This document shows, in pieces, positions 1 to 64,000 of a stretch of DNA of 64,000 bases. This stretch comes from a virus. A model generated the notes under the pieces. The model was not told the origin of the DNA. It saw only the letters and a list, made by a program, of their open reading frames with translations, and ran no database searches. The translations under genes and the position numbers were made by a program. Location of the stretch: positions 1 to 64,000 of the IMG/VR virus record IMGVR_UViG_3300024260_000006; one strand, given 5' to 3'. Position 1 is the first letter of the stretch. Each line of letters starts with the position of its first letter.

Positions 1-1135
1 TCATAATCATATAGTTCGAAAACATGTATGATAGTGATTGTCGTGCTTGATCTATATTGATATTAAACCATGCACTTTCAGGAATTAGAATATCTTTCCA
101 CACAATATTTTGTGGTATTTGTTGCAATTCTCCACCCAACAATATTGAATGTTCACCAGTTAAGAAATCCTTTTGTCCACTCCAATCAGATGCAATGACA
201 GGTAATCCAACCATAGTCGCTTCCAATAATGGTCTTCCATATCCTTCACCATGTGTAAATGATACCATCGCTTTAACTTTTGGATGATTATATAAACTAT
301 TCATTTCATCATCTGTTAGATCACCATGCAATAAATATATATTTGGCATTTTCACAGTATCTGGAAACATTGCTTTAATTAAATTTATATTATTGATTAT
401 ATTTGATTCTTCACCACATGAATATCCAGCACCATTTGTTTTCAAAATCAAGGCAGGTTGTTTGCTTCTATTAGCAAATGTTTCAATGAATGTTTTAATT
501 AATGTGCCAATATCTTTTCGATCTTCACCCATATTACCTTTACCCCATTGACCAACAAATAAGAAACAAAACTGTTCTGATATTGTATCATTCAACAATT
601 TCAATATATTAGTATCCATCTCATTCACTTTAAGTGGTTTATATATATTTGCATCAGCACCCTCGAAAATAACATGCATTGGCTTTTCAACTTTAAGTGA
701 TCCAATCTTTTTATTATTATCTTTGGTATCTAACATATCATATGATGTATTAAGAAATGAATTAGCAGAATGCACTGATGGAACTATAATTGATGTCATT
801 TTATTACAACCTTCAATCCATTTAGTTGATACTGATGTTGTTTCAATCCCAGCTGTTATTCCAATATTTATATCACATATCTGTTCAAATTCATTTGGTA
901 TTCTAATATCAATATATGCATCTGGTTTTCTTGTTAATTGATCAGAAAAACAATCAATGATATTCTTATCTTTAATTTCATCTAATGCATTTCTTTGACA
1001 ACTACCCCATCTAACATCAAGTATCTTTAACTCATATTTATTTAGACTTAATATTGCTCTTACTATATCTCTTGAGTGTGCCCCATATCCAGATTTTGAT
1101 GTGACTGGAGCACATATTGCAATTTGTTTTTTCAT
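1..1135 (-). CDS. GT-B glycosyltransferase (group 1/GT4-like), 3' end cut by the window
   Basis: My translation from the ATG at 1135 gives about 378 residues and is still open at base 1. It begins MKKQIAICAPVTSKSGYGAHSRD, a typical GT-B amino end with a Gly-rich loop. Near residues 290-310 it has HGEGYGRPLLEATMVGLPVI followed by ASDWSGQ, the donor-nucleotide-binding E-x7-E region of group 1 glycosyltransferases. It should move a sugar from a nucleotide-sugar to an unknown acceptor. A second, different GT-B gene lies just upstream (1404-2822) and a small gene sits between them, so the three look co-transcribed. The acceptor could be phage DNA bases, virion protein or host surface glycan; the sequence does not decide. 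Confidence 0.8.
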   Translation of the reverse strand, partial: MKKQIAICAPVTSKSGYGAHSRDIVRAILSLNKYELKILDVRWGSCQRNALDEIKDKNIIDCFSDQLTRKPDAYIDIRIPNEFEQICDINIGITAGIETTSVSTKWIEGCNKMTSIIVPSVHSANSFLNTSYDMLDTKDNNKKIGSLKVEKPMHVIFEGADANIYKPLKVNEMDTNILKLLNDTISEQFCFLFVGQWGKGNMGEDRKDIGTLIKTFIETFANRSKQPALILKTNGAGYSCGEESNIINNINLIKAMFPDTVKMPNIYLLHGDLTDDEMNSLYNHPKVKAMVSFTHGEGYGRPLLEATMVGLPVIASDWSGQKDFLTGEHSILLGGELQQIPQNIVWKDILIPESAWFNINIDQARQSLSYMFSNYMIM

Positions 1136-1142
1136 ATTATCC

Positions 1143-1400
1143 TTATAATTTTTTAGCTACCCATTCAGCATCTGTAAATTCACACCATCTTCTTAAAAAG
1201 TTATCTGATGCCTCATTTACTAATCTATGCATATCTTTTACTTCTATATGAGATTTTCTTTCTTGATAAGCATCATCAAGAACAGTATCATAGAACATCA
1301 TAGCTATATTTGATTGATAGCTTATATATAATCCAGGGTCTTTTTTTATTTCATCAGTTACAATTTTTAATGCATCTGCAAATTTCTTATTTTTATTCAT
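1143..1400 (-). CDS. hypothetical protein between two glycosyltransferases
   Basis: 85 residues, mostly helical in character, with many charged residues and no motif I recognise. It starts 3 bases after the stop of the upstream glycosyltransferase and ends 7 bases before the next one, so it is very likely translated from the same transcript. Its role may be tied to the sugar transferases, but that rests only on position. Confidence 0.6.
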   Translation of the reverse strand: MNKNKKFADALKIVTDEIKKDPGLYISYQSNIAMMFYDTVLDDAYQERKSHIEVKDMHRLVNEASDNFLRRWCEFTDAEWVAKKL

Positions 1401-1403
1401 TCA

Positions 1404-2822
1404 TTATACCTTATACAATTCAAATCTAGTTCTTGGTTTCCAATTAGCAAATAAATCTTCATATGCATTAATGAATCTTGCACACATATCATCCACTCCC
1501 ATACACGCATCGGGTCCATATAAGAACTCTCTACCATGTTTACCAGCTTCAGCACGTTCTTCTTCAGTCTTATTATACCACTTAAATAATCCATCACCAA
1601 AGTCTTTGTAATCAGCTTTATCATCGTAGATATACGGTGTTGGTGGAGAACCTTGAAGTGTTAACACTTTTGGGAACACAGCCTCACACCAATCACCATA
1701 ATCTAAATATCGTTTTTCATGATTTGATCCAAGTTCAATATAATCATCTGCTGTCAATAATTTACCATTATCATCTCTAAATCCACACTGATCTTGTAAT
1801 CCACCTGTGACATTCACTATGATTGGAGTTTCAACTGCCAACGCTTCTGCACTACCCAATCCAAATCCTTCATTTGATGCCATGTTGATATACATATCAG
1901 CTGAATTAAAAATGTAGTTCATCTCTTCATCGGTGAATGGTCTACCAAACACATCATGTGTAAATAATACATTATATTCTTTAGGTAATAAATCTTTACA
2001 TACAGCACGTAAATCTGTTCCATTATTATCAACTGGTGCAGTATGAAATATTAACAATGCTTCTTTAACCTTATCTTTTGGTAGTTTATCTACAAAATGT
2101 TTATATGCTAATATTACATCACCTGGATTTTTACGTCTGATATTTCTATTTGAATATAATATTTTAAATTTATAATCATCTAACTTAAATATATTTTTAA
2201 ATTCAACATATTTTTCATCTGCATCATCTACTTTAAAGAATCGTTTTGGATTTATACCATGTGGTATATATTGAATAGCCCAGTCTGGTAGATTCTCATC
2301 TTTTAAAATTCTATGCAATAATCCATGTGTTTGCTTACTAATTGGTAGTAGTAGATCACATGATTTATAATATTGTTTATTGTATAGTGGATCAGGTAAG
2401 TCATCCCATATTGTATAATATGAAATTGGAACAGTCTGTCTCACTTCATGTTCCATAGTAAACAACCATTCAAAATATCTTGGATCAGTATAAATTAATA
2501 TAGCATCTGGTTTTTCCATTGATATTATTTCTCTCAATAAATCAGGATTACCATATCCTTTGTTTGCATATATTTTTAAATATGCATCATTGAGATTTAA
2601 ATCTTTTTTCACAGCATCACTTAAATCTGAAATCTCACCACTATTTGGATGATTCAAAGCACTTCCAATTTGACATATTTTATATTGATGTAACATTCCC
2701 ATAACAATCTCTTTTGTCATAACTCCTACACCAGAATGTGTTCGTAAATCATCTGCTAATATTAATATCTTTTTTCTATCTTTGAATGGAATTTCAGAAT
2801 TTGTGTTAACTTTCTTTGTCAT
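1404..2822 (-). CDS. GT-B glycosyltransferase (group 1)
   Basis: 472 residues. The N-terminal Rossmann half starts at about residue 18 (KKILILADDL) with a glycine loop HSGVGVMTKEI at 29-39. The C-terminal half carries the donor-site signature EGFGLGSAEALAVETPIIV at about 318-336, where the two Glu residues of the E-x7-E motif are present. Length suits a full two-domain enzyme. It is the first gene after a promoter-like region (2871-2899) and heads the unit that continues into the two genes at its left. Substrate unknown. Phage GTs of this class modify DNA bases, virion proteins or host glycans. Confidence 0.85.
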   Translation of the reverse strand: MTKKVNTNSEIPFKDRKKILILADDLRTHSGVGVMTKEIVMGMLHQYKICQIGSALNHPNSGEISDLSDAVKKDLNLNDAYLKIYANKGYGNPDLLREIISMEKPDAILIYTDPRYFEWLFTMEHEVRQTVPISYYTIWDDLPDPLYNKQYYKSCDLLLPISKQTHGLLHRILKDENLPDWAIQYIPHGINPKRFFKVDDADEKYVEFKNIFKLDDYKFKILYSNRNIRRKNPGDVILAYKHFVDKLPKDKVKEALLIFHTAPVDNNGTDLRAVCKDLLPKEYNVLFTHDVFGRPFTDEEMNYIFNSADMYINMASNEGFGLGSAEALAVETPIIVNVTGGLQDQCGFRDDNGKLLTADDYIELGSNHEKRYLDYGDWCEAVFPKVLTLQGSPPTPYIYDDKADYKDFGDGLFKWYNKTEEERAEAGKHGREFLYGPDACMGVDDMCARFINAYEDLFANWKPRTRFELYKV

Positions 2823-2862
2823 AATTTCCCTTTATCTGCAACATTGTTTTTTTATTTGTTTA

Positions 2863-2923
2863 TATATATAAATATAGGCTAAAAGTCGCAAGTCAACAAC
2901 TTTTCTTGATTTATTTTCATTTT
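2863..2923. repeat. 61-base dispersed repeat, copy 1
   Basis: This stretch matches 23868-23928 over 61 bases with only two differences (C/G at 2879 and G/C at 2908). It covers the promoter-like element and the last bases of the preceding nuclease gene. Both copies sit in front of an early-type gene, so the repeat looks like a duplicated control region. Confidence 0.8.
2871..2899 (-). promoter_or_regulatory. promoter-like element TTGTTG-N17-TATATT upstream of a glycosyltransferase
   Basis: On the minus strand a TTGTTG hexamer (2894-2899) and a TATATT hexamer (2871-2876) are separated by exactly 17 bases, followed by alternating TATATATA. This is sigma70-like geometry. The same arrangement recurs at 23876-23904 and 45772-45800. 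The bases around the -35 box form an imperfect dyad (arms AAAAGTTG and CGACTTTT), which could be an operator. The plus strand of the same site reads TATAAATA, the T4 late-promoter word, but that orientation would give antisense RNA. Confidence 0.5.
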
Positions 2924-3807
2924 AATAATAATGTGGTTTTTCTACCTTTTGGATCACACAGTTTTGGTTTATTTTTGAATTCACAATATGTACAATTCTT
3001 ATTACCAACACCCTTGCAACTACCATACTTTGCAGACATATTATATTCACTTGTTAATAGAAATGCTTCTGTGACAAACTTCTGTAATGATCTAACAACA
3101 CCTCCCACTGTAACATGACCACTCGCTGGTGTAAACTTTTGCATTCTATTTATTTTAAATTTAGCATTTTCATATAGTTTTCTCTTTAATATTAAATACT
3201 CAATATCGATGGTTGTTATATCAATATTATATTGAGTTGCATATAGATATTTATATAGAACAAGTTGATTCACTTTTGCTTTATCTGTTTTCGCATATTT
3301 ATTCCATCCATATGTTGCAGTTTTTAGATCAATTATTTTAATCATACCATTCTTTTTATTACACAACACCACATCTAAATATGCAATACACTTAACTCCA
3401 TTTGATATTTCAACATCTAATGGAATTTCACATCCTATTAAGTCATATTCATCAGTATTAAATAACGATGTTCGCTGTGCCTTAAATTCTTTTATTATCT
3501 CAACACCATCATTATAAAATTCAACCAAATCTTCTTTAGTACAAATATGAACATTATGAGTATCTTTTATCTTAGTAAATTCCTCTACCATATTATCCAA
3601 TAACATTTTATACAAATCTAATGACTCTGCTTCTTTTATTGATTTATTAAATAAAATGGTCAAATAATCTTGAAGGGTATTGTGCATTGCTGTACCAAAT
3701 AAAGTATGAATGCTCCCATGATTAATAGATAATCTATCTATATATCTCAATTTCCAATGTAATGGACATTGACTATATAATGTTAATTGTGAATTTGATA
3801 CATGCAT
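2917..3807 (-). CDS. Cas4/RecB-like PD-(D/E)XK exonuclease
   Basis: 296 residues. The N-terminus SQLTLYSQCPLHWKLRYIDRL (residues 5-25) is the RecB/Cas4-type start with the first Cys of an Fe-S site. The nuclease core has ISNGVKCIAYLDVV and IIDLKTA, giving the Asp and the D-x-K of the PD-(D/E)XK fold. The C-terminus has three further cysteines (GNKNCTYCEF and KLC), completing a four-Cys cluster of the Cas4/AddB type. It probably degrades or trims DNA ends during recombination or host DNA breakdown. The next gene starts directly adjacent at 3808. Confidence 0.8.
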   Translation of the reverse strand: MHVSNSQLTLYSQCPLHWKLRYIDRLSINHGSIHTLFGTAMHNTLQDYLTILFNKSIKEAESLDLYKMLLDNMVEEFTKIKDTHNVHICTKEDLVEFYNDGVEIIKEFKAQRTSLFNTDEYDLIGCEIPLDVEISNGVKCIAYLDVVLCNKKNGMIKIIDLKTATYGWNKYAKTDKAKVNQLVLYKYLYATQYNIDITTIDIEYLILKRKLYENAKFKINRMQKFTPASGHVTVGGVVRSLQKFVTEAFLLTSEYNMSAKYGSCKGVGNKNCTYCEFKNKPKLCDPKGRKTTLLLK

Positions 3808-4011
3808 TTAGGTAGTACTTCCTTTAAAAAGTGTATTAACGTGACCGCACTTTTCACACATGAACGTTTGTATCGGTATTAACTTATTCTTACCATCTGG
3901 TGACATTATTTTAGATTGTGATTTAAATCTTATAGTTTCTTTAAATGTATCATTTTTACACTCATCACATAATACATCATCCATACTGCTTAAATTTATA
4001 TTTTTACTCAT
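3808..4011 (-). CDS. small zinc-ribbon protein
   Basis: 67 residues with two CxxC knuckles, CDECKN (about 15-20) and CEKCGH (about 52-57), the pattern of a four-Cys zinc ribbon. Between them is a run of basic and polar residues. It abuts the Cas4-like nuclease and lies in the replication region, so a DNA- or RNA-binding role is reasonable but unproven. Confidence 0.65.
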   Translation of the reverse strand: MSKNINLSSMDDVLCDECKNDTFKETIRFKSQSKIMSPDGKNKLIPIQTFMCEKCGHVNTLFKGSTT

Positions 4012-4031
4012 CTTTAATCCTTGTTGTTTAA

Positions 4032-4056
4032 CACACCCAGTATTTAACTGGGTGTG
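4032..4056 (-). terminator. perfect 10-bp stem-loop between genes
   Basis: Arms CACACCCAGT and ACTGGGTGTG flank a 5-base loop, a perfect inverted repeat in the 56-base gap between the 79-residue gene and the zinc-ribbon gene. The run of T after it on the minus strand is poor, so it may be a weak terminator or an RNA-processing/stability element. Confidence 0.5.
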
Positions 4057-4067
4057 CTTATTATTAT

Positions 4068-4307
4068 TTATCTATCCAGTTCAGTTAAAACATATTTAGA
4101 AAAATATTGACTGGTACAATCATATTGCAACTTATCAGTTTCTTTCATCCAACGTAATGTTCTCATCACACTTGCTGGATTTTCATTAATCAATGTTTTT
4201 GAATTCATTAATTCCTTACCAGAAAATTGTTTATCTTTACGTCTATTGATTGAGATTTTCATAAAATTATGAATTCTGTTACTGATACTCTTTTGTGTTC
4301 TTTTCAT
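4068..4307 (-). CDS. small hypothetical protein, possible winged-helix
   Basis: 79 residues, rich in Lys and Arg at the N-terminus (MKRTQKSISNR). The middle, MNSKTLINENPASVMRTLRWMKETDKL, reads like the recognition helix and wing of a small winged helix-turn-helix. It may be a DNA-binding regulator. No family recognised. Confidence 0.55.
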   Translation of the reverse strand: MKRTQKSISNRIHNFMKISINRRKDKQFSGKELMNSKTLINENPASVMRTLRWMKETDKLQYDCTSQYFSKYVLTELDR

Positions 4308-4326
4308 AGAACCTCCTGTTTTGTTT

Positions 4327-5547
4327 TTATATTACTACTTTTACTATTGTTGTTTGTTTGAACAATTTTTTATGTGCCTGTGGATTATATTCCTCAAGTG
4401 ACTCATCTATATTATAACCCTTTATATGATCTACATTTTGTAAGTCTATTTTTAAACTATTAATGTGTCCCACATCATCGATTGTGTGAATGCATTGTGT
4501 TGCTCGACTTATGAATTGTAAATCTTTATCTGAATATTCATTTGCACCAACCATACTACCACCTCGTGCAAAGAATGGTCCTATTTCAACTTCATGTTTA
4601 TGCCCTAATAGAACAAATGATATCTGTGTACCTTTAGATGCATATTTACCAATTACATTTTGAACATTACGTGTTGTATTAGCACCTTTTAAACTTTTTG
4701 AATCACCGTGTATTAATAGTACATTCTGACCTTGGACTTCAACCACAACTTCTTTAGCATGACCAGTTACAAATTTAACACCCTTCGAACCCTTAAATAA
4801 TAATGATAACGTATTACATATAACCCAATCATAATTATCAGATGCCATTATTTCACTAAATGAATTATCATCATGTGTTCTACCTTCATTACCAGTTACA
4901 TATGCAACTGTTACATTAAATTCTTTATTTAAATCCAATATCACTTGTTGTAATATGTCCACTGATAGAAATATGGCTTTACTTCTATTTGTTGCCAAAT
5001 GTAATATCTCATCCATTCTTCTATCTGATGTTAATAGATCACCAGTAAACGCCAATAACACAGCCTTAACGCCTATAAACTTTAAATATCGAACTGATTC
5101 ATCAATATACAATTTAAACCTCTTAGCGGCTACTTTAAAGTCGTAGGAATTACTTCCATCACCACAAGCATGTACTAATTCATTGAAATGTACATCGGTT
5201 ACTTGTATTATACCAGTCACCTTTGCACGTTTAGCACTGCGAACTTTTGTTACTTTTGACAATGAATTATCAGATATCACCTTAACCAACTCATTATTTA
5301 ACTCAACTAATGCATTCTCTTGTCTAACATAATCCCTTACAGCTTTTCTCTCAATACGTTGGGTATCCGTCAGTTTTTGTATCTTCTTATGTAGTTTCAC
5401 ATTGACATCTGTTATTTCATCCATATCAATATCCATCTCATTATCATCATATTTTTCTACACTACAATGTGTACATTTATATCGCTGATCACCATTTACT
5501 TTATAACCATTTCTAGCTTTAGGTTTTCCACAATTATTACATTCCAT
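4327..5547 (-). CDS. zinc ribbon plus calcineurin-like metallophosphoesterase
   Basis: 406 residues. Residues 3-28 form a zinc ribbon (CNNCGKPKARNGYKVNG...YKCTHC) of the transposase/InsA type. The remainder is a metallophosphoesterase with the ordered metal motifs ITDVHFNE (D-x-H), AFTGDLL (GD), VTGNEG (GN-E in place of GNHD), LLIHGD and LGHKHEV (GHxH). It should hydrolyse phosphodiester bonds, and the ribbon suggests nucleic acid as substrate. It is not a clear gp47/Mre11. It overlaps the clamp-loader small subunit start region by one base at 5547, implying coupled expression with the replisome. Confidence 0.75.
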   Translation of the reverse strand: MECNNCGKPKARNGYKVNGDQRYKCTHCSVEKYDDNEMDIDMDEITDVNVKLHKKIQKLTDTQRIERKAVRDYVRQENALVELNNELVKVISDNSLSKVTKVRSAKRAKVTGIIQVTDVHFNELVHACGDGSNSYDFKVAAKRFKLYIDESVRYLKFIGVKAVLLAFTGDLLTSDRRMDEILHLATNRSKAIFLSVDILQQVILDLNKEFNVTVAYVTGNEGRTHDDNSFSEIMASDNYDWVICNTLSLLFKGSKGVKFVTGHAKEVVVEVQGQNVLLIHGDSKSLKGANTTRNVQNVIGKYASKGTQISFVLLGHKHEVEIGPFFARGGSMVGANEYSDKDLQFISRATQCIHTIDDVGHINSLKIDLQNVDHIKGYNIDESLEEYNPQAHKKLFKQTTIVKVVI

Positions 5548-5990
5548 TATTTATTCTCCAGTTTTAATGTTTTAATCTTTTTAGAGTCTGTACCATATCT
5601 AATAAGTATATCCTTAAGGACACATTTACCATCAATAGTCTTATATAATATATCTAAATAATCAATAACATCATTACTACCCAATTCATAATGCTTTGTC
5701 AACAATTCAACTAACCATTTTGGGTATTTATTTTCATTTTTTCTTTTTATATATTTATTGTACCTTTTACCTGTTGGTAATACAGCACAATACCATTTAT
5801 ACACTTCTCTACGTTCAAGTGTACCAATTGCATATTTTTGAAATAAATTCACTATATCTAAGAATTCCATATCCATAGATAATATTCTATTCACCATATA
5901 TGATGAGAATGATTTCTGTTCTGCTTCAGAGAACGATTCCCACGGTTTTCTATACACCAATATCTGATTGATCCAATCAAATGGGCTCAC
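5547..5990 (-). CDS. 62: clamp loader small subunit (gp62-like)
   Basis: 147 residues. It opens with SPFDWINQILVYRKPWESFSEAEQKSF and continues NRILSMDMEFLDIVNLFQKY, which matches the N-terminal pattern of T4-type gp62. It sits directly downstream of gene 44, the T4 gene order. With gp44 it loads the sliding clamp onto primer ends. It is shorter than T4 gp62 (187), as I expect for marine relatives. Confidence 0.85.
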   Translation of the reverse strand: MSPFDWINQILVYRKPWESFSEAEQKSFSSYMVNRILSMDMEFLDIVNLFQKYAIGTLERREVYKWYCAVLPTGKRYNKYIKRKNENKYPKWLVELLTKHYELGSNDVIDYLDILYKTIDGKCVLKDILIRYGTDSKKIKTLKLENK

Positions 5991-5991
5991 A

Positions 5992-6921
5992 TTAAATCCT
6001 AATAACTTCTAACAACTTCACCATCGTTGCCATAAAATTAATTTCATGATCAGCTACAAAACTATCATGATATTGACCATCTGCTAATGCTAATATGCAA
6101 CCAACATCCTGACCATTTGAAAACTCATCTAACTTGTCATATAAGAATCTATATAAATCTGTATAATCTGATAGATTGGTATCAACAATCAATTGTCGTA
6201 TTTCTGATAGTTTTGCATTTGATTTAATCAAATCTAATAGCTTATTTTTATAATCATTTTGAATGATTGATGTTTTATCTATAATTAACCCACCATCTAT
6301 TACTTGTCGTTGTGTTGAGTTTATCACTCTACGAATATCAGGATAACTCACATGTATTATTTCTGCAATATCACCCATCTCATATTTAACACCTTCAGCA
6401 TCTAACATTTTAACCATATGCATTCCAACATCTCGTTTTGATGGTGGTATGATTTTATAAGATTGACATCTGGATTGTATTGGATCAATTATGCGTTCAA
6501 CATAATTGCATGTTAATATAAATCTACAATGTTTAGAAAATGTTTCCATTAGATTTCTTAATGCCGCTTGTGCATTTGGTGTAAGAAAATCACTTTCATC
6601 TAATATAACAATTTTCAAATCTTGAAATCCAATAGTCGATGCAAAGTTCTTTATTTTAGTTCGAACATTATCAACATTATTTTCATCACTTGCATTTATA
6701 TATAACTTATCACATGCAATACAATTTGCAATGATTTTAGCTAATGTTGTTTTACCAGTACCAGCCACACCATATAGTAATAAATGTGGAACATCTCCAC
6801 TCTTAATATATCTAGTTACTTTATCTTTCAAATGTTGATTACCAATGTAAGTATCCAAGTTAACAGGTCTATATTTTTCAGCCCATAATGTATGATCGTT
6901 ATTGTTATTATTATTATTCAT
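5992..6921 (-). CDS. 44: clamp loader ATPase large subunit (gp44)
   Basis: 309 residues with the AAA+ clamp-loader signatures: WAEKYRPVNLDTYIG at 13-27, Walker A GVAGTGKT at 51-58, Walker B VILDESD at about 105-111, sensor-1 region ILTCNY and the SRC motif (QSRCQ). The N-terminus has a run of seven Asn encoded by an AAT/AAC repeat. Together with gp62 it hydrolyses ATP to open and load gp45. It ends 1 base before the gene 62 start. Confidence 0.95.
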   Translation of the reverse strand: MNNNNNNNDHTLWAEKYRPVNLDTYIGNQHLKDKVTRYIKSGDVPHLLLYGVAGTGKTTLAKIIANCIACDKLYINASDENNVDNVRTKIKNFASTIGFQDLKIVILDESDFLTPNAQAALRNLMETFSKHCRFILTCNYVERIIDPIQSRCQSYKIIPPSKRDVGMHMVKMLDAEGVKYEMGDIAEIIHVSYPDIRRVINSTQRQVIDGGLIIDKTSIIQNDYKNKLLDLIKSNAKLSEIRQLIVDTNLSDYTDLYRFLYDKLDEFSNGQDVGCILALADGQYHDSFVADHEINFMATMVKLLEVIRI

Positions 6922-6923
6922 TT

Positions 6924-8279
6924 TTACATAAACCTTTCTAATGTATTTTGTTTTTTTATTTCTTCATTTTTATATGATATTTCTGCTAATTTTATTCTAG
7001 CTTCAGCAATTTCACAATAATTTTCATCTAAATCAATACCAATGAAGTTGAATCCTTCCAATTTACATGCCTTACCAGTTGATCCACTTCCCATAAATGG
7101 GTCCAATACAATACCATTTGGCTGAGTTACTAATCTTACAAGATATTGCATAAGTTTAGTTGGTTTAACCGTAGGATGATTATTTAATTGATCATCCAAT
7201 CCTTCATTTCTATCTGTTTTACTAGTTTTTGCACAATAGAAAAATCTTGATGCTGAACCTTCACTCTTTTTAAATTCTTCACTTTTATATCCTTTATAAG
7301 CACCATATAAATTATTATTTGTGCCAGCTAACGTTCCTTTTTTTATCGCACCACTTTTCGTATTAGGGAACAATTCTTCAACTTCATCACTACCATCATG
7401 AATAAAATTAGCTGGAAATCTACCTTTTGTATCTTGTTGATTTGCTTGTTCTGAATTATAATTATCAGATAACCCAGTTTGTGACGGTCTCCCGTTAGCT
7501 TTACATTTATAATCACCATTTAATTCAATCCTACACCCATCAATATTAATCCCACCTGTACCATGTTTTAATACATTCTTTGCAATAGTCTTTTCTGATA
7601 CTGGTTTTCTTGCTACTGTAATTGGTTCAAATGCTGGTTTTAATGCAGTACCCCAACCTTCCCATTGGATTGCGTTTGGAGTAGCTGGTTTAGTAATATC
7701 AGCAGATAATGTTACAAATCCATTATTCCTTTCTGGTGCTCCTTTATTCATGACAGATTTCACATTACGAATACCACACTCAAACTCTTTCTTTTGTTTA
7801 TTTAAAATAACTTGATTTTGACCAATAACTTCTCTTTTTACTCCAGCCATTTTATCAATTGCTTTACTTATATTATGACTCTTAGGAAATCCACTACCAT
7901 ACACCCATGAAATCATATCTCTAATTTCAAATCCAGCATCTTCAATATTTACTGCCATTCTATGTTGTGTTCTAGTTCCAGCGAATGATAATAAATGACC
8001 TCCAGGTTTTAACACTCTCAAACATTCTTTCCATATTTCAACTGAAGGTATTTGTCCATCCCATTCAAACCCCATAAATCCTCGTTTCTTGCTTGGCCCA
8101 CTTCTACCATATGGAGTTTCTAAATCTCCAGGTTGGCTACTACCATTTCGTGAAACTCCAACCAATCCATATGGTGGATCAGTTACAATGGAATCCACTG
8201 AATTATCCTCCATAGTTTTCATAACATCCAAACAATTACCATTGTGGATAATAAATGATTGTTTATCATCATTATTCAT
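6924..8279 (-). CDS. site-specific DNA methyltransferase (N6-A/N4-C, beta type)
   Basis: 451 residues. The catalytic motif IV DPPY is at 34-37 (VTDPPYGLVG), and the SAM-binding motif LDPFMGSGSTGKAC lies near the C-terminus (about 396-409). This DPPY-first order defines the beta group of amino-methyltransferases. A long central part (about residues 140-340) holds the target-recognition region. It lies between sliding clamp and clamp loader genes. It may protect phage DNA from restriction in addition to the 7-deazaguanine cassette. No matching restriction gene is seen, so I take it as an orphan enzyme. Confidence 0.9.
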   Translation of the reverse strand: MNNDDKQSFIIHNGNCLDVMKTMEDNSVDSIVTDPPYGLVGVSRNGSSQPGDLETPYGRSGPSKKRGFMGFEWDGQIPSVEIWKECLRVLKPGGHLLSFAGTRTQHRMAVNIEDAGFEIRDMISWVYGSGFPKSHNISKAIDKMAGVKREVIGQNQVILNKQKKEFECGIRNVKSVMNKGAPERNNGFVTLSADITKPATPNAIQWEGWGTALKPAFEPITVARKPVSEKTIAKNVLKHGTGGINIDGCRIELNGDYKCKANGRPSQTGLSDNYNSEQANQQDTKGRFPANFIHDGSDEVEELFPNTKSGAIKKGTLAGTNNNLYGAYKGYKSEEFKKSEGSASRFFYCAKTSKTDRNEGLDDQLNNHPTVKPTKLMQYLVRLVTQPNGIVLDPFMGSGSTGKACKLEGFNFIGIDLDENYCEIAEARIKLAEISYKNEEIKKQNTLERFM

Positions 8280-8283
8280 TACA

Positions 8284-9009
8284 TTATCCTATATTTTGAG
8301 TAGCAACTACCATATAATTAGATGTATAATCATCAGTTTTAAATTGAATTTTTAATAATCCCTTATTTGATATTTCCAAAATGGCTGATTTACATTCCTT
8401 ATTTGCTATTAATATTTCTTTAAATAAATTAGCATTAAACGATATATTATCATCAATTCCATTAATTAATGTTTCAGTAGCAATATTAATTCGATTAGTA
8501 TTAATAGATGAGAATCCAATAACAACATCAACACTTTTAGTATCAGTATTATCAATAAGTGTACATGTATTTACATCAGATAATGCATTTTTGCCTTTAA
8601 TGAATGTAGAAATAAAATCACTATTTAATTTAATTTTTGTTTCAAAGTTTGGAATCTGTTTCATATTAGGTGGATCATCTATTATATCAGTATCAGTTAA
8701 CATATAATCTATTGAAGTTGATTTATGCTTTATTTTAAGTGCTACTGGTTTATCGTCAACTTTAACTAATGTTAAATTTATATCATCCCCCAATACTCCC
8801 AATAATGATTTCAATTGATCAGTTTGATATATCCCTATCTCCACGGGATCAAATTTAAAATTATCTAAACATACTTTCCCCATCAATGACTTGTCTTCAC
8901 TCATAAATTTGGTTATCAATCTGGACCCATCTGACATCCATTTTACACTATTTATAGTTCCACCCAAATTATATTTTTGAATGAACGTATCTAATTTATT
9001 TTTCTGCAT
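8284..9009 (-). CDS. 45: sliding clamp (gp45-like)
   Basis: 241 residues, close to T4 gp45 (228). The repeated beta-alpha-beta pattern of DNA clamps is visible, with IYQTDQLKSLLGVLGDD and VDDKPVALKIKHKST in the first half and NLFKEILIANKECKSAILEISNKGLLKIQF in the second. The C-terminal strand YMVVATQNIG is typical of gp45. Identification is supported by the nearby genes 44 and 62. It tethers the polymerase to DNA. Confidence 0.85.
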   Translation of the reverse strand: MQKNKLDTFIQKYNLGGTINSVKWMSDGSRLITKFMSEDKSLMGKVCLDNFKFDPVEIGIYQTDQLKSLLGVLGDDINLTLVKVDDKPVALKIKHKSTSIDYMLTDTDIIDDPPNMKQIPNFETKIKLNSDFISTFIKGKNALSDVNTCTLIDNTDTKSVDVVIGFSSINTNRINIATETLINGIDDNISFNANLFKEILIANKECKSAILEISNKGLLKIQFKTDDYTSNYMVVATQNIG

Positions 9010-9026
9010 TTAACTTTCCTCTTTCT

Positions 9027-10217
9027 TTAAAAAAAATCGTGATTTTTAACATCAGTTTTAATTGACATATTACTTAATTTCATATATAATGGTTTATATT
9101 TTTCAAATATCTTTGTTGGATTACTTGATTTCACCATCTCATCAATTGACTGTAAAATTTTATATGTATTAGAATTTATACTTTGTTTCAATATGTAATC
9201 ATGCCCATACACTAACCAAGTAATTGCTTGAATTGCATCTTTTAATAAATAAAAATTATGCAATCTCATACCAATCTTACAATCTAAATTCCAATCAGCA
9301 ACATCTTTCCATGAAAATTCTTCCCCTATTATATTATCAAATTCTGTAAATTTGGGTATAGTTTGATTCGTTGTCTTAAACCAATCAATAATATCTGGAT
9401 TATTGCTTCCATTTGGAAACGTAATAGCATCTAAATTTTCATGCTTAATGCTATAATTAATGAAATATAATCCATACACTACGTGCCTATCTGGTGTTGA
9501 ACTATCTGTAGTAACCGTTATATTTGATCCAATATCCTCAAGTGATTTTTGCAATTGAATTAACATTAAAAAGTCTCTAACCCTAGATGCCCCCAATATA
9601 TGAAAATAATCATTATTAAGATTCAAATGTTCTTTATTGTTAATTAAAGTATATATGCCTGATAACATTCTATATAAATTACCCCGAACTCCTCCAATAC
9701 TCCATCCATTAAACTGGAAATCTTTCACACCATTATACCAATTTAAATAAGATAGTTCATTTTCACCTTGCAATACATTTAAAAATTTAGTATTTCCAGT
9801 TTGATTTTCATAAAAATATTTAAAATTATCTTTACTAATATCCAAACATTCATTAAATTTACCAGCATATTTCATTCGTGGTGGAATGTCCAAATTAATA
9901 GCAACATCTGAGTTAGTTTCTAACCAGTTAAAAATTCTATCTCTATGTTTAATATCCCACTTCATTGCACCAGACGCTATTTGATAACCACCAGAATCAC
10001 CCAACACAAATGAATTGTCTAATCCCAAGTCGTGTCTATATGTTTTTGATGAATTTGCACCTGCACTAATCAAAGCATATTTATGTTGATATTTTTCTGG
10101 AAAATCATCAGCATAATATCTACATGTCATATTAGATTTAGAAAATCTAAAATTCTTTTTCATAGTCCCACCATATTCACCAGAAAAGAATGATGGTATA
10201 TAAATAAAGTTACTCAT
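9027..10217 (-). CDS. dpdA: DpdA-like (TGT-family) guanine transglycosylase
   Basis: 396 residues from the ATG at 10217, chosen over an upstream start at 10259 because GGAGGAAG lies 5 bases before it. TGT-fold signatures are in order: DSGGYQ at 74-79 (base-binding and acid/base Asp), NLDIPPR at 108-114, IGGVRG at 174-179, HILGAS at about 206-211 and TTDSSTPDR at 236-244, which occupies the place of the nucleophile Asp-x3-PTR motif. The C-terminal Cys3-His zinc site of bacterial tRNA enzymes is not seen, which favours a phage DpdA rather than a queuine-tRNA enzyme. DpdA enzymes swap guanine in DNA for preQ0 or a derivative. Genes for preQ0 synthesis follow immediately upstream. A tRNA substrate is the main alternative. 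Confidence 0.8.
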   Translation of the reverse strand: MSNFIYIPSFFSGEYGGTMKKNFRFSKSNMTCRYYADDFPEKYQHKYALISAGANSSKTYRHDLGLDNSFVLGDSGGYQIASGAMKWDIKHRDRIFNWLETNSDVAINLDIPPRMKYAGKFNECLDISKDNFKYFYENQTGNTKFLNVLQGENELSYLNWYNGVKDFQFNGWSIGGVRGNLYRMLSGIYTLINNKEHLNLNNDYFHILGASRVRDFLMLIQLQKSLEDIGSNITVTTDSSTPDRHVVYGLYFINYSIKHENLDAITFPNGSNNPDIIDWFKTTNQTIPKFTEFDNIIGEEFSWKDVADWNLDCKIGMRLHNFYLLKDAIQAITWLVYGHDYILKQSINSNTYKILQSIDEMVKSSNPTKIFEKYKPLYMKLSNMSIKTDVKNHDFF

Positions 10218-10252
10218 TATATCTTCCTCCAGTGTGAGTTTTGATTGATAGT

Positions 10253-10939
10253 TCACCAAAATAAATTAATATCATTTTCATCCTTTTCTTTTTTTATCGT
10301 TGTATTTTTTGTATATTTAATCACTGATTCTTTTAATTTTGTCAATATTATTGGATGTAAATCTGGATACATTGACAATCCAAGTTTTGTAAATCCATCA
10401 TTCTGTGCCTCATTATACAAATCAATATTTGGTATAATGCAATAACTTTTTATATGTCCTTTTTCAAAAAGATAATCCCCAGCAATTTTTGCAGATTTAC
10501 TATTTCTTAAATTAGGTCTGAAATTAAATACTATATTCTCATATTTTTTAAGTATAAAAAATCTTATTAAATTTCTTGTCGTATATAATTTATATACCTC
10601 ATCATATTCTATCGTACCATGTGCATCATAAGTCAAATATGGATATGAATTTTCATATTCAATGGGAATTACACCACCATTTGATGATATTATAAAATCA
10701 ACATCATTAAATTCTTTTATGAATTTGTTCCATTTTCTTCCTGATGAATATGGTCTAGTTGAAGTACATAATGAAACAAATGCAGTATTACTTTTTGGTT
10801 TAAATAATTCAATAATCTTTTCTTGTGCCTTGATCATTATTGGTGAATTTAAAACAATTTCATCACTTCCTTGAATATCAGCTGGTACTCCCCATTCTAA
10901 CATTGGTATTAACTTTTCATCACCAGAATTATGTTTCAT
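10253..10939 (-). CDS. ArcS-core-like (DUF5591-like) protein beside dpdA
   Basis: 228 residues. Around residues 54-75 it reads [21 protein letters not shown], which lines up with the P-C-x3-K-P-Y-x2-S-x2-H signature of the archaeosine synthase core. Cys58, Pro and Tyr are kept, Lys is Arg, Ser is Gly and the His is Trp. Farther on, [21 protein letters not shown] resembles the SPLGVVPRELE-YP-YD stretch of the same family. In archaea ArcS adds an amine to preQ0 already in tRNA. Here the gene is sandwiched between dpdA and queC and overlaps queC by 11 bases. It could assist base exchange or further modify preQ0 in DNA. The degenerate motif leaves catalysis open. Confidence 0.6.
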
Positions 10940-11591
10940 ATCTCATCGGATCCTTAATGTCATTTTGATCAAATGCTTCAAGTCTTTCCTGACATGATCC
11001 ACACTTTCCACATGCAAATTCATTACCCTTATAACAGGTCCATGCATCAGAATAATCAATTCCCAATCGTTTACCAATATCTACTATACCTATTTTAGAC
11101 ATTTCAATAAATGGAGCTTTTACTTCAACAGATTCATAATTTGAAATTTTAGTAACTTCATTTATTTTATCAATAAATTCACCCCGACAATCAGGGTATA
11201 TCGCATGATCTCCAGCATGTACACCAGTCCACACTTCATTCGCCCCTATTGACACAGCATAGGCTGTTGCAAGCGATATGAAGATCATGTTTCTATTTGG
11301 TACAACTGTCGATTTCATGTTTTCATCTTCATAATGTCCTTCTGGTATATCAATATCAGATGTTAATGATGATCCTTGCATTAGTTTATTTATTGAATTT
11401 ATGTCAACAACTATATGCTCAATATCATGTTTACTACACACTCGTTTAGCAAACTCAAGTTCTTTATCATGTCGCTGTCCATAATCAAATGATATGGCTG
11501 ATATAGATTTGTTTTTATACAATAAATCCATCAACATCGTATATGAATCTAATCCACCAGAATATATAATTACTTTCTTAATTTTACTCAT
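10929..11591 (-). CDS. queC: 7-cyano-7-deazaguanine (preQ0) synthase QueC
   Basis: 220 residues, a usual QueC length. The PP-loop ATPase motif IYSGGLDS is at 9-16, followed by [15 protein letters not shown], and the C-terminus has the four-Cys zinc site [16 protein letters not shown]. It converts 7-carboxy-7-deazaguanine to preQ0 with ATP and ammonia. It is the last of the four preQ0 pathway enzymes encoded together here. Confidence 0.95.
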
Positions 11592-11594
11592 TTA

Positions 11595-12221
11595 TTATTG
11601 TCCATTTATAAATTGATAAAGTTCATTTAATACTTTATCTTCTGTTAAGAATCTTTTTGATAATTTAGTAGTCTTCATTATAGAATCATGTTCCACCCCA
11701 CGCACTTGCACACACATATGATTTGCTTCTATCATAACAGCTACTCCTATATTTCCCTCACACATTTGATCAACATGTGAATGTATTTGCATAGTTAAGT
11801 TTTCTTGAACTTGTGGTCTTCTTGCATAATATTCAACAATCCTATTTAATTTACTCAAACCTATTATTTTACCATCAGCTGATGGGATATATGCTATATG
11901 GGCAACTCCAACAAACGGAACTGCATGATGACTACAAGTAGATTGCATCTTAATATTTCCTTGAAACACCATACCATCATATCCATCTACATTATCAAAT
12001 GCTGTTATATTTGGTGGTGCATTAAAACTTCCAGCATACAATTCATCAATGAACATTTTAGCTACACGATTTGGAGTATCCATCATATTAGGGTCATGTT
12101 TCCAATCGAATCCCAAACTATCAAGAAACTTACCATAATATTTAGTAGCATCCAACAACATCTCATCTCGATCTGATGTTGATCTAATTATATTTTCATT
12201 ACTTTTTATTTTTTTTATCAT
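11595..12221 (-). CDS. folE: GTP cyclohydrolase I (FolE)
   Basis: 208 residues. The family core is intact: [20 protein letters not shown] with the zinc Cys and His residues, [19 protein letters not shown], and the closing [11 protein letters not shown] with the second zinc Cys. It makes 7,8-dihydroneopterin triphosphate from GTP, the first step toward preQ0. It starts 3 bases inside the stop region of the nuclease-like gene, so translation is probably coupled. Confidence 0.95.
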
Positions 12222-12832
12222 CTGTATGTTATAGACCGCTTATTGTGAAGTGGGAACCTAGAATCCTTTACTGACATTGAAATTAATCTTGCATAATTAG
12301 AATTATATCCTCCAACAAACGATAGGGCACGTATCCAATTTGTTGCCTTTGGTTTATTCCATTCACGGTGTATAAAATTTCTCATCGTTGGTAAATCATA
12401 ATATACCCAATTTCCAGTGCCCACAAATCCTGATTTTGTATTTTTCGTATTTATCACTTCCAGATGATAAATTCGATGTGCCTTTGAATCCTGAATATAT
12501 CCCTCTTCCTCATCATTTCCATGATGTTGTTGTTCACTTATATCCCACTTATTAAATTCTAAACAAGCTGAAAAATCTTTAAGTATTGGATTATATGTCA
12601 AATTACTTTTAATCTCTATAAAATATTTGTTATCCCACTTATTATCCTTTATATACCCATCTATGCCATCAATCTGATATCGCCTGTCAACAGGATTATT
12701 AAAATCATTATACATGTATAATTCATCAAAATAATCTTTAGCTATTACATGTTCAAAATATTCTTCACCTACTTTACCCTTTGAAAATTGTTTATTAAAT
12801 AATTTATTACTTGATGGTTTCTTTGTTCCCAT
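12218..12832 (-). CDS. PD-(D/E)XK nuclease-like protein in the deazaguanine cassette
   Basis: 204 residues from the ATG at 12832, which has GAGGAG 6 bases upstream; a longer reading begins at 12856. Near the start, [13 protein letters not shown] supplies a helix Glu; then [10 protein letters not shown] and FIEIKSN give the D...E-x-K layout of PD-(D/E)XK enzymes such as archaeal Holliday resolvases and restriction-type nucleases. It is embedded between queE and folE. A nuclease there might cut unmodified host DNA while modified phage DNA is spared. That is inference from fold and place. Confidence 0.55.
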
Positions 12833-12833
12833 A

Positions 12834-13580
12834 TTAAACTCCTCGTTTATCACCATAAGCTATTATATGTAGCCTATCAGTGAAATTATAACCACGATCA
12901 ATACACAATTGTATTAACCACTTTCTTCTACTCTCCAATTGATCTTTAGTCAATCCTTCTGGCATTAGATATACTTTACATTTTGCTACATCTAATTCTT
13001 TCAATAATTCTTCAACCTCATTCAAATCTGATTGTTGTGAAATTACTGGTTTAATTTGATAATCATGATGGTGTTTTATTAAATCCTTCATAGCTTCTAT
13101 ATTTCTATACCATTTAACGTGTTGCCGTCTATCATTATCTGTCACAGTTTGTTGTCCCATTTTTGATCCAGGTATTGGAATTGAATTTGATAGTTTTGGT
13201 GATAATGATATCAAATCAGCTTTAGTATATACATATTCACTACCCTCTGTTTCAATTGTAATATAGTGCCCAAATTCTTTTCCAATTGTACATAATTCTT
13301 GTAATAACTTTGAATGTAAAGTTGGAGCTCCACCAGTTATCATAGTATGACGTATATTAGGAAATTCCTTATATATATCAACTATATTATTTAATGAGAA
13401 TTTACCCTTTTCAGGATTCCAACTACTATATGGTGTATCACAAAATGATCCTCCAGAGAATTGACATTTCAATCTACATCCAGTAGTTCTGATTAAAAGA
13501 TGAGGAACACCAATTAATCTACCCTCACCTTGTATACATGGATACACTTCATTTACGGGAATAATATCATTATAATTCAT
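12834..13580 (-). CDS. queE: 7-carboxy-7-deazaguanine synthase QueE (radical SAM)
   Basis: 248 residues. VNEVYPCIQGEGRLIGVPHLLIR is the QueE start. The Fe-S loop reads GCRLKCQFSGGSFCDTPY, a C-x3-C-x7-C arrangement with five residues more than the common C-x3-C-x2-C. MITGGAPTL is the radical-SAM GGE-like motif with Ala in place of the usual Glu. It forms the deazapurine ring from carboxytetrahydropterin. Order and spacing (1 base from queD, 1 base from the next gene) place it in one translated block. Confidence 0.9.
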   Translation of the reverse strand: MNYNDIIPVNEVYPCIQGEGRLIGVPHLLIRTTGCRLKCQFSGGSFCDTPYSSWNPEKGKFSLNNIVDIYKEFPNIRHTMITGGAPTLHSKLLQELCTIGKEFGHYITIETEGSEYVYTKADLISLSPKLSNSIPIPGSKMGQQTVTDNDRRQHVKWYRNIEAMKDLIKHHHDYQIKPVISQQSDLNEVEELLKELDVAKCKVYLMPEGLTKDQLESRRKWLIQLCIDRGYNFTDRLHIIAYGDKRGV

Positions 13581-14108
13581 TTACATAGTTCCTTGATAAC
13601 ATACACTTTGTGATTTTGGTGTTTCAAAAAATTCTATATGAGATACCAATACAGATAATGGTTTCATTTTATGGCTAACAATATCTAATAACCACTTTGC
13701 CATATTTTCTGAAGTTGGTATAAAATCAACTATAACTAATCCTTCATATATTTCCCACAATAATACTGGTACATCATTTAAGTTAGCTACTGCATATTCT
13801 TTCATTTCCTCCAATACCAATAGTGGAAATAAATCAAGTAACAACGGATCATTTCTATCCAATATAAATTTATGATCAATTGCATCATCTAGGAACTTCT
13901 TAAACCAATTTAAATGATGAAAATCAGTCACCATTCCTTGGTTATCCAACTCCTCTGATTCTAAGTGAACAATTACAGTACCTCTATGTCCATGTAAATG
14001 TCTACACGCCAATTCACAATCTAAGCTAAATTCAGAATTTAGTTTTTGAGGCCATACCCTATGCCCATAATCAAAGTTAAATTCTTTTGCTATGTTATAT
14101 TTTATCAT
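13581..14108 (-). CDS. queD: 6-carboxytetrahydropterin synthase QueD
   Basis: 175 residues. The zinc ligands and catalytic Cys are clear in FDYGHRV and CELACRHLHGHRG. MVTDFHHL and IDHKFIL carry the catalytic Asp/His, and PTSENMAKWL the pterin-binding Glu. It is longer than bacterial QueD (about 120) through an insert around residues 90-125. It converts dihydroneopterin triphosphate to 6-carboxytetrahydropterin, feeding QueE. Confidence 0.93.
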   Translation of the reverse strand: MIKYNIAKEFNFDYGHRVWPQKLNSEFSLDCELACRHLHGHRGTVIVHLESEELDNQGMVTDFHHLNWFKKFLDDAIDHKFILDRNDPLLLDLFPLLVLEEMKEYAVANLNDVPVLLWEIYEGLVIVDFIPTSENMAKWLLDIVSHKMKPLSVLVSHIEFFETPKSQSVCYQGTM

Positions 14109-14121
14109 GTTAACTCCTTTT

Positions 14122-16638
14122 TTAAAAAAAACGTTCTAATGTATTTTGAGTATCAACAAATACCCAACTCATGCTATCATAAAACATGTCTATCTTTTTC
14201 TGCAATAATTTGTTAAATATTTTATTACGATCAACATACATATTAATATAACTCATGATTTCTTCAGGGTCATCATATCCCTTAAATGCAATCTGTTCTA
14301 TGTTTAGAGGATTTTCTATTAAATATACCCATCTTATCTTATCTGAACTAGTAATTGGTACTATATTCGTAAGTTTAAAATATTCCAATAAATCATTATA
14401 AACTATAGCAGCTTTGACATGAGCTGGTGCTCCTTTTTTAGTCTTCGTGAATATCATATTTGAATTATATATTGTCCTAGGTTTATGTTTAAATTTTTTC
14501 ATATTATTTACTCCAGTTGGAGATGCAATATCACTTAATGGTAATGTTTTCATTTTCATTTTAAAATTTGATAACATATCATCTATCTGAGATTTAGGAT
14601 CATGATTTAATATCCCATTTAACAATTTAGTCATAATACCTCTGAATGATACTGGGAAATTACTTTTAACAATATCAAGTCCTTTAACATCTAATTTATT
14701 ACATGGAGTCCCACCATCATTTATAATCCATTGACCATATCTTTTTTTAGTAACCCAAAATGCTGATTTTGAAATCACTTCTTGCTTTATGTTAAATTTA
14801 TGCGATTTACAGTTTAAAAGTTTATCAGCAAACATATCATAACTTTTATTAATAAATGTTTGCACATTTGATGTTACATCCAATATTTTTTCTGTCATAA
14901 TTTTATCATCTGACACATCTATATTAGGAAATCTATTCTTTATTATTGGTACAGCAGAACAATATATTGAATCAGTATCTGTATATATTACATGATCCTT
15001 ATCATCGTTCAATTCATTATTATAATAATAATTAGCCATCTTTTGAGTATATTTAATAAGAGCTTGACCAGTCAATGTAGTTGCCTCAGCATTATCAATA
15101 TCATAAAATCTAAATACTGATAATCCTAATACACCATACAAACTATTCAATATAATCTTTTGAACATGTTGACGTTTATCATAAAAATCTCTCTGTTTAA
15201 TATCACCAGACTCATCATATTGTGCCATTAACTTTCTATAATGCACTCGTTGATCAAACCAAGTGTTCAATATTGTAGGAATCACTCCTACTCGATCATT
15301 ATCATACATCACTCCATTTGATGAAATGGTCATCTCGTTATTATCAAGTATTTCCCTCATCTTACTATGTGTCAATTCATATTTAGTACCATCGGTTTTT
15401 ATAAATATATGATCATCTTTATTTTCATCAATGAGAGATGTATCATCCCAATTTTCAAATTTACCTATTTTAGTTTCTGGTGATATATTTAATGACATAA
15501 TTATGCTTGGATACATTGATGTCAAATCCAAATCATATACCCAATCATATCTACCAGGAATTGGTTCTTTTACATATGCACCACTGAAATGTGAATCTTT
15601 AGCTTCTTTTGTTATTTGTTTTCTATTCGGTGCTATTATATTATTTTTCTTCAAATATGTAAGAATTGCACCATCAAGATATCTACTACTATGATATATG
15701 GTATCATATGGCACATGTCCAATGTGAGCAATACCCATAGCAATTTCAATATATTTTAATTTATCATCTAATTTTTTAATAATTACAACATCATTTAAGT
15801 TATATTTAATAAACTTTTTAATATCATTTTTATATAGATCATTCAATGATCCTCTATATTCAATCTTACCTGTGTCAACCTCAAGTTGACCAATGGCACC
15901 CAATTGATATGAAGATTGTTGTTTAATTGCAAACTTTTTATATAATGCTAAATAATCCAAACAAGATACTCCTGCAATTTTATATGTATCACTATACTCA
16001 TTATATTGAACAATTCCGATGGGAGATAGTGAATTTGCATATTCTTCACCAAACAATCTATTCGTTCTATTATATAAATATGGAACATCAAATCCATCAA
16101 TATTCCAACCACTCAATATGGTAGGTGATATTGTCACATATTCTTCATAAAATCGATGTAACATTAATTCTTCAGTATCAAACGATTCCACCGTTACATT
16201 ATCTTCTATATAATTTAAATTATCTTCTGATGTGATAAATACACAATATGCATCTTTTGATTTATCATATAATGCTATTGATGTTATTTTATTATCCACT
16301 CTATTTTTATCAGGAAATCCTTGTGTTACTTCAGTTTCTATATCAAAATATAATTCTCTATGATTAATTGATACTTCATCAGATTCACCATATTTATCAA
16401 TTAAGACTCGTGTTTCTGGTGGGATATCACTTTCAAATATCTTACCTGCTTGTAAGTCTTCTTTACTCCAATGGTCAACCTTTTTAACTTTATCACCATA
16501 TAATGATAGATATTTACCCTTAGTATTTTTTACGTATGCATATGTTTTGTGTATATATTCTGAATATCCATCAGCATCATCCCATAGATGAACTTTATAT
16601 GCGTTTTTTAATCTTGTAATGTGTATATTTTGATACAT
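14122..16638 (-). CDS. 43: family B DNA polymerase (gp43)
   Basis: 838 residues (T4 gp43 has 898). The exonuclease motifs are YFDIETE at 97-103, GWNIDGFD at 178-185 and YNLNDV near 280. The polymerase motifs are LDLTSMYPSI at 371-380 (motif A), KIILNSLYG at 495-503 (motif B) and YTDTDS at 553-558 (motif C). KKRYG follows about 75 residues later. The C-terminal FVDTQNTLERFF ends in a clamp-binding-like tail. All catalytic acids are present, so this is the active replicase with proofreading. Confidence 0.97.
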   Translation of the reverse strand: MYQNIHITRLKNAYKVHLWDDADGYSEYIHKTYAYVKNTKGKYLSLYGDKVKKVDHWSKEDLQAGKIFESDIPPETRVLIDKYGESDEVSINHRELYFDIETEVTQGFPDKNRVDNKITSIALYDKSKDAYCVFITSEDNLNYIEDNVTVESFDTEELMLHRFYEEYVTISPTILSGWNIDGFDVPYLYNRTNRLFGEEYANSLSPIGIVQYNEYSDTYKIAGVSCLDYLALYKKFAIKQQSSYQLGAIGQLEVDTGKIEYRGSLNDLYKNDIKKFIKYNLNDVVIIKKLDDKLKYIEIAMGIAHIGHVPYDTIYHSSRYLDGAILTYLKKNNIIAPNRKQITKEAKDSHFSGAYVKEPIPGRYDWVYDLDLTSMYPSIIMSLNISPETKIGKFENWDDTSLIDENKDDHIFIKTDGTKYELTHSKMREILDNNEMTISSNGVMYDNDRVGVIPTILNTWFDQRVHYRKLMAQYDESGDIKQRDFYDKRQHVQKIILNSLYGVLGLSVFRFYDIDNAEATTLTGQALIKYTQKMANYYYNNELNDDKDHVIYTDTDSIYCSAVPIIKNRFPNIDVSDDKIMTEKILDVTSNVQTFINKSYDMFADKLLNCKSHKFNIKQEVISKSAFWVTKKRYGQWIINDGGTPCNKLDVKGLDIVKSNFPVSFRGIMTKLLNGILNHDPKSQIDDMLSNFKMKMKTLPLSDIASPTGVNNMKKFKHKPRTIYNSNMIFTKTKKGAPAHVKAAIVYNDLLEYFKLTNIVPITSSDKIRWVYLIENPLNIEQIAFKGYDDPEEIMSYINMYVDRNKIFNKLLQKKIDMFYDSMSWVFVDTQNTLERFF

Positions 16639-16645
16639 TTATTTT

Positions 16646-16990
16646 TTATTCTCCATATTTTTCATATATTAATTGTCGTAGATATACTGACAAATCAAGA
16701 GCTTCTTGATATGCATCTACTAGTACCTCTCTGCCATTGAATGGCTTTAATTTTTCTCCATATCTATTTTCTCCTAATATTGCACGTTCCTCAATATCAA
16801 CTTTCAATAGATCATGAATATTTGGACCTTTACCGTGTGGTATTGGTTCTATTTTTGTTGCAACTGTATCATCTTTATTATCCGATTTATTCACAATTAC
16901 ACATACATGATGCCCATTCATAATATCATATGTATGTGCATAATAAAATCCACACTTTGGGCATGTTGGATCACCTACTGCCATATTCAT
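16646..16990 (-). CDS. zinc-knuckle protein with MazG-like C-terminal helix
   Basis: 114 residues. The N-terminus has CPKCGFYYAHTYDIMNGHHVC, a possible zinc site. The C-terminal part, GENRYGEKLKPFNGREVLVDAYQEALDLSVYLRQLI, resembles the helical end of phage MazG/dATP-dGTP pyrophosphohydrolase-like proteins (Glu-Ala-x-Asp). It overlaps the dUTPase gene by 4 bases, so a nucleotide-pool role is plausible. No activity can be stated. Confidence 0.55.
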   Translation of the reverse strand: MNMAVGDPTCPKCGFYYAHTYDIMNGHHVCVIVNKSDNKDDTVATKIEPIPHGKGPNIHDLLKVDIEERAILGENRYGEKLKPFNGREVLVDAYQEALDLSVYLRQLIYEKYGE

Positions 16991-17409
16991 TTACCTGTAC
17001 TTCCAAAGCCTTTAGCTCCTCTTTTTGTGTTATGTAGATCATATTGATCAGTAATTGTAAAATTGATAATCTTATGTGGAATCAACTGTGCAACTTTATC
17101 ACCAGTATCGATTTGATATGCCTTCTTTGATGCATTATGAAATAGTATTTTTACCTCACCTCTATATCCAGCATCAATAATACCAGCATGTACAAACATC
17201 CCTTTCATAGCAAGTGAGCTTCTATCTTTGATAATACACCCATATGAATTATTATTTGGTGATATACATATTCCAGTCTTTATTGTTCTAATATCACCAG
17301 GTTCAAATTGATAAGGTTCTGATGAAAATATATCATACCCCAAATCATCAGCATGTGCTTTTTCTGGTAATCTAGCATGTCGAGTTAATCTTTTCACTTT
17401 TAATTCCAT
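16987..17409 (-). CDS. dut: dUTPase
   Basis: 140 residues, the trimeric dUTPase size. The five motifs are in order: DDLGYDIF, IKDRSSLAMKG, AGIIDAGYRGEVKI, GDKVAQLI and the C-terminal RGAKGFGSTGK. It hydrolyses dUTP to dUMP, limiting uracil in DNA and supplying dTTP synthesis. It is 2 bases from the ribonucleotide reductase gene. Confidence 0.96.
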   Translation of the reverse strand: MELKVKRLTRHARLPEKAHADDLGYDIFSSEPYQFEPGDIRTIKTGICISPNNNSYGCIIKDRSSLAMKGMFVHAGIIDAGYRGEVKILFHNASKKAYQIDTGDKVAQLIPHKIINFTITDQYDLHNTKRGAKGFGSTGK

Positions 17410-17411
17410 AT

Positions 17412-19433
17412 CTATTTTTTTCCTACATTTTGTGTTGATTTTATTTCACTAATTTCTGATCCTAATTCACAATAATCTGTTGTACAAAATCTATCAATCT
17501 CAGCTTCATTTCCTTTAACGCTTTTGAAATTCAATTTCTTGATCTTCTTAGTAATTGTATTATAATCATCTTCAGTTATATGTTCATATGGCATTTGTTT
17601 ATATGTAGTATTGTCTAATTTTGGTAAGAATGAAACACTCTTTAATTGATATTGAAAATAATTCAATGCTTGTTCAATTAGTGGTCCTTCAGTCTCCCTA
17701 TCAAATGTAATTGTACAACTTACTGAATTATCAGACCAATACTTCTGCATAAATGCCGCCAATGATAATTGCTCATACATCCCCACGTCATCTAACGTTC
17801 TTACTCCTTCACCAACATCAATTGGAATCTCAACTACAACTGTAGAATCTTCACTACCAAATGCAGGTTCAATAACATATCCAGCTCTCTTCAATGGTGT
17901 TAATAATTTGCTTGTATTTGATAATCTAATTCGACGTATATAAAATCTACTCTCTGGATAATGAATTCCTGGTGTTGCACCAGCTAATAATGAGATTGTA
18001 CCACTTGGTTTCACACTTGAAACTCTAATGCTTTTTGGTATTGCAAACCAATCAGAATATTTCTCATCCCACTCTTTAATTGCATTATATCCAACATCTA
18101 ACCATTTCTTTAATGTAGTTAATCCCTGATGTGATATAAATTGTGCCACTCCACTCACACTGCATCCAATTCTTCTATTTCTCAACATCACTCTATTTGT
18201 GTCAGACCATTGAGTTTTACCAAGAGTCACCGTCTTTGCATATAAATATGCATATTTAAGAGTAGTTAAAAAATCATCTAATGATTCATGTCTATCTGGA
18301 AATGTTTCAACCAAACAACATAATTCATACGATTCTAATACTTGCTCTGCACATGGATTTGTACCATCAGCTCGAAAGTCTTTGTTGTCTGGACCATTTG
18401 ACATTCTACCATATTTTCTTGCATTATCTAACCAAAATATCCCAGGCTCACCATTGTCACATATTCTATCAACAAACTGTGAATAATCAGTATCTACATT
18501 AGCAAATACTGAATTGTTTGATGTCCAACCATATTCTTCTCGTTCTGGATTCATTTCATAATTTTTTAAATTGATATATTCATCATTAGTAGCTTCACCA
18601 AATACAATCTCAGCACTTCTTCTCACGTTACCAGCTACAACACATGTTCCAATTAAATTCATAATATCAACAATCGTGGTAATCGTTATTGGATCATCAA
18701 TATTACCGTTCAATACTCTTCGAATGTCTTTGTGTACTTTTTTTAATGGTCCTGCACCACTACTCACTCCACCAAATCCTTTAATTAAAGCACCTTCAGC
18801 TCTAATTAATGAATAATCAAATTCAATTTCACCAGTACCCATGAAATAACTATCAAGTAATAATTTCAAACTTTCAACCCAACCTTCACGATCATCTGGA
18901 ACAACATATTTCTCTTTTAATGATGATACTCTAGGTGGTTTAATGATTATTTGTTCAGCACCTCTCACATCAAAACCAACACCAACTCCTAACATTGATG
19001 CATCCATCAAAAAACAAAATGGTTTTGACAAATCTTCTTTTAATGTTTTGGTTGAAACAAATGCACAATTATTTAATGCGGCATATAATCCACGTTCCTC
19101 TGTTATTGGTGTTCCCATTGCCCACAATCCACGACCTGGTGGTAAAAACTTCATAGTGAATATTCGTCTGTACATCTCTTGTGCTGATTTCTGTGCTCTC
19201 CATGCATTCCAACCCAAATTAGAATTTTCAATATGATTCTTTTGCATGGTGTAGGTTCCTTCAACCACACGTTGTACAGTTTCCCACCACACTTCATTTG
19301 TACCATCGTCTTTAATTCTTGAATAGGTTCTCATGTACACTAATTCACCAAGACCATCAAATCCAAATTCTGGATTTATTTTCTTATATCTTTCAACAAA
19401 TTGTTTTGATAATTTAAATGATTTTATATTCAT
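17412..19433 (-). CDS. class II (adenosylcobalamin) ribonucleoside-triphosphate reductase
   Basis: 673 residues. It resembles the monomeric Lactobacillus-type RTPR: NNCAFVSTKTL with the N-terminal redox Cys, FLMDASMLGVGVGFDV, and the active-site block NPCAEQVLESYELCCLVETFP with the thiyl Cys and Glu. The C-terminal shuttle pair is CTTDYC. No second subunit or gene 1-type radical protein is seen nearby. The enzyme needs the host's vitamin B12 and works on NTPs without oxygen, unlike T4 NrdAB. Confidence 0.92.
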   Translation of the reverse strand: MNIKSFKLSKQFVERYKKINPEFGFDGLGELVYMRTYSRIKDDGTNEVWWETVQRVVEGTYTMQKNHIENSNLGWNAWRAQKSAQEMYRRIFTMKFLPPGRGLWAMGTPITEERGLYAALNNCAFVSTKTLKEDLSKPFCFLMDASMLGVGVGFDVRGAEQIIIKPPRVSSLKEKYVVPDDREGWVESLKLLLDSYFMGTGEIEFDYSLIRAEGALIKGFGGVSSGAGPLKKVHKDIRRVLNGNIDDPITITTIVDIMNLIGTCVVAGNVRRSAEIVFGEATNDEYINLKNYEMNPEREEYGWTSNNSVFANVDTDYSQFVDRICDNGEPGIFWLDNARKYGRMSNGPDNKDFRADGTNPCAEQVLESYELCCLVETFPDRHESLDDFLTTLKYAYLYAKTVTLGKTQWSDTNRVMLRNRRIGCSVSGVAQFISHQGLTTLKKWLDVGYNAIKEWDEKYSDWFAIPKSIRVSSVKPSGTISLLAGATPGIHYPESRFYIRRIRLSNTSKLLTPLKRAGYVIEPAFGSEDSTVVVEIPIDVGEGVRTLDDVGMYEQLSLAAFMQKYWSDNSVSCTITFDRETEGPLIEQALNYFQYQLKSVSFLPKLDNTTYKQMPYEHITEDDYNTITKKIKKLNFKSVKGNEAEIDRFCTTDYCELGSEISEIKSTQNVGKK

Positions 19434-19438
19434 ATTCT

Positions 19439-20794
19439 TTAACTCCTAGTAGCTTTACCAAATATTTCTTTATGACGTTTTCCATGATAAGCTTTAGTTT
19501 CTGTTGGAGATAGCGTCTTTACTTCATTATATGCTTTTAATATTCGTATATAACCTTTATTGGTATCAATTTCAGCACTATATGACATCCCATCAGGCCC
19601 AAATCTATTCTTTATAACATGAAACCTTCCAGTATTTGCAATCTTATCTTCTTTATGTCGTGATAATGATAATACAAAATCTGCTGTCATTATCTTTTGA
19701 TATGATTCTGCAATTCTTTCAGCTTCAATTATGTCATCTTGTAATGCACTCTTATTTGCTTGTGATGCTGTCCACATAGGTACTTCTAATTCACCAGCAA
19801 TACCTCTCAAATCTTCATATATATTACCTAATGCATGTCTCATTTCAGTATTGGCTTGTGCATCTTTAATAATATCTGCATAATCGACTATTATAGCATC
19901 ACATCCAATTCCCATTGCTCTTAATTTTTTAGTATGTGCCAACAATGTATGTGCTGTTGGATACTTTGTTGGAAAATATTTAATCGTTAACTTACCTGGT
20001 ATTTTATTAACTATCGGGTGAATTTCATCTTCACGATATTTTAATTCTTGATAATTTATTCCACTCAATATACTATCAACTCGTTTACCAACATATATCT
20101 CATTTAATTCCATTGTGTAATACACCACATCCTTGCCTTCTTGTATCATATGAGCCGCCATTGCTTGTAATATCCAACTCTTACCAACTCCACTTGGTGC
20201 AACTATCACACCTAATTCACCAGCACTTAAACCACCATCCATAGCCTCATTAAAATGTGACCAGGGTGTTGGTATTGTATTTCTGTTTTCTTCATCATAT
20301 CTTTCTGTTATCATTGTTAAATATTCATGTCCTATGTTTCTCTCTGTTCCCGCATTTAATGCGTTATTTATTATTGTTCTTATTTTATCATAATCTTGTG
20401 ATGTGTTTTCCATCAATGATGCAGTCTCAACTATTGCACCTTTTAAATTTTGATTTTTAAAAAATTCAACTGATTTATCTTTTATAAAATCCAAATCTGT
20501 AGCATTGTAATTTTTATGTACATCTCGTAGCTTATCTATAATGTCACTTTTTATTATATCAGATACTTTATCTGTTTCCATTTCAATTTTAAATATATCA
20601 AATGTAATTGACTTTTGATATTTTTCAAAATATGTTTTCATTTTTTTAAATATCCATTTCAATGATTCAGCTTCTATTAATTTAACATCCAATATATCAT
20701 ATATCTGTTCTAAAAACGTTCTATCAAGCATCAGTGCAACAATTAATTTTATTTGGAAATTGTAACCATATTTTAAGTATTCTATATTTTTCAT
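19439..20794 (-). CDS. 41: replicative DNA helicase (gp41/DnaB-like)
   Basis: 451 residues. An N-terminal helical domain is followed by the RecA-type motor with GELGVIVAPSGVGKSWILQ (Walker A APSGVGKS near 198-205) and AIIVDYADII (Walker B). ELNEIYVGKRVDSILSG and TASQANKSAL fit the DnaB motifs H2 and H3. As gp41 does, it should unwind DNA ahead of the lagging-strand machinery. The gene overlaps rnh by 4 bases. A primase (gp61) was not found in this window. Confidence 0.92.
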   Translation of the reverse strand: MKNIEYLKYGYNFQIKLIVALMLDRTFLEQIYDILDVKLIEAESLKWIFKKMKTYFEKYQKSITFDIFKIEMETDKVSDIIKSDIIDKLRDVHKNYNATDLDFIKDKSVEFFKNQNLKGAIVETASLMENTSQDYDKIRTIINNALNAGTERNIGHEYLTMITERYDEENRNTIPTPWSHFNEAMDGGLSAGELGVIVAPSGVGKSWILQAMAAHMIQEGKDVVYYTMELNEIYVGKRVDSILSGINYQELKYREDEIHPIVNKIPGKLTIKYFPTKYPTAHTLLAHTKKLRAMGIGCDAIIVDYADIIKDAQANTEMRHALGNIYEDLRGIAGELEVPMWTASQANKSALQDDIIEAERIAESYQKIMTADFVLSLSRHKEDKIANTGRFHVIKNRFGPDGMSYSAEIDTNKGYIRILKAYNEVKTLSPTETKAYHGKRHKEIFGKATRS

Positions 20795-21795
20795 GTTATA
20801 TTTTTATTATGATCACATGCATTAAAATGTAATATATTAAATGATCTAATAAATGATTCAAAATTCTTTATATTTGATGATAGATTATCTTGTAAGAATG
20901 TAACTTGCAATTTATATTTTATCAATTCTGGTATATCTCCATTCACTATGTTTGTTATTTTCAATTTATTTCTATTATTCACTGGTGGGTTTTTTAGTTG
21001 CATTAATATATAATTTCTTTTTAATATATCAATATTATTAATCACATTATCATGTATTTTTAATTTAGAATCTACACTACATTCTTTTGCATATTTGAAA
21101 AACTCTTTCATATCCATAACATCACTCGTAAATAACTCTGGAAAATACTTCTTCACTGTCTTTGACCCTGCACCTTTTATACCAGATATGTTGTCACTAT
21201 TATCACCAATTAATGTTTTCAATACAATAAAGTTATCTGGAATAATACCAAATTCATCATTTACTTCAGTTTTAGTAACTAATATATTTTTAGTTGGGCT
21301 CCACACTATAACGTTATCATTGATTAATTGATAGAAATCTTTGTCTGTAGACATTATTGTTGTTTTATTTTTATCATGAGATAGAGTATTCACTATATAT
21401 GCTATCGTGTCATCAGCTTCAATACCATCTATTGATATTATGTTTAATGGTAACACTTCCAGATATGTAATTAAATGTCTCAATTCATTTATGATTTGTT
21501 GTTCTTCTGATACGCCCGTGCTGAACTGTTTATGTCGATTGTAACTATGTTTATTACGTCTATTCATCTTATATTCTGGATATATTTTACGTCTATATTT
21601 AGACCCATCTTTTCCATCAAATACAATGATACATCTACTTGGATTGATTATATTTATCGCTTTACGTAATGAATATAAAAATCCAACAATACCACCAACA
21701 TGCTCACCAATTGAATTAACTGAGCTATTGACTGCAAATACTCTCTTGAAGGTGTTGAATCCGTCTACAATTAAGATATTATCATTAGCATTCAT
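20791..21795 (-). CDS. rnh: 5'-3' exonuclease / RNase H (FEN family)
   Basis: 334 residues, close to T4 Rnh (305). Metal-binding motifs in order: ILIVDGFNTFKRVF, IIVFDGKDGSKYRRKIYPEYK, IDGIEADDTIAYI, MSTDKDFYQLI and the helix-hairpin-helix LIGDNSDNISGIKGAGSKTV. It should remove RNA primers and 5' flaps. Its neighbours gp41 and uvsX agree with a replication operon. Confidence 0.92.
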   Translation of the reverse strand: MNANDNILIVDGFNTFKRVFAVNSSVNSIGEHVGGIVGFLYSLRKAINIINPSRCIIVFDGKDGSKYRRKIYPEYKMNRRNKHSYNRHKQFSTGVSEEQQIINELRHLITYLEVLPLNIISIDGIEADDTIAYIVNTLSHDKNKTTIMSTDKDFYQLINDNVIVWSPTKNILVTKTEVNDEFGIIPDNFIVLKTLIGDNSDNISGIKGAGSKTVKKYFPELFTSDVMDMKEFFKYAKECSVDSKLKIHDNVINNIDILKRNYILMQLKNPPVNNRNKLKITNIVNGDIPELIKYKLQVTFLQDNLSSNIKNFESFIRSFNILHFNACDHNKNIT

Positions 21796-21802
21796 TCATT
21801 AC

Positions 21803-22903
21803 TCATTCATCTACTACGTTAATATTATCTAAATTACGATCTTCACGTTTTTTGTATGTTAATATTAAATCATCACATATAATATCATACACATGACTTT
21901 TCAATACAGGATCTTTAAGTTTATTTTCCCAATCTTTTGCTTGAAATTTAATGTCTTCTTTTGTAGTTGGATGTGTAATTGTGTACCAAGACCCACCTGA
22001 TTTTACTAACTTTCGAATCTTCAAAAATTGCAACCATCCGTTAATATCATCAATCCCACGATCAAAATATATCAATATAGTAGTTTCTCGTAATGGGGGT
22101 CCTATTCTATTTTTATGAATTTTAGCCTTCGCTTGAATTCCAATTATATCACCTTTTGGGTTTTTGATTTTTAATGATTTTGTTAATCTAACAATAACTG
22201 ATGCATGAAATCCTAATGCTTTACCACCTGATGTTATGTATTTGTCACCAAATGATACACCAAGATTAATTCGTAATTGTGATGTGAATATTAAGCATAT
22301 TTTTTGTTTGGCAATCATTTGTGTTAATTTTCTCATAGCTTTTGAAATAATAATAGCTTTTGCAGTTGCCCAACCAGCTTGATCAAAATCAGCTTCCATT
22401 TCAACTTTACTTGATGCGGCTGATATAGAATCAACCACTATCACAACTTTTCTGTCTCGATCTGATGATCTTATTCTTGTTACTAATGCTTCAATTGAAC
22501 TGAAAATATCTTCAACCGTATCAAAACTCAAATATAACATTTGACTGTTATCCACTCCAATAGCAGTTAAAAACTCTTGAGATGCCGCAGATTCAGTATC
22601 TATGTATATACCAATTCCATCCTGCTTCTGTACTTCAGCAATTACATGTGAACATATTAATGATTTTCCTGATGCTTCTAACCCTTGAAACTCTACTATT
22701 TTACCGTATGGTAATCCACCATTTTTTCTATTTGAAATTATTAAATCTAAAATTGATGATCCTGTTGAAACGAAATCAACTACATCAGTAGGTGATCCTT
22801 TTGCGTCATCTAAAAAGAACGCCACTTTGTCGTTATCTTTAAATTGTTTGTTTAAATCATTGGCTAAGACTCCAGCCAATGTGTCCGTATTAGTTTTTGA
22901 CAT
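21803..22903 (-). CDS. uvsX: RecA-like recombinase (UvsX)
   Basis: 366 residues. Walker A GLEASGKSLICSHVIAE is at about 69-85; GIYIDTESAASQEFL, VVIVDSISA (Walker B) and IFTSQLRINLGVSFGDKYITSGGKAL give the rest of the RecA core including the L2 region. It carries out strand exchange in recombination-dependent replication. It follows the gene 32 terminator-like hairpin and has its own AT-rich leader with TATAAATA at 22922-22929. Confidence 0.94.
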   Translation of the reverse strand: MSKTNTDTLAGVLANDLNKQFKDNDKVAFFLDDAKGSPTDVVDFVSTGSSILDLIISNRKNGGLPYGKIVEFQGLEASGKSLICSHVIAEVQKQDGIGIYIDTESAASQEFLTAIGVDNSQMLYLSFDTVEDIFSSIEALVTRIRSSDRDRKVVIVVDSISAASSKVEMEADFDQAGWATAKAIIISKAMRKLTQMIAKQKICLIFTSQLRINLGVSFGDKYITSGGKALGFHASVIVRLTKSLKIKNPKGDIIGIQAKAKIHKNRIGPPLRETTILIYFDRGIDDINGWLQFLKIRKLVKSGGSWYTITHPTTKEDIKFQAKDWENKLKDPVLKSHVYDIICDDLILTYKKREDRNLDNINVVDE

Positions 22904-22940
22904 ATACAGCTCCTGATTATATATTTATAAATTGTTGTAA

Positions 22941-22965
22941 AATATGCCCCCAAAGGGGGCATATT
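22941..22965 (-). terminator. stem-loop terminator after gene 32
   Basis: Perfect 11-base arms AATATGCCCCC and GGGGGCATATT with a 3-base loop, followed on the minus strand by TTTAC. It lies 33 bases after the gene 32 stop. Its strong GC core in an AT-rich genome makes it a convincing factor-independent terminator or mRNA 3' stabiliser. Confidence 0.8.
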
Positions 22966-22998
22966 CGTTTACATAACTACGAGGTTATAGTGTGAACC

Positions 22999-23799
22999 TT
23001 ATTTTGATCCGAACGCTTGTTCAAACGCATCACCAACTTCTGTTGGATCGGTTGTTGCTTGTGCAGGTTGTGTAGTTTCAACATCACCAGCAGGTTCTGC
23101 ATGTGATTCCGTACTCTCACCATTTGATCCATTAGAATCATCATCTTCTGGAGATATTAGATTCTTAAATAATCTATCTAACTCATCATATGAAGGTTCC
23201 TCATACACATCATTAATATCAAGCTGATCTTCTAATAATGATTTAGTTACCGTTGCATCCTCATGTAATGGTGACACTCTAGGACTAACTCTAATTAGTA
23301 CTTTCCCATATTGATTGTTTGCTTGTTGTGGTGTTTGCTTTTCAATGTTAATATCACGACCTTCTTCAATTCGTGTAATATCACCATATTCAGGATCAGC
23401 AATAGTACCTAACAATTCTGTATATACTGTTTTACCAAATCCCCAAAATTTGACACCTTCATCTTCTTTTCCTCTTTCGACGATTGGTAAAAATGTTCTC
23501 ATTTTAGGTTCAAGCTTTCTTCCCTCAACAAAATCTTGCTTTTCTCCAGTAGCTTTTAGTTTATCAGCATACTCTTGAATCGGATCAGGTCTACCATACG
23601 ATACTGGTGAAAGATGTGTTTTGTTATCACCTAAATTATAATGAAAATATAATTCAAGAAATGGGTTATCCTTATTGAATTTATAAGGTACTATTCTAAC
23701 AGTTGATTTTCCAGTAGGTTTCCAAATGTTCTTTGCTGTGCTCGTAACGTTTTGTAATTTTTGTAACTTTTTAATTGCGGCATTTACATCCATAATCAT
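22999..23799 (-). CDS. 32: single-stranded DNA-binding protein (gp32-like)
   Basis: 266 residues (T4 gp32 301). N-terminal MDVNAAIKKLQKLQ resembles the self-association domain; the core includes VRIVPYKFNKDNPFLELYFHYNLG and FLPIVERGKEDEGVKFWGFGKTVY as in marine gp32 proteins. The tail from about 215 on is acidic and Ser/Thr-rich, the protein-contact tail. There is no Cys in the protein, so the zinc finger of T4 gp32 is missing. It has its own promoter-like leader and terminator. Confidence 0.85.
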   Translation of the reverse strand: MIMDVNAAIKKLQKLQNVTSTAKNIWKPTGKSTVRIVPYKFNKDNPFLELYFHYNLGDNKTHLSPVSYGRPDPIQEYADKLKATGEKQDFVEGRKLEPKMRTFLPIVERGKEDEGVKFWGFGKTVYTELLGTIADPEYGDITRIEEGRDINIEKQTPQQANNQYGKVLIRVSPRVSPLHEDATVTKSLLEDQLDINDVYEEPSYDELDRLFKNLISPEDDDSNGSNGESTESHAEPAGDVETTQPAQATTDPTEVGDAFEQAFGSK

Positions 23800-23867
23800 A
23801 ACTCCTATTGTTATTATTTTTTATTTTATTATTTATTGTTTATTGACACTACACTTAATTCGTAGTG

Positions 23868-23928
23868 TATATATAAATATAGGGTAAAAGTCGCAAGTCA
23901 ACAACTTTTCTTCATTTATTTTCATTTT
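23868..23928. repeat. 61-base dispersed repeat, copy 2
   Basis: Near-identical to 2863-2923 (2 mismatches in 61). It lies between gene 32 and the preceding Cys-rich gene and includes the promoter-like element and that gene's last codons. Confidence 0.8.
23876..23904 (-). promoter_or_regulatory. promoter-like element TTGTTG-N17-TATATT upstream of gene 32
   Basis: Minus-strand TTGTTG (23899-23904) and TATATT (23876-23881) at 17-base spacing, within the 61-base repeat and about 77 bases upstream of the gene 32 ATG. Downstream, TGTAGTGTCAA and the partly complementary ACACTACG could form a small leader hairpin. Confidence 0.5.
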
Positions 23929-24307
23929 CTTTTTCATCCCACTTTTCTTCTGGACATTCAGCTGTGATGTAATGCACTTTGATTGCCATGAAACATCCAC
24001 AATGAATACATCTACCATCTTTCTTTCCAGTATCGGGATTGGTTTCATCAAATACTAAAAATGGACATGTTTTACATATCTCCCATCTTCGATTGGACTC
24101 ATCAATTGATTGTGGTGCATTTTTTAATTTAACTCGTGACTTTATCTCTTTCCAACTCTGAATAGCAAATGATCGTGCCATATTGAACCGTGACGGGAAC
24201 TTCTTGACATTCTCTTCATCTACTACACTTTCAATGTTTGAAACCTCTACCAATTCAGATTCAGTTAATTCACCCTCATCTACGGGTGTTATATCAAACT
24301 TCTTCAT
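23912..24307 (-). CDS. Cys-rich phage protein (probable zinc binding)
   Basis: 131 residues. The C-terminal half carries WEICKTCPFLVF, GRCIHCGCFMAIKV and AECPEEKW, six or seven cysteines in a CxxC...CxxCxC...C pattern that I recognise from unnamed phage proteins with likely zinc binding. The N-terminal half is acidic. It overlaps or touches the next gene's stop (24308). Confidence 0.65.
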   Translation of the reverse strand: MKKFDITPVDEGELTESELVEVSNIESVVDEENVKKFPSRFNMARSFAIQSWKEIKSRVKLKNAPQSIDESNRRWEICKTCPFLVFDETNPDTGKKDGRCIHCGCFMAIKVHYITAECPEEKWDEKENENK

Positions 24308-25081
24308 TTAAATTACAACTTTTGTTAATTTACCTGTAGTATCTCTCATATAATGAGTTTGTTGTAGTTTTTTTATATATTCACTATCTGCATATACTTT
24401 AACATTTTTACCATTTTCAACCATATAATAAAATGATGTATTTATAGTTTTAACATGTGGTATGGTAACACCTGTAGATGCTGTATTGGTAACATTCGCT
24501 CTTTGTTTTAACATCTGTATGACTTTATCAACATCTATTAAATTCTTCAAATGTGTATTTTCAGATTGCCATGTAGTATACTCTTTCTTAAATGCTTTCA
24601 ATGTGACATCTGTTATATTTTTAGGTGGTACTGGTGGTTTAGTCTTAGGTCTGTTTTTCAACATATCATCAACATTTCGCATATTCTCCATATGTGAATT
24701 ATCTGATACCCATTTTTTATATTCTTTCTTGAACTTATCAACTTCAGTTGATTTTGCATCCATTAGTGGTAATATTGGTGGTTTTGTAATTGGACCTATA
24801 TGTGATGGTACATCAGCACCTTCTAACCAACTATGTAATGTATCGAAGTCTCTATATCCACATAGAAATCTATCAGATTCTACATCAACAAATAGTGGTG
24901 TTCCACATTTAATATCAAGTTCTTTTTTTATTTCAGCAAATGCTTTTTTATTTTTTATATCTGCAACGTCTAATTTTGTAACGTTGTAACCTTCTTTATT
25001 CAATTTTTCAATATGTGGTTCTGCTTTTTTGCAATATGCACATCCTATAGAAAAAAAGAAATAAATCTCTTTTTTATTCAT
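24308..25081 (-). CDS. thioredoxin/glutaredoxin-fold protein with a duplicated C-terminal module
   Basis: 257 residues. Residues 5-90 are a thioredoxin-like domain with redox motif CAYC at 14-17, cis-Pro in CGTPLFVD and a third Cys in RFLCGYRDF. Residues 101-145 and 149-194 are two copies of a segment (PP-x-P...KFKKEYKKW-S-N-H and PPVPP...AFKKEYTTW-S-N-H). The protein could reduce a partner such as the ribonucleotide reductase. The tandem segments may be a binding module. Confidence 0.75.
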   Translation of the reverse strand: MNKKEIYFFFSIGCAYCKKAEPHIEKLNKEGYNVTKLDVADIKNKKAFAEIKKELDIKCGTPLFVDVESDRFLCGYRDFDTLHSWLEGADVPSHIGPITKPPILPLMDAKSTEVDKFKKEYKKWVSDNSHMENMRNVDDMLKNRPKTKPPVPPKNITDVTLKAFKKEYTTWQSENTHLKNLIDVDKVIQMLKQRANVTNTASTGVTIPHVKTINTSFYYMVENGKNVKVYADSEYIKKLQQTHYMRDTTGKLTKVVI

Positions 25082-25098
25082 ATATCCCTCTTATTTAA

Positions 25099-25539
25099 TT
25101 AATCGATTACATTGACTACTTTATACAGTTTCGTGTTTATTTTTTGAAGTTCATTATTATTGCTCACAATGACCATATCTTGAAAGTTTTCCCACGGCAC
25201 TTCAAATGACGTATCAAGCACACCATTATTGAAGTTTTTAATAAGTTCATTCAGACTATTAATTGTATATATAGTTCTGGTATGTTTTTTTCTATGCACT
25301 GTTATTGTATTCGGTATTTGTGAAAAATCCATACTCTCAGCTATCTCAATATTATATGTACATATGAACTCTTGAATATTATCAGTGTTCTGTAGTATAT
25401 ATATTTTACCAGTTGGTATTTTATATATGTCTTGTATTTTATCTACAACTCGTAGTAAACTTATCCTATCTGTAAATGTACACAATAGTTGCGTTTTCAC
25501 ATACGCTGTAGTTGTGTTGTTATTATCAGTCTTTATCAT
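25099..25539 (-). CDS. hypothetical protein
   Basis: 146 residues with alternating hydrophobic strands and an N-terminal run of Thr/Asn. No motif recognised. It overlaps the end of the preceding gene by 14 bases and lies between that charged-tail gene (25526-25864) and the thioredoxin-like gene. Confidence 0.55.
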   Translation of the reverse strand: MIKTDNNNTTTAYVKTQLLCTFTDRISLLRVVDKIQDIYKIPTGKIYILQNTDNIQEFICTYNIEIAESMDFSQIPNTITVHRKKHTRTIYTINSLNELIKNFNNGVLDTSFEVPWENFQDMVIVSNNNELQKINTKLYKVVNVID

Positions 25540-25864
25540 TTAATTTCTCATCTCTTTCATCGTCTTTCTTTTCATCTTCATCATCCTCTTTCTTTTCTTT
25601 TTTATCATCAATTTTTTGTTGCTTTTGTAAATCCTTAGCAACATCCCCAGTTAGATCAACTTCATATATCGTTTCAACTGGACCATCTTTTATATTTTTA
25701 ATATATTGTCGTATGAATGTCTCATCAACGTTCCATTCAATTAATATCTCTCGTAATACCTTGAGATGTGCTTTATCATTTAAATCTGGCATTCCATTAT
25801 CAACTCTCATTGATAATTCTAGTAATACATCATCTATGAATGTACTTTTATTTATATCTCTCAT
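25526..25864 (-). CDS. hypothetical protein with charged C-terminal tail
   Basis: 112 residues. Residues 1-80 look like a small folded domain (FIDDVLLELSMRV, LKVLREILIEWNVDETFIRQYI). The last 30 residues are almost only Asp, Glu and Lys. It overlaps the family A polymerase-like gene by 17 bases, so the two are probably translated together. Confidence 0.6.
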   Translation of the reverse strand: MRDINKSTFIDDVLLELSMRVDNGMPDLNDKAHLKVLREILIEWNVDETFIRQYIKNIKDGPVETIYEVDLTGDVAKDLQKQQKIDDKKEKKEDDEDEKKDDERDEKLNDKD

Positions 25865-27110
25865 TTACTTTCTCCGTAACGTTTGTTAAATTATCTAAAG
25901 ATTTGCCGTAATATACCTTTGCTTTAAATATATTATTCTCTATTATATTCTTAGTATCTGGTATCACATTTATACCATCTTTATATGAAATATCAAATGT
26001 GAAACTGTCATAATTATACAGTATCAATTTACTCTCTTTGTCTTTCAAATATTCTTGTAATTTGGTTATAATGTTTGCATTAAGTTCAGTTTCATATGCT
26101 TGTACCAAATAACTTAATAGTTTATATTTGTTATTGATTGTTAAATTTCTCTTATACATTCTTCTTCTATATATTGGAGTCTCTATATATCTATCTGTTA
26201 TATACTTATTCCATAATTCATTGACATATTCATTCACTCTAAAAAAGAATTCAATCTTCAAATCTTCATCTGTTATTCCACCATACATAATTCTAAATGT
26301 TCGTGACTTACCTTCATCATATGAACATCCATAATTATCAGCAAATAATGAATGAACAGACTCAACATTGTTGAAGTTATAATTTATTAAATTGGCAATT
26401 AATCTTACATGATATGCATCATAATCATATGATAGAAATACATCATTTGAAGCAACAAAGCATTTTTGCATTTCTTTTGTCATAGCAAGAAAATTAACAG
26501 AATTGAATGTGTTACTCGTTCTACCTGTTTTGGTATATATATTAAAGTTCTGATATATATGATTTTTATCTATTAATGAATTTAAACTCTGTCGTGTCGA
26601 TAATGATAATTTAATTCTATCTAATGAATTGAATGCTGATAGTACTTTATTATTATAATCTGCATAACTATCAAATTGTATTGTATCCTTAGCATTCCAC
26701 ACTCGTTTAAGCTCTGTAGACAATCCTCGTAAATATTGCTTATGTTTCACTGATGGTATTATATCATTTACATTTTTAAGATGCCTATATTTTAACTTAT
26801 ACCAATTTAAACTTGTATCTGCATCACTACTAAAATTCATCTTTTTATTCTCAATGAAATAATTTAACAAATTGATATCATATACATTATCTCTGTCTAT
26901 ATCAATAATATTATATAATTCCTTTTTATTGAATGTTATAATATCAGCAGTGTTCAAGAATTCAAAATCTAATGTATCATATTTATCACAATTATTGATG
27001 GAATATATATCAGATTGTCCAGTATCATAATCTTCAACATATAATAAAGATAATCTATTATCCATATAATGTTCTTTTACGTCTGAAAATATTGGTAAAA
27101 CTATATACAT
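25848..27110 (-). CDS. divergent family A DNA polymerase-like protein
   Basis: 420 residues. The palm/fingers motifs of PolA are readable in order: YTKTGRTSNTFNSVNF at 192-207 (TGR-S--NLQN), motif A LSYDYDAYHVRLIANL at 226-241, motif B GKSRTFRIMYGG at 267-278 (K-x3-F-x-I-x-YGG), the later VQAYETELNANII (like Q-x-x-A-x-D-I-I) and motif C LYNYDSFTFDI at 364-374, with Tyr-Asp in place of His-Asp. Both catalytic Asp residues are present. No 3'-5' exonuclease motifs are evident in the first 180 residues. The phage has a separate family B replicase, so this may be a repair or accessory polymerase, or a polymerase-derived protein with another role. It lies beside baseplate genes. Confidence 0.7.
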   Translation of the reverse strand: MYIVLPIFSDVKEHYMDNRLSLLYVEDYDTGQSDIYSINNCDKYDTLDFEFLNTADIITFNKKELYNIIDIDRDNVYDINLLNYFIENKKMNFSSDADTSLNWYKLKYRHLKNVNDIIPSVKHKQYLRGLSTELKRVWNAKDTIQFDSYADYNNKVLSAFNSLDRIKLSLSTRQSLNSLIDKNHIYQNFNIYTKTGRTSNTFNSVNFLAMTKEMQKCFVASNDVFLSYDYDAYHVRLIANLINYNFNNVESVHSLFADNYGCSYDEGKSRTFRIMYGGITDEDLKIEFFFRVNEYVNELWNKYITDRYIETPIYRRRMYKRNLTINNKYKLLSYLVQAYETELNANIITKLQEYLKDKESKLILYNYDSFTFDISYKDGINVIPDTKNIIENNIFKAKVYYGKSLDNLTNVTEKVNERYK

Positions 27111-27117
27111 ATATATC

Positions 27118-29988
27118 CTATACTGTTGCTAAGAATGCTTTTGAGAATCCTGTTTGTAGTTGTTTCATATTATCAGTTGGTTGTAACTTGTGACAAATGC
27201 TTATATTGTTATCACCAACAAGCAATAAACATTTATCACTTTTTTTCAAATTAGTATTTTTTACTGTAAGATAGGTTGTCGTTATAACCTCAGCATCAGC
27301 ACCTACAACTCCATATGAGACTTCAGAGTCTTCAATTGTGTCAGTATTAATTTGTGAAAATGTATTAACAACACCAGCATTTATAATGTTATCAGTTAAT
27401 GGTATTAAAAAATCGTTACCTTTGCCATCCTTATCTCTACCAGTATTATTTTCAAACGTACCATCTTCAGCTGATTCAAATGTGAATGCATATTTTATAT
27501 TTTTAAAATATGATGGAATTGGTACTAATTTATATATAAATTTATTGTTAACTGAATTACCCTTTATAATGTTGCTTAAAACTACTTTACTTATATAAAT
27601 ATAGGTGATATCCGTGAAAACCATAAGTTTTTTATTATTTTTTTTAATATTACTACGTAAACGCATTATTGTAGTTAATTTAGTAGTCCAACCTGATGTC
27701 GATACATCATCTGATATACCTGTTATTTGAAAATAAACCATGTCACTATATCGCTCTGGTAAATGATCAATTCTAAACACATCACCATATGATAATGATG
27801 ATATTCCATATATATCCATAGAAAATTCAATACCAACGTATGTTGATTTATCATTCAATATAAAATTTTCATTTATTTTATCTTCAAAATATGAATCTAT
27901 TGTGGTAGGTAATAATAAATTTTCATTGATTATCATGTCATTTTTTGCATATAATTCACGTTCATCTTTTATTATATCTTCTTTATCTTCAGCTGAAATT
28001 GATTCATTTTGTATAGGTGTTTTATCTTTTTCTGGTATTATTAATCCAAGCTCATCAGCTGTTAATTCACCAAGATTACCAATTTCTTTTATAAAATTAA
28101 CATCGTCATATGCTCGTCTATTGATATATTCATGTTGCATGTCCATATTAACCAATATTCTATCAGTTTTATGTGTAAGTATTGTATCAGTTGTTGGTAC
28201 ATTATATAATTGAATACCCTCATCTGGTTGATATAAAGCACCCTTCATTGTTAAAAACTTATCGATCATATTATTTGTTGGGAAGAATGTATTATTGGCA
28301 CTAGCACCCTGTATTGCGTACATACTCTGCAAATCACCACCACCTAATGAATATGAAAATGAATAATCTTTAACCAATGAATTTGGTGAATTTAATTCAA
28401 ACACAAACATATCATTAAAATTATCAGATTCCTCAGCTTTAGTAAACATTGAATTTTGATCAATAACTGATAATACAGAATCAGATAAATCACCAGACAT
28501 CAATTTCAAAGAAAACACATCATTTGATGCCAAATTTATCATTCTAAATATTTCAGCAAGTGCTTTACGTAATGTATCTTGAGTACTAATCGCATGTTTA
28601 ATCACTGATACCTTAACAAATAATTCTCTCATTGGTATAAATGATGCAGTATCATATTTATATTCAACTGATTTATTTGTAATCGTATTGAATGTTTTTG
28701 CATCATCACCAACGACTAAATGTTTAGGTGGATATAAAAATGCAGACAATTCTTTATTTTCATTATAATTTTGCTTATCTACCAATCGTCTATTATATCG
28801 AATTAATGATTGTGATGAGTCAAATCTACCTTCAAAATTCTTACCTTCCAATATAGTTTTAATATCAGTCCCAACACCAAATTCAGCATTCAATATTAAA
28901 TCTTCAAATAAGCCCCATGATATAAATACACTATCCTCACCATCAATATTTGGATCACCATCATCTGTTGTTTGCCAATACACCCCAGATAATAATTCAT
29001 TTTCAGTTATATTTCCTTCAGCTCCACTTAATTTTAATGATGCAAACATTTTTGCTCTGTTTATGTATGTTTCTTTATCTTCTAAATATATCCACCCATC
29101 AATCAAAAAACTATAAGGTGCTCCTGTATTTGGATCAATGAAAAATCGAGCCGCATAATCAATAACTTTAATATCTAATAATTTAATCAATGTTTGTTTT
29201 GCATCATCATATCCATCAACTAAGCTAGAATTTAATATTGTTGTATTTTTTGATAATATTGTTAAACTTATATCGAATGAATCAGTAGTAGTTGGTGTAA
29301 CTGTAAAATCTGTAACAACACCATACACTACATTTAAGTCGCCTCTGGAGCCCAAAATTGCCCCATTATCGCCGTATATCAGTTTAGATATACCTAGACT
29401 ATCACCTGATACTATATCCTTCGTATCGTACAATTTTGCAGTATCCCAACCATAATCAACAAATATCTGAGCACCTGGTTTTGTAAAGAACACACTATAT
29501 ATATTATTATAATCATAAATATTATGTACAACAAATTCAATTGTAGTTTCACGAGTTATTCCTAATGTACCTTTTGTTTCTGATGTTAAACTTTTGATAG
29601 CGGCTGGATATCGTAGAAAATCATTCTTATTTAATTCAAATTCCATTGGTAATATTTCAGACATATTAGCACCCCATCTGGTTGAATTTCCTGTGATATT
29701 TCCAAATTGTTCATCTAATCTTAAATTATTATATATATTATTTCCAACTTCATATATAATACCACCAGTACTATTTCCTTGAGTAGCCGCAATTGCAGTC
29801 CACATTCTAATAAATGGTGTACGTGATGATAATTCAGCTTCACCATCAAAGTTTAATACCATATCTGTTGAGACTTCTAATTCTTCGTTTGGTCCTTTAC
29901 CTCTGGATAACTGTTTTCTAGTTTCTAATACTTCACGAACTTCATTTGGAATTTGATTTCCAAATACACGTTTATTAATATCAATCAT
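27118..29988 (-). CDS. large baseplate hub-like structural protein
   Basis: 956 residues, beta-rich, no membrane segment. Around 115-200 it has PAAIKSLTSETKGTLGITRETTIEFVVHNIYDYN and a YGWDT turn. Near 745-800 it reads GDVFRIDHLPERYSDMVYFQITGISDDVSTSGWTTKLTTIM, the kind of final strand pair seen in hub proteins (gpD/gp27-like: x-x-I-t-x-x-W-T-T-x-x). It is immediately downstream of the LysM baseplate gene. I call it hub-like, not a named T4 homologue. A TATATTTATATAA site lies inside at 27590. Confidence 0.55.
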   Translation of the reverse strand: MIDINKRVFGNQIPNEVREVLETRKQLSRGKGPNEELEVSTDMVLNFDGEAELSSRTPFIRMWTAIAATQGNSTGGIIYEVGNNIYNNLRLDEQFGNITGNSTRWGANMSEILPMEFELNKNDFLRYPAAIKSLTSETKGTLGITRETTIEFVVHNIYDYNNIYSVFFTKPGAQIFVDYGWDTAKLYDTKDIVSGDSLGISKLIYGDNGAILGSRGDLNVVYGVVTDFTVTPTTTDSFDISLTILSKNTTILNSSLVDGYDDAKQTLIKLLDIKVIDYAARFFIDPNTGAPYSFLIDGWIYLEDKETYINRAKMFASLKLSGAEGNITENELLSGVYWQTTDDGDPNIDGEDSVFISWGLFEDLILNAEFGVGTDIKTILEGKNFEGRFDSSQSLIRYNRRLVDKQNYNENKELSAFLYPPKHLVVGDDAKTFNTITNKSVEYKYDTASFIPMRELFVKVSVIKHAISTQDTLRKALAEIFRMINLASNDVFSLKLMSGDLSDSVLSVIDQNSMFTKAEESDNFNDMFVFELNSPNSLVKDYSFSYSLGGGDLQSMYAIQGASANNTFFPTNNMIDKFLTMKGALYQPDEGIQLYNVPTTDTILTHKTDRILVNMDMQHEYINRRAYDDVNFIKEIGNLGELTADELGLIIPEKDKTPIQNESISAEDKEDIIKDERELYAKNDMIINENLLLPTTIDSYFEDKINENFILNDKSTYVGIEFSMDIYGISSLSYGDVFRIDHLPERYSDMVYFQITGISDDVSTSGWTTKLTTIMRLRSNIKKNNKKLMVFTDITYIYISKVVLSNIIKGNSVNNKFIYKLVPIPSYFKNIKYAFTFESAEDGTFENNTGRDKDGKGNDFLIPLTDNIINAGVVNTFSQINTDTIEDSEVSYGVVGADAEVITTTYLTVKNTNLKKSDKCLLLVGDNNISICHKLQPTDNMKQLQTGFSKAFLATV

Positions 29989-29991
29989 TTT

Positions 29992-30270
29992 TTAAAATCC
30001 TTTAGCATTGGATAATGAAACTGGTATTCTTAATTGTAAACCCGACTCTACATTCATAGTTTGTATATTATTAGCATTTGCTATATACCACCATAATGAA
30101 GAATCTTTATAAAATCTATATGCAAGATTATCTAATCTATCACCATCTTGAGTTATAATAAATAAATCACCATCTCGATCTGGAATTGTTTGATATAATG
30201 TAGTATCATATTTCAATTTACCAGTAGCATCATCAATTGATCTTTTTGTACCTTTATATCTACGCATCAC
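29992..30270 (-). CDS. 53: LysM-type baseplate wedge protein (gp53-like)
   Basis: 92 residues. The C-terminal half, ITQDGDRLDNLAYRFYKDSSLWWYIANANNI and LQLRIPVS, is a LysM-like domain typical of T4 gp53 and tail protein X, which attach the baseplate wedge. It is shorter than T4 gp53 (196). It overlaps the preceding gene by 11 bases. Confidence 0.7.
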   Translation of the reverse strand: MMRRYKGTKRSIDDATGKLKYDTTLYQTIPDRDGDLFIITQDGDRLDNLAYRFYKDSSLWWYIANANNIQTMNVESGLQLRIPVSLSNAKGF

Positions 30271-31507
30271 TATCTCCTACATATCCATAGAAATTTGTTT
30301 GTGTTGTTTCACCACTCTCTGATACTTCAATTCCTGGTACTTCACTATGCATTACTTGATATGTAATTGCAACATCAATAAACTTTGGTACTTTTTTGCC
30401 AAGCTCAATTTCCCACGGTGATTCATCTGGAAATGTTGGATTTATATTTGTTAAATGCCCAATCAATCCAGACCCTGGTGTACCAAACACGTCACCAATT
30501 CTAAGTTTTAATACAGGAGCCTTCATTCGTATTTTATCAGATATTGTAGTAGTTACTGTTACATCTTCTGATGCTTCAAAGCCTATCTCTGATGTATCAA
30601 ATCCACTATCTCCTGTATTTATGATTTCAGTTTGTGGTGTACTCTTTGTCATACTCAACCCATCATCAATTTTATATTCTGGATAACACAATGATACCAA
30701 CCTATTTAATTTTTTATATATAGATGATAATTCTTTTTGACTATGTGCCATTAATTTTAATGTGAATGAAATATCTCTACTTGTATTTTCATAAATATAT
30801 GTTGGTGAACTTTTACCTGGATATGTTTCAGCATTCCAACTTGGAGCAATATTATCAGTCAATCCTTCAATATATCCTCTAAATATTATGTATGTATTAT
30901 TTCGTAAATCTTTAAAATATAGTGGGAACCCTTTAATTTCTGAAATTACTTTTTGATTTTTGTACGTATCATTTAATATACTATTTTCTACAATGGATTT
31001 ATTCTTTTTAAATTCATCTTCATTTAGTATTTCACTTTGTGTGGCTTTATCTATATTTGGTAATTCATTAGCATCCATAGTTGCTGTAGCTTGAACACCA
31101 AAGAAATCCTTGATTGAATTCTTCTTATCTTTAACAAATTCATCAATTTTCTTGGCTTCTTTAGTTACATCAATTGATGCTCCAAATGGTATATTTGGTG
31201 TATTTATACCCAAACTAGATAATACATCTGATATTGGTCCTAAGTTATTCACAGCACCACTTATACCAATAATATTAGAATAAGTTTTAATATTGCCCGT
31301 TGGTGTATCTATATAGAAGAAACTTGCATCTATCCCTTTTGTTGAAACTACCAATTTTGTTTTAGCACCAGGAAAACCAATACCAGCTTTGAATCTGACA
31401 TCAGTACTATCTAAATCAAGATTTGTACTTAATTCTGTTAAATCAAATGCTTGTCGTTCATCTGTATTTAATCGTGAAAATGCACTTGTTAAACTTTCTA
31501 AACCCAA
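30260..31507 (-). CDS. baseplate tail-tube initiator-like protein (gp48/gp54 type)
   Basis: 415 residues. The C-terminal part contains SIYKKLNRLVSLCYPEYK and LRIGDVFGTPGSGLIGHLTNINPTF followed by a PWEIELGKKVPKFIDVAITYQVMH strand series, as seen in proteins that cap the baseplate and begin the tail tube. Its place between tape measure and gp53-like protein agrees. Which of gp48 or gp54 it matches cannot be decided. Confidence 0.5.
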   Translation of the reverse strand: MGLESLTSAFSRLNTDERQAFDLTELSTNLDLDSTDVRFKAGIGFPGAKTKLVVSTKGIDASFFYIDTPTGNIKTYSNIIGISGAVNNLGPISDVLSSLGINTPNIPFGASIDVTKEAKKIDEFVKDKKNSIKDFFGVQATATMDANELPNIDKATQSEILNEDEFKKNKSIVENSILNDTYKNQKVISEIKGFPLYFKDLRNNTYIIFRGYIEGLTDNIAPSWNAETYPGKSSPTYIYENTSRDISFTLKLMAHSQKELSSIYKKLNRLVSLCYPEYKIDDGLSMTKSTPQTEIINTGDSGFDTSEIGFEASEDVTVTTTISDKIRMKAPVLKLRIGDVFGTPGSGLIGHLTNINPTFPDESPWEIELGKKVPKFIDVAITYQVMHSEVPGIEVSESGETTQTNFYGYVGDSDA

Positions 31508-31519
31508 TTCATTTCTCCA

Positions 31520-33436
31520 TTATACGGTTGCTATATTTTCAATATTTTTACTGACTGATTTACCAATACCATTAATTGCACTTCCACCAGTACCAAAGTA
31601 TTTCTTCAAGTCTGATCGCAATCCTATTAATTCCATTTTATACGCTGAAATATCACGTTTCAATGCAAGTGTATCATTTGAGCTTGTTGTACCAATTCCT
31701 GCTTTATTCAATGGTACAATCGCTTCTGGACTTCCTGCTTCACCAACTCTAACAATAGTTCCACCAGCTCGTGGCATTACAACACCACCATCAGCCAATT
31801 TGGGAACACTTGACATAGCTTTTATCACCAAACTAGTTCCAATTACCGCGGCTGCTATTCCAGCAATACCAAGTAATGCCCCTTTTGCAAATAATTGTGC
31901 AATTGCTAATCTTGCAGTATTAACTGCCCATAACCCTGTTAATGTTATAGCAAGTGGAGCCAATCCAATAAATTTATCAATTAATTTAACGAGACTACCA
32001 ACAACTCCAACAATTATATTGAGTGCAGGTCCTAATGTTTGTACCAATGTTGCACCTAAACTTTTAAACTGAAATATTAATTCTGTTAAATTTGATATTG
32101 CATCTTCACCCATTATTTCACTGAATCCTTTTTTATTCGCAAGTGATTCTGTCAATGTAAGTGATTTCTTTTGATGTCTAACAAACTTAGCCAATACATC
32201 CACTCCAACACCAATTGATTCTGCAAGTGCTTTTCGTTGAATTACATTCAATGCATTAAATTCACTTTCACTACCAAGTTGACTTACTACCTCACCCATC
32301 GCTCCTGCAATGTCATTATTTAATGCTAATTCTCTTGCCTTTTGAAAATTTAATCTTCTACCAATTAATAATGATGCTTGAATCTCACTCTGAATCGATG
32401 ACTCAAAATCTAATAAACCTTCTGCAATTTGAGCAGTCACATCTAAAGTAGTTCCTAATTTTTTAGCTTGAATTGCCGCTTTTGTAATATTATCTGTACC
32501 AGCACTTGTAAATTTAGCGATAGTTTCAGCTGATTCTGCAATATCTTTCATTACTGCTGTTGGTGCTACTTTATGTTGTTTTGATAATAACTCCACTTGT
32601 TGTGCCATTGATGTTGATTGCTCAATTGACAATCCCATTGTTGTAGTCAATACACCAACCAATTTTGCACCTTCTGATACTGACATTCCTAATATTCTTG
32701 AGATATTAGCTACTTCTTGAGTCATACCAATCGCTGAATCAAATGCTATACCAAATTCTGATGATAATACTTCAGCACTATCCATTGCATCAGATAGCCC
32801 AAATCCAAGTTTATTAGCTTTAGCTCCTGCAAATCCCAATTCTCTACTAAACTCTGTAACACCAATTGTACCGAACTTAGCACCAATATCATCCAATGTA
32901 TCTGAAAATAATTTCAATATTGTGAATGCTGATCCTATAGCAAATGCCAATGCACCTTTTGATTTGATTTGATCAAGACTACCCATTATACCACCAGTTA
33001 AACTACCAAATTCACTTTGTAGAGCATTTAATGCTTCACCCTTCTCCAGCCTATCTCGTTCTTGAGATAATAAATCAACTGTATTTTGAACTTCATCTGC
33101 TATAAAATCATGACCTATTTTCTTTAATCTATTTATATCTTTTGTTTTAGTGGCTATTACCTTATTTAAATCTTTTATAGATTTATTATCATCTAATATC
33201 AACCCAACGACTCGCAATCTTTCAGCAAACTGTTTATTGCCTAATTTATTGGTAGCATTGTCATCTTTTGAAGAATTTAATATTGATCTATAGTTACTCA
33301 ACATAATCTTTTGAGCTCGGGTACGATCAGCAAATCCCTCATCACTTTCAGATAATTGATCATTGATATCACTCAATAACGATTTATGAGTTTTTAATAA
33401 TTCGTTTTGTATTTGTATTTCAGCTGAGGTAGGCAT
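31520..33436 (-). CDS. 29: tail tape measure protein (gp29-like)
   Basis: 638 residues. The N-terminal 150 residues are coiled-coil; residues about 150-400 are long Ala/Gly-rich helices with GFGLSDAMDSAEVLS repeats. Hydrophobic helices occur around 470-540 (IIVGVVGSLVKLI, LLGIAGIAAAVIGTSLVI). A short Gly-rich domain GGVVMPRAGGTIVRVGEAGSPEAIVPL near 550-580 is common in tape measures. Its length sets tail length: 638 residues would predict about 95-100 nm by the usual 0.15 nm per residue rule. Confidence 0.85.
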   Translation of the reverse strand: MPTSAEIQIQNELLKTHKSLLSDINDQLSESDEGFADRTRAQKIMLSNYRSILNSSKDDNATNKLGNKQFAERLRVVGLILDDNKSIKDLNKVIATKTKDINRLKKIGHDFIADEVQNTVDLLSQERDRLEKGEALNALQSEFGSLTGGIMGSLDQIKSKGALAFAIGSAFTILKLFSDTLDDIGAKFGTIGVTEFSRELGFAGAKANKLGFGLSDAMDSAEVLSSEFGIAFDSAIGMTQEVANISRILGMSVSEGAKLVGVLTTTMGLSIEQSTSMAQQVELLSKQHKVAPTAVMKDIAESAETIAKFTSAGTDNITKAAIQAKKLGTTLDVTAQIAEGLLDFESSIQSEIQASLLIGRRLNFQKARELALNNDIAGAMGEVVSQLGSESEFNALNVIQRKALAESIGVGVDVLAKFVRHQKKSLTLTESLANKKGFSEIMGEDAISNLTELIFQFKSLGATLVQTLGPALNIIVGVVGSLVKLIDKFIGLAPLAITLTGLWAVNTARLAIAQLFAKGALLGIAGIAAAVIGTSLVIKAMSSVPKLADGGVVMPRAGGTIVRVGEAGSPEAIVPLNKAGIGTTSSNDTLALKRDISAYKMELIGLRSDLKKYFGTGGSAINGIGKSVSKNIENIATV

Positions 33437-33446
33437 CTAAATTATT

Positions 33447-33689
33447 TTACTTTCTAAAAAAGTCTATTAATTTAACTTTTTGCAACTTAATTTGATCTTC
33501 TGGTTTCTTTCCAACATTTAATGATTTTTCTAATCGTTCTATTGAAGTATTTATACTTTTCACATGATCAGTTGCTCCAGCTTTTGTTGCCGCTTTAATA
33601 ATCTTAACCAATTTAGATGATTTTATTATATCAAAAATGCCTTCAGAGATGATGTTTTTTGGATTTAATATAGATTTCTTTTTCTTCAC
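33447..33689 (-). CDS. small hypothetical tail-region protein
   Basis: 80 basic residues (MKKKKSILNPKNIISEG...). First gene after the promoter-like site at 33736 and directly before the tape measure gene. SD GGAGAA precedes the start. Possibly a tail assembly factor. No family recognised. Confidence 0.6.
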   Translation of the reverse strand: MKKKKSILNPKNIISEGIFDIIKSSKLVKIIKAATKAGATDHVKSINTSIERLEKSLNVGKKPEDQIKLQKVKLIDFFRK

Positions 33690-33735
33690 AATCGTATTCT
33701 CCTATGAATAAACTTTATTTGTTTGTATATAAATA

Positions 33736-33764
33736 AATATAGGTTACTTCTGTTTTTTATTCAA
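33736..33764 (-). promoter_or_regulatory. promoter-like element GAAGTAACC-TATATTTATTTATA
   Basis: On the minus strand TATATT (33736-33741) is followed by TATTTATA and preceded by GAAGT 4 bases earlier. A TTGAAT hexamer (33759-33764) sits 17 bases upstream. The GAAGT-TATATTTATT arrangement recurs at 41151, 48674 and 60181 in front of virion genes. Confidence 0.45.
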
Positions 33765-33932
33765 GTTATCTATAGATTCTTGTTCTGTTTTTTTCGATGT
33801 GATCAATCGATTTAAATAAAACCTTCTTATGTTGATTGGCATATTATATGCATCTGACTGTGTAAAATGCCCATAGTATACTAGATCAAATATTTCACTA
33901 TGGGCATTTATTGTCAGATTAGATGTTGGGCC
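33744..33932 (-). CDS. 51: gp51-like tail assembly chaperone frame, no start codon (frameshift product)
   Basis: 62 codons, open in the +1 frame relative to gene 26 and beginning right at its TTTTTTT tract (33933-33939). The translation contains HSEIFDLVYYGHFTQSDAYN followed by MPINIRRFYLNRL, which fits the gp51 pattern (F-x-L-x-Y-x-x-x-F-x-x-x-x-x-x-MPI-x-x-R-x-FY). The frame has a TAG 5 codons upstream of the tract. No ATG, GTG or TTG lies before the conserved part; the only ATG is internal. I infer that it is made as a gp26-gp51 fusion by a -2 or +1 shift. Confidence 0.7.
   Translation of the reverse strand, partial: GPTSNLTINAHSEIFDLVYYGHFTQSDAYNMPINIRRFYLNRLITSKKTEQESIDNLNKKQK
33865..33909 (-). 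other. 13-bp stem-loop downstream of the gene 26 slippery tract
   Basis: Perfect inverted repeat with arms 33865-33877 and 33897-33909 (AAATGCCCATAGT / ACTATGGGCATTT) around a 19-base loop. On the mRNA it starts 23 bases after TTTTTTT and just past the gene 26 stop, inside the gp51 frame. It may stimulate frameshifting or control the transcript. The spacing is longer than classic shift-stimulating hairpins. Confidence 0.6.
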
Positions 33933-34671
33933 AAAAAAAGTCCAACGCTATTGGCAATGTTACCGTAACGTCTTCACCTCCAACTTCTATAATATATTCT
34001 GTATTTAATATTGGTGTAACCCTTTGAATCTCTTTTCTTAACTCTAATGAATCAATAGCTAACATATTATCAATTGCTGAATATACAGTTGATCTATCAG
34101 CATTACCATCTATTGCAATTATAGCCTCTTTTAATCTAGTTGTGACTGTAGGTGATACACTCATTCCAGTTTTCTTAGTGATGGTCTTTATTCTTTTTTC
34201 AACTAATTCACTTTCACCGTATGTTAATAGTTTGAATGTGATAACTGATTTTGATTGTGGTAATGTAAATTTAAATTCATTTTTATTGTTATATTTTACA
34301 TCATCTGGTAGTGGTTTAAATTCACATTCAGTTAAATTGAATACGTGTTTAATCTTACCTTCACCTGGAATACTGATCTCTGTCTCATATTTTGGACCAT
34401 ATGCCAATACTCTAGCTGATATTAATACTACATCAGAATCACCACCAATTAATTCAGTAGCTTTTATTTTCTTATCAACAATTAATGAATCCATAAATTT
34501 CTCAATAACAGTTCCATTTTTTATTAAACTGTTGCTTGATAATATATCTTCTTCTCTTGCTGTTGGAAATTTTAATTCAATTTTACCTGTACTTAATGGA
34601 CTACTTTTTGGATATACTAATCCTTGGCTTGGTAACTCTATGAATTCTGTTGGAAACGTGTTTTCTGTCAT
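33919..34671 (-). CDS. 26: baseplate hub / tape-measure chaperone (gp26-like)
   Basis: 250 residues. Residues 8-45 read TEFIELPSQGLVYPKSSPL and KIELKFPTAREEDILSS, the start seen in T4-type gp26 family baseplate proteins (LPS-G-x-Y...T-x-x-EED-L). The last codons GAC TTT TTT TGG form a seven-T tract just before the stop. The next frame carries gp51, so the ribosome could shift here. It lies upstream of the tape measure gene, the place of tape-measure chaperones in many phages. Confidence 0.75.
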   Translation of the reverse strand: MTENTFPTEFIELPSQGLVYPKSSPLSTGKIELKFPTAREEDILSSNSLIKNGTVIEKFMDSLIVDKKIKATELIGGDSDVVLISARVLAYGPKYETEISIPGEGKIKHVFNLTECEFKPLPDDVKYNNKNEFKFTLPQSKSVITFKLLTYGESELVEKRIKTITKKTGMSVSPTVTTRLKEAIIAIDGNADRSTVYSAIDNMLAIDSLELRKEIQRVTPILNTEYIIEVGGEDVTVTLPIALDFFWPNI

Positions 34672-34695
34672 TGTGACCTCTTATTTATTTTTTTT

Positions 34696-34983
34696 TTAAT
34701 AATTAGTGAATAATTCAAGTTGTTTTTTAAAATTAATTCCATTATTATAGTGTTTATTCATATTATACTTTTTCAATAATTGACGTTTATATTTATTTGC
34801 TTCAGGTTTAGTTTCAAACTCCTTGTAATCAAGTTTTGGAAACGTTTTACCCCTATCAGGATCATACTCATCATAGTTAGATGATGTATATTTCTGAACA
34901 TATACACTAAATTTATTAGCTTCATTCAACTTCTGAATTTCTTCTTTGATGATTTTTCTTAATTTTGATTCTGTTAATTTCAT
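34696..34983 (-). CDS. tagged accessory protein (capsid-targeting-like N-terminus)
   Basis: 95 residues from the ATG at 34983, which has AGGGGG 7 bases before it; an upstream reading to 35028 lacks such a site. Residues 1-21 are the tag MKLTESKLRKIIKEEIQKLN plus E. After it comes ANKFSVYVQKYTSSN and a Lys/Tyr-rich domain of about 70 residues without a known motif. If cut after L-N-E, the mature protein starts at Ala22. Confidence 0.75.
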   Translation of the reverse strand: MKLTESKLRKIIKEEIQKLNEANKFSVYVQKYTSSNYDEYDPDRGKTFPKLDYKEFETKPEANKYKRQLLKKYNMNKHYNNGINFKKQLELFTNY

Positions 34984-34996
34984 ACTATACCCCCTA

Positions 34997-35278
34997 TTAA
35001 AATTTCTGTTTGTATACTGACCATGCACCTTTTTTAATCCAATAATCTACTTCAGATTTATTATAATGTACTTGTTTTCCAGTTGGCTTTTTTGTCTTAT
35101 AATCATAATATTGTACACCTATATCATCACCATCAACTGATACTATTTTTAATGTTTTATCATCTCGTTTATTATAAAAATAACGATTAGATTTTAATGG
35201 CAAATATGCTGAGTTTTCTTTCAACTTTTGAATTTCTTCTTTTATAATTTCTCTTAGTTTTGATTCTGTTAGTTTCAT
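34997..35278 (-). CDS. tagged accessory protein, small beta domain
   Basis: 93 residues. Tag variant ends KLKE at residue 21. The rest (KTLKIVSVDGDDIGVQYYDYKTKKPTGK) alternates strands and turns like a small SH3-type barrel. Function unknown. Confidence 0.72.
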   Translation of the reverse strand: MKLTESKLREIIKEEIQKLKENSAYLPLKSNRYFYNKRDDKTLKIVSVDGDDIGVQYYDYKTKKPTGKQVHYNKSEVDYWIKKGAWSVYKQKF

Positions 35279-35292
35279 ATTCTAATTTCTCC

Positions 35293-35682
35293 TTACGACA
35301 TAACAACTGTTATATCATATTTATCTAATGGATCATCAAGTGTGCCTGCACCAGCGGCTGTCATTACACCTTTTATCTTATCAGGTCTACCTCGTTTATT
35401 TGTAAGCTCTATCTCAAAGAACCAACGTTTTCTTTCCATTGGCATTGTATTGTCGTGCTTATGATTACCATAATAGGAATCTGTTATACTATAATCTAAT
35501 CCTAATGTTGAGAATTTATCAAATACTTTATGAATTCCTTGCCATGCATTGTCTCTAAAAAAGCCTTTAGTTATTGGGCCAATTTGTTTATATATTTGAT
35601 TTACTAATGTTCTCTTTATAACACCATCAGTATTAAGAGTCTCATTGATAACATTTTCTGCTAATATTGTTTTGAGTTTCAT
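35293..35682 (-). CDS. accessory protein with variant N-terminal leader
   Basis: 129 residues. The leader MKLKTILAENVINETLN differs from the common tag but holds L-A-E and I-N-E sites. The remainder has RKRWFFEIELTNKRGRPDKIKGVMTAAGAGT, a beta-rich core. It sits in line with tagged genes and so probably shares their fate. Confidence 0.65.
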   Translation of the reverse strand: MKLKTILAENVINETLNTDGVIKRTLVNQIYKQIGPITKGFFRDNAWQGIHKVFDKFSTLGLDYSITDSYYGNHKHDNTMPMERKRWFFEIELTNKRGRPDKIKGVMTAAGAGTLDDPLDKYDITVVMS

Positions 35683-35688
35683 AATATT

Positions 35689-36057
35689 TTACTCTGCTAC
35701 CCAACCACCAATAGCATATCCAAACGGCTTACCATTTGATACTATACGTACAGCCAAAGCAGGCCCATATTTTTCAGAATTATTCGTTATATAATCGAAT
35801 GCTTTTTTTCTGTCTTGTTTTGAATCTGAAAATGTTTTACCATATACAATTTCTATTCCATCAAAACTAGTCCAATTAGCACCATATGGATTTTTACCAT
35901 ATTGTTTAGCATCTTTTTTTTGCATAGTCTTAAACCATTTTTCTATTTTTGCTTCACTATTAGCATTTACAAACTGACCTAATTGTGTTGCACCTTCATT
36001 CAACTTCTGAATTTCTTCTTTGATGATTTCTCTTAATTTTGATTCTGTAAGTTTCAT
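35689..36057 (-). CDS. tagged accessory protein
   Basis: 122 residues. Tag 1-21 (REIIKEEIQKLNE), then GATQLGQFVNANSEAKIEKWFKTM and a domain ending LAVRIVSNGKPFGYAIGGWVAE. Its ATG overlaps the stop of the M15-peptidase remnant upstream. Unknown function. Confidence 0.72.
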   Translation of the reverse strand: MKLTESKLREIIKEEIQKLNEGATQLGQFVNANSEAKIEKWFKTMQKKDAKQYGKNPYGANWTSFDGIEIVYGKTFSDSKQDRKKAFDYITNNSEKYGPALAVRIVSNGKPFGYAIGGWVAE

Positions 36058-36240
36058 ATTATTACATTTCCTTTCAAAATATCACCTCTTTTAAAATGAT
36101 AATATTTTGTTATTAACTTCTTACTACCCATTGGTAATATCTTTTTGGCTACGGACACCTTATTTCGATTAATACCATTTCGTTTATAAGATATATGAAT
36201 CCATCCACTCTTTGTTGTAGAATCATAAAACTCTAATATT
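36054..36240 (-). pseudogene. truncated duplicate of the M15 peptidase C-terminus
   Basis: The minus-strand frame here reads SGWIHISYKRNGINRNKVS followed by AKKILPMGSKKLITKYYHFKR, nearly identical to the last 60 residues of the peptidase at 36684-37226. Nucleotide identity is also high. It has a stop shortly upstream and no usable start, so it is an untranslated remnant of a partial duplication lying 0.6 kb from its parent. Confidence 0.8.
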
Positions 36241-36586
36241 ATTTATATTTCTTTTCATATATTTTTTTCAATTCAAGCCACATGTTTTTATATTTGCTTG
36301 GTATTTTATCTACTGTAAAATGCCTTGAAAAACTTTTACCTGATGCTCCACTTACATAATTTGGTCCAGTGTAATACTCCATACCCTCATTGCCAATATC
36401 TTTACCCTTTATATTAATATAATATGTTATCTTTGCATCTGAGTTTATATAACCCTCAAGTATATCAACACTAGGGTTATGCTTTTTATGTGAATTAAAA
36501 TTCAGTTTAATAAATGAATTAGCTTCATTCAATTTTTGAATTTCTTCTTTGATGATCTTTCTTAATTTTGATTCTGTTAATTTCAT
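36239..36586 (-). CDS. tagged accessory protein inserted between peptidase copies
   Basis: 115 residues from the MKLTE start (36586); MNN could be added from 36595. After the tag: ANSFIKLNFNSHKKHNP and a domain with YTGPNYVSGASGKSFSRHFT. It separates the intact peptidase gene from its 3' duplicate, suggesting it arrived with the rearrangement. Confidence 0.72.
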   Translation of the reverse strand: MKLTESKLRKIIKEEIQKLNEANSFIKLNFNSHKKHNPSVDILEGYINSDAKITYYINIKGKDIGNEGMEYYTGPNYVSGASGKSFSRHFTVDKIPSKYKNMWLELKKIYEKKYK

Positions 36587-36591
36587 ATTAT

Positions 36592-36684
36592 TCATACTTT
36601 CTTTTTAAATCTAGTTACATTTCGTCTATCAACATATTCTTTATATTTTATTGGGTCTTTTAATGTATATACATAGTAATTCAT
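36592..36684 (-). CDS. 30-residue ORF resembling a GIY-YIG start
   Basis: MNYYVYTLKDPIKYKEYVDR and ten more residues. The first dozen resemble the YYVYILKDP opening of GIY-YIG homing endonucleases, but nothing of the domain follows. Its ATG overlaps the peptidase stop (TAATG), so it could be translated by coupling. It may be a remnant of a mobile endonuclease. Confidence 0.35.
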   Translation of the reverse strand: MNYYVYTLKDPIKYKEYVDRRNVTRFKKKV

Positions 36685-37226
36685 TACAGTATTATCTTTC
36701 CCTTTAAAATGTCACTTCTCTTAAAGTGATAATATTTTGTTATTAACTTCTTACTACCCATTGGCAATATCTTTTTGGCTATTGATACTTTATTTCGATT
36801 AATACCATTTCGTTTATAAGATATGTGTATCCATCCTTCTCTACCATCCTCTGATACAAATTCTGATATTATTTGATCAAAATCAATGTCACTGAATATT
36901 GTCCATTTGAACACATCATTTACATCAATTCCTTTAACTTTAAAATCAGCAGCCTCACCAAACTTGTGTTGTGATTTCGTATTCGTGCTCCCTACTCGAA
37001 TATTAAGAGCATTGTTCCGATAACCACTTAATACTTTAATATAATGTTTATTCCACGGTCTTTTGTAATTTGATCTGATACGCTCTAATACACATTTGCA
37101 TAATGTAGTGAAGTTAACTATATATTCATCTACTGGTATATTATCGATACCAAATCTGGTAGCAGTATCACTTCGGACCATTTCATAGTATTTAAAATTT
37201 GGTGTAAGTTGCTGATTTAAATTCAT
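36684..37226 (-). CDS. peptidase M15-like (D-Ala-D-Ala carboxypeptidase type)
   Basis: 180 residues. YIKVLSGYRNNALNIRVGST, SQHKFGEAADFKVKGID (His and Asp zinc ligands) and GWIHISYKRN (second His) are the M15 family motifs. It should cut peptide cross-links in peptidoglycan, either as endolysin or as a virion-associated entry enzyme. No signal peptide and no separate wall-binding domain were seen. The C-terminal 60 residues were duplicated downstream. Confidence 0.85.
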   Translation of the reverse strand: MNLNQQLTPNFKYYEMVRSDTATRFGIDNIPVDEYIVNFTTLCKCVLERIRSNYKRPWNKHYIKVLSGYRNNALNIRVGSTNTKSQHKFGEAADFKVKGIDVNDVFKWTIFSDIDFDQIISEFVSEDGREGWIHISYKRNGINRNKVSIAKKILPMGSKKLITKYYHFKRSDILKGKIIL

Positions 37227-37248
37227 TGTTCTAACTCATTTACCTAAT

Positions 37249-37797
37249 CTAATCCAATTCAAATATCACTGGAACTTCTGGTGTACCTTTTATCATATTA
37301 GCTTTGGTTAATAATATTTCAGTACGTAGATCATATACTTTATTTTCTTTAGCACTGTAATATTTAAATTTGAATGTTCTCATGTACCACAATTCATGTG
37401 AATATGCAGTTATCATAAATAATTTATCACCAGTTGGTGGGAATAACTTCCATGTCTCAAAACCACGATTTTCATCATTAATGAATGCACCGATTAAATC
37501 ACCGTCACCAACATCAACATCTTTAAGATATCCTGTTATGCTATGAGTATATTCATATTTATGCATATTAAAATTATCGAAATTATGTGTTGGTGCTTCT
37601 GGTGTTATTACCTCCTCTACATCCGTTTTTGGGTTATCAACAAATGATAAATCTTTTTTTGATCTTGAATCATCAGATATTAATTCTTCATGTGCTTTTT
37701 TCTTAGCATCAATGATATTATCTTTTAACGTTTTTGGTGCATCAGTTGCTTTAGTTTCAGCTGATGCTTTTTTGTTCTTCTTTGTTTGTCTTGCCAT
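37249..37797 (-). CDS. hypothetical structural-region protein
   Basis: 182 residues. A Lys/Ala/Asp-rich disordered first 75 residues precede a compact domain: VDVGDGDLIGAFINDENRGFETWK, FMITAYSHELWYMRTFKFKYYSAKENKVYDL. The G-D-x-I-x-A-F-x-x-x-x-R-G pattern followed by F-K-x-Y-x-A is found in beta-sandwich modules of surface proteins. A virion or fibre-associated role is a guess. Confidence 0.55.
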   Translation of the reverse strand: MARQTKKNKKASAETKATDAPKTLKDNIIDAKKKAHEELISDDSRSKKDLSFVDNPKTDVEEVITPEAPTHNFDNFNMHKYEYTHSITGYLKDVDVGDGDLIGAFINDENRGFETWKLFPPTGDKLFMITAYSHELWYMRTFKFKYYSAKENKVYDLRTEILLTKANMIKGTPEVPVIFELD

Positions 37798-37813
37798 ATT
37801 ATGACCCTTTATT

Positions 37814-38086
37814 TTAACTTATTTTAATTTTATCTTTTCGTTTTGATTTTTTCTGCAATTCAGATAATAGTTCTTCTAGAATTTCAACTTTTGCATCTTT
37901 TGTATTCCAACCTTCATCAGTGTTTTTTGCATTTTCCATTTCTGAATAATTATCAAACGATGCCTTTTCCCATTTCATATATTCCGATACAATACTGTTC
38001 CAATTAAACGAAATATTATAGAAATATTCCTCATTCAATAATTCTTCTTTGATGATCTGTCTTAGTTTTGTTTCTGTAAGTTTCAT
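37814..38086 (-). CDS. tagged accessory protein (LLNE subtype)
   Basis: 90 residues. Short tag MKLTETKLRQIIKEELLNE (1-19), then an aromatic-rich stretch EYFYNISFNWNSIVSEYMKW and charged helices. Unknown function. Confidence 0.7.
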   Translation of the reverse strand: MKLTETKLRQIIKEELLNEEYFYNISFNWNSIVSEYMKWEKASFDNYSEMENAKNTDEGWNTKDAKVEILEELLSELQKKSKRKDKIKIS

Positions 38087-38099
38087 TGTTCAACTCCTA

Positions 38100-38438
38100 T
38101 TAAATATAATCAAATATTTTCGTTATAACATCAGTACCAGTTTTATCTGTAATCTTTTTATTATCATGAAATTTTCTTATAAAAGCCTTATTTACCTGCA
38201 CAGCGTCATATCTATTTATTTTATGTTTTGAATGTATCTTTTTAGTGGCAGTATTAACAACCTTCTGTATAGATTTAAGTACTTCTGAATTAATCAATTC
38301 AAATAACTCATCAGCCGCCTCTTCAACAGTATCTTCCATGTCTCTATCTGCTAAATATTTTCCTGCATCAGTTTGTTTAGCTTCATTCAATAATTCTTCT
38401 TTGATGATATTTCTTAGTTTTGTTTTTGTAATTTTCAT
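38100..38438 (-). CDS. tagged accessory protein (LLNE subtype), helical
   Basis: 112 residues. Tag MKITKTKLRNIIKEELLNE, the nearest relative of the adjacent gene's tag. The remainder is helical (VEEAADELFELINSEVLKSIQKVV) and ends in KITDKTGTDVITKIFDYI. Unknown function. Confidence 0.7.
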   Translation of the reverse strand: MKITKTKLRNIIKEELLNEAKQTDAGKYLADRDMEDTVEEAADELFELINSEVLKSIQKVVNTATKKIHSKHKINRYDAVQVNKAFIRKFHDNKKITDKTGTDVITKIFDYI

Positions 38439-38466
38439 TGTTTGCTCCTAGAAATTTAATTTTTGA

Positions 38467-38766
38467 TTACGATAATCGTTTAATATCCTTGTTAATCCAA
38501 GCCAATCTAAACTCAGCATCTTTTATCACCCCTTGATATTCCACTTTTTCCCATTTTTCTATATCTGATTGTTTCATTGCCTTTAAAGAATATTTAATCA
38601 CCCCTTGTAGTTGACTTGCCTCTTTTTTACGCATATTCAATATATGATTAGTAATACTACCTTTCATTGTTTCAAGTTCTACAATAGATTGTTTACCACC
38701 ACCTTCATTCAACTTTTGAATTTCTTCTTTGATGATTTCTCTTAGTTTTGATTCTGTTAATTTCAT
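38467..38766 (-). CDS. tagged accessory protein, helical
   Basis: 99 residues. After tag and GGG linker, the domain is two or three amphipathic helices (LETMKGSITNHILNMRKKE, YSLKAMKQSDIEKW). Lies just after the tail tube gene. Unknown function. Confidence 0.7.
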   Translation of the reverse strand: MKLTESKLREIIKEEIQKLNEGGGKQSIVELETMKGSITNHILNMRKKEASQLQGVIKYSLKAMKQSDIEKWEKVEYQGVIKDAEFRLAWINKDIKRLS

Positions 38767-38780
38767 TGTTCAACTCCTAA

Positions 38781-39269
38781 TCAATACGTTAAATTCGCAT
38801 AATCGTACCGAAGCGACATCTCAATTTCTACTGGATCACTTGAATCTAATGATAAATCACCAAAATTACAATCTTGAATCCATGCACCTTTGAATGTCCA
38901 CTCTTCAACTTTATCTCCTGGAGGACCAATCAACAATAATGAAATATCTTTCTTGTAGAAATCACTGTATCCATCTCTACCAGTTGATGATTCATGATGT
39001 AATTTTATCCAATCCATAACAGATGCGGCTGCTGATGGTTCAATTGCTTCATATAAAGTAACTGAAATAGGTTGCCATTCAATCTTACCTTTAACATATC
39101 GTTTGATATTCATGTGATTAATTACAACTTCTTCAAAATTAAATGAAGGTCTTGCAACACCCTTAACTAAATATGATGGTATTCCATCAATTTGTAAAAC
39201 AAATCTATTCTGTAATTTTGGTTCAAATGGTGTGTAAAACATCTCATTTGCACTTAATATATCAGCCAT
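38781..39269 (-). CDS. 19: tail tube protein (gp19)
   Basis: 162 residues (T4 gp19 163). It has FEPKLQNRFVLQIDGIPSYLVKGVARPSF, then INHMNIKRYVKGKIEWQPISVTLYEAIEPSAA and WIQDCNFGDLSLDSSDPVEIEMSLRYDYA, the gp19 fold signature. It polymerises as the inner tube through which DNA passes. It follows the sheath gene, as in T4. Confidence 0.95.
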   Translation of the reverse strand: MADILSANEMFYTPFEPKLQNRFVLQIDGIPSYLVKGVARPSFNFEEVVINHMNIKRYVKGKIEWQPISVTLYEAIEPSAAASVMDWIKLHHESSTGRDGYSDFYKKDISLLLIGPPGDKVEEWTFKGAWIQDCNFGDLSLDSSDPVEIEMSLRYDYANLTY

Positions 39270-39312
39270 TATTTTTCTCCGTTTATATTATATATTTTCA
39301 TGTTATTATTCA

Positions 39313-41109
39313 TTATGAATCAAAATTCGCCCCTGTAGGTTCAACACTGAAATCTAACAAAATGAATTCAATTGATCGTGTTGGATTTAATACCACTTGA
39401 CCATATAATATGTTTCTATCTTGTAATTCTGGTGGATTGTTCGTATCATCCATAATTACTCTAAACTCATTTAATCCTTCATTAGCTTTGATTTGCTCTA
39501 AGAATGGATTAACAATATTTAAAAATCTATTTCGTGTAGCTATTGAATTTGGTTCAAACTCAATTGTTCTACTCACATTTGTAATAAACTTCTTAACAAA
39601 TATCAATAATCGTCTTACATTGATTCTATCTAAAGCTGATGCTTTTTTCTGTAATGTTTTTTGACCCCAAACAGAAATCCCTTGTCCTGGGAATGATGCA
39701 ATAGGATTAACATTAGCATCATATAAATCATCTCTATTTGACTGTCGTAGTTTTCTTTCAATACCAACTACATCTAATCCACCTCTATTCAGTCCACCTG
39801 GTACAAACCAAGGATGAGCAATCTTATCATTGAATGCAAATACTCCTGGAATAACTACTGATGCTGGTACATTGACATTTTTTCCCAATGCATTATCAGC
39901 AATTTTAAGCCAAGGCCAATACATAGCAGTATAACTACTATTTCTAGTAGCGGCTTCAGTTGTTACAGTTGTAATTGAACTATTATGAATAACAGGATCA
40001 ACCAATAAGAAACAATCACCTCTACCTTCTACCATTTCAATCGCTTTTGTAACGACTGCATTATGATTGGCTTCACCATCAATAAGTCCAGGTATCATTA
40101 ATAAATTAATATTATATTCATCTGAATTTGCTAACATATATATAGCATCTTCGTATGATGTTTTACCATTATCTCCTGTACCCATATCAAATCCTTGAGT
40201 ATTTGTTGAATTAATATTTTCATAGAAATTATTAGATGATGCTGTGAATGTAAATCCACCTGGTGCAACTGTTGTTCCACAATATCCATTCGTTCCACCT
40301 GCAAACGAACCACTACCAACATTTGGCAATGATGCTGATAATGAAGCTAGTCTAACATTACCATTTTCATCTAAATAATCAATTGTAGTTTTAACACCTG
40401 ATACCCATACATATTTAGAACTATTTGCATATGATCCAGTGTATGTTAAATAAACATCAGTAGTTCCAGAACCACCAATTGTAGCATCTTGATCACCAAT
40501 TATTTTAGAAATATAGTTATTAGAATTTGGGTCTAATGTTAAATTACTCCATGATTCTAAAATTTGTTTTCTATTATTTCTATCATCACCTTTTCTAATC
40601 AATAATGAGAATGTACCTTTACTGTTGTTTCTGTTAGATATTTCCCATTGAATATTATGTGCAGAACCAGAATCCAATAAATTGTCAGTTTTTAATGATG
40701 AGCTACTATTCATAATAGCACCATCTGATATGGTATTCAATGTAAATGATGCACTAGTTATGTTTTGATAGGCGGCTCCCACTGTACTTCCATTTATTGG
40801 TACTCTAGCTGTTGCCCCTGTATATGAACCAGCCAATGTTCTTATTACCGTTAATTTTCCACTATGTTTTAGATAATGTTCTGCTGTATGTGATGTTAAA
40901 AATTGGTAATATCCACTACCACTTTTGAATGTATCACCGAATATTTGAACAAATTCGCCATATGAACTTACATTGATAGGAACCATTGCTGGTCCTTTTA
41001 CTGTAGGTCCTATAATAGCCGCACCAACAGCAATTGGAGCTGATGGGATGTACGATTTATCGATTTCATTAATAAATACCCCTGGTGATAATACTTTTTC
41101 TGTTGACAT
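39313..41109 (-). CDS. 18: contractile tail sheath protein (gp18)
   Basis: 598 residues (T4 gp18 659). N-terminal SPGVFINEIDKSYIPSAPIAVGAAIIGPTVKGPA and VRTLAG are sheath hallmarks. The C-terminal part carries GISVWGQKTLQKKASALDRINVRRLLIFVKKFI and the sheath handshake region VVLNPTRSIEFILLDFSVEPTGA. The central 130-330 region is a variable, protease-resistant-type insertion domain. It has its own promoter-like site. Confidence 0.95.
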   Translation of the reverse strand: MSTEKVLSPGVFINEIDKSYIPSAPIAVGAAIIGPTVKGPAMVPINVSSYGEFVQIFGDTFKSGSGYYQFLTSHTAEHYLKHSGKLTVIRTLAGSYTGATARVPINGSTVGAAYQNITSASFTLNTISDGAIMNSSSSLKTDNLLDSGSAHNIQWEISNRNNSKGTFSLLIRKGDDRNNRKQILESWSNLTLDPNSNNYISKIIGDQDATIGGSGTTDVYLTYTGSYANSSKYVWVSGVKTTIDYLDENGNVRLASLSASLPNVGSGSFAGGTNGYCGTTVAPGGFTFTASSNNFYENINSTNTQGFDMGTGDNGKTSYEDAIYMLANSDEYNINLLMIPGLIDGEANHNAVVTKAIEMVEGRGDCFLLVDPVIHNSSITTVTTEAATRNSSYTAMYWPWLKIADNALGKNVNVPASVVIPGVFAFNDKIAHPWFVPGGLNRGGLDVVGIERKLRQSNRDDLYDANVNPIASFPGQGISVWGQKTLQKKASALDRINVRRLLIFVKKFITNVSRTIEFEPNSIATRNRFLNIVNPFLEQIKANEGLNEFRVIMDDTNNPPELQDRNILYGQVVLNPTRSIEFILLDFSVEPTGANFDS

Positions 41110-41150
41110 TTTATGTTCTCCGTTAAGAATAAAAATTCATTATATTAATA

Positions 41151-41173
41151 AATATAGTGTTACTTCATTTAAA
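41151..41173 (-). promoter_or_regulatory. promoter-like element GAAGTAACAC-TATATTTATTAATATA before the sheath gene
   Basis: Minus-strand TATATT (41151-41156) followed by TATTAATATA, preceded by GAAGT. No good -35 box at 17 bases. The shared GAAGT-TATATTTATT motif suggests a late-type promoter class. It lies about 40 bases from the sheath ATG, with GGAG directly before the start. Confidence 0.45.
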
Positions 41174-41181
41174 CAATAAAT

Positions 41182-41481
41182 TTATTTTGTTTTTTTAATA
41201 AATTCTTGAGTTTCTAATCTTATTTCACCTTCACCGTATTTATTTAAAATCTCTTGTGTTAAGGCTGATTGATTTTCCCTTATTAACATAAGTTCTGTTG
41301 TTAATTTATTCTTTTTATCGTCTAAATCTAACTTTTGAACTTCTAGTTGACCTAATGCAAGTGTTATGTTTTGAATTGCATTAAGTGATTCTGTTAATTT
41401 TGTTGTGTACACCTCGTTCATTTTAACTGTATTTGTGTTTTCTTGAACTTCTGTGTTTTCTATTTTTTCGTTTTTTGGCAT
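41182..41481 (-). CDS. small coiled-coil protein upstream of the sheath gene
   Basis: 99 residues. A continuous heptad-like helix runs from about 30 to 90 (LNAIQNITLALGQLEVQKLDLDDKKNKL). It lies between gp15-like and sheath genes. Possibly a virion or assembly protein. Confidence 0.55.
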   Translation of the reverse strand: MPKNEKIENTEVQENTNTVKMNEVYTTKLTESLNAIQNITLALGQLEVQKLDLDDKKNKLTTELMLIRENQSALTQEILNKYGEGEIRLETQEFIKKTK

Positions 41482-41504
41482 GTTGACCTCTTATTTTATT
41501 TTAT

Positions 41505-42338
41505 TTATATTACTGTTTCACTACCAAACACAACTTTTCGTGTTGTTGTATTTGACTTTATTTGCGAAATTTTCTTTGTTATATCTGAGTTTATATACTC
41601 AGGCAATAAATATGCATTTACTGTTACTGTAAATGTTGACTTTATTAATCGTTCTTCTCCAGCACTTATTGAGTTATCATTAGATATACTATCTACTACA
41701 CTTAAAAATTTATGTGCAGTGTTATAACCCCAATATTTATTGCTCTGTTCAATGAATGCTTCTTGTATGATATTCATCTGTTCTATATATGCAGTCCATA
41801 CCATAAAATCATATGGTATTGTAACATAATCTGGAACTGATGTCACTATCATCTTTTTAACTGGTTTTTCATCATACAGTTGTGAGAATCTTGTATATCT
41901 ATTATCAAATGCTTTTGATGTTGATCTCACTACAGTTGTTCCATATTTTCGATGTATATCATGTTCATATCCATATGGTGATAGATCATTCTTCTCAATG
42001 CTGTTTCTTTTAAATGTAATAAATGGTGGTTGTATTGTACCATTTTTGTCTTTTAAAACACCATTACGTCTAGCCTCTACCCAACGCTCTCTATCACTAT
42101 AAAACGTCGGTATTGGTACTGTTTTGTTCGCCTCAGGTACATGTATAGCCATGACTTCATTGATGTGTCCTAGTATAGTTTCATCAATATCTTGTAATGT
42201 TATTGCATAGTCACCTTTTACATTTACATTCTGTTGTCCACGTATTTCTTTAGTTGTATTCTTAGTGGATACTTGATCAGCTCTATTAATGTTAGATTTG
42301 TTATGTGTTTTTTTATGTGTTATATTTTTTACAGCCAT
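41505..42338 (-). CDS. tail terminator / sheath stabiliser-like (gp15 type)
   Basis: 277 residues (T4 gp15 272). An N-terminal basic disordered part is followed by IPTFYSDRERWVEARRNG, TFKRNSIEKNDLSPYG and MIVTSVPDYVTIPYDFMVWTAYIEQMNIIQEAF, like the gp15 core in which a typical P-x-x-x-x-Y-x-x-x-F-T-x-Y-x-x-x-M stretch occurs. Neighbours (gp14-like, gp13-like, sheath) support it. gp3 is the alternative. Confidence 0.5.
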   Translation of the reverse strand: MAVKNITHKKTHNKSNINRADQVSTKNTTKEIRGQQNVNVKGDYAITLQDIDETILGHINEVMAIHVPEANKTVPIPTFYSDRERWVEARRNGVLKDKNGTIQPPFITFKRNSIEKNDLSPYGYEHDIHRKYGTTVVRSTSKAFDNRYTRFSQLYDEKPVKKMIVTSVPDYVTIPYDFMVWTAYIEQMNIIQEAFIEQSNKYWGYNTAHKFLSVVDSISNDNSISAGEERLIKSTFTVTVNAYLLPEYINSDITKKISQIKSNTTTRKVVFGSETVI

Positions 42339-42346
42339 TTTATTTC

Positions 42347-42973
42347 TTAATTAAATTTATCAGCGGCTTCCAACTGTTTTATTTGTACTTCAATATCATG
42401 TAAGTATTTTTTATTGAATTTTAACATTTCTTTCGTTTTACCACCTTTATTTCCACTTAAATCTTTGATGGATTTTTCAAGTTTTGTTTTCATCTCATTT
42501 GCCACTCGTAATGCAACTGTCACTTCATCATATAATATTTCATTAACCGCATTATTATTATCTTCTTGTTCTGTTATTATTAAGTCATTCAATTTTGTAA
42601 TTCGGGTTTTCTTTATTACTAATCCTTCTGTCACCAATTCAGATTTCTTTTTCTGTTCCATTCCTTTGATGAGCTTTGCAACAAGTTTACCATTAACATC
42701 ATCATACATTTCATGTGATCTACCAACCTGACCAGTAAATTTTTTACCATTAGTCCTATCGAATTGTACCGTGCCATTTGGAGTTTCTAATTCAAATTCA
42801 CCAAATCCCATATGTTTTAATTCTGAATTTGGTAAAATACGTTGACAAAAATTTACAAAGCTACTATCAACATACCACTTTTTCCCATATTTAAAATGAT
42901 GTCCTCCACCTTCATTTAACTTTTGAATTTCTTCTTTAATTATCTCTCTTAATTTTGTTTCTGTAAGTTTCAT
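42347..42973 (-). CDS. tagged accessory protein, long helical tail
   Basis: 208 residues from the ATG at 42973; an 8-residue longer reading from 42997 exists. Tag 1-21, GGG linker, then KYGKKWYVDSSFVNFCQRIL and a C-terminal coiled-coil (VALRVANEMKTKLEKSIKDL). Further E-rich sites (VTEG, ITEQ) could be cut by the prohead protease. The gene interrupts the neck-protein block. Confidence 0.7.
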   Translation of the reverse strand: MKLTETKLREIIKEEIQKLNEGGGHHFKYGKKWYVDSSFVNFCQRILPNSELKHMGFGEFELETPNGTVQFDRTNGKKFTGQVGRSHEMYDDVNGKLVAKLIKGMEQKKKSELVTEGLVIKKTRITKLNDLIITEQEDNNNAVNEILYDEVTVALRVANEMKTKLEKSIKDLSGNKGGKTKEMLKFNKKYLHDIEVQIKQLEAADKFN

Positions 42974-42977
42974 ATTC

Positions 42978-43445
42978 TTATTCAGTTCTTTCTTCAATTT
43001 GTAATGACGCTATTCTAACTCGATGTGCCAATACTTTAATTTGATGTTTATAGTCATAATGACCAGCAATCAATTGTGGTTCTGTTACTGATCCTATTTC
43101 AAAATAAAAATTATTCCATTCTATAATATCACCAATTTCTGGTATGAAGTTGGCATTTGATAATGCTTCTCTGTGAAAGAGTGCTTCAATATTTGTATTC
43201 AAATCTGATCCAACTTCTGTACTATCTACTTCTGGTGCCTCGTATTTAATAAGACAATTTATTCTAAATGCTTTATTATAATATTTAACTTGTGATTCAC
43301 CATATAAATTTGTATTTGTATCATTAATAAGAATCTTATAAATATCAATAAATTGCCCCACCATGTCATCGATAAGTTCCTCATTAATGGAATCAAACAT
43401 GTAGATTTCTTTTGGTGATGTAAAAAATGGTTTTTCAATTGGCAT
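42978..43445 (-). CDS. 14: neck protein, gp14-like
   Basis: 155 residues from ATG 43445; a GTG at 43463 would add 6 residues and overlap the previous gene. IDIYKILINDTNTNLYGESQVKYYNKAFRINCLIKY, then EIGDIIEWNNFYFEIGSVTEPQLIAGHYDYKHQIKVLAHRVR, resembles head-completion (gp14 type) proteins of marine T4 relatives, which are shorter than T4's 256. It links head and tail. Confidence 0.6.
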   Translation of the reverse strand: MPIEKPFFTSPKEIYMFDSINEELIDDMVGQFIDIYKILINDTNTNLYGESQVKYYNKAFRINCLIKYEAPEVDSTEVGSDLNTNIEALFHREALSNANFIPEIGDIIEWNNFYFEIGSVTEPQLIAGHYDYKHQIKVLAHRVRIASLQIEERTE

Positions 43446-43446
43446 A

Positions 43447-43698
43447 TTAATACGATTTAACACCTCTAATTATACGTGATACCTCACTGACAGACTTTTG
43501 TGCGTTTTTTATTGCAGTATTGAATTTTTTACGCTCCCCATCTGATATATTAGTTGGTGGTACTATGTCCTCTAATTTTCCATAAATTTCACCCAATTCT
43601 TTCATTCCAGATTTCAATCGTAATTTTGGAATTATCTCATTCAACTTTTCAAGTTCTTCTTTGATTATCTCTTTTAATTTTGATTCTGTTAGTTTCAT
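43447..43698 (-). CDS. tagged accessory protein
   Basis: 83 residues. Tag variant MKLTESKLKEIIKEELEKLNE, then a basic helical domain (IIPKLRLKSGMKELGEIYGKL). Lies between neck genes gp13- and gp14-like. Unknown function. Confidence 0.7.
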   Translation of the reverse strand: MKLTESKLKEIIKEELEKLNEIIPKLRLKSGMKELGEIYGKLEDIVPPTNISDGERKKFNTAIKNAQKSVSEVSRIIRGVKSY

Positions 43699-43771
43699 TT
43701 TTTGTTCTCCTAAACTCGAATTCTTTCAAGTTTCAAATTATGCAATTCTGCTATATTATTATTATCTATCA

Positions 43772-45010
43772 TTACAATGCACCCCAATCAAGAAAATTAT
43801 ATAAAAATATAAATGGTATGAACCCGTCTACATACATCAAAAGTGGAATTTTATTCATGATCTGTTGTAGTGCTTCTGCGTCTTCAGCTTCTTTTCGTGC
43901 TTTTTCATTCAAAGATACTGATTCTAAAAATTCTTTTAGTTCTTCTGCTAAATCTGACTTCTCTTCTCTACCCTCAGCTTTCAATGATTCACCATCTAAT
44001 TGTAATTCTTGATCTGGGATTGGAATTGCTGAATATTTACTTCTTATGATTCCCAATAATTCTTTTGATAATGCTAATGTATATTTTCTAATCCATTGTC
44101 TACCTGATGCATTTATTGAATTATATGTAATAAACTTATATGGTGCATTTGATGGATTACTTGTTTTACCAGTTGTTGCTGATGATGTTGTAGTTTGCAT
44201 ATCTGATTTTAGATAATATTCAAACCATATTTTACTTCCTGAATCACCAGTTGTTGGTAATGGAAATATTCTTAAATTGTTGTTTGTGATTTCAAATGAA
44301 TATGCTGATTTTCTTACTTTATCATTTATTTCAATTGATTGTGCTCTTATGATGTCATATGATATAGGTCTCATTACAAAACTAACAGCTGGTGATGATC
44401 CACCAAATCCATACATATCAAGCATCTGTCTTTGATCATAGTTACCACCATATGGATCATAATATCGTGTCATAGATGCCATACCATCATTAAATACTCT
44501 ATGAATCATTAATCTACCAGATGACTCTGATACATTTGCCCATAATGTTTGCAAATTATAATCTTGTTCACCATTGACCAATGTTATATATCCACGTTTC
44601 ATATCAATATTACCACCAATACCAATCGCTTGTCCATATTGTTCTGATAATGTTATTGTCATACCCATATTTGGATTATGTGGTTCTTTTACTTCAGTTC
44701 CTAATGATCCTGATATTCTATCTTCTGATCCATATGAGTCCCACATCCAATTTCTAATATTATAATTATTTATATGTAGTGAATATTCTGATATAGCTTC
44801 TTCAAAACATGCGTAAATTGATGAACTTGGCATCTCAATTTCCATAACTGGAAATCCTAATCGTCTTGCAGTCCATTTACACACATCAACACTCTCTGAC
44901 AAGAATGTTTGATCAGTATTATATATTAAAAATGGTGTATCATCTTGTGCTGATGTTGTTATTGTTGGGTCTGCATATCTATATGCGAATTTTGTATTTG
45001 TGTCTGACAT
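43772..45010 (-). CDS. 13: neck / head completion protein, gp13-like
   Basis: 412 residues. CKWTARRLGFPVMEIEMPSSSIYACFEEAISEYS at about 45-78 and SGRQWIRKYTLALSKELLGIIRSKYSAIPIPDQELQLDGESL near 310-350 are characteristic of gp13 in marine T4-type phages (T4's is 309). A C-terminal helix and a hydrophobic end (PLLMYVDGFIPFIFLYNF) are an extension that may be a frameshift or recombination scar, as the last 28 residues look unlike the rest. Confidence 0.75.
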   Translation of the reverse strand: MSDTNTKFAYRYADPTITTSAQDDTPFLIYNTDQTFLSESVDVCKWTARRLGFPVMEIEMPSSSIYACFEEAISEYSLHINNYNIRNWMWDSYGSEDRISGSLGTEVKEPHNPNMGMTITLSEQYGQAIGIGGNIDMKRGYITLVNGEQDYNLQTLWANVSESSGRLMIHRVFNDGMASMTRYYDPYGGNYDQRQMLDMYGFGGSSPAVSFVMRPISYDIIRAQSIEINDKVRKSAYSFEITNNNLRIFPLPTTGDSGSKIWFEYYLKSDMQTTTSSATTGKTSNPSNAPYKFITYNSINASGRQWIRKYTLALSKELLGIIRSKYSAIPIPDQELQLDGESLKAEGREEKSDLAEELKEFLESVSLNEKARKEAEDAEALQQIMNKIPLLMYVDGFIPFIFLYNFLDWGAL

Positions 45011-45024
45011 TGTTTATTTAATTC

Positions 45025-45348
45025 TTAAATATAATTTGATATTGGTGTTTTACTTGAAAAATTATTCTTTGGTATGAATTTCTTCATATATCGTAATATT
45101 GAATCGGTAGAAGCTACATCAGATTTTGCTGTTATTACAATATCATGTCCTTCCCAATGTGCCATATCCATTCCACCCATTCCCATCTTTTCTAATAATT
45201 TACCATCCGTTGTTAATAATTTACCACTTAATGATTTTTTATAATAAAATGCTTCTATTACTTTTTTATCTTTAGGTGTCAATGCCTCTTTCAACAACTG
45301 AATTTCTTCCTTAATAATCTGTCTTAATTTCGATTCTGTAAGTTTCAT
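45025..45348 (-). CDS. tagged accessory protein
   Basis: 107 residues. Tag ends LLKE (21), followed by ALTPKDKKVIEAFYYKKS and a domain with KMGMGGMDMAHWEGHDIVITAKSD. The His/Met-rich middle could bind metal or nucleotide. Unknown. Confidence 0.7.
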   Translation of the reverse strand: MKLTESKLRQIIKEEIQLLKEALTPKDKKVIEAFYYKKSLSGKLLTTDGKLLEKMGMGGMDMAHWEGHDIVITAKSDVASTDSILRYMKKFIPKNNFSSKTPISNYI

Positions 45349-45362
45349 TTAATATGCTCCAA

Positions 45363-45722
45363 TTATATATGTAATAATTTTTTCCATTGACTATGCAGTA
45401 ATGATATTGAATTGGGTCTTATATTACCATATTGCACATTATCCCAATCCCTAACACCTGACGCTGACATTGATTTTGCTACTTTAACTCTAAATTCATT
45501 TGGTATCGTTTCATCTTTCCAATTCACTAAACTAACATCAATCCACGGATTTGGTCTTGTTGATTTAATCACCTTAACTTTTAATTTCAATCCACGTAAA
45601 TCATGTGAAGACAAATAAGTCTTCAATTGTTTACCATATTCAACATAACCCTGCCACTCCTCTTTTGAGATGGCTTCATCCAATTCTTGAAATTCTCCTA
45701 TTACAATATCTTTTAGTTTCAT
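45363..45722 (-). CDS. accessory protein with variant leader
   Basis: 119 residues. Leader MKLKDIVIGEFQELDE, whose L-D-E then A would be a protease site, followed by a beta/alpha domain LKLKVKVIKSTRPNPWIDVSL. First gene after the 45772 promoter-like element. Confidence 0.65.
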   Translation of the reverse strand: MKLKDIVIGEFQELDEAISKEEWQGYVEYGKQLKTYLSSHDLRGLKLKVKVIKSTRPNPWIDVSLVNWKDETIPNEFRVKVAKSMSASGVRDWDNVQYGNIRPNSISLLHSQWKKLLHI

Positions 45723-45771
45723 TTAATATGCTCCGATTGGTTAATTATATAGAAAATACAATATATATATA

Positions 45772-45800
45772 AATATAGAATAAAAACATTAAAACAACAA
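45772..45800 (-). promoter_or_regulatory. promoter-like element TTGTTG-N17-TATATT
   Basis: Minus-strand TTGTTG (45795-45800), 17 bases, TATATT (45772-45777), then TATATATATA. Same geometry as 2871 and 23876 though the spacer differs. It lies about 50 bases upstream of the 119-residue gene. Confidence 0.5.
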
Positions 45801-45842
45801 CTTTTTTCACTTTTTTTCATTTTTTTTTGTTTTTCTTCATAT

Positions 45843-45876
45843 AAAAAAAGGGAACTACGTTAATAGCTCCCTTTTT
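45843..45876 (-). terminator. terminator after the major capsid gene
   Basis: Arms AAAAAGGGAACT and AGCTCCCTTTTT (one A/G mismatch) around a short loop with A- and T-tracts on both sides, so it may work in both directions. It lies 43 bases after the gene 23 stop and before the next promoter-like element. Confidence 0.75.
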
Positions 45877-45918
45877 GGTTTATTTCAGATTAACTAACCA
45901 ACTATATAAGTGTTATTA

Positions 45919-47541
45919 TTATACAGTTTCTAGTCCATGACAGAAGATTTTACCATAGAATTCTGGTCGAACCATTTTCTTAGCATATCTTGTCATCACA
46001 CCTTTTCTTGGTGTGAAGTTCTTAGGATCATAAACTAGTGGTGACATTAACAATGGCACATATGGTGCATATACAGCTCCAGTTTCAAAGAAATTACTTC
46101 CTCTAAATCCAACCAATATAGCATTCTCTGTCATATAAGGATTCTTATAAACAGTCCATCTGTTTTTCAATGCACCAATTGCTGATACACCCATAGCGAA
46201 TTGTTCTTTTGTACCATCTGTATCAGCATGGAATCCTGGAATAGATTCGATAACTGTTGCAACAGTTGGAGAACATACTAAGAAGTTTGCACCACCACGT
46301 AATGTTAATTTATGAATGTTGTTTGACACTCTTTGAATTCGTTGTCCAAGAGTTTGATACCATTCGGCTTTCGTGTAAGCATATGCCGCTTGTGATACTG
46401 AATCACCAGCAAATGTACTTGAACTAGATACCCAATCGTAACCAACTTTAGCTGACCAATAATCAACTGTTACAGCGTCAAGCAATAACATATCAATTAT
46501 TTCCAAATCAATTTCCATTGAGATGTATTCACTCAAGATAGAAGTTAATTCAGCTTCAGCATCAACAGCGTGATATGCTGTTAAATCTTGTGCAATTTCT
46601 GGTGTCCATACAGCTTTCAACTTTCTAGTTTTAGCAATGATCGTTTGAGATTTTAACTCAAGATTGATCTCTGGAATTGCAATATCCGTTTCAGGATTGT
46701 TTGCTGTACCAGTAGATTCAAAATCACCTCTTGTAATGTCAGTAGGTTGTTTCAAGTAATCAATACTTAAACTAGCAGTTACTGCATCACCAGATGCTCC
46801 AGATACAAAGAATACAAAGTTGTTTCCTGATATCGCATGGAACTGTGATAATGATCCTTTAATGTTTCCAGTTGTTTGTACATTGTACGCTCTAATAGCT
46901 TTTTCATCAGCTCGTGGAAATGATGATTTTGGTATAGCAACCTTCCACCAGTTTCCACCAGCGGCAATCGCATTAGATTGAGATACTTCAGTATCATAAT
47001 TCCAATCATCAACACCATCAGCCGCAGATGCAGTTGTTAATGTTGTTATTGTAAGTGATGATTGAGATACAGTGTATCCATATCTACCAACACCATATAA
47101 ACCATTTACACCGTAAGGGGCACTTGATCCTGATGGAGTATTAGGTCCAGTTTTACCATAAAAAGATTGATCTGCTGTGATGTTACCTACAGTATTTCCA
47201 TATTTGAAATCTAAGTAGAATACCAATCCAGATGGTAAGTTCATCGGTTGTACTGATACAAAATCCTGTGCCGCAATGTCACTAAAGATTCTTCGTACCA
47301 ATGGTAATGCTACACCTGACCATTCTTCTGAATTAGCCGATGTTCCTGTTGAAGTTGCTTCTTGTACTAACTGTTTCGCTTGATTTTCAAGTAATACAGC
47401 CATGCTTGATTTGTCATAATCAGATTTTAGACCCTCTAATAGTCCATAACCATCCCATTTGTCAACCAATTCTCGTGCAACATCAACCATTTTTCGTGTT
47501 TCTGTTAAGCCTTTTAAAGCTTCATTTAATTGTTGTCTCAT
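45919..47541 (-). CDS. 23: major capsid protein (gp23)
   Basis: 540 residues (T4 gp23 521). The N-terminal 65 residues are a propeptide-like helix region (MRQQLNEALKGLTETRK, LLENQAKQLVQEATSTG), with possible cuts after QLNE and near LVQE. RRIFSDIAAQDFVSVQPMNLPSGLVFYLDFKYG is the gp23 signature, and the C-terminal FTPRKGVMTRYAKKMVRPEFYGKI is typical. It forms the head hexamers. A separate gp24 vertex gene was not found here. Confidence 0.95.
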   Translation of the reverse strand: MRQQLNEALKGLTETRKMVDVARELVDKWDGYGLLEGLKSDYDKSSMAVLLENQAKQLVQEATSTGTSANSEEWSGVALPLVRRIFSDIAAQDFVSVQPMNLPSGLVFYLDFKYGNTVGNITADQSFYGKTGPNTPSGSSAPYGVNGLYGVGRYGYTVSQSSLTITTLTTASAADGVDDWNYDTEVSQSNAIAAGGNWWKVAIPKSSFPRADEKAIRAYNVQTTGNIKGSLSQFHAISGNNFVFFVSGASGDAVTASLSIDYLKQPTDITRGDFESTGTANNPETDIAIPEINLELKSQTIIAKTRKLKAVWTPEIAQDLTAYHAVDAEAELTSILSEYISMEIDLEIIDMLLLDAVTVDYWSAKVGYDWVSSSSTFAGDSVSQAAYAYTKAEWYQTLGQRIQRVSNNIHKLTLRGGANFLVCSPTVATVIESIPGFHADTDGTKEQFAMGVSAIGALKNRWTVYKNPYMTENAILVGFRGSNFFETGAVYAPYVPLLMSPLVYDPKNFTPRKGVMTRYAKKMVRPEFYGKIFCHGLETV

Positions 47542-47567
47542 TACAATTTTCTCCGTTTGTTATATTT

Positions 47568-48548
47568 TTAACTAATAATACCAGCTAGCTTTTTAAATCT
47601 TTTAGCTATCTCTGATGTTTCGTTAATTATTTCTTCACTTTTTTTAGATTTTGTAGATTTTGTTTTTCTAGATGATCCACCTGGAAGTACATGTTCTTTC
47701 AAAGATTTCTTTCTATCGATAGATGTATTTTTCTTATACGATTCTAACAATACTGAATATGCTAACTTAATCTCACGAGTTGTATTTGTTCTATCGAACG
47801 TTTCAACAACTTGCATTTTTGAATCTTTATCCAAATTAAACATTTGAAATACTTTGTTAGTATATAAAAGTTTTGCATTCAACATGTTAATCTCATGCAA
47901 TTTATCTTTTAAGAATACAACAGCTTCCTTATGTTCTTCTAATTCAGATTCTAATTCAGTGTATTTAGTTTTAAGCTCTTCAAGTTCTTCTTCGTCATCT
48001 TCTTCATCGTCATCGGAATAATCCATATCTTCGTCATCTTCTTCTTTGAATAAGTTTTCGTCAATATCATATTCTTCTTCATCTTCGTCATCGTCAGAAT
48101 ATTCATCTTCGTCTTCTTCTTCATTAATGTCCTCATCAACTTCTTCTTCATCATCTAAGTCTGCATTTACATTATCGATTTCAGCATCTAATTCATCGTC
48201 ATCGGAATATTCTTCGTCATCTTCTTCATTAATGTCTTCATCAGCATCTTCATCGATGTCTTCATCAATGTCTTCATCAACTTCTTCATCAACTTCTTCG
48301 TCAACTTCTTCATCAACTTCTTCATCAACGTCCTCGTCAACATCTTCGTCGAATGATTCCTCATCTTCATCCTCATCACCCATTTCATCTTCATAATCTT
48401 CATCGTCATCTTCTTCTCTCAATTTAGTTGATAAGATAGATCGTAAGTGTGGTTCAAATGCTTCTTGTAATTGCATCTTTGCGTTTTCTAAAGCAACGGC
48501 TTTTATTGATTTTGCATCGGCGATTGCTTCCTTTAATATGTCACTCAT
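47568..48548 (-). CDS. 22: prohead core scaffold protein (gp22)
   Basis: 326 residues from the ATG at 48548, preceded by CAGGAGA; the upstream start at 48593 has no such site. MSDILKEAIADAKSIKAVALENAKMQLQEAFEPHLRSILSTKLREE is the gp22 start of marine T4-types, with the L-Q-E and A cut site. Residues about 45-200 are a very acidic Asp/Glu repeat. A coiled-coil of 200-260 and a basic end (RKTKSTKSKKSEEI) follow. It builds the core that the tagged proteins may bind. Confidence 0.85.
   Translation of the reverse strand: MSDILKEAIADAKSIKAVALENAKMQLQEAFEPHLRSILSTKLREEDDDEDYEDEMGDEDEDEESFDEDVDEDVDEEVDEEVDEEVDEEVDEDIDEDIDEDADEDINEEDDEEYSDDDELDAEIDNVNADLDDEEEVDEDINEEEDEDEYSDDDEDEEEYDIDENLFKEEDDEDMDYSDDDEEDDEEELEELKTKYTELESELEEHKEAVVFLKDKLHEINMLNAKLLYTNKVFQMFNLDKDSKMQVVETFDRTNTTREIKLAYSVLLESYKKNTSIDRKKSLKEHVLPGGSSRKTKSTKSKKSEEIINETSEIAKRFKKLAGIIS
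48234..48351 (-). repeat. 12-base tandem repeats in the scaffold gene
   Basis: Roughly ten copies of a 12-base unit of the type GTTGATGAAGAA (coding V-D-E-E / D-I-D-E). They build the acidic arm of gp22 and differ mostly by silent or Asp/Glu changes, a sign of slippage within a selected acidic tract. Confidence 0.85.
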
Positions 48549-48584
48549 ATTCGTGTTCTCCTGATTCTTTATATATCTTGGAAG

Positions 48585-48654
48585 TACAATCATTCGGTTG
48601 GATTGTAATGGTATGTTTTTATGTCTTTAGACACCGTATAAGGTACAACGGTGT
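48585..48654 (-). other. two stem-loops in the gene 22 leader
   Basis: TACAATC/GATTGTA (48585-48591 with 48601-48607) and ACACCGT/ACGGTGT (48631-48637 with 48648-48654). Both lie between the promoter-like site and the gene 22 ATG, in the untranslated leader. They may affect mRNA stability or translation of the abundant scaffold. Confidence 0.45.
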
Positions 48655-48673
48655 ATTTTATTGTATATTAATA

Positions 48674-48688
48674 AATATATACTACTTA
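48674..48688 (-). promoter_or_regulatory. promoter-like element AAGTAGTA-TATATTTATTAATATA before gene 22
   Basis: Minus-strand TATATT (48674-48679) then TATTAATATA, preceded by AAGTA. It matches the sites before sheath and head genes and lies 126 bases upstream of the scaffold ATG. Confidence 0.45.
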
Positions 48689-48797
48689 ATTTTTTTGAAT
48701 GAAATAATTCATTTTATTTTCATTTTTGTTAAATAACCACTATTATGTTACGTTATTTGGAAATTCACTTTTAGGAAATATCTTTTTAAAGTTCTTT

Positions 48798-49682
48798 TTA
48801 GCTGTTCATCCACTTATATTCCGATACCCAACGATCAAGGTCCTTTATCATAGCTCGAATTTGCTTCATTCCTTTTGAATTATCAGACGGATCAATATAT
48901 CTAGATGTTAATGCTCTAATTTCTTTTTGTCCAAAAAGTTGATGGGGTCCTCTCCTTTTCCACGATGCGTCTAATTTCTTTGTAACGGCTCTTATATCTC
49001 GTAGTACAGCTTTTGGGTCAGCAGTTTGGTTCAATTTTTGAATTTCTTCTTTAATAAATTTTCTCAATTTTGACTCTGTAATTTTCACTGTTGATTCATT
49101 TCTACCTTTGGTTGACCGACCTTTATTATACTCAGGGTCAAGCTTTCCCATCCTAATTAAAATATCTCTTAACATTTCTCTATCAACTGAATCATATCCA
49201 ATTTCAAAATTTGGTTTCTTTTTTAATAATACTGAATACGCCGCTTTTATATCGTTCACTTTTAGAATTCTTTTCTTTTTATCTGGATAAACTCCTTTTG
49301 GCCCATAAAAACCATTCATATATTTAACAAATTCTTTTAATTCTGATTCTATAAAATTCATTTTTGACTCTTTTTTTAGTCTACTTTTTTCTCGTCTACC
49401 ACGATTTTTAGACTCTGCTTCAAATCCTGTTATTTTTCCTTTTTTATGTGATGCATCTTTACAGTCACCATTTCCATACGTGCCTTTATCTCTGTTATAT
49501 TTATTTAATTCAGCTCTATATTTCTTTGATTTATCAGATGATTGAAATTTCTTATATTCATCTTTATAATCACGTTTAGCTTTTTCATCCAAACTAAATA
49601 ATTTATCCTTATCTGACTTACTCACTTTTTGACGTTTTTTACCTATTTGACTTTGTTTTGTTATATTGAATATATTTTTCAT
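48798..49682 (-). CDS. three-module protein with an internal tag
   Basis: 294 residues. Module 1 (1-107) is Lys-rich with GDCKDASHKKGKITGFEAESKNRGRR. Module 2 (108-198) reads MNFIESELKEFVKYMNGFYG and has VNDIKAAYSVLLKKKPNFE. Module 3 begins with VKITESKLRKFIKEEIQKLN, the common tag with GTG as its first codon (49088), then ADPKAVLRDIRAVTKKLDASWKR. It may be a fusion of three cargo genes, or the GTG may be an independent start. The tag here ends LNQ, so a protease cut is less certain. Confidence 0.65.
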   Translation of the reverse strand: MKNIFNITKQSQIGKKRQKVSKSDKDKLFSLDEKAKRDYKDEYKKFQSSDKSKKYRAELNKYNRDKGTYGNGDCKDASHKKGKITGFEAESKNRGRREKSRLKKESKMNFIESELKEFVKYMNGFYGPKGVYPDKKKRILKVNDIKAAYSVLLKKKPNFEIGYDSVDREMLRDILIRMGKLDPEYNKGRSTKGRNESTVKITESKLRKFIKEEIQKLNQTADPKAVLRDIRAVTKKLDASWKRRGPHQLFGQKEIRALTSRYIDPSDNSKGMKQIRAMIKDLDRWVSEYKWMNS

Positions 49683-49689
49683 AATTTAT

Positions 49690-50010
49690 TTATCTTGGTG
49701 GTTTCGATTCCCAAGGTCCCCAAACTCCAGTTTCTACTATTTTCTTTCGTGCTTCTTCTTTTGTATATTTATAAATTTTAGCGTATCCTTTAACTGGAAT
49801 TCCACCCAATCTATAATATAAATCTTTAGATATACTAAATTCGTTACCATTACTATAGTCTTCAACCTTATCGCCTACCTCTAACCAACAATGACCAAAT
49901 GGTTTTCCATCTGTTTGTAATATGGCAACACCATGACATAATAAATACTTCTTATTTGAATCAGTATATAATATGTGATTACAGTTAGCTTGATAACAAT
50001 CGCCTGCCAT
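49690..50010 (-). CDS. small transglutaminase/papain-like Cys-His protein
   Basis: 106 residues. GDCYQAN (Cys), LLCHGVA and FGHCWLEVGDKVEDYSNG (His-x-W-x-E and Asp) give a Cys-His-Asp layout like transglutaminase-core or NlpC/papain peptidases. It has no tag, but lies in the tagged-gene bank. Substrate unknown. Confidence 0.5.
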   Translation of the reverse strand: MAGDCYQANCNHILYTDSNKKYLLCHGVAILQTDGKPFGHCWLEVGDKVEDYSNGNEFSISKDLYYRLGGIPVKGYAKIYKYTKEEARKKIVETGVWGPWESKPPR

Positions 50011-50011
50011 T

Positions 50012-50284
50012 TTATTTCTTTACCATACTCCAATATAAATTTGCAAGTTGATTTATTTTTAATTTATTTAATTTTACCTTCATTGGGTCTTTGACTTTAT
50101 TCCACACCAACATAATTCCGTTAGCTGTTTGAGCATCTACTAATACTCCATTTATCTTTTGTGCTTGATGATTATCCACAATAGATTTCACTTTCATCAA
50201 TACATCTGACATTTTCACTTCTTCATTCAATTTTTGAATTTCTTCTTTGATAAGTTTTCTTAATCTTGATTCTGTTAATTTCAT
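50012..50284 (-). CDS. tagged accessory protein
   Basis: 90 residues. Tag MKLTESRLRKLIKEEIQKLN with E, then EVKMSDVLMKVKSIVDNHQAQ and INGVLVDAQTANGIMLVWNKV, a mixed helix/strand domain. Unknown function. Confidence 0.72.
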   Translation of the reverse strand: MKLTESRLRKLIKEEIQKLNEEVKMSDVLMKVKSIVDNHQAQKINGVLVDAQTANGIMLVWNKVKDPMKVKLNKLKINQLANLYWSMVKK

Positions 50285-50295
50285 ATATATACCTC

Positions 50296-50634
50296 TTATC
50301 TAGTTTTATTCAATTTCAATTTAATACTATTGACATTTTTTCGTGATTGAGCTATATCAAATTTATTACCTCTATGCTCCGTACGTTGTAATCCTTTGTA
50401 ATGCCAACCTAACTGCCATGCCCAATTTTTATCCACATTTGTATACCCATGACGCTTATTATTCCAACCATCCATGAAGGTATCAAAAACTTCAGTGTCT
50501 GGATTCTTAACCTTTAATGATTTGAGAATATCAGCTTTTGGTTTTGGTGGTTTATAATCCAGATCATATTTTTCATTCAACTTTTGAATTTCTTCTTTAA
50601 TAATTTTTCTTAATCTTGATTCTGTTAATTTCAT
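50296..50634 (-). CDS. tagged accessory protein
   Basis: 112 residues. After the tag: KYDLDYKPPKPKADIL and VFDTFMDGWNNKRHGYTNVDKNWAWQLGWHYKGLQ, a Trp-rich domain. Its composition suggests a nucleic acid- or ligand-binding surface. Unknown function. Confidence 0.72.
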   Translation of the reverse strand: MKLTESRLRKIIKEEIQKLNEKYDLDYKPPKPKADILKSLKVKNPDTEVFDTFMDGWNNKRHGYTNVDKNWAWQLGWHYKGLQRTEHRGNKFDIAQSRKNVNSIKLKLNKTR

Positions 50635-50648
50635 ATTATTACCTCCAA

Positions 50649-50951
50649 TTACAGTTTCATATCCTTTTCATATTTTTTAATATCATTAAGAGACAACCAC
50701 TCTGGTTTTTTCTTCAATTTATCATGAATTGCATACATATATTTTATATGGTCTTTTCCACCCCAAAGGTTTCTGATACTTCGACCTCCAAACCCTAAAT
50801 AATATTCACAATCTTGTTGCAGTCTACTCAACAATTTATATAAAAATGTCGGATCTAATGAAATCCCCGACATATCCAATTTTTCTACTAAATTCAATTT
50901 TTGAATTTCTTCTTTAATAATTTTTCTTAATCTTGATTCTGTTAATTTCAT
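50649..50951 (-). CDS. tagged protein with LPD11-like domain
   Basis: 100 residues. After the tag (ends KLNLVE) the domain reads LYKLLSRLQQDCEYYLGFGG, then LWGGKDHIKYMYAIHDKLKKKPEWLSLNDIKKYE. This matches my memory of the large polyvalent protein-associated domain LPD11 (LLSRLxxDC-YYLG-G-R...LW...KPEWL...I..Y). Polyvalent proteins are known to be injected with phage or plasmid DNA, which fits a head-cargo role. Confidence 0.65.
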   Translation of the reverse strand: MKLTESRLRKIIKEEIQKLNLVEKLDMSGISLDPTFLYKLLSRLQQDCEYYLGFGGRSIRNLWGGKDHIKYMYAIHDKLKKKPEWLSLNDIKKYEKDMKL

Positions 50952-51418
50952 AATTTTATTCCTAACTTTTCCAATCTTCTTTTTATTATTGATCTAACAT
51001 CAACATTTGGATTAGAGCCATACTTGACATCATCAAGTTCATCCCATAATCCATCATCAGAAAATGGTAATTTATTCATTGCATCATCAACTGTCATTTT
51101 CTTTTTTAATAATAATCTCAATTCTGATTTAGCATCTTCAACAGTATCGGGATTGTGTGAAAATATATCACCATTATAAGAATCATTCAACTTTTGAATT
51201 TCTTCTTTAATTAATTTTCTTAATCTTGATTCTGTTAATTTCATATTTTTATTTTCCTTAACTTCTTCTGTTTTTGGTATGCGAAACGTCACTATTTTTT
51301 TACCATTTATCGTTGGCATTCCATGCTCATCTTCTGATATAGTTTTTATTACTACTTTTTTATTTTTCCACTTTCCCATAAGAATTGTGTCACCAATTTT
51401 CACATCAATCTTTATCAT
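50948..51418 (-). CDS. fused accessory protein with internal tag
   Basis: 156 residues. Residues 1-58 (IKIGDTILMGKWKNKKVVIK style beta module) are followed by KENKN and then the tag MKLTESRLRKLIKEEIQKLN and a second domain. The bases coding KENKN include AAGGAAA 10 bases before the tag ATG (51244), so the tagged half could be translated alone. The same KENKN junction occurs in the kinase gene at 55786. Confidence 0.7.
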   Translation of the reverse strand: MIKIDVKIGDTILMGKWKNKKVVIKTISEDEHGMPTINGKKIVTFRIPKTEEVKENKNMKLTESRLRKLIKEEIQKLNDSYNGDIFSHNPDTVEDAKSELRLLLKKKMTVDDAMNKLPFSDDGLWDELDDVKYGSNPNVDVRSIIKRRLEKLGIKL

Positions 51419-51424
51419 TTTAAA

Positions 51425-51790
51425 TTACCAATCCCAACCCAATTGTGATTGTGTTCGTGCGAAGTTTTCCATAGCCTCATCTGGTGTAAATGTTTTCATA
51501 TCTTTTGGATTCCAAAATTTATTAAATTCTTTAATTGGCATTCCTTTTTTCGCCCATTTTGTCATACCCAATACCATCATTTGCCAATCTTTTACTATAT
51601 TACCATCAACAACCCATGCATGTTTATATCGCTTACCTTTACTAATCCATTCATTTTGAACTGTACCATATACTATTTTGATCTTTTTACTACCAAGATT
51701 TTTATATGCAGTTTTAAATGCATAAGATACACATTCACCACATGCTATTGTTGATGCTTCATTTAATAATATATTCTTTAATTTTATCAC
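51425..51790 (-). CDS. leader-bearing Cys-His-Asp peptidase-like protein
   Basis: 121 residues. Variant leader MIKLKNILLNE then AS. The domain has ACGECVSYAFKTA (Cys) and GKRYKHAWVVDGNIVKDWQ (His and Asp), as in transglutaminase-like or NlpC/P60-like peptidases. It may act inside the head or on host protein after entry. Cut after LLNE would leave Ala as the first residue. Confidence 0.6.
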   Translation of the reverse strand: MIKLKNILLNEASTIACGECVSYAFKTAYKNLGSKKIKIVYGTVQNEWISKGKRYKHAWVVDGNIVKDWQMMVLGMTKWAKKGMPIKEFNKFWNPKDMKTFTPDEAMENFARTQSQLGWDW

Positions 51791-52528
51791 CTAACCATTT
51801 CTGGAATTTCCAATTGAATCTCCATATGCAATTGATAATGGTAATAATTTTCTTATCGGTAAATCAATTGTCAATACATTCACTTTCATATCAGGGTTCA
51901 TTAATAAAGCAGATAACCATCTGTGATGTCCATCTATTATATACAAATCCTCACTTGCAATAAAAAATGTCTGAGATACTAAAAATTTTGTTGATCCTTT
52001 AACACCAAATTTTTTCATTGGTTCTACTATTTTACTAAAATATATTTGCTTTTGAATTGGTTTTAATTTTTTTGCTGATACCTGTCTTATAGATACACTA
52101 ATCACATCATCACTTTTTTCACCATCTTTTAATCCACGCTCTAAAAAATCACGAGCCTCTCCACCTTTTAATCCACTTGGAAATGGGTTCTTTCCACTAA
52201 AAGTTTTAGAAAATGGTTTAACAACATCAATATATCCCTTTTCCAATTTACGTTGAAATTCTTTTACATCATTATCATTAATAACGGGCATATCTTTACG
52301 TTTTGTTTTACCCAACGATGCTTTTTTTGCCGCAAAGTTAAAATTCTTATCAAAGTTGGTAATTTCACTAATATCCCAACCCTTTTTCTTTGCAAACGCA
52401 CGAGCAGTATCAGGTTTTGTAGAAGCTATTTCCAATGTCCCAGCACTTTGTCCACCTTCAATTTTTTCATTCAGTCTTTGAATTTCTTCTCGAATGAGTT
52501 TTCTTAATTTCGATTCTACTAATTTCAT
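51791..52528 (-). CDS. tagged protein with ParB/Srx-like nuclease-ATPase fold
   Basis: 245 residues. Tag MKLVESKLRKLIREEIQRLN plus E. After a basic spacer, VSIRQVSAKKLKPIQKQIYFSKI then FIASEDLYIIDGHHRWLSALLMNPDMKV is the ParB N-domain pattern (V-x-x-x-L-x-P-x-Q, then D-G-x-H-R-x-x-A). It may bind CTP or ATP and act on DNA or protein. It is the largest tagged protein with a recognisable domain. Confidence 0.7.
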   Translation of the reverse strand: MKLVESKLRKLIREEIQRLNEKIEGGQSAGTLEIASTKPDTARAFAKKKGWDISEITNFDKNFNFAAKKASLGKTKRKDMPVINDNDVKEFQRKLEKGYIDVVKPFSKTFSGKNPFPSGLKGGEARDFLERGLKDGEKSDDVISVSIRQVSAKKLKPIQKQIYFSKIVEPMKKFGVKGSTKFLVSQTFFIASEDLYIIDGHHRWLSALLMNPDMKVNVLTIDLPIRKLLPLSIAYGDSIGNSRNG

Positions 52529-52543
52529 TTTCTATATCTCCAA

Positions 52544-52822
52544 TTAATAATCAGTAGCATTCTTTTCTTTGATTGCTCTATATTTTTCCTTTAGTTTTCC
52601 GTAATTTCGTAATTCTCTAAGTTTCTCAGATTTCTTTTTATAGTATGATTTTTTCTTAATATCAATCATCAGTCCACTCTCTTTTACCATTCGCTTAAAA
52701 TCACTCAATGCCCTACTGATATTGCCATTGTATACATGTACAGACAATCCAGTGAACTCCATAGTTTGTTTCTTTCGTCTGTTGTTGTTATGATTGTGAT
52801 TTCTTTTCTTATGTTTTTTCAT
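52544..52822 (-). CDS. phage ribosomal protein bS21-like
   Basis: 92 residues. After a basic Asn/His/Lys leader of 20 residues comes LSVHVYNGNISRALSDFKRM then VKESGLMIDIKKKSYYKKKSEKLRE, the bS21 order (x-V-x-x-x-x-x-x-x-AL-x-x-F-KR-x-x-x-x-x-G-x-x-x-x-x-R-x-x-x-Y). bS21 sits by the anti-Shine-Dalgarno of 16S rRNA, and phage copies may tune initiation. SD AGAGGAA is right before the start. It lies inside the tagged bank but has no tag itself. Confidence 0.75.
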   Translation of the reverse strand: MKKHKKRNHNHNNNRRKKQTMEFTGLSVHVYNGNISRALSDFKRMVKESGLMIDIKKKSYYKKKSEKLRELRNYGKLKEKYRAIKEKNATDY

Positions 52823-52841
52823 TATTCCTCTTGTTTATGTC

Positions 52842-53219
52842 TTAAAATTGTATCTTTTGACCTTCTGATCGATAACCTTTTTTGATTGTTTTAATTACCC
52901 ATTGGAACATATACTTAATATCTTCTGTCATATCTTCTCGTTTCCAACTAAATCGTTCCTTTTTGAGTTTTTTACTATTATATGGTTCTTTATAGCTAAA
53001 AAATATAAAATTACCTTTCAGTGTAATCAATTCAAAATCATATACTTCTTCCCAAGTACTATCTGTTTCAATTGCTGATATATTGTCTTTTTGTGATTTT
53101 TTGATATATTTATTTGCAAGGTCCATTTTTTTCTTTAATGATTTTTCAGTCCAACTTTCATTTAAATTTTGAATCTCTTCTTTAATGATTTGTCTTAATT
53201 TTGATTCTGTAAGTTTCAT
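52842..53219 (-). CDS. tagged accessory protein
   Basis: 125 residues from ATG 53219; a longer reading to 53249 overlaps the previous gene. Tag with variant ending NLNE, then SWTEKSLKKKMDLANKYIKK and FELITLKGNFIFFSYKEPYN with a Trp/Phe-rich end. Unknown function. Confidence 0.7.
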   Translation of the reverse strand: MKLTESKLRQIIKEEIQNLNESWTEKSLKKKMDLANKYIKKSQKDNISAIETDSTWEEVYDFELITLKGNFIFFSYKEPYNSKKLKKERFSWKREDMTEDIKYMFQWVIKTIKKGYRSEGQKIQF

Positions 53220-53221
53220 TT

Positions 53222-53536
53222 TTATATTGCTCCCCACACTTCTTTCCAATTTTCAATTTTTTGTTTTAATTGAGCCTTTAAATGAAGATCATCAACATTA
53301 CGTCGTAACGTTAATAGTTCGGGTGGTGAATGTCCAAAATACTCATTAATATCATGTATTGCAATATAAAATTTATATAATTTCTTATTTTTCAATATAT
53401 CATTTGCAATTATAGCTCGTGCTTTAGTATGATTATTATGTTTTGTATAATTTTTAATTTTTGATATCATTGATGCATCTACTGTAGTATTAGATTCAGT
53501 TAATACTTCATTTTGAATAAGTTTTACTAATTTCAT
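53222..53536 (-). CDS. accessory protein with variant leader
   Basis: 104 residues from MKLVKLIQNEVLTESN (ATG 53536). The leader ends L-T-E before Ser. The rest is helical with many His/Lys residues (IKNYTKHNNHTKARAI, IHDINEYFGHSPPELL). Unknown function. Confidence 0.65.
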   Translation of the reverse strand: MKLVKLIQNEVLTESNTTVDASMISKIKNYTKHNNHTKARAIIANDILKNKKLYKFYIAIHDINEYFGHSPPELLTLRRNVDDLHLKAQLKQKIENWKEVWGAI

Positions 53537-53540
53537 AATT

Positions 53541-53822
53541 TTATGTCTCCACACTCCTGAACCAAAGTTTTTCATTTTGATTATATTTCTTAAATATACC
53601 ATCTACTTTTTTTCGAAGCATTTTCAAATCCTTCGTAATTTCTTTTGCTTGTGAATGTCCTTCATCATCACCTGAAAAATTCTCTGAATTTACTGCTGAA
53701 ATTGTATCACGTATTAATTCATTTATATGATATCGTGCATTTTCTAAAGTGCCTATATCACCACCTTCTTTCAATAGTTCTTCTTTAATGAGTTTTCTTA
53801 ATTTTGATTCTGTTAGTTTCAT
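53541..53822 (-). CDS. tagged accessory protein (short tag)
   Basis: 93 residues from ATG 53822. Tag MKLTESKLRKLIKEELLKEGG, then a helical domain (ARYHINELIRDTISAVN, EITKDLKMLRKKVDGIFKK). Unknown function. Confidence 0.7.
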   Translation of the reverse strand: MKLTESKLRKLIKEELLKEGGDIGTLENARYHINELIRDTISAVNSENFSGDDEGHSQAKEITKDLKMLRKKVDGIFKKYNQNEKLWFRSVET

Positions 53823-53823
53823 T

Positions 53824-54114
53824 TTACATATACCCCACTGCGATCTGACCAACCACTAAATCAGCCCCATCTGCATATTTTTTATTTATAATTACAATCT
53901 TCTTACCTTTATATTTTATAGTATAATGTGCCTCTGGTCGTAATGAAAAATCAACATTATTTTTACCAAATTTTGATTTTAAATCATCACCCATGTTCAT
54001 CAATGATTTAGATTTTGCTATATTACCTATAAACGATAAAGTTGAATCAGTTTCATTCAACTGATGAAGATATTCTCGAATAAGTTTTCTTAGTTTTGTT
54101 TCTGTTAATTTCAT
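53824..54114 (-). CDS. tagged accessory protein
   Basis: 96 residues. Tag diverged: MKLTETKLRKLIREYLHQLN with E. The remainder has KYKGKKIVIINKKYADGADLVVGQIAVGYM, a small strand-rich unit. Unknown function. Confidence 0.7.
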   Translation of the reverse strand: MKLTETKLRKLIREYLHQLNETDSTLSFIGNIAKSKSLMNMGDDLKSKFGKNNVDFSLRPEAHYTIKYKGKKIVIINKKYADGADLVVGQIAVGYM

Positions 54115-54140
54115 ATTTTTATTTCCAATTCTTTATATAT

Positions 54141-54623
54141 TTAATGTAGGTATCCTTTATTTCTTTTATATTTACCAACTTTATTCTTTCCAGCATATTG
54201 TTGATCTTTAGGTTTAAAGCGGTCCCGAGCTTCATAATCAATGATCCACGTGATAAAATACATTTTCCAACCCTCAATATCTTTACCCTTTAACGCTGAA
54301 CTAGTAAATTCTTTAAATCCTACGTCTTTAGGTCCACCCTTAGGTCCAATAAGGAATTTTTGAAATTTTATAGCATCACCCTTTTTCCACGGTTTAGTTG
54401 AATATACTTTAAATCGCATATCATAGTCAAAAATACCAGATGCCATTTTTACAGTAAATTTATATACATCTGGAAATTTCAGTTGTATATCTGAATCTGA
54501 TCGATTTTTAGATTTATGATCATAAAAATCAGCATCTGAATATTTTTTAGCACGAGGATAGCCAACTTCTTTTAACAACTCTTCTCGAATAAGTTTTCTT
54601 AATTTTGATTCTGTTAGTTTCAT
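54141..54623 (-). CDS. tagged accessory protein
   Basis: 160 residues. Short tag ending LLKE, then GYPRAKKYSDADFYDHKSKN and a mixed domain FTVKMASGIFDYDMRFKVYST, WKMYFITWIIDYEARD; basic end. Possibly an enzyme by size. Unknown function. Confidence 0.7.
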   Translation of the reverse strand: MKLTESKLRKLIREELLKEVGYPRAKKYSDADFYDHKSKNRSDSDIQLKFPDVYKFTVKMASGIFDYDMRFKVYSTKPWKKGDAIKFQKFLIGPKGGPKDVGFKEFTSSALKGKDIEGWKMYFITWIIDYEARDRFKPKDQQYAGKNKVGKYKRNKGYLH

Positions 54624-54635
54624 TTTATTTCTTTA

Positions 54636-54935
54636 TCATCCTTTCATCATACCTTTAAGTTCTTTTTTAATCATCTTCGCTTTTTCACCACGCCAAGTTG
54701 ATGCATTAGATAAAAAGTATGCCACAATCGATAATCCTGAATCCATGTAATAGTTATCCTTAATTGAATCCAATGTAGACATTGCTTCTAAATATGGTTT
54801 TGCCGCATAATTTACTTTTTTCCAATCTTGTGAAATCTCACGAGCAATTTGATGTAATGGTCTATTACCTTCTATGAGAATACTTTTTATTTCTTCTTTA
54901 ATGATCTTTCTTAATTTTGTTTCTGTTAATTTCAT
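54636..54935 (-). CDS. tagged accessory protein
   Basis: 99 residues. Tag MKLTETKLRKIIKEEIKSILIE, then helical segments REISQDWKKVNYAAKPYLEAM and MDSGLSIVAYFLSNASTWRG. Unknown function. Confidence 0.7.
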   Translation of the reverse strand: MKLTETKLRKIIKEEIKSILIEGNRPLHQIAREISQDWKKVNYAAKPYLEAMSTLDSIKDNYYMDSGLSIVAYFLSNASTWRGEKAKMIKKELKGMMKG

Positions 54936-54950
54936 CTTATTAATCTCCAG

Positions 54951-55502
54951 TTAATCAGTTTCGTTTTCACCAGCATCTTTGATTGCGTCAGCTTCATCAA
55001 AGAATTTCTTTTTATTGTCACCTTTTAATTGATTTGGTGATGTGATATTATACTTTTTCATTAATGCTTTGAAGTCATCTGCATAATCCTCATTGATTTT
55101 GCCGTCATCTTCATCATCTTTTTTTAATTCTTTGATATCATAATATTTTCCCAAAGTGAATCCTATATTCTCATATAAATCAACCATTCGTTCTTGCAAT
55201 GAATGTGCATCTTTGGCAGTCTTTTTAAACTCTGTAACATGTTTATCCATCGTTTTCATATTTCGATTTATTGATACTTTGTCAAACCAATCTGCATCAG
55301 TTTCAGCCAATATATGACCTTTTGCACCATCCATAACTTCTACCAATTGAGATGCAACTTCCATAATGCTCTGTTCTCTATATATAGATTTACCTAATTC
55401 AGAATACATAGATACACTTTCCATGACTTTTTTCTTATCAATTTTTGGTTTATCGTCATCCAGTGAAAAGGATTCGTTTATTATTTTCTTTAATTTAATC
55501 AT
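54951..55502 (-). CDS. accessory protein with variant leader, helical
   Basis: 183 residues. Leader MIKLKKIINESFSLDDDK, with I-N-E, then long acidic helices (VDLYENIGFTLGKYYDIKEL). It ends in KFFDEADAIKDAGENETD. The gene overlaps its upstream neighbour by 4 bases. Unknown function. Confidence 0.6.
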   Translation of the reverse strand: MIKLKKIINESFSLDDDKPKIDKKKVMESVSMYSELGKSIYREQSIMEVASQLVEVMDGAKGHILAETDADWFDKVSINRNMKTMDKHVTEFKKTAKDAHSLQERMVDLYENIGFTLGKYYDIKELKKDDEDDGKINEDYADDFKALMKKYNITSPNQLKGDNKKKFFDEADAIKDAGENETD

Positions 55503-55789
55503 TTTGTTTCTCCGATCAATTTTCGAATTGCTTCTCTAATTGTATTTCTTAATTTTTCTTCTGATGTTTTGTGTTCCAGAAACTTCTTGGCTAGATATCG
55601 TTCTCTACCATATTTTGATTCAGTTCGTTTTCGTTTCACTGATTTTGGCATTGATTCATAATCTTCTGACATATTATTATTTACGAACCACGTCACACGT
55701 CTTACATCAGAATTATATATTTTTTTATATTTGTTTTCTTCCAATGTTTTCATCCACTTATGAACTTCTTTAATTCTTATTTTATTCAT
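55499..55789 (-). CDS. basic protein with tag-like helix at the C-terminus
   Basis: 96 residues, strongly basic. The last 24 residues read KTSEEKLRNTIREAIRKLIGE-TK, the tag pattern placed at the end rather than the start. The first 70 residues have KSVKRKRTESKYGRERYLAKK. It might bind DNA or the scaffold. It overlaps both neighbours by 4 bases. Confidence 0.6.
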   Translation of the reverse strand: MNKIRIKEVHKWMKTLEENKYKKIYNSDVRRVTWFVNNNMSEDYESMPKSVKRKRTESKYGRERYLAKKFLEHKTSEEKLRNTIREAIRKLIGETK

Positions 55790-56997
55790 CTGATTGATCC
55801 CCCTCGTTGACCTTTAACATTTGATTTTTGTGCTCCTATTCGATCAAAATTTCCTTTTCTACCACCATGTTTTTTTCTTGATATAGTTTCAATTTCTTTT
55901 GAATTTGCAATATCTTGAATCATTTTCATCTCATCTCTAGTACCTTTTACTTTACCTGAAGATGAACTCGTAATAACATCAAAAAAATCATACGCTCCTT
56001 GTACAATATCACTCGCCATTAGTCTCTTTATTTTAAGTTCAGTTTTATTTAACATTGTTGCAAATTCAGTCACCCTATTTGCTGATAATCGCTGTGCCTC
56101 TGGTGTTGAATATGGTACAATCTCATTTAATTTTTGAATTTCTTCTCTTATAATTTTTCTTAATTTTGATTCATCCATATTCTTATTTTCTTTCCTAGTA
56201 TCTCGTTTCAATGAATATCTAACATCACTCTTTTTTACCCATTTACCATATCTTGGGTCAGCTTTACCAGACCAATCAAAAATCATTATTCTATCAATAA
56301 CACCATCTTTAGCACTACCTTCACTCTCATATGATGATATCGCATTTTTCATCTTCAATACATATCCAAGTATAACATCAGCACCTACAGTTCTACCTTG
56401 ATTCTTTCCTCTATATACATCTCGTGCAATTGAATATTTTGGATTTATTCTTAAATATATCACTGTTACATTAAACCCATCTGCTTTAATCTGTTTTATT
56501 TTTTTCAATAATGGTCCTGGGTGTGCCGCTGTAGTATCAACAATTAGAAAGTTTCCAGCTTTCTTTATTTTAGTATCAAATGTAATAGCAGATTCAGCTT
56601 TAGCAAATGATCGTATATCAAAATAATTAGTATAATATGGTGGTTTAAATGTTTTATAAAAAAATTTAATTCCTTTATCCTTATTATCATTCCACCATTT
56701 AGCAGTTATTGGATGGTCAACTTCTTTACCTTGATTTGTTGTATAATTTGCGTTTTTACTGAATTCTAATACTTCATGATCACTACTAGTACCTAATAAA
56801 TATTTATAATGATTAGTTGCAACTTCATATTGAAATTTACCAATAGTAACATCCGAATTTACTGTTTTATAACCACTAAATCCAGAGAAATATTTCTTTA
56901 TATCAGTTTCAATAAAAGTTGATTTACCAGCGGCTGGTAGTCCCATTAACACAATGCATTGTTTCTTTAAATCACTTTTAAATTCACGTAATTTCAT
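55786..56997 (-). CDS. P-loop kinase fused to an internally tagged domain
   Basis: 403 residues. MKLREFKSDLKKQCIVLMGLPAAGKSTFIETDI has Walker A GLPAAGKST near 19-27; LIVDTTAAHPG and VIYLRINPKYSIARDVYRG fit a zeta-toxin/polynucleotide kinase-type fold up to about residue 265. Then KENKNMDESKLRKIIREEIQKLN with E begins a second module of about 125 residues. A good SD (AGGAAAG) lies 11 bases before that ATG, so two products are possible. Kinase substrate unknown. Confidence 0.7.
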   Translation of the reverse strand: MKLREFKSDLKKQCIVLMGLPAAGKSTFIETDIKKYFSGFSGYKTVNSDVTIGKFQYEVATNHYKYLLGTSSDHEVLEFSKNANYTTNQGKEVDHPITAKWWNDNKDKGIKFFYKTFKPPYYTNYFDIRSFAKAESAITFDTKIKKAGNFLIVDTTAAHPGPLLKKIKQIKADGFNVTVIYLRINPKYSIARDVYRGKNQGRTVGADVILGYVLKMKNAISSYESEGSAKDGVIDRIMIFDWSGKADPRYGKWVKKSDVRYSLKRDTRKENKNMDESKLRKIIREEIQKLNEIVPYSTPEAQRLSANRVTEFATMLNKTELKIKRLMASDIVQGAYDFFDVITSSSSGKVKGTRDEMKMIQDIANSKEIETISRKKHGGRKGNFDRIGAQKSNVKGQRGGSIR

Positions 56998-57001
56998 ATT
57001 T

Positions 57002-57436
57002 CTATTTTTGATCTTCTACATATTTTGCTAATGCTGACCATAATGTGAATAATAGATCAAATTGTCTTTTATTTAATCTACTATAATCATCTTGTTTTAT
57101 TTTCTTGAGCATATCAGTTAGTTTATTTTCAACATTTCGCTTTAATGATTTATATGAATATTTACCAACACCAGGTACTATTACATCACCATCTGAGAGC
57201 CCAGCTTCACTCAATAAGACACTTTGTATAAATTTCCGTATATACTCTTCATCTTTCTTAACTTTCTTCGGTAGGCTCTTTGTTTTAGTTGTTACGAAAT
57301 CTTCTACATCTGCTTTTTTAGTATCATTGGCGGCATCCTTAACATCTTTAGTTACTGATGATGCTTTTCGTTTTCCACTCTGCACATCTTTTACAATTGC
57401 AAAGAATTTCTGTTGTTGTTTTGATTTAGCTGGCAT
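57002..57436 (-). CDS. DUF3008-like protein
   Basis: 144 residues. MPAKSKQQQKFFAIVKDVQSGK is the start of the DUF3008 family found in phages and bacteria, and DVEDFVTTKTKSLP continues it. Residues 62-78, EEYIRKFIQSVLLSEAG, look like an embedded tag-and-cut helix, and the rest is helical. Unknown function. Confidence 0.7.
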   Translation of the reverse strand: MPAKSKQQQKFFAIVKDVQSGKRKASSVTKDVKDAANDTKKADVEDFVTTKTKSLPKKVKKDEEYIRKFIQSVLLSEAGLSDGDVIVPGVGKYSYKSLKRNVENKLTDMLKKIKQDDYSRLNKRQFDLLFTLWSALAKYVEDQK

Positions 57437-57445
57437 ATCTTTATA

Positions 57446-57748
57446 TTAATCGTCAAATCTAATTGGATTTTTTATATCCAAGTGTGTTTGTATTTGTACT
57501 ATAGCACTTTTAATTACGCTTATATCTTTCGCAATTGCATCCTTAACATTTTCCATTTCATCTTCCATTTCATCAATATTAGCTTTATTAGCATCCACTA
57601 CTTTGGTTAATTCACCTATTGCTTTTCGATTCTCATCCACTCCGTATTTAACCGAGTATCCACTATTTAATATACTACCTAGTGAAATGACAAAAGCACC
57701 CACTATTAAAAACGTTCTTACTGATCTACTCATCTCTGTTTTCCCCAT
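57446..57748 (-). CDS. small membrane-anchored coiled-coil protein
   Basis: 100 residues. A single hydrophobic helix at about 12-30 (TFLIVGAFVISLGSIL) is followed by a coiled-coil (KAIGELTKVVDANKANIDEMEDEMENV). The topology fits an inner-membrane protein such as a spanin-like or DNA-entry protein. No family recognised. Confidence 0.6.
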   Translation of the reverse strand: MGKTEMSRSVRTFLIVGAFVISLGSILNSGYSVKYGVDENRKAIGELTKVVDANKANIDEMEDEMENVKDAIAKDISVIKSAIVQIQTHLDIKNPIRFDD

Positions 57749-57753
57749 TGTTT

Positions 57754-58014
57754 TTACCCTTTATATTCTATTAAGTATTTATTTGGTATTTCAAAACCTG
57801 TTATAATTGCATCTAAGCTATTAAATCCAATACAATTACCATATAAATTAACTTTTTCATTGATATATGATCTCATCGCTAATTTCTCCAATGGTAATAA
57901 ATCTAAATAAAACTGATCTTTTAATATATCTTTTGATACTGTTAATTGTTTTTCTTTAACAACGTCATCCTTCATATCATAAATTTCTTTAACATATTTT
58001 TTATATACTGACAT
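57754..58014 (-). CDS. hypothetical protein
   Basis: 86 residues, helical at the N-terminus (YVKEIYDMKDDVVKEKQL), with LLPLEKLAMRSYINEKVN in the middle. It lies between the prohead protease and the membrane protein. No motif recognised. Confidence 0.55.
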   Translation of the reverse strand: MSVYKKYVKEIYDMKDDVVKEKQLTVSKDILKDQFYLDLLPLEKLAMRSYINEKVNLYGNCIGFNSLDAIITGFEIPNKYLIEYKG

Positions 58015-58022
58015 TTATTTCC

Positions 58023-58634
58023 TTATTCACATCTCATTATGTTATTTAATACGGATTCAACTTTATGATATTTGTTCTTTTTAATATCATGTCGTGTACC
58101 TTCGTGTAGTGGATTCATAAACGCACCTTGTGTGCTTGGATTACTTACAAAGTCCCAACATAGAATTTCAAAATCATCTTGTACTGCAACAGCATCTTCA
58201 TCACCTTCAGCTAGTTTTTCAACACTACCAAGACCTCTTGATGATATACCAAGTCTTATTCCTGATTTGAATAATTCTTTTAAAATGTTTCCAGCTGGTG
58301 TGCTTAATATTTCAATCTTACCAACCAAGTCATTGCCCTTCCATTTCAATTCCATTACATTATGAGATACATTTGATAGATTTACAGTCGTTGATTCTGG
58401 ATGATCCAATTCACCTAGTGCTCTCTTTTCTGCAATATTCACTTTCATATATTTGTCAACTTCTCTCATTAAAATCTTTTTAGGATATACACGTTTATTT
58501 TGATTCAATGAATCAGCTCGTTGTAAAACTCCAGATACAATTAACTTACCATGTTTATCAATTGATTCATTAATTTGTTGTGTATCTATATGAAATGGCA
58601 TACAATCTACTAATAAATTTTTATTATCATTCAT
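58023..58634 (-). CDS. 21: prohead core protease (gp21)
   Basis: 203 residues from ATG 58634, with GGAG 9 bases before it; a TTG at 58649 is an alternative. VSGVLQRADSLNQNKRVYPKKIL, GELDHPESTTV (catalytic His) and GIRLGISSRGLGSV (catalytic Ser) are the gp21/U9 serine protease motifs, followed by FEILCWDFVSNPS. T4 gp21 cuts prohead proteins after (I/L)-x-E. Many proteins here carry such a site at the end of a shared tag. Confidence 0.93.
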   Translation of the reverse strand: MNDNKNLLVDCMPFHIDTQQINESIDKHGKLIVSGVLQRADSLNQNKRVYPKKILMREVDKYMKVNIAEKRALGELDHPESTTVNLSNVSHNVMELKWKGNDLVGKIEILSTPAGNILKELFKSGIRLGISSRGLGSVEKLAEGDEDAVAVQDDFEILCWDFVSNPSTQGAFMNPLHEGTRHDIKKNKYHKVESVLNNIMRCE

Positions 58635-58649
58635 TTTTATATTCTCCAA

Positions 58650-58964
58650 TTACGATTTGTTTAATTTTGCAATTACATATCCAGAATTAACTAAAATCCG
58701 TGTAAATTGACCCTTTACAATATCACCTTCTAATATTGTCATAGGATCACCAGATGTGAAACTACCATCTGTTGCATAATCATCACCTAATACGGTAATC
58801 ATTTTCACACTAGCATTTCCATTTACAGCTTGCACTTCATTATACGTATTAGTATATGTTATACTACCAGAAAGCACTTGGAAATCGGGTTGCCCTCTTT
58901 CCCATGTTGACATACCATCTGGTATCATTTTTTTACTGTCATTTGGGTCCACTTTATATCCCAT
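58650..58964 (-). CDS. hypothetical head-region protein
   Basis: 104 residues, strand-rich (SGSITYTNTYNEVQAVNGNASVKMITVLG) with a small barrel-like end LEGDIVKGQFTRILVNSGYVIAKL. Position between protease and portal suggests a head protein such as a decoration protein. Not proven. Confidence 0.55.
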   Translation of the reverse strand: MGYKVDPNDSKKMIPDGMSTWERGQPDFQVLSGSITYTNTYNEVQAVNGNASVKMITVLGDDYATDGSFTSGDPMTILEGDIVKGQFTRILVNSGYVIAKLNKS

Positions 58965-58982
58965 TTTTATTTTCTCCTAAAA

Positions 58983-59249
58983 TTATCCGTTGTCTTTATT
59001 TAGTTCGTTTCTAATAAATTTACGTAATTGTTTTTCAACTAAGTCGTATCCTTCAATTGCACCACCTTTTTTAGACATCTTTTTTAAATTCTTTTTTACT
59101 CTACTGCTTTTTTTATCTTTTGAAAATGCATTTGGTGTATTGTAACTACCACCTACACTACCAGTTGTATTTGCTTCTTCAACTTCCTCTTCTTCTTCAG
59201 TAGTCAATAATATATTTTTAATCATTTCTCGTATTTGTGCATCAGTCAT
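58983..59249 (-). CDS. small acidic/basic head-region protein with tag-like ends
   Basis: 88 residues. N-terminal AQIREMIKNILLTTEEEEEVEEA resembles the tag with an L-x-x-E cut region; NTTGSVGGSYNTPNAFSKDKK follows; the C-terminus LVEKQLRKFIRNEL is another tag-like helix. It may be a prohead core component analogous to T4 gp67/68. Confidence 0.5.
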   Translation of the reverse strand: MTDAQIREMIKNILLTTEEEEEVEEANTTGSVGGSYNTPNAFSKDKKSSRVKKNLKKMSKKGGAIEGYDLVEKQLRKFIRNELNKDNG

Positions 59250-59250
59250 A

Positions 59251-60123
59251 TTATTTTGCCACCCTTTTCAATTCATCTGATAATTCATAATATCTCATTA
59301 TCTGAATTACAGTTTTGTCATTTACGTGTTTTCGTTTCTTATCTAATAAGCAAAATTTATTAATCGATTTAATTGCTTCATTTAATTTAATTCGTACAAT
59401 CTTATTATCAACTAATTTATATTGTGATCTCAACGTCTTTTTTAATGATGGTAGAATTTTAATGATATATTCTTTTAATGAATTTTCATTTGAGACTCCA
59501 CTAATATATGCTTTTAATAGATTCTTTTGATTTTTTGAAAAATTAGCATACTTACTATTGAATTTATCTAATATAAGTTTATTAGTTAAATGTGCCAAAT
59601 CTTTATCATTATTAAACTTCTCATTAAGAGATGACTGTAATGATGAATTATCTATTGATTTATCAGTTGTAAGAAATTCAATAACATTGAAGTATGATTC
59701 CGTTTGTTCAGCTGGTGACAACGCATCATAATGTTCAAACAATTTATATACTGATGCATATACTTTATAATCCTTTACTTTAGATGACATGATTTTACTC
59801 AAATCAAAAGTATCTTTAATTTCTCGAATTACATTATACTTCTCTCGCTTCAATGTACGCTGATCTAATGTGCATCTTCGTTTCAATATTTCAGTAACAA
59901 AATAATTTGCTCGTTTATCTGACATGGTTTTTGAATTTAAAATTGCATTATATAGCATAAATTCTTTACCAAGCTCACGATGGGTATTAAATCCCTTGCG
60001 AATTATGTTTAATGCTTTATTCTTGTCATCTCCATTCAATATTGCAGATGTTGTTTGACGTACCAAACATTCAAAGATTAATCCAGCATTTTTTATTTTA
60101 TTATGATACCTGTTTTTAGCCAT
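59251..60123 (-). CDS. hypothetical helical protein next to the portal gene
   Basis: 290 residues, almost wholly helical and basic, with no membrane segment. MAKNRYHNKIKNAGLIFECLVRQTTSAILNGDDKNKAL is like unnamed proteins that follow the portal gene in marine T4-type phages. Likely involved in prohead assembly. First gene after the 60181 promoter-like site. Confidence 0.6.
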   Translation of the reverse strand: MAKNRYHNKIKNAGLIFECLVRQTTSAILNGDDKNKALNIIRKGFNTHRELGKEFMLYNAILNSKTMSDKRANYFVTEILKRRCTLDQRTLKREKYNVIREIKDTFDLSKIMSSKVKDYKVYASVYKLFEHYDALSPAEQTESYFNVIEFLTTDKSIDNSSLQSSLNEKFNNDKDLAHLTNKLILDKFNSKYANFSKNQKNLLKAYISGVSNENSLKEYIIKILPSLKKTLRSQYKLVDNKIVRIKLNEAIKSINKFCLLDKKRKHVNDKTVIQIMRYYELSDELKRVAK

Positions 60124-60180
60124 TATTTAGCTCCCAATATGTATTTAATCCTATATATAGAAAACAATCTATATATAATA

Positions 60181-60198
60181 AATATATTATACTTCATT
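60181..60198 (-). promoter_or_regulatory. promoter-like element GAAGTATAA-TATATTTATTATATA
   Basis: Minus-strand TATATT (60181-60186) then TATTATATA with GAAGT upstream, in the 90-base gap after the portal gene. A TATATAG/CTATATA hairpin (60154-60175) follows in the leader. Confidence 0.45.
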
Positions 60199-60213
60199 AA
60201 ATAATACATGTTT

Positions 60214-63060
60214 TTATTTATTTTTTTCATTTTTTTCGTTCAATAGTGCATCTTCACTTAATATTGACGTATCTTTATCTTTTGTAGTGAATTCCTTCTC
60301 CAACATAGATAATAATGATTTATTTCTTGATTTTTTATATCCAGCTGATAATCCTAGTGGACTACCCTTTTTGAATTCTCTCGATCCAAACTTATCGCTA
60401 TTTTTCATAGCATTTTTATTGTCATTGCTACCAAGTTCTTCCCCAGTATCTGTATTGTCATATTCTGGTCCTTTTTCACTACCACCCCATTCCTCTTCTT
60501 CTTCTTTCGTGTCAACTTTTTCACCACTATATGCAGGATCATTTCCACCTTGTTCAATTTGTTCCTGTCTAAACTTCTCTTTCAAATCATCGATTATTTG
60601 ATCAGTTAAATTTGTTCGTTCATCATCACTGAATCCAAATATCTTATCATACACCCAATCCTTAGATAATAAATTACTTTCAAGAGCTGATGTTGCAATG
60701 TCCAACTTTCTCTCCAATATTTCTAATTTTTCTTGTTCATGGATTGTTGATGGATTTGTTAATAATAATTCAAAATTCAATAAATCACCATCGTCATATC
60801 CTTGTGTGTATAGATGAATGATTGCAACTTTTGTCAATTCAGCTGTTACGATCTTTTGAATTCTTTCAATCGTTCTACTGAATCGAACATCTTCAGCGGC
60901 TAATGTGCTTTTTGATGATAATGATTCTTCATATCCTAAGAATGCTTTTGGTATTTTTAATGATGCCATCATTTTATTTCTTAAATATTCAATATCATCA
61001 ATCGCACCATCATTTGATAATCCAGCTAATGTATCAACATCAGTTCCACTATCTGAACCACGTACTGGTAGATAATAATCATCCATTACAGAGTCAACAT
61101 TAAACTTTAAATTATAATCACCAGTAGCTTGATCAATTACTGGAATTTTCTTTGTCTTTGCAATAAATTTCTTCATGAATGCATCAATTTTATTTGGTTC
61201 TAAATTACCAACATCCACTTTAAATATTCTTCGTTCTGGTGCTCTCATTATTCGTTGAATTAACATAGCATCTTCCATCAATGTCAATTGTTTCCATATT
61301 TTTCTACCACCTTCAATCATGCTTTTTCCATATGGTAAATAATTAGAATCTGACATCAATCTAAAATGAGCTACTTCATAATTTTGTAGTTCTTCAGCAG
61401 ACTTTTTAGTTAATACACTTGTCGTATCATCCATGTATGTAAAAATAACTAAATTTGGATTTTCAGGATCACTATCTTCTACTCGTTCAATTTCATATGG
61501 TGACATTGGCTCAACTCCAACAACTCCATTTTTATCAACAATATTTAATCTCAAAAAGAAATCACCATATTTTGTTAAATTTCTAATCCAAGACCATAGA
61601 TTAAAAGTGATATTTAATCTATCATAAAATAAATTAGTAAGAATCTTTTTCATTTTTGTATCATCAGTTTTGATTGTCAACATTTCACCATTCACATCAC
61701 CAACAGTACTCTCATCACTATAAACATCCAATGCTGATGCTATGATCGGATCAGTGTCCATAGAATTATGAACAAAACACATTGTTGTTGCGAAATTATG
61801 ATACGTATCTACTGTCATATCATATACATCTTCAACTTCATATGGTTCGATTGATACTATTTTATGATTTAATGTTGCTTGTATATAATTTCTAAACTCA
61901 TACCAATTGGATATGTCGATAGATTCTAATCGATCATACAATACACCGTTATCACAATTCAATTCTGATAATAATTCATATTTTTTAAAATTATCATTCT
62001 TTAGCAATTCGTAACTTTTTTCTAATATTGAGTCAATAGTTACATCATGTCTATATCGTGCGTTTTTGACACCTTGTTGAGCGTCAGGATTCAATCTATG
62101 CCACTCTTTGTGCTTCTCACTTCGCATCAACTTACTTTCTGTAGTATGTGATTTTCCATAGAATGGATTATTTTCACCACTTCGTTTACCATCCCAAGAA
62201 TATGTTGGTAGTTTAGATTTAGCAAGTTTAATCGCCGCTATTTGCTTATCTCTATTTTCTGGAGCCCATTTTATATTTTTATTTATTAATACACAATGAT
62301 AATGTTTATGGTCATGTTCCGTCATTATTTTCAAATTATCTGGTAAATTATTCTCCTTCTGAAAATCAACGTGATGTACAATGTGACCTTCATTCACATC
62401 ACCGTGAAATTGTTCAGCTACAATTTTATGTTCAGCTTGCCATCCTTTTGAAAAATTATATAAAAATCTATAAGATTTATGACCATAAAATCTTTTTTGA
62501 TATAGTGGCATTACTGAATCATTTTCTGTCAATTCATGTACTTGTTTATACTCACCATCTCTCATCAAAAATGGATGATTTTCTGTAGCTAATATAAATT
62601 CACCATTATCGAATGTCACTTTATATGTCAATTCAGTTTTAGTTTTTCTAACTGAATGTGCTTTTCCTAACTTTATTGTATCAGTTTTATGATCATACGA
62701 ATACACATAAAATGTAGTACTTTTGTCTGGATATGTTTCAGCCAATTCCTTCATAGTCATCTTTTTACCATCTGGTAATGGTATTATAGTATCACCTGAT
62801 ATACATTCATATTCCCTATAAATCATCGGTCTAATTGATGATCTAATAGATGCTGAACCCATCTTATTACGTTTATTACCACCATACACTCGTGAATTAG
62901 AATAAATTCGATTATATTTATCCATGAAATTGGTAGTCAACGCTCGTTGTGAATAATCAATATCTTTTACAATTAATTTTCCACGCTTATTACGTCTGAT
63001 AATTGTATCATTTGTAAATAAATTTCGTAATCTACTAAATATGTTATTTTTTTCTGCCAT
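60214..63060 (-). CDS. 20: portal protein (gp20) interrupted by an intein
   Basis: 948 residues including a 347-residue intein; the spliced protein would have 601 (T4 gp20 524). Before the intein: RRNKRGKLIVKDIDYSQRALTTNF and MIYREYE. After it: SMDTDPIIASALDVYSDESTV, IRNLTKYGDFFLRLNI, MRAPERRIFKVDVGNL and LRNKMMASLKIPKAFLGYEE, all gp20 signatures. The C-terminal 100 residues are acidic and disordered, then basic. The portal is the DNA gate and start point of head assembly, so splicing is needed for a working head. Confidence 0.92.
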   Translation of the reverse strand: MAEKNNIFSRLRNLFTNDTIIRRNKRGKLIVKDIDYSQRALTTNFMDKYNRIYSNSRVYGGNKRNKMGSASIRSSIRPMIYREYECISGDTIIPLPDGKKMTMKELAETYPDKSTTFYVYSYDHKTDTIKLGKAHSVRKTKTELTYKVTFDNGEFILATENHPFLMRDGEYKQVHELTENDSVMPLYQKRFYGHKSYRFLYNFSKGWQAEHKIVAEQFHGDVNEGHIVHHVDFQKENNLPDNLKIMTEHDHKHYHCVLINKNIKWAPENRDKQIAAIKLAKSKLPTYSWDGKRSGENNPFYGKSHTTESKLMRSEKHKEWHRLNPDAQQGVKNARYRHDVTIDSILEKSYELLKNDNFKKYELLSELNCDNGVLYDRLESIDISNWYEFRNYIQATLNHKIVSIEPYEVEDVYDMTVDTYHNFATTMCFVHNSMDTDPIIASALDVYSDESTVGDVNGEMLTIKTDDTKMKKILTNLFYDRLNITFNLWSWIRNLTKYGDFFLRLNIVDKNGVVGVEPMSPYEIERVEDSDPENPNLVIFTYMDDTTSVLTKKSAEELQNYEVAHFRLMSDSNYLPYGKSMIEGGRKIWKQLTLMEDAMLIQRIMRAPERRIFKVDVGNLEPNKIDAFMKKFIAKTKKIPVIDQATGDYNLKFNVDSVMDDYYLPVRGSDSGTDVDTLAGLSNDGAIDDIEYLRNKMMASLKIPKAFLGYEESLSSKSTLAAEDVRFSRTIERIQKIVTAELTKVAIIHLYTQGYDDGDLLNFELLLTNPSTIHEQEKLEILERKLDIATSALESNLLSKDWVYDKIFGFSDDERTNLTDQIIDDLKEKFRQEQIEQGGNDPAYSGEKVDTKEEEEEWGGSEKGPEYDNTDTGEELGSNDNKNAMKNSDKFGSREFKKGSPLGLSAGYKKSRNKSLLSMLEKEFTTKDKDTSILSEDALLNEKNEKNK
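61765..62805 (-). mobile_element. HNH intein inside the portal gene
   Basis: 347 codons (residues 86-432). It starts with Cys1 (CISGDTIIPLPDGK), has block B ATENHPFLM, block F VYDMTVDTYHNFAT and ends FVHN before Ser+1. The centre holds an HNH endonuclease (HIVHHVDFQKENNLPDNLKI, then EHDHKHYHC) and a NUMOD3-like NPFYGKSHT. All residues for splicing are present. It splits the conserved YREYE-SMDTDP stretch of gp20. Confidence 0.92.
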
Positions 63061-63080
63061 TTTATCCTCTAATTATTTCA

Positions 63081-64000
63081 TTAATTAATTAACCAAGAAA
63101 AGTCTTCGTCATCTGATGAGTTATCTGTTGTCACGGACATCCTTTTCAAATAATCTTGATATTCTTTAGACTGTTCTCTATTTTGCATAAGTTCTTCTTC
63201 GGTAGATACATCATTACCATTAAAATCAACAATTGCACTAAGCATTGATTCTTGAACTTCAGTATTTTTTTTCTTTAATCTTAGTGCGGTATCTCTGATC
63301 CATAAGTTTATTGCGTATGCCATTGTTAGATCATCGTTATATCCAGTCTGCGCTTCTGGTTTACCATTTCGATATATGAATACTTCTAACTCATCTATCA
63401 ATCTTGATGATCTTAATATTGCTTGTTTTGTTCTTGTGTATTCTTCCATTTTAGCTACAATCAATGGTCGTGTTTTCATTGATGTAGTAAATCCTGGTAC
63501 TTTTTGATCTTCGAGTTTGTAGTATTTATTGTTTGTTTTTCGGTTTATAGATTCTACATATTTTAAATCTTTTGTTTGGTAGAATAGATTCTTATATCCT
63601 CTATCGATAATTGTTTGAATCACAGCCCAACCTACATTATTATTTTCAACAATTAATAATGCATCATTATATTTTGTTGCTATCTCAATCGCAAAATTAC
63701 CAAACACTGTAGTATCTAATTGTCCTTTATATTCAGCAACCTGTTCTACGTTATCTACATCAAATACTTGAAGTGTAGAATAATCAGCACCATCACCTCT
63801 AGCAACATCAGCACTTACTACATAATTCTTACCAGCTTCACTATATTTCCATATCCATAAGTTTTTATCAACAAATTCTTTTGCTATCGGATCGATTATC
63901 GTTTCTTTTCTATATTGTTCTAAAATTGTCAAATCGACTACTGAATTACCAGATGATAAAAAATCAGTATCACAATTATGGCTAACAATACCATCTACAT
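63081..64000 (-). CDS. 17: large terminase subunit (gp17), C-terminal part
   Basis: The frame is open to the window edge: before the TTG near 63932 it continues with CDTDFLSSGNSVVDLTILEQY, which belongs to gp17, so the N-terminal ATPase lies outside. The visible nuclease domain has SADVARGDGADYSTLQVFD (first Asp), ALLIVENNNVGWAV (Glu) and GYNDDLTMAYAI (last Asp). It cuts concatemeric DNA during packaging. Acidic C-terminal tail. Confidence 0.93.
   Translation of the reverse strand, partial: VDGIVSHNCDTDFLSSGNSVVDLTILEQYRKETIIDPIAKEFVDKNLWIWKYSEAGKNYVVSADVARGDGADYSTLQVFDVDNVEQVAEYKGQLDTTVFGNFAIEIATKYNDALLIVENNNVGWAVIQTIIDRGYKNLFYQTKDLKYVESINRKTNNKYYKLEDQKVPGFTTSMKTRPLIVAKMEEYTRTKQAILRSSRLIDELEVFIYRNGKPEAQTGYNDDLTMAYAINLWIRDTALRLKKKNTEVQESMLSAIVDFNGNDVSTEEELMQNREQSKEYQDYLKRMSVTTDNSSDDEDFSWLIN

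Follow-up and report, generated by a model that had tools for sequence, protein, structure and literature searches.

We identified 22 copies of one peptide tag, with the consensus MKLTESKLRKIIKEEIQKLNE, in a six-frame scan of the window (the whole 64,000-nucleotide stretch of viral DNA analyzed here, positions 1 to 64,000 of IMG/VR record IMGVR_UViG_3300024260_000006). All are on the minus strand, from 34,921 to 56,184. The bodies that follow the tag are unrelated, as the initial annotation had proposed: an all-pair comparison of the 22 gave no pair at E<=0.01. More than 20 unrelated small proteins of this uncultured T4-like virus of bacteria share one short, probably cleaved address label, and loading them into the head ahead of infection is its likeliest purpose. 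We consider it probable that the tag marks a bank of capsid-targeting propeptides, resembling the capsid-targeting sequence (CTS) of phage T4 in action, but different in sequence, larger and shuffled by recombination.

The tag stands at or near the gene start in 19 of the 22 genes and is internal in three (48798-49682, 50948-51418 and 55786-56997), confirming the arrangement first reported for this DNA. It begins at residue 1 in 14 of the 19 start-type genes as called; genes 34696, 36239, 42347, 52842 and 53541 have a short extension before it, with a GTG, TTG or ATG start. The internal tags fit a propeptide poorly unless they are internal starts. This they could be, since each offers an ATG or GTG in frame, located either at the tag or inside it, and AGGA-like bases precede two of these codons. 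They may also be gene-calling artefacts, but a family with a tag-like internal helix recurs among relatives. A blind comparison of N-termini yielded 170 similar pairs versus 3.8 in shuffles, which excludes chance as the source of the likeness. It gave a cluster of 19 (18 tagged genes and the core-position gene at 58983), and the method also recovered ipI, ipII and ipIII of T4. Genes 35293, 45363 and 54951 carry additional short tags. By eye, genes 51425 and 53222 also begin with short tags. Tagged genes account for 22 of 42 in the head/tail block at 34.6-58.0 kb and for 0 of 42 in the rest of the window; in the 113.6-kb record of this virus, all 22 tag matches fall within 17.4-38.7 kb. The features are as follows, with a slash marking the putative cut and (-) the minus strand:

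34696..34983 (-): tagged gene, 95 aa from ATG 34983, LNE/A; GTG start 35028 also listed
34997..35278 (-): tagged gene, 93 aa, LKE/N at tag end
35293..35682 (-): short-tag gene, MKLKTILAE; body homologue in L048
35689..36057 (-): tagged gene, 122 aa, LNE/G
36239..36595 (-): tagged gene, 118 aa, LNE/A
37814..38086 (-): tagged gene, 90 aa, LLNE; tag recombinant relative to strain L055
38100..38438 (-): tagged gene, 112 aa, LLNE/A
38467..38766 (-): tagged gene, 99 aa, LNE/G
42347..42973 (-): tagged gene, 208 aa from ATG 42973, LNE/G
43447..43698 (-): tagged gene, 83 aa, LNE/I
45025..45348 (-): tagged gene, 107 aa, LKE/A
45363..45722 (-): short-tag gene, MKLKDIVIGE
45919..47541 (-): major capsid protein (Gp23, E 7.9e-78), predicted cleavage LVQE61/A
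47568..48593 (-): putative scaffold, from its position and its similarity to the gp22-position genes of phages immuto and Mel-JY01
48798..49682 (-): 294 aa protein, internal tag at residue ~199 (GTG), end LNQ
50012..50284 (-): tagged gene, 90 aa, LNE/E
50296..50634 (-): tagged gene, 112 aa, LNE/K
50649..50951 (-): tagged gene, 100 aa, LPD11 domain body (E 1.9e-23), motif LVE
50948..51418 (-): 156 aa protein, internal tag at residue 59 (in-frame ATG), end LND
51425..51790 (-): short-tag gene, MIKLKNILLNE/A, GTG start (by eye)
51791..52528 (-): tagged gene, 245 aa, weak ParB-like body, LNE/K
52842..53219 (-): tagged gene, 125 aa from ATG 53219, LNE/S
53222..53602 (-): short tag MKLVKLIQNE from in-frame ATG (by eye)
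53541..53822 (-): tagged gene, 93 aa from ATG 53822, LLKE/G
53824..54114 (-): tagged gene, 96 aa, LNE/T
54141..54623 (-): tagged gene, 160 aa, LLKE/V
54636..54935 (-): tagged gene, 99 aa, LIE/G
54951..55502 (-): short-tag gene, MIKLKKIINE/S; family is the one after gp21 in relatives
55786..56997 (-): 403 aa zeta-toxin/polynucleotide-kinase-like protein, internal tag with in-frame ATG
57002..57436 (-): DUF3008-like leader (weak, E 0.024) and internal tag-like helix IRKFIQSVLLSE/A
58023..58649 (-): gp21-type prohead protease (Peptidase_S77, E 6.2e-30)
58983..59249 (-): core-position protein, TTGxVxGYxTPxAF family; tag-like helix at each end
60214..63060 (-): T4-type portal with intein (Portal_T4, E 1.6e-71)

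Pfam and PHROG scans covered 98 tagged proteins collected by a strict pattern. Since this pattern misses two of the 22 window tags (52528 and 56184), the window's bodies were compared apart; the set includes two proteins from strain L055. Each family reported matched a single member. The scans found no known function for most bodies, which counts against the propeptide reading, and homologues of most bodies were not found among the loci compared. The LPD11-like body proposed earlier is borne out as a single 63-residue domain behind the tag, whereas the ParB-like match is present but weak (ParBc_2 E 0.089; phrog_1033 E 0.0024). Fronts and bodies combine in several ways. The fronts of one body family are of three kinds. 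In the family after gp21, 17 of the 19 different N-terminal fronts have [ILV]xE, and there are internal ones behind another leader. A family with an MPxxSKQQQ leader and an internal tag-like helix occurs in 13 relative loci, about 11 of them distinct, and the C-terminal domain of 57002..57436 stands behind short fronts in L015, L062 and L070. A zeta-like kinase in L073 has a tag-like N-terminus.

Comparison with the near-identical strain L055 revealed that the tag of 37814..38086 is a recombinant of two tags that stand separately in that strain, the difference between the strains being 280 missing bases. A cassette was gained or lost through a crossover inside the tag, in one event of either direction. 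This crossover, together with the ribosome-binding-site-like bases seen by eye upstream of most copies, would also suit a DNA or translation element, such as a recombination hotspot or initiation leader, whose peptide has no role. We regard that explanation as very improbable, because the tag has a pN/pS of 0.275 (21 copies), with synonymous changes spread along it, and because the peptide also turns up elsewhere, both in further phages and within longer proteins. The tag peptide is under amino-acid constraint.

The tag ends bear a putative cleavage motif. The [IL]xE rule of the initial annotation holds for 20 of the 22 window tags; the two that end LND or LNQ count against a propeptide. In the 98-protein set, [IL]xE falls within tag residues 15-27 in 72, compared with 36 when residues are shuffled and 8 for windows taken from the bodies, although two further sites inside the tag (LTE5 and IKE14) make the predicted cut position ambiguous. 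The P1' residue is A, G or S at 35 of these 72 sites, compared with 21% of body residues and with 20 of 98 for [IL]xE inside bodies. Capsid-protein sites aligned to T4 E65 in eight phages read VQE/A, VSE/A, ISE/A, LRE/A, LKE/S or LRE/S, a pattern shared by the tag ends. The capsid-protein start MRQQLNEA (LNE7), previously offered as support, fails in this respect, as alignment to T4 gp23 places the site at LVQE61. Two other observations weigh against propeptides: [IL]xE is absent from the stretch tested in 24 of 76 tagged proteins of other contigs, and the helix, earlier described as amphipathic, is only moderately so (p about 0.1).

The window encodes S77, Portal_T4 and Gp23 homologs, including the gp21 gene noted earlier. 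For the putative scaffold, Pfam and PHROG yielded no family, and BLAST did not match it to T4 gp22. In L062 and L073 the canonical tag is found on the core-position protein encoded upstream of gp21, and all 19 members of this protein's family have [ILMV]xE just ahead of the shared motif, in a count whose motif was loose enough to include the family member of the window. In the blind comparison, the gp22-position protein of immuto groups with the tag. These two placements, and the several LxE sites within the tag, as in core proteins, are also what would be expected if the tag were a core-assembly hook, the tagged proteins being minor scaffold or core components that are degraded or leave the prohead rather than delivered cargo. 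This is rather unlikely: for an essential scaffold one would not expect 22 unrelated bodies, LPD11 and kinase-like bodies among them, or a whole body gained or lost between strains.

Many tagged genes stand among tail genes, between the tail tube and a gp26-like gene, in the window as well as in G003 and G007, and the G026 tag adjoins gp26 only. This position counts against propeptides and would favor a docking helix for another partner (tail, membrane, or a host or phage enzyme), with a coincidental link to the head. We find such a helix quite unlikely given the adjacency of tags to gp21, the cleavage-site pattern at the tag ends and the same tag on the core-position protein.

Searching phage proteins for the tag on unrelated bodies, as had been suggested, revealed similar banks in further uncultured contigs, the majority of which carry T4-type genes for the head or tail. 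There are 41 tag loci, seven from the window's virus. S77, Gp23 and tag searches covered 27 contigs, with L009 representing L056, L060 and L077; the set omits L055, L057 and L058 (window virus), L067, L069, L087 and L088 (near copies of tested contigs), and L075, L076, L082, L092 and L094. S77 was detected in 11 of the 27, or 7 of 17 at >=20 kb, versus 4 of 37 control contigs drawn from the matches listed and unmatched for habitat or phage type; these counts are not all independent, since G021 is closely related to G024, and G002 comes from the same virus as the window. The controls came from a 14-base pattern with at least 120 stretches (80 loci among the matches listed, 37 of them in contigs >=20 kb and tested), chosen because reversed-peptide and arbitrary patterns were too rare (3 and 0 matches). 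One of the 37 has a weak tag match, without S77.

S77 was not found in 16 of the 27 tag contigs, which counts against the propeptide reading. Seven of these have other T4-type or window-type head/tail genes (G002, G003, G006, G007, G016, G022 and G026), and in nine the parts read contain no clear T4-type structural gene (G005, G008, G009, G011, G012, G015, G017, G018 and G023), with only a weak gp6 match in G008 and G009. The 19 kb upstream of the head-completion gene in G003 gave no gp21, gp22 or gp23 match. In 4 of 6 contigs >60 kb a tag lies within 1 kb of gp21 (expected 0.8, p 0.002); the proximity is less marked when all 11 S77 contigs are taken (p 0.003 to 0.035, depending on the distance and measure used). 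Short-peptide tblastn against phage records matched one uncultured megaphage only, weakly, and two other made-up tag peptides had no match; such short queries have little power and do not establish absence from cultured phages. The cultured Flavobacterium phage immuto (host Flavobacterium sp. LMO8) has K-like N-termini in the blind comparison, on KNV73_gp080 (L097:8526-9284) and on the gene at L123:31525-31944, and it has a second N-terminal bank as well (L122:1803-2318, L097:12969-13970 and L097:13970-14269). The negative result in cellular genomes is likewise of limited reach, as it rests on a single 10-residue pattern.

The capsid-targeting role is well supported, if indirectly, by the sequence evidence: a gp21-type protease, gp21 adjacency, the core-position tag, LxE followed by A, G or S, bodies swapped behind LxE fronts, and confinement to the head/tail block. 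The targeting part of the original proposal is supported to this extent. We infer that, in the infected cell, the helix of about 20 residues would draw the small protein that bears it into the prohead core, possibly as a mimic of the N-terminal helix of a core protein encoded near gp21. The gp21-type protease would then cut after [IL]xE at the tag end, leaving the body inside the head. For the other part, injection, analogy with T4 Ip1-3 and Alt and with P1 DarB, together with the LPD11 body, makes it plausible that the bodies are head cargo injected into the host. The interchangeable bodies would probably enter with the DNA and act against host defences or in early takeover. Homologous recombination between tag copies would add, delete and re-pair cargo genes.

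There is perhaps an even chance that uncultured aquatic T4-like phages have a general head-address system, with interchangeable tag classes (KLTESKLRxIIKEEI.., KLKxILxE, LLFENWRxYLxE and, in Flavobacterium phage immuto, FDLKKFLVENKLT..) on core proteins and on dozens of swappable cargoes. Prohead loading, cleavage and tag recombination would then give each virion a large payload. If the propeptide reading is right, the tag is a new packaging signal and a search key by which many of a phage's hypothetical proteins could be recognized as virion cargo; such cargo would probably be a reservoir of anti-defence proteins. The variety of cargo per phage head and its exchange would become testable.

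Several known systems resemble this bank, as far as the source passages describe them. In phage P1, the N-terminal 30 residues of DarB form an address that packages a reporter, and the cargo is anti-restriction; P1 differs in phage type, and its Dar proteins have no common signal by BLAST according to the passages concerned (PMC9024508). Polyvalent proteins share the LPD11 domain with one tagged body (PMC5512222). We considered that protein as a polyvalent protein and rejected it, since only one domain was found and polyvalent proteins are described there as multidomain. In SPN3US, gp53 and gp54 have identical 15-residue N-termini, a common propeptide start on diverged head proteins that is cut by the prohead protease; this giant phiKZ-type phage differs in having, in the account given, only two paralogues and an AxE or SxE rule (PMC5694885). 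The CTS of T4 IPI, IPII, IPIII and Alt is, like the tag, a short common N-terminus that ends in [IL]xE before unrelated bodies, and in both viruses gp21, gp20 and gp23 are encoded and bodies differ among related phages (PMC9026906, PMC12373910). The two sequences have no letter similarity, scoring no better than shuffles (0.60 and 0.20), which counts against the propeptide reading. Unlike the CTS as portrayed in those sources, the tag has carriers in the head/tail block, internal copies and the same helix on a core-position protein. The tag is about 20 residues long, versus 10-19 for the CTS, and has at least 22 carriers, versus three IPs in T4 (PMC9026906, PMC12373910). By this analogy, the scale of labelling in the window's virus would exceed that of phage T4.

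We scanned the window in six frames and identified 22 copies of a short peptide tag (consensus MKLTESKLRKIIKEEIQKLNE), every one of them on the minus strand between 34.9 and 56.2 kb. As the initial annotation had proposed, 19 tags stand at gene starts or close to them, with the other three internal, and the bodies that follow are unrelated, with zero pairs among the 22 matching at E<=0.01. Among 84 non-overlapping ATG-start ORFs of at least 60 aa on the coding strand, tagged ORFs account for 22/42 in the block at 34.6-58.0 kb versus 0/42 in the rest of the window (Fisher p 5e-9). In a 113.6-kb record of the same virus, all 22 tag matches fall within 17.4-38.7 kb. A blind comparison of N-termini returned 170 similar pairs in the window versus 3.8 after shuffling; applied to 148 kb of T4 it gave 13 pairs versus 5.2 and clustered ipI, ipII and ipIII with a single further member, which resembles a chance ORF. 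The tag is under constraint (pN/pS = 0.275, codons 2-16, 21 copies), with synonymous differences spread along it, and the conserved unit is the peptide.

GGAG/AGGA-like bases precede most copies (by eye). Each of the three internal copies has an ATG or GTG in frame within it and may represent an internal start. Alternatively, they could be true internal tags, paralleled by the MPxxSKQQQ-leader proteins (window 57002-57436, with 13 loci from relatives), in which a helix such as KVRSLIKKMVREIINE or LQELRKMVAKAIKEVLKE is internal and ends mostly in LxE, IxE, VxE or MxE.

The tags end in a cleavage-like grammar. The [IL]xE ending claimed earlier was recovered at residues 15-27 in 20/22 window tags, the other two ending in LND and LNQ. 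An LNE or LKE ending is retained in four tags that are two residues shorter; in two altered tags, the motif persists at a shifted place (LVE, LIE). In a non-redundant set of 98 tagged proteins from loci of the window virus and other viruses, 72 have [IL]xE at residues 15-27 versus 36 in same-residue shuffles and 8 in body windows, and the contigs of other viruses alone give 52/76, counts to be read with the non-independence of tags within one phage. [IL]xK occurs in 16/22 tags of the window virus versus 6.3 in shuffles, and is not above shuffles in the other contigs (16/76 versus 12.5). The residue after [IL]xE is A, G or S in 35/72 cases versus 21% of body residues (binomial p 3e-7); within bodies, these residues follow the motif in 20/98. 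Further motifs lie inside the tag, at positions 5 (LTE) and 14 (IKE; a motif ends there in 88/98), so that the actual cut position is ambiguous from sequence. In an alignment of nine gp23 major capsid proteins, the T4 cut (after E65) aligns with VQE/A in the window, VSE/A in immuto, ISE/A in Mel-JY01, LRE/A in G014, LKE/S in G021 and G024, and LRE/S in G025 and G027; the MRQQLNEA start of the window protein, cited in the initial annotation, is not this site. The gp23 sites and tag ends follow one grammar, with V additionally tolerated at P3.

The gp21 gene reported by the initial annotation is present:

58023-58649, Peptidase_S77, gp21-type prohead protease (E 6.2e-30)

Gp23 (E 7.9e-78), Portal_T4 (E 1.6e-71) and tail-sheath families were also matched, together with a gp19-like tube weaker than the Pfam cut-off; matches of the candidate scaffold are limited to gp22-position genes of immuto and Mel-JY01. 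By gp21, the phage record closest to the window is that of Microcystis phage Mel-JY01 (61%), followed by that of Flavobacterium phage immuto (50%). Other features of the window are as follows:

60214-63060, minus strand, portal gene carrying an HNH-endonuclease-containing intein (Intein_splicing, E 1.6e-16)
63932-63998, minus strand, terminase frame with an apparent start right after a second intein end, HNC (by eye)
52544-52822, small basic protein kept in several relatives, resembling (by eye) a near-gp21 gene of Mel-JY01 annotated as ribosomal protein S21
9027-13580, QueC, FolE, QueE, QueD and a transglycosylase-like gene (by eye)

The genes at 9027-13580 probably serve 7-deazaguanine DNA modification; the immuto record annotates genes of the same kind, plus DpdA.

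A tag lies <1 kb from gp21 in four of the six S77 contigs >60 kb (G014, G021, G024 and G025, with G021 and G024 close relatives that are both counted; expected 0.8, p 0.002), and the excess is smaller across all 11 S77 contigs. In this group, a small core-position protein with the motif TTGxVxGYxTPxAF (window 58983-59249) is encoded upstream of gp21, at a distance of at most ~2 kb. This protein starts with a tag-like helix, and [ILMV]xE stands directly ahead of the motif in 19/19 proteins examined. The canonical tag itself forms this N-terminus in loci L062 (KVTESKLRELIKSVL..) and L073 (MKITESKLREIIREVL..), whose core-position bodies are homologous to each other. In immuto, the blind comparison clustered the core-position protein, the gp22-position protein (annotated in the record as something other than scaffold) and two other proteins with K-tag-like N-termini. 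We propose that the tag helix would dock in the prohead core, as the helix of the core-position protein may, that gp21 would cut the tag, and that the body would then remain in the head.

Tags and bodies are modular. Locus L055, from the window virus, is 99.98% identical to the window across 4,018 bases, and divergence begins inside the tag of 37814-38086. There L055 has two tagged genes with starts 280 bases apart, and the window gene fuses the tag start of the first to the tag end and body of the second, so that the first body is missing. The difference is one recombination event, with loss or gain of a body. A family whose gene comes immediately after gp21 in many relatives (27 distinct sequences including the query; window 54951-55502) joins one body to varied fronts, namely MIKLKKIINE/S, MKLSKLINE/S, MGFDIRKWKRLNE/S, MKMKDILEE/A and MAKLKDLLKE/E, a longer helix ending VIAE/N in Mel-JY01, and, in L044-L047, an internal tag-like helix that follows an MPxxSKQQQ leader. 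Its distinct fronts contain [IL]xE within the first 26 residues in 15/19 cases and [ILV]xE within the first 34 in 17/19, the exceptions being L018 (FKE ending) and L073. The C-terminal domain of window 57002 follows MKLKDLITE in L015 and a MKLTDILK.. front in L062 and L070, with VNE immediately ahead of the domain. In L073, a zeta-like kinase that is a homologue of window 55786 (E 1e-6, 24% over 208 residues) carries IHEILKQLIREELGLLRE/S ahead of its P-loop. Of the body assignments made initially, LPD11 stands as one tagged body and ParB-like is a weak match only; the zeta-like match is moderate (E 3.5e-8). LPD11 occurs in polyvalent proteins, a fraction of which are predicted to be packaged (PMC5512222).

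The search of other phages that had been suggested, run on IMG/VR with the tag alignment as query, matched 125 stretches; 41 loci were confirmed, of which seven belong to the window virus. Nine other loci (L061, L062, L063, L065, L073, L074, L083, L089, L095) have at least three tag-like N-termini and many have one or two; L010 and L015, retrieved by gp21 alone, carry tags too. S77 was found in 11/27 tag contigs (Gp23 in 6) versus 4/37 controls among the matches listed (p 0.006), the controls being contigs of at least 20 kb retrieved by an arbitrary 14-mer, one with a weak tag match. For tag contigs of at least 20 kb, the comparison is 7/17 versus 4/37 among the matches listed (p 0.016). Head or tail genes of T4 type or window type occur in 7/16 S77-negative contigs (G002, which is the window virus, G003, G006, G007, G016, G022, G026). 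Tags lie between the tail tube and a gp26-like gene in G003 and G007, like part of the window bank, and adjoin a gp26-like gene in G026; G008 and G009 have a weak gp6 match only. No T4-type structural genes were detected in the parts examined of G005, G011, G012, G015, G017, G018 and G023, mostly a single 8-20 kb locus each, with G012 and G023 almost complete. One 10-residue pattern matched 20 stretches in 84,980 cellular genomes, with none confirmed.

Other shared N-termini were observed. A second bank, MKLLxENWRxYLxE, fronts proteins that are unrelated and frequently long, encoded close to the K-tag bank in L072, L074 and L089 (G012, G014, G023). Three immuto proteins (L122:1803-2318, L097:12969-13970, L097:13970-14269), one annotated as a PduO-type enzyme, have common FDLKKFLVENKLTxNSKxLxE-type N-termini. 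M(K/F)xGDLVK-type N-termini, common to other small proteins in L115/L074 (G014) and L072 (G012), may reflect a single fold and not a tag. Six small ORFs in L103 993-12769 (G003) begin with an MLLYxHExDYI-like sequence.

We found no published account of such tag banks in the portions available of the open-licence literature searched. The letters of the tag are no closer to the T4 capsid-targeting sequence (CTS) than shuffles, and thus do not place it with the CTS by sequence; the MKLxxENWRxYLxE class (L072, L074, L089) is somewhat closer (shuffle fractions 0.004 to 0.095). T4 internal proteins have 10-19-residue propeptides that direct them to the core and are removed by gp21, and in which aspartate at position 10 stops processing with targeting unaffected (PMC9026906), suggesting that the LND-ending window tag might target yet stay uncut. 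T4 Ip1-3 have the leader alone in common and inhibit different GmrSD enzymes, and related phages reportedly have at least 10 Ips (PMC12373910). The tag would work like the T4 CTS.
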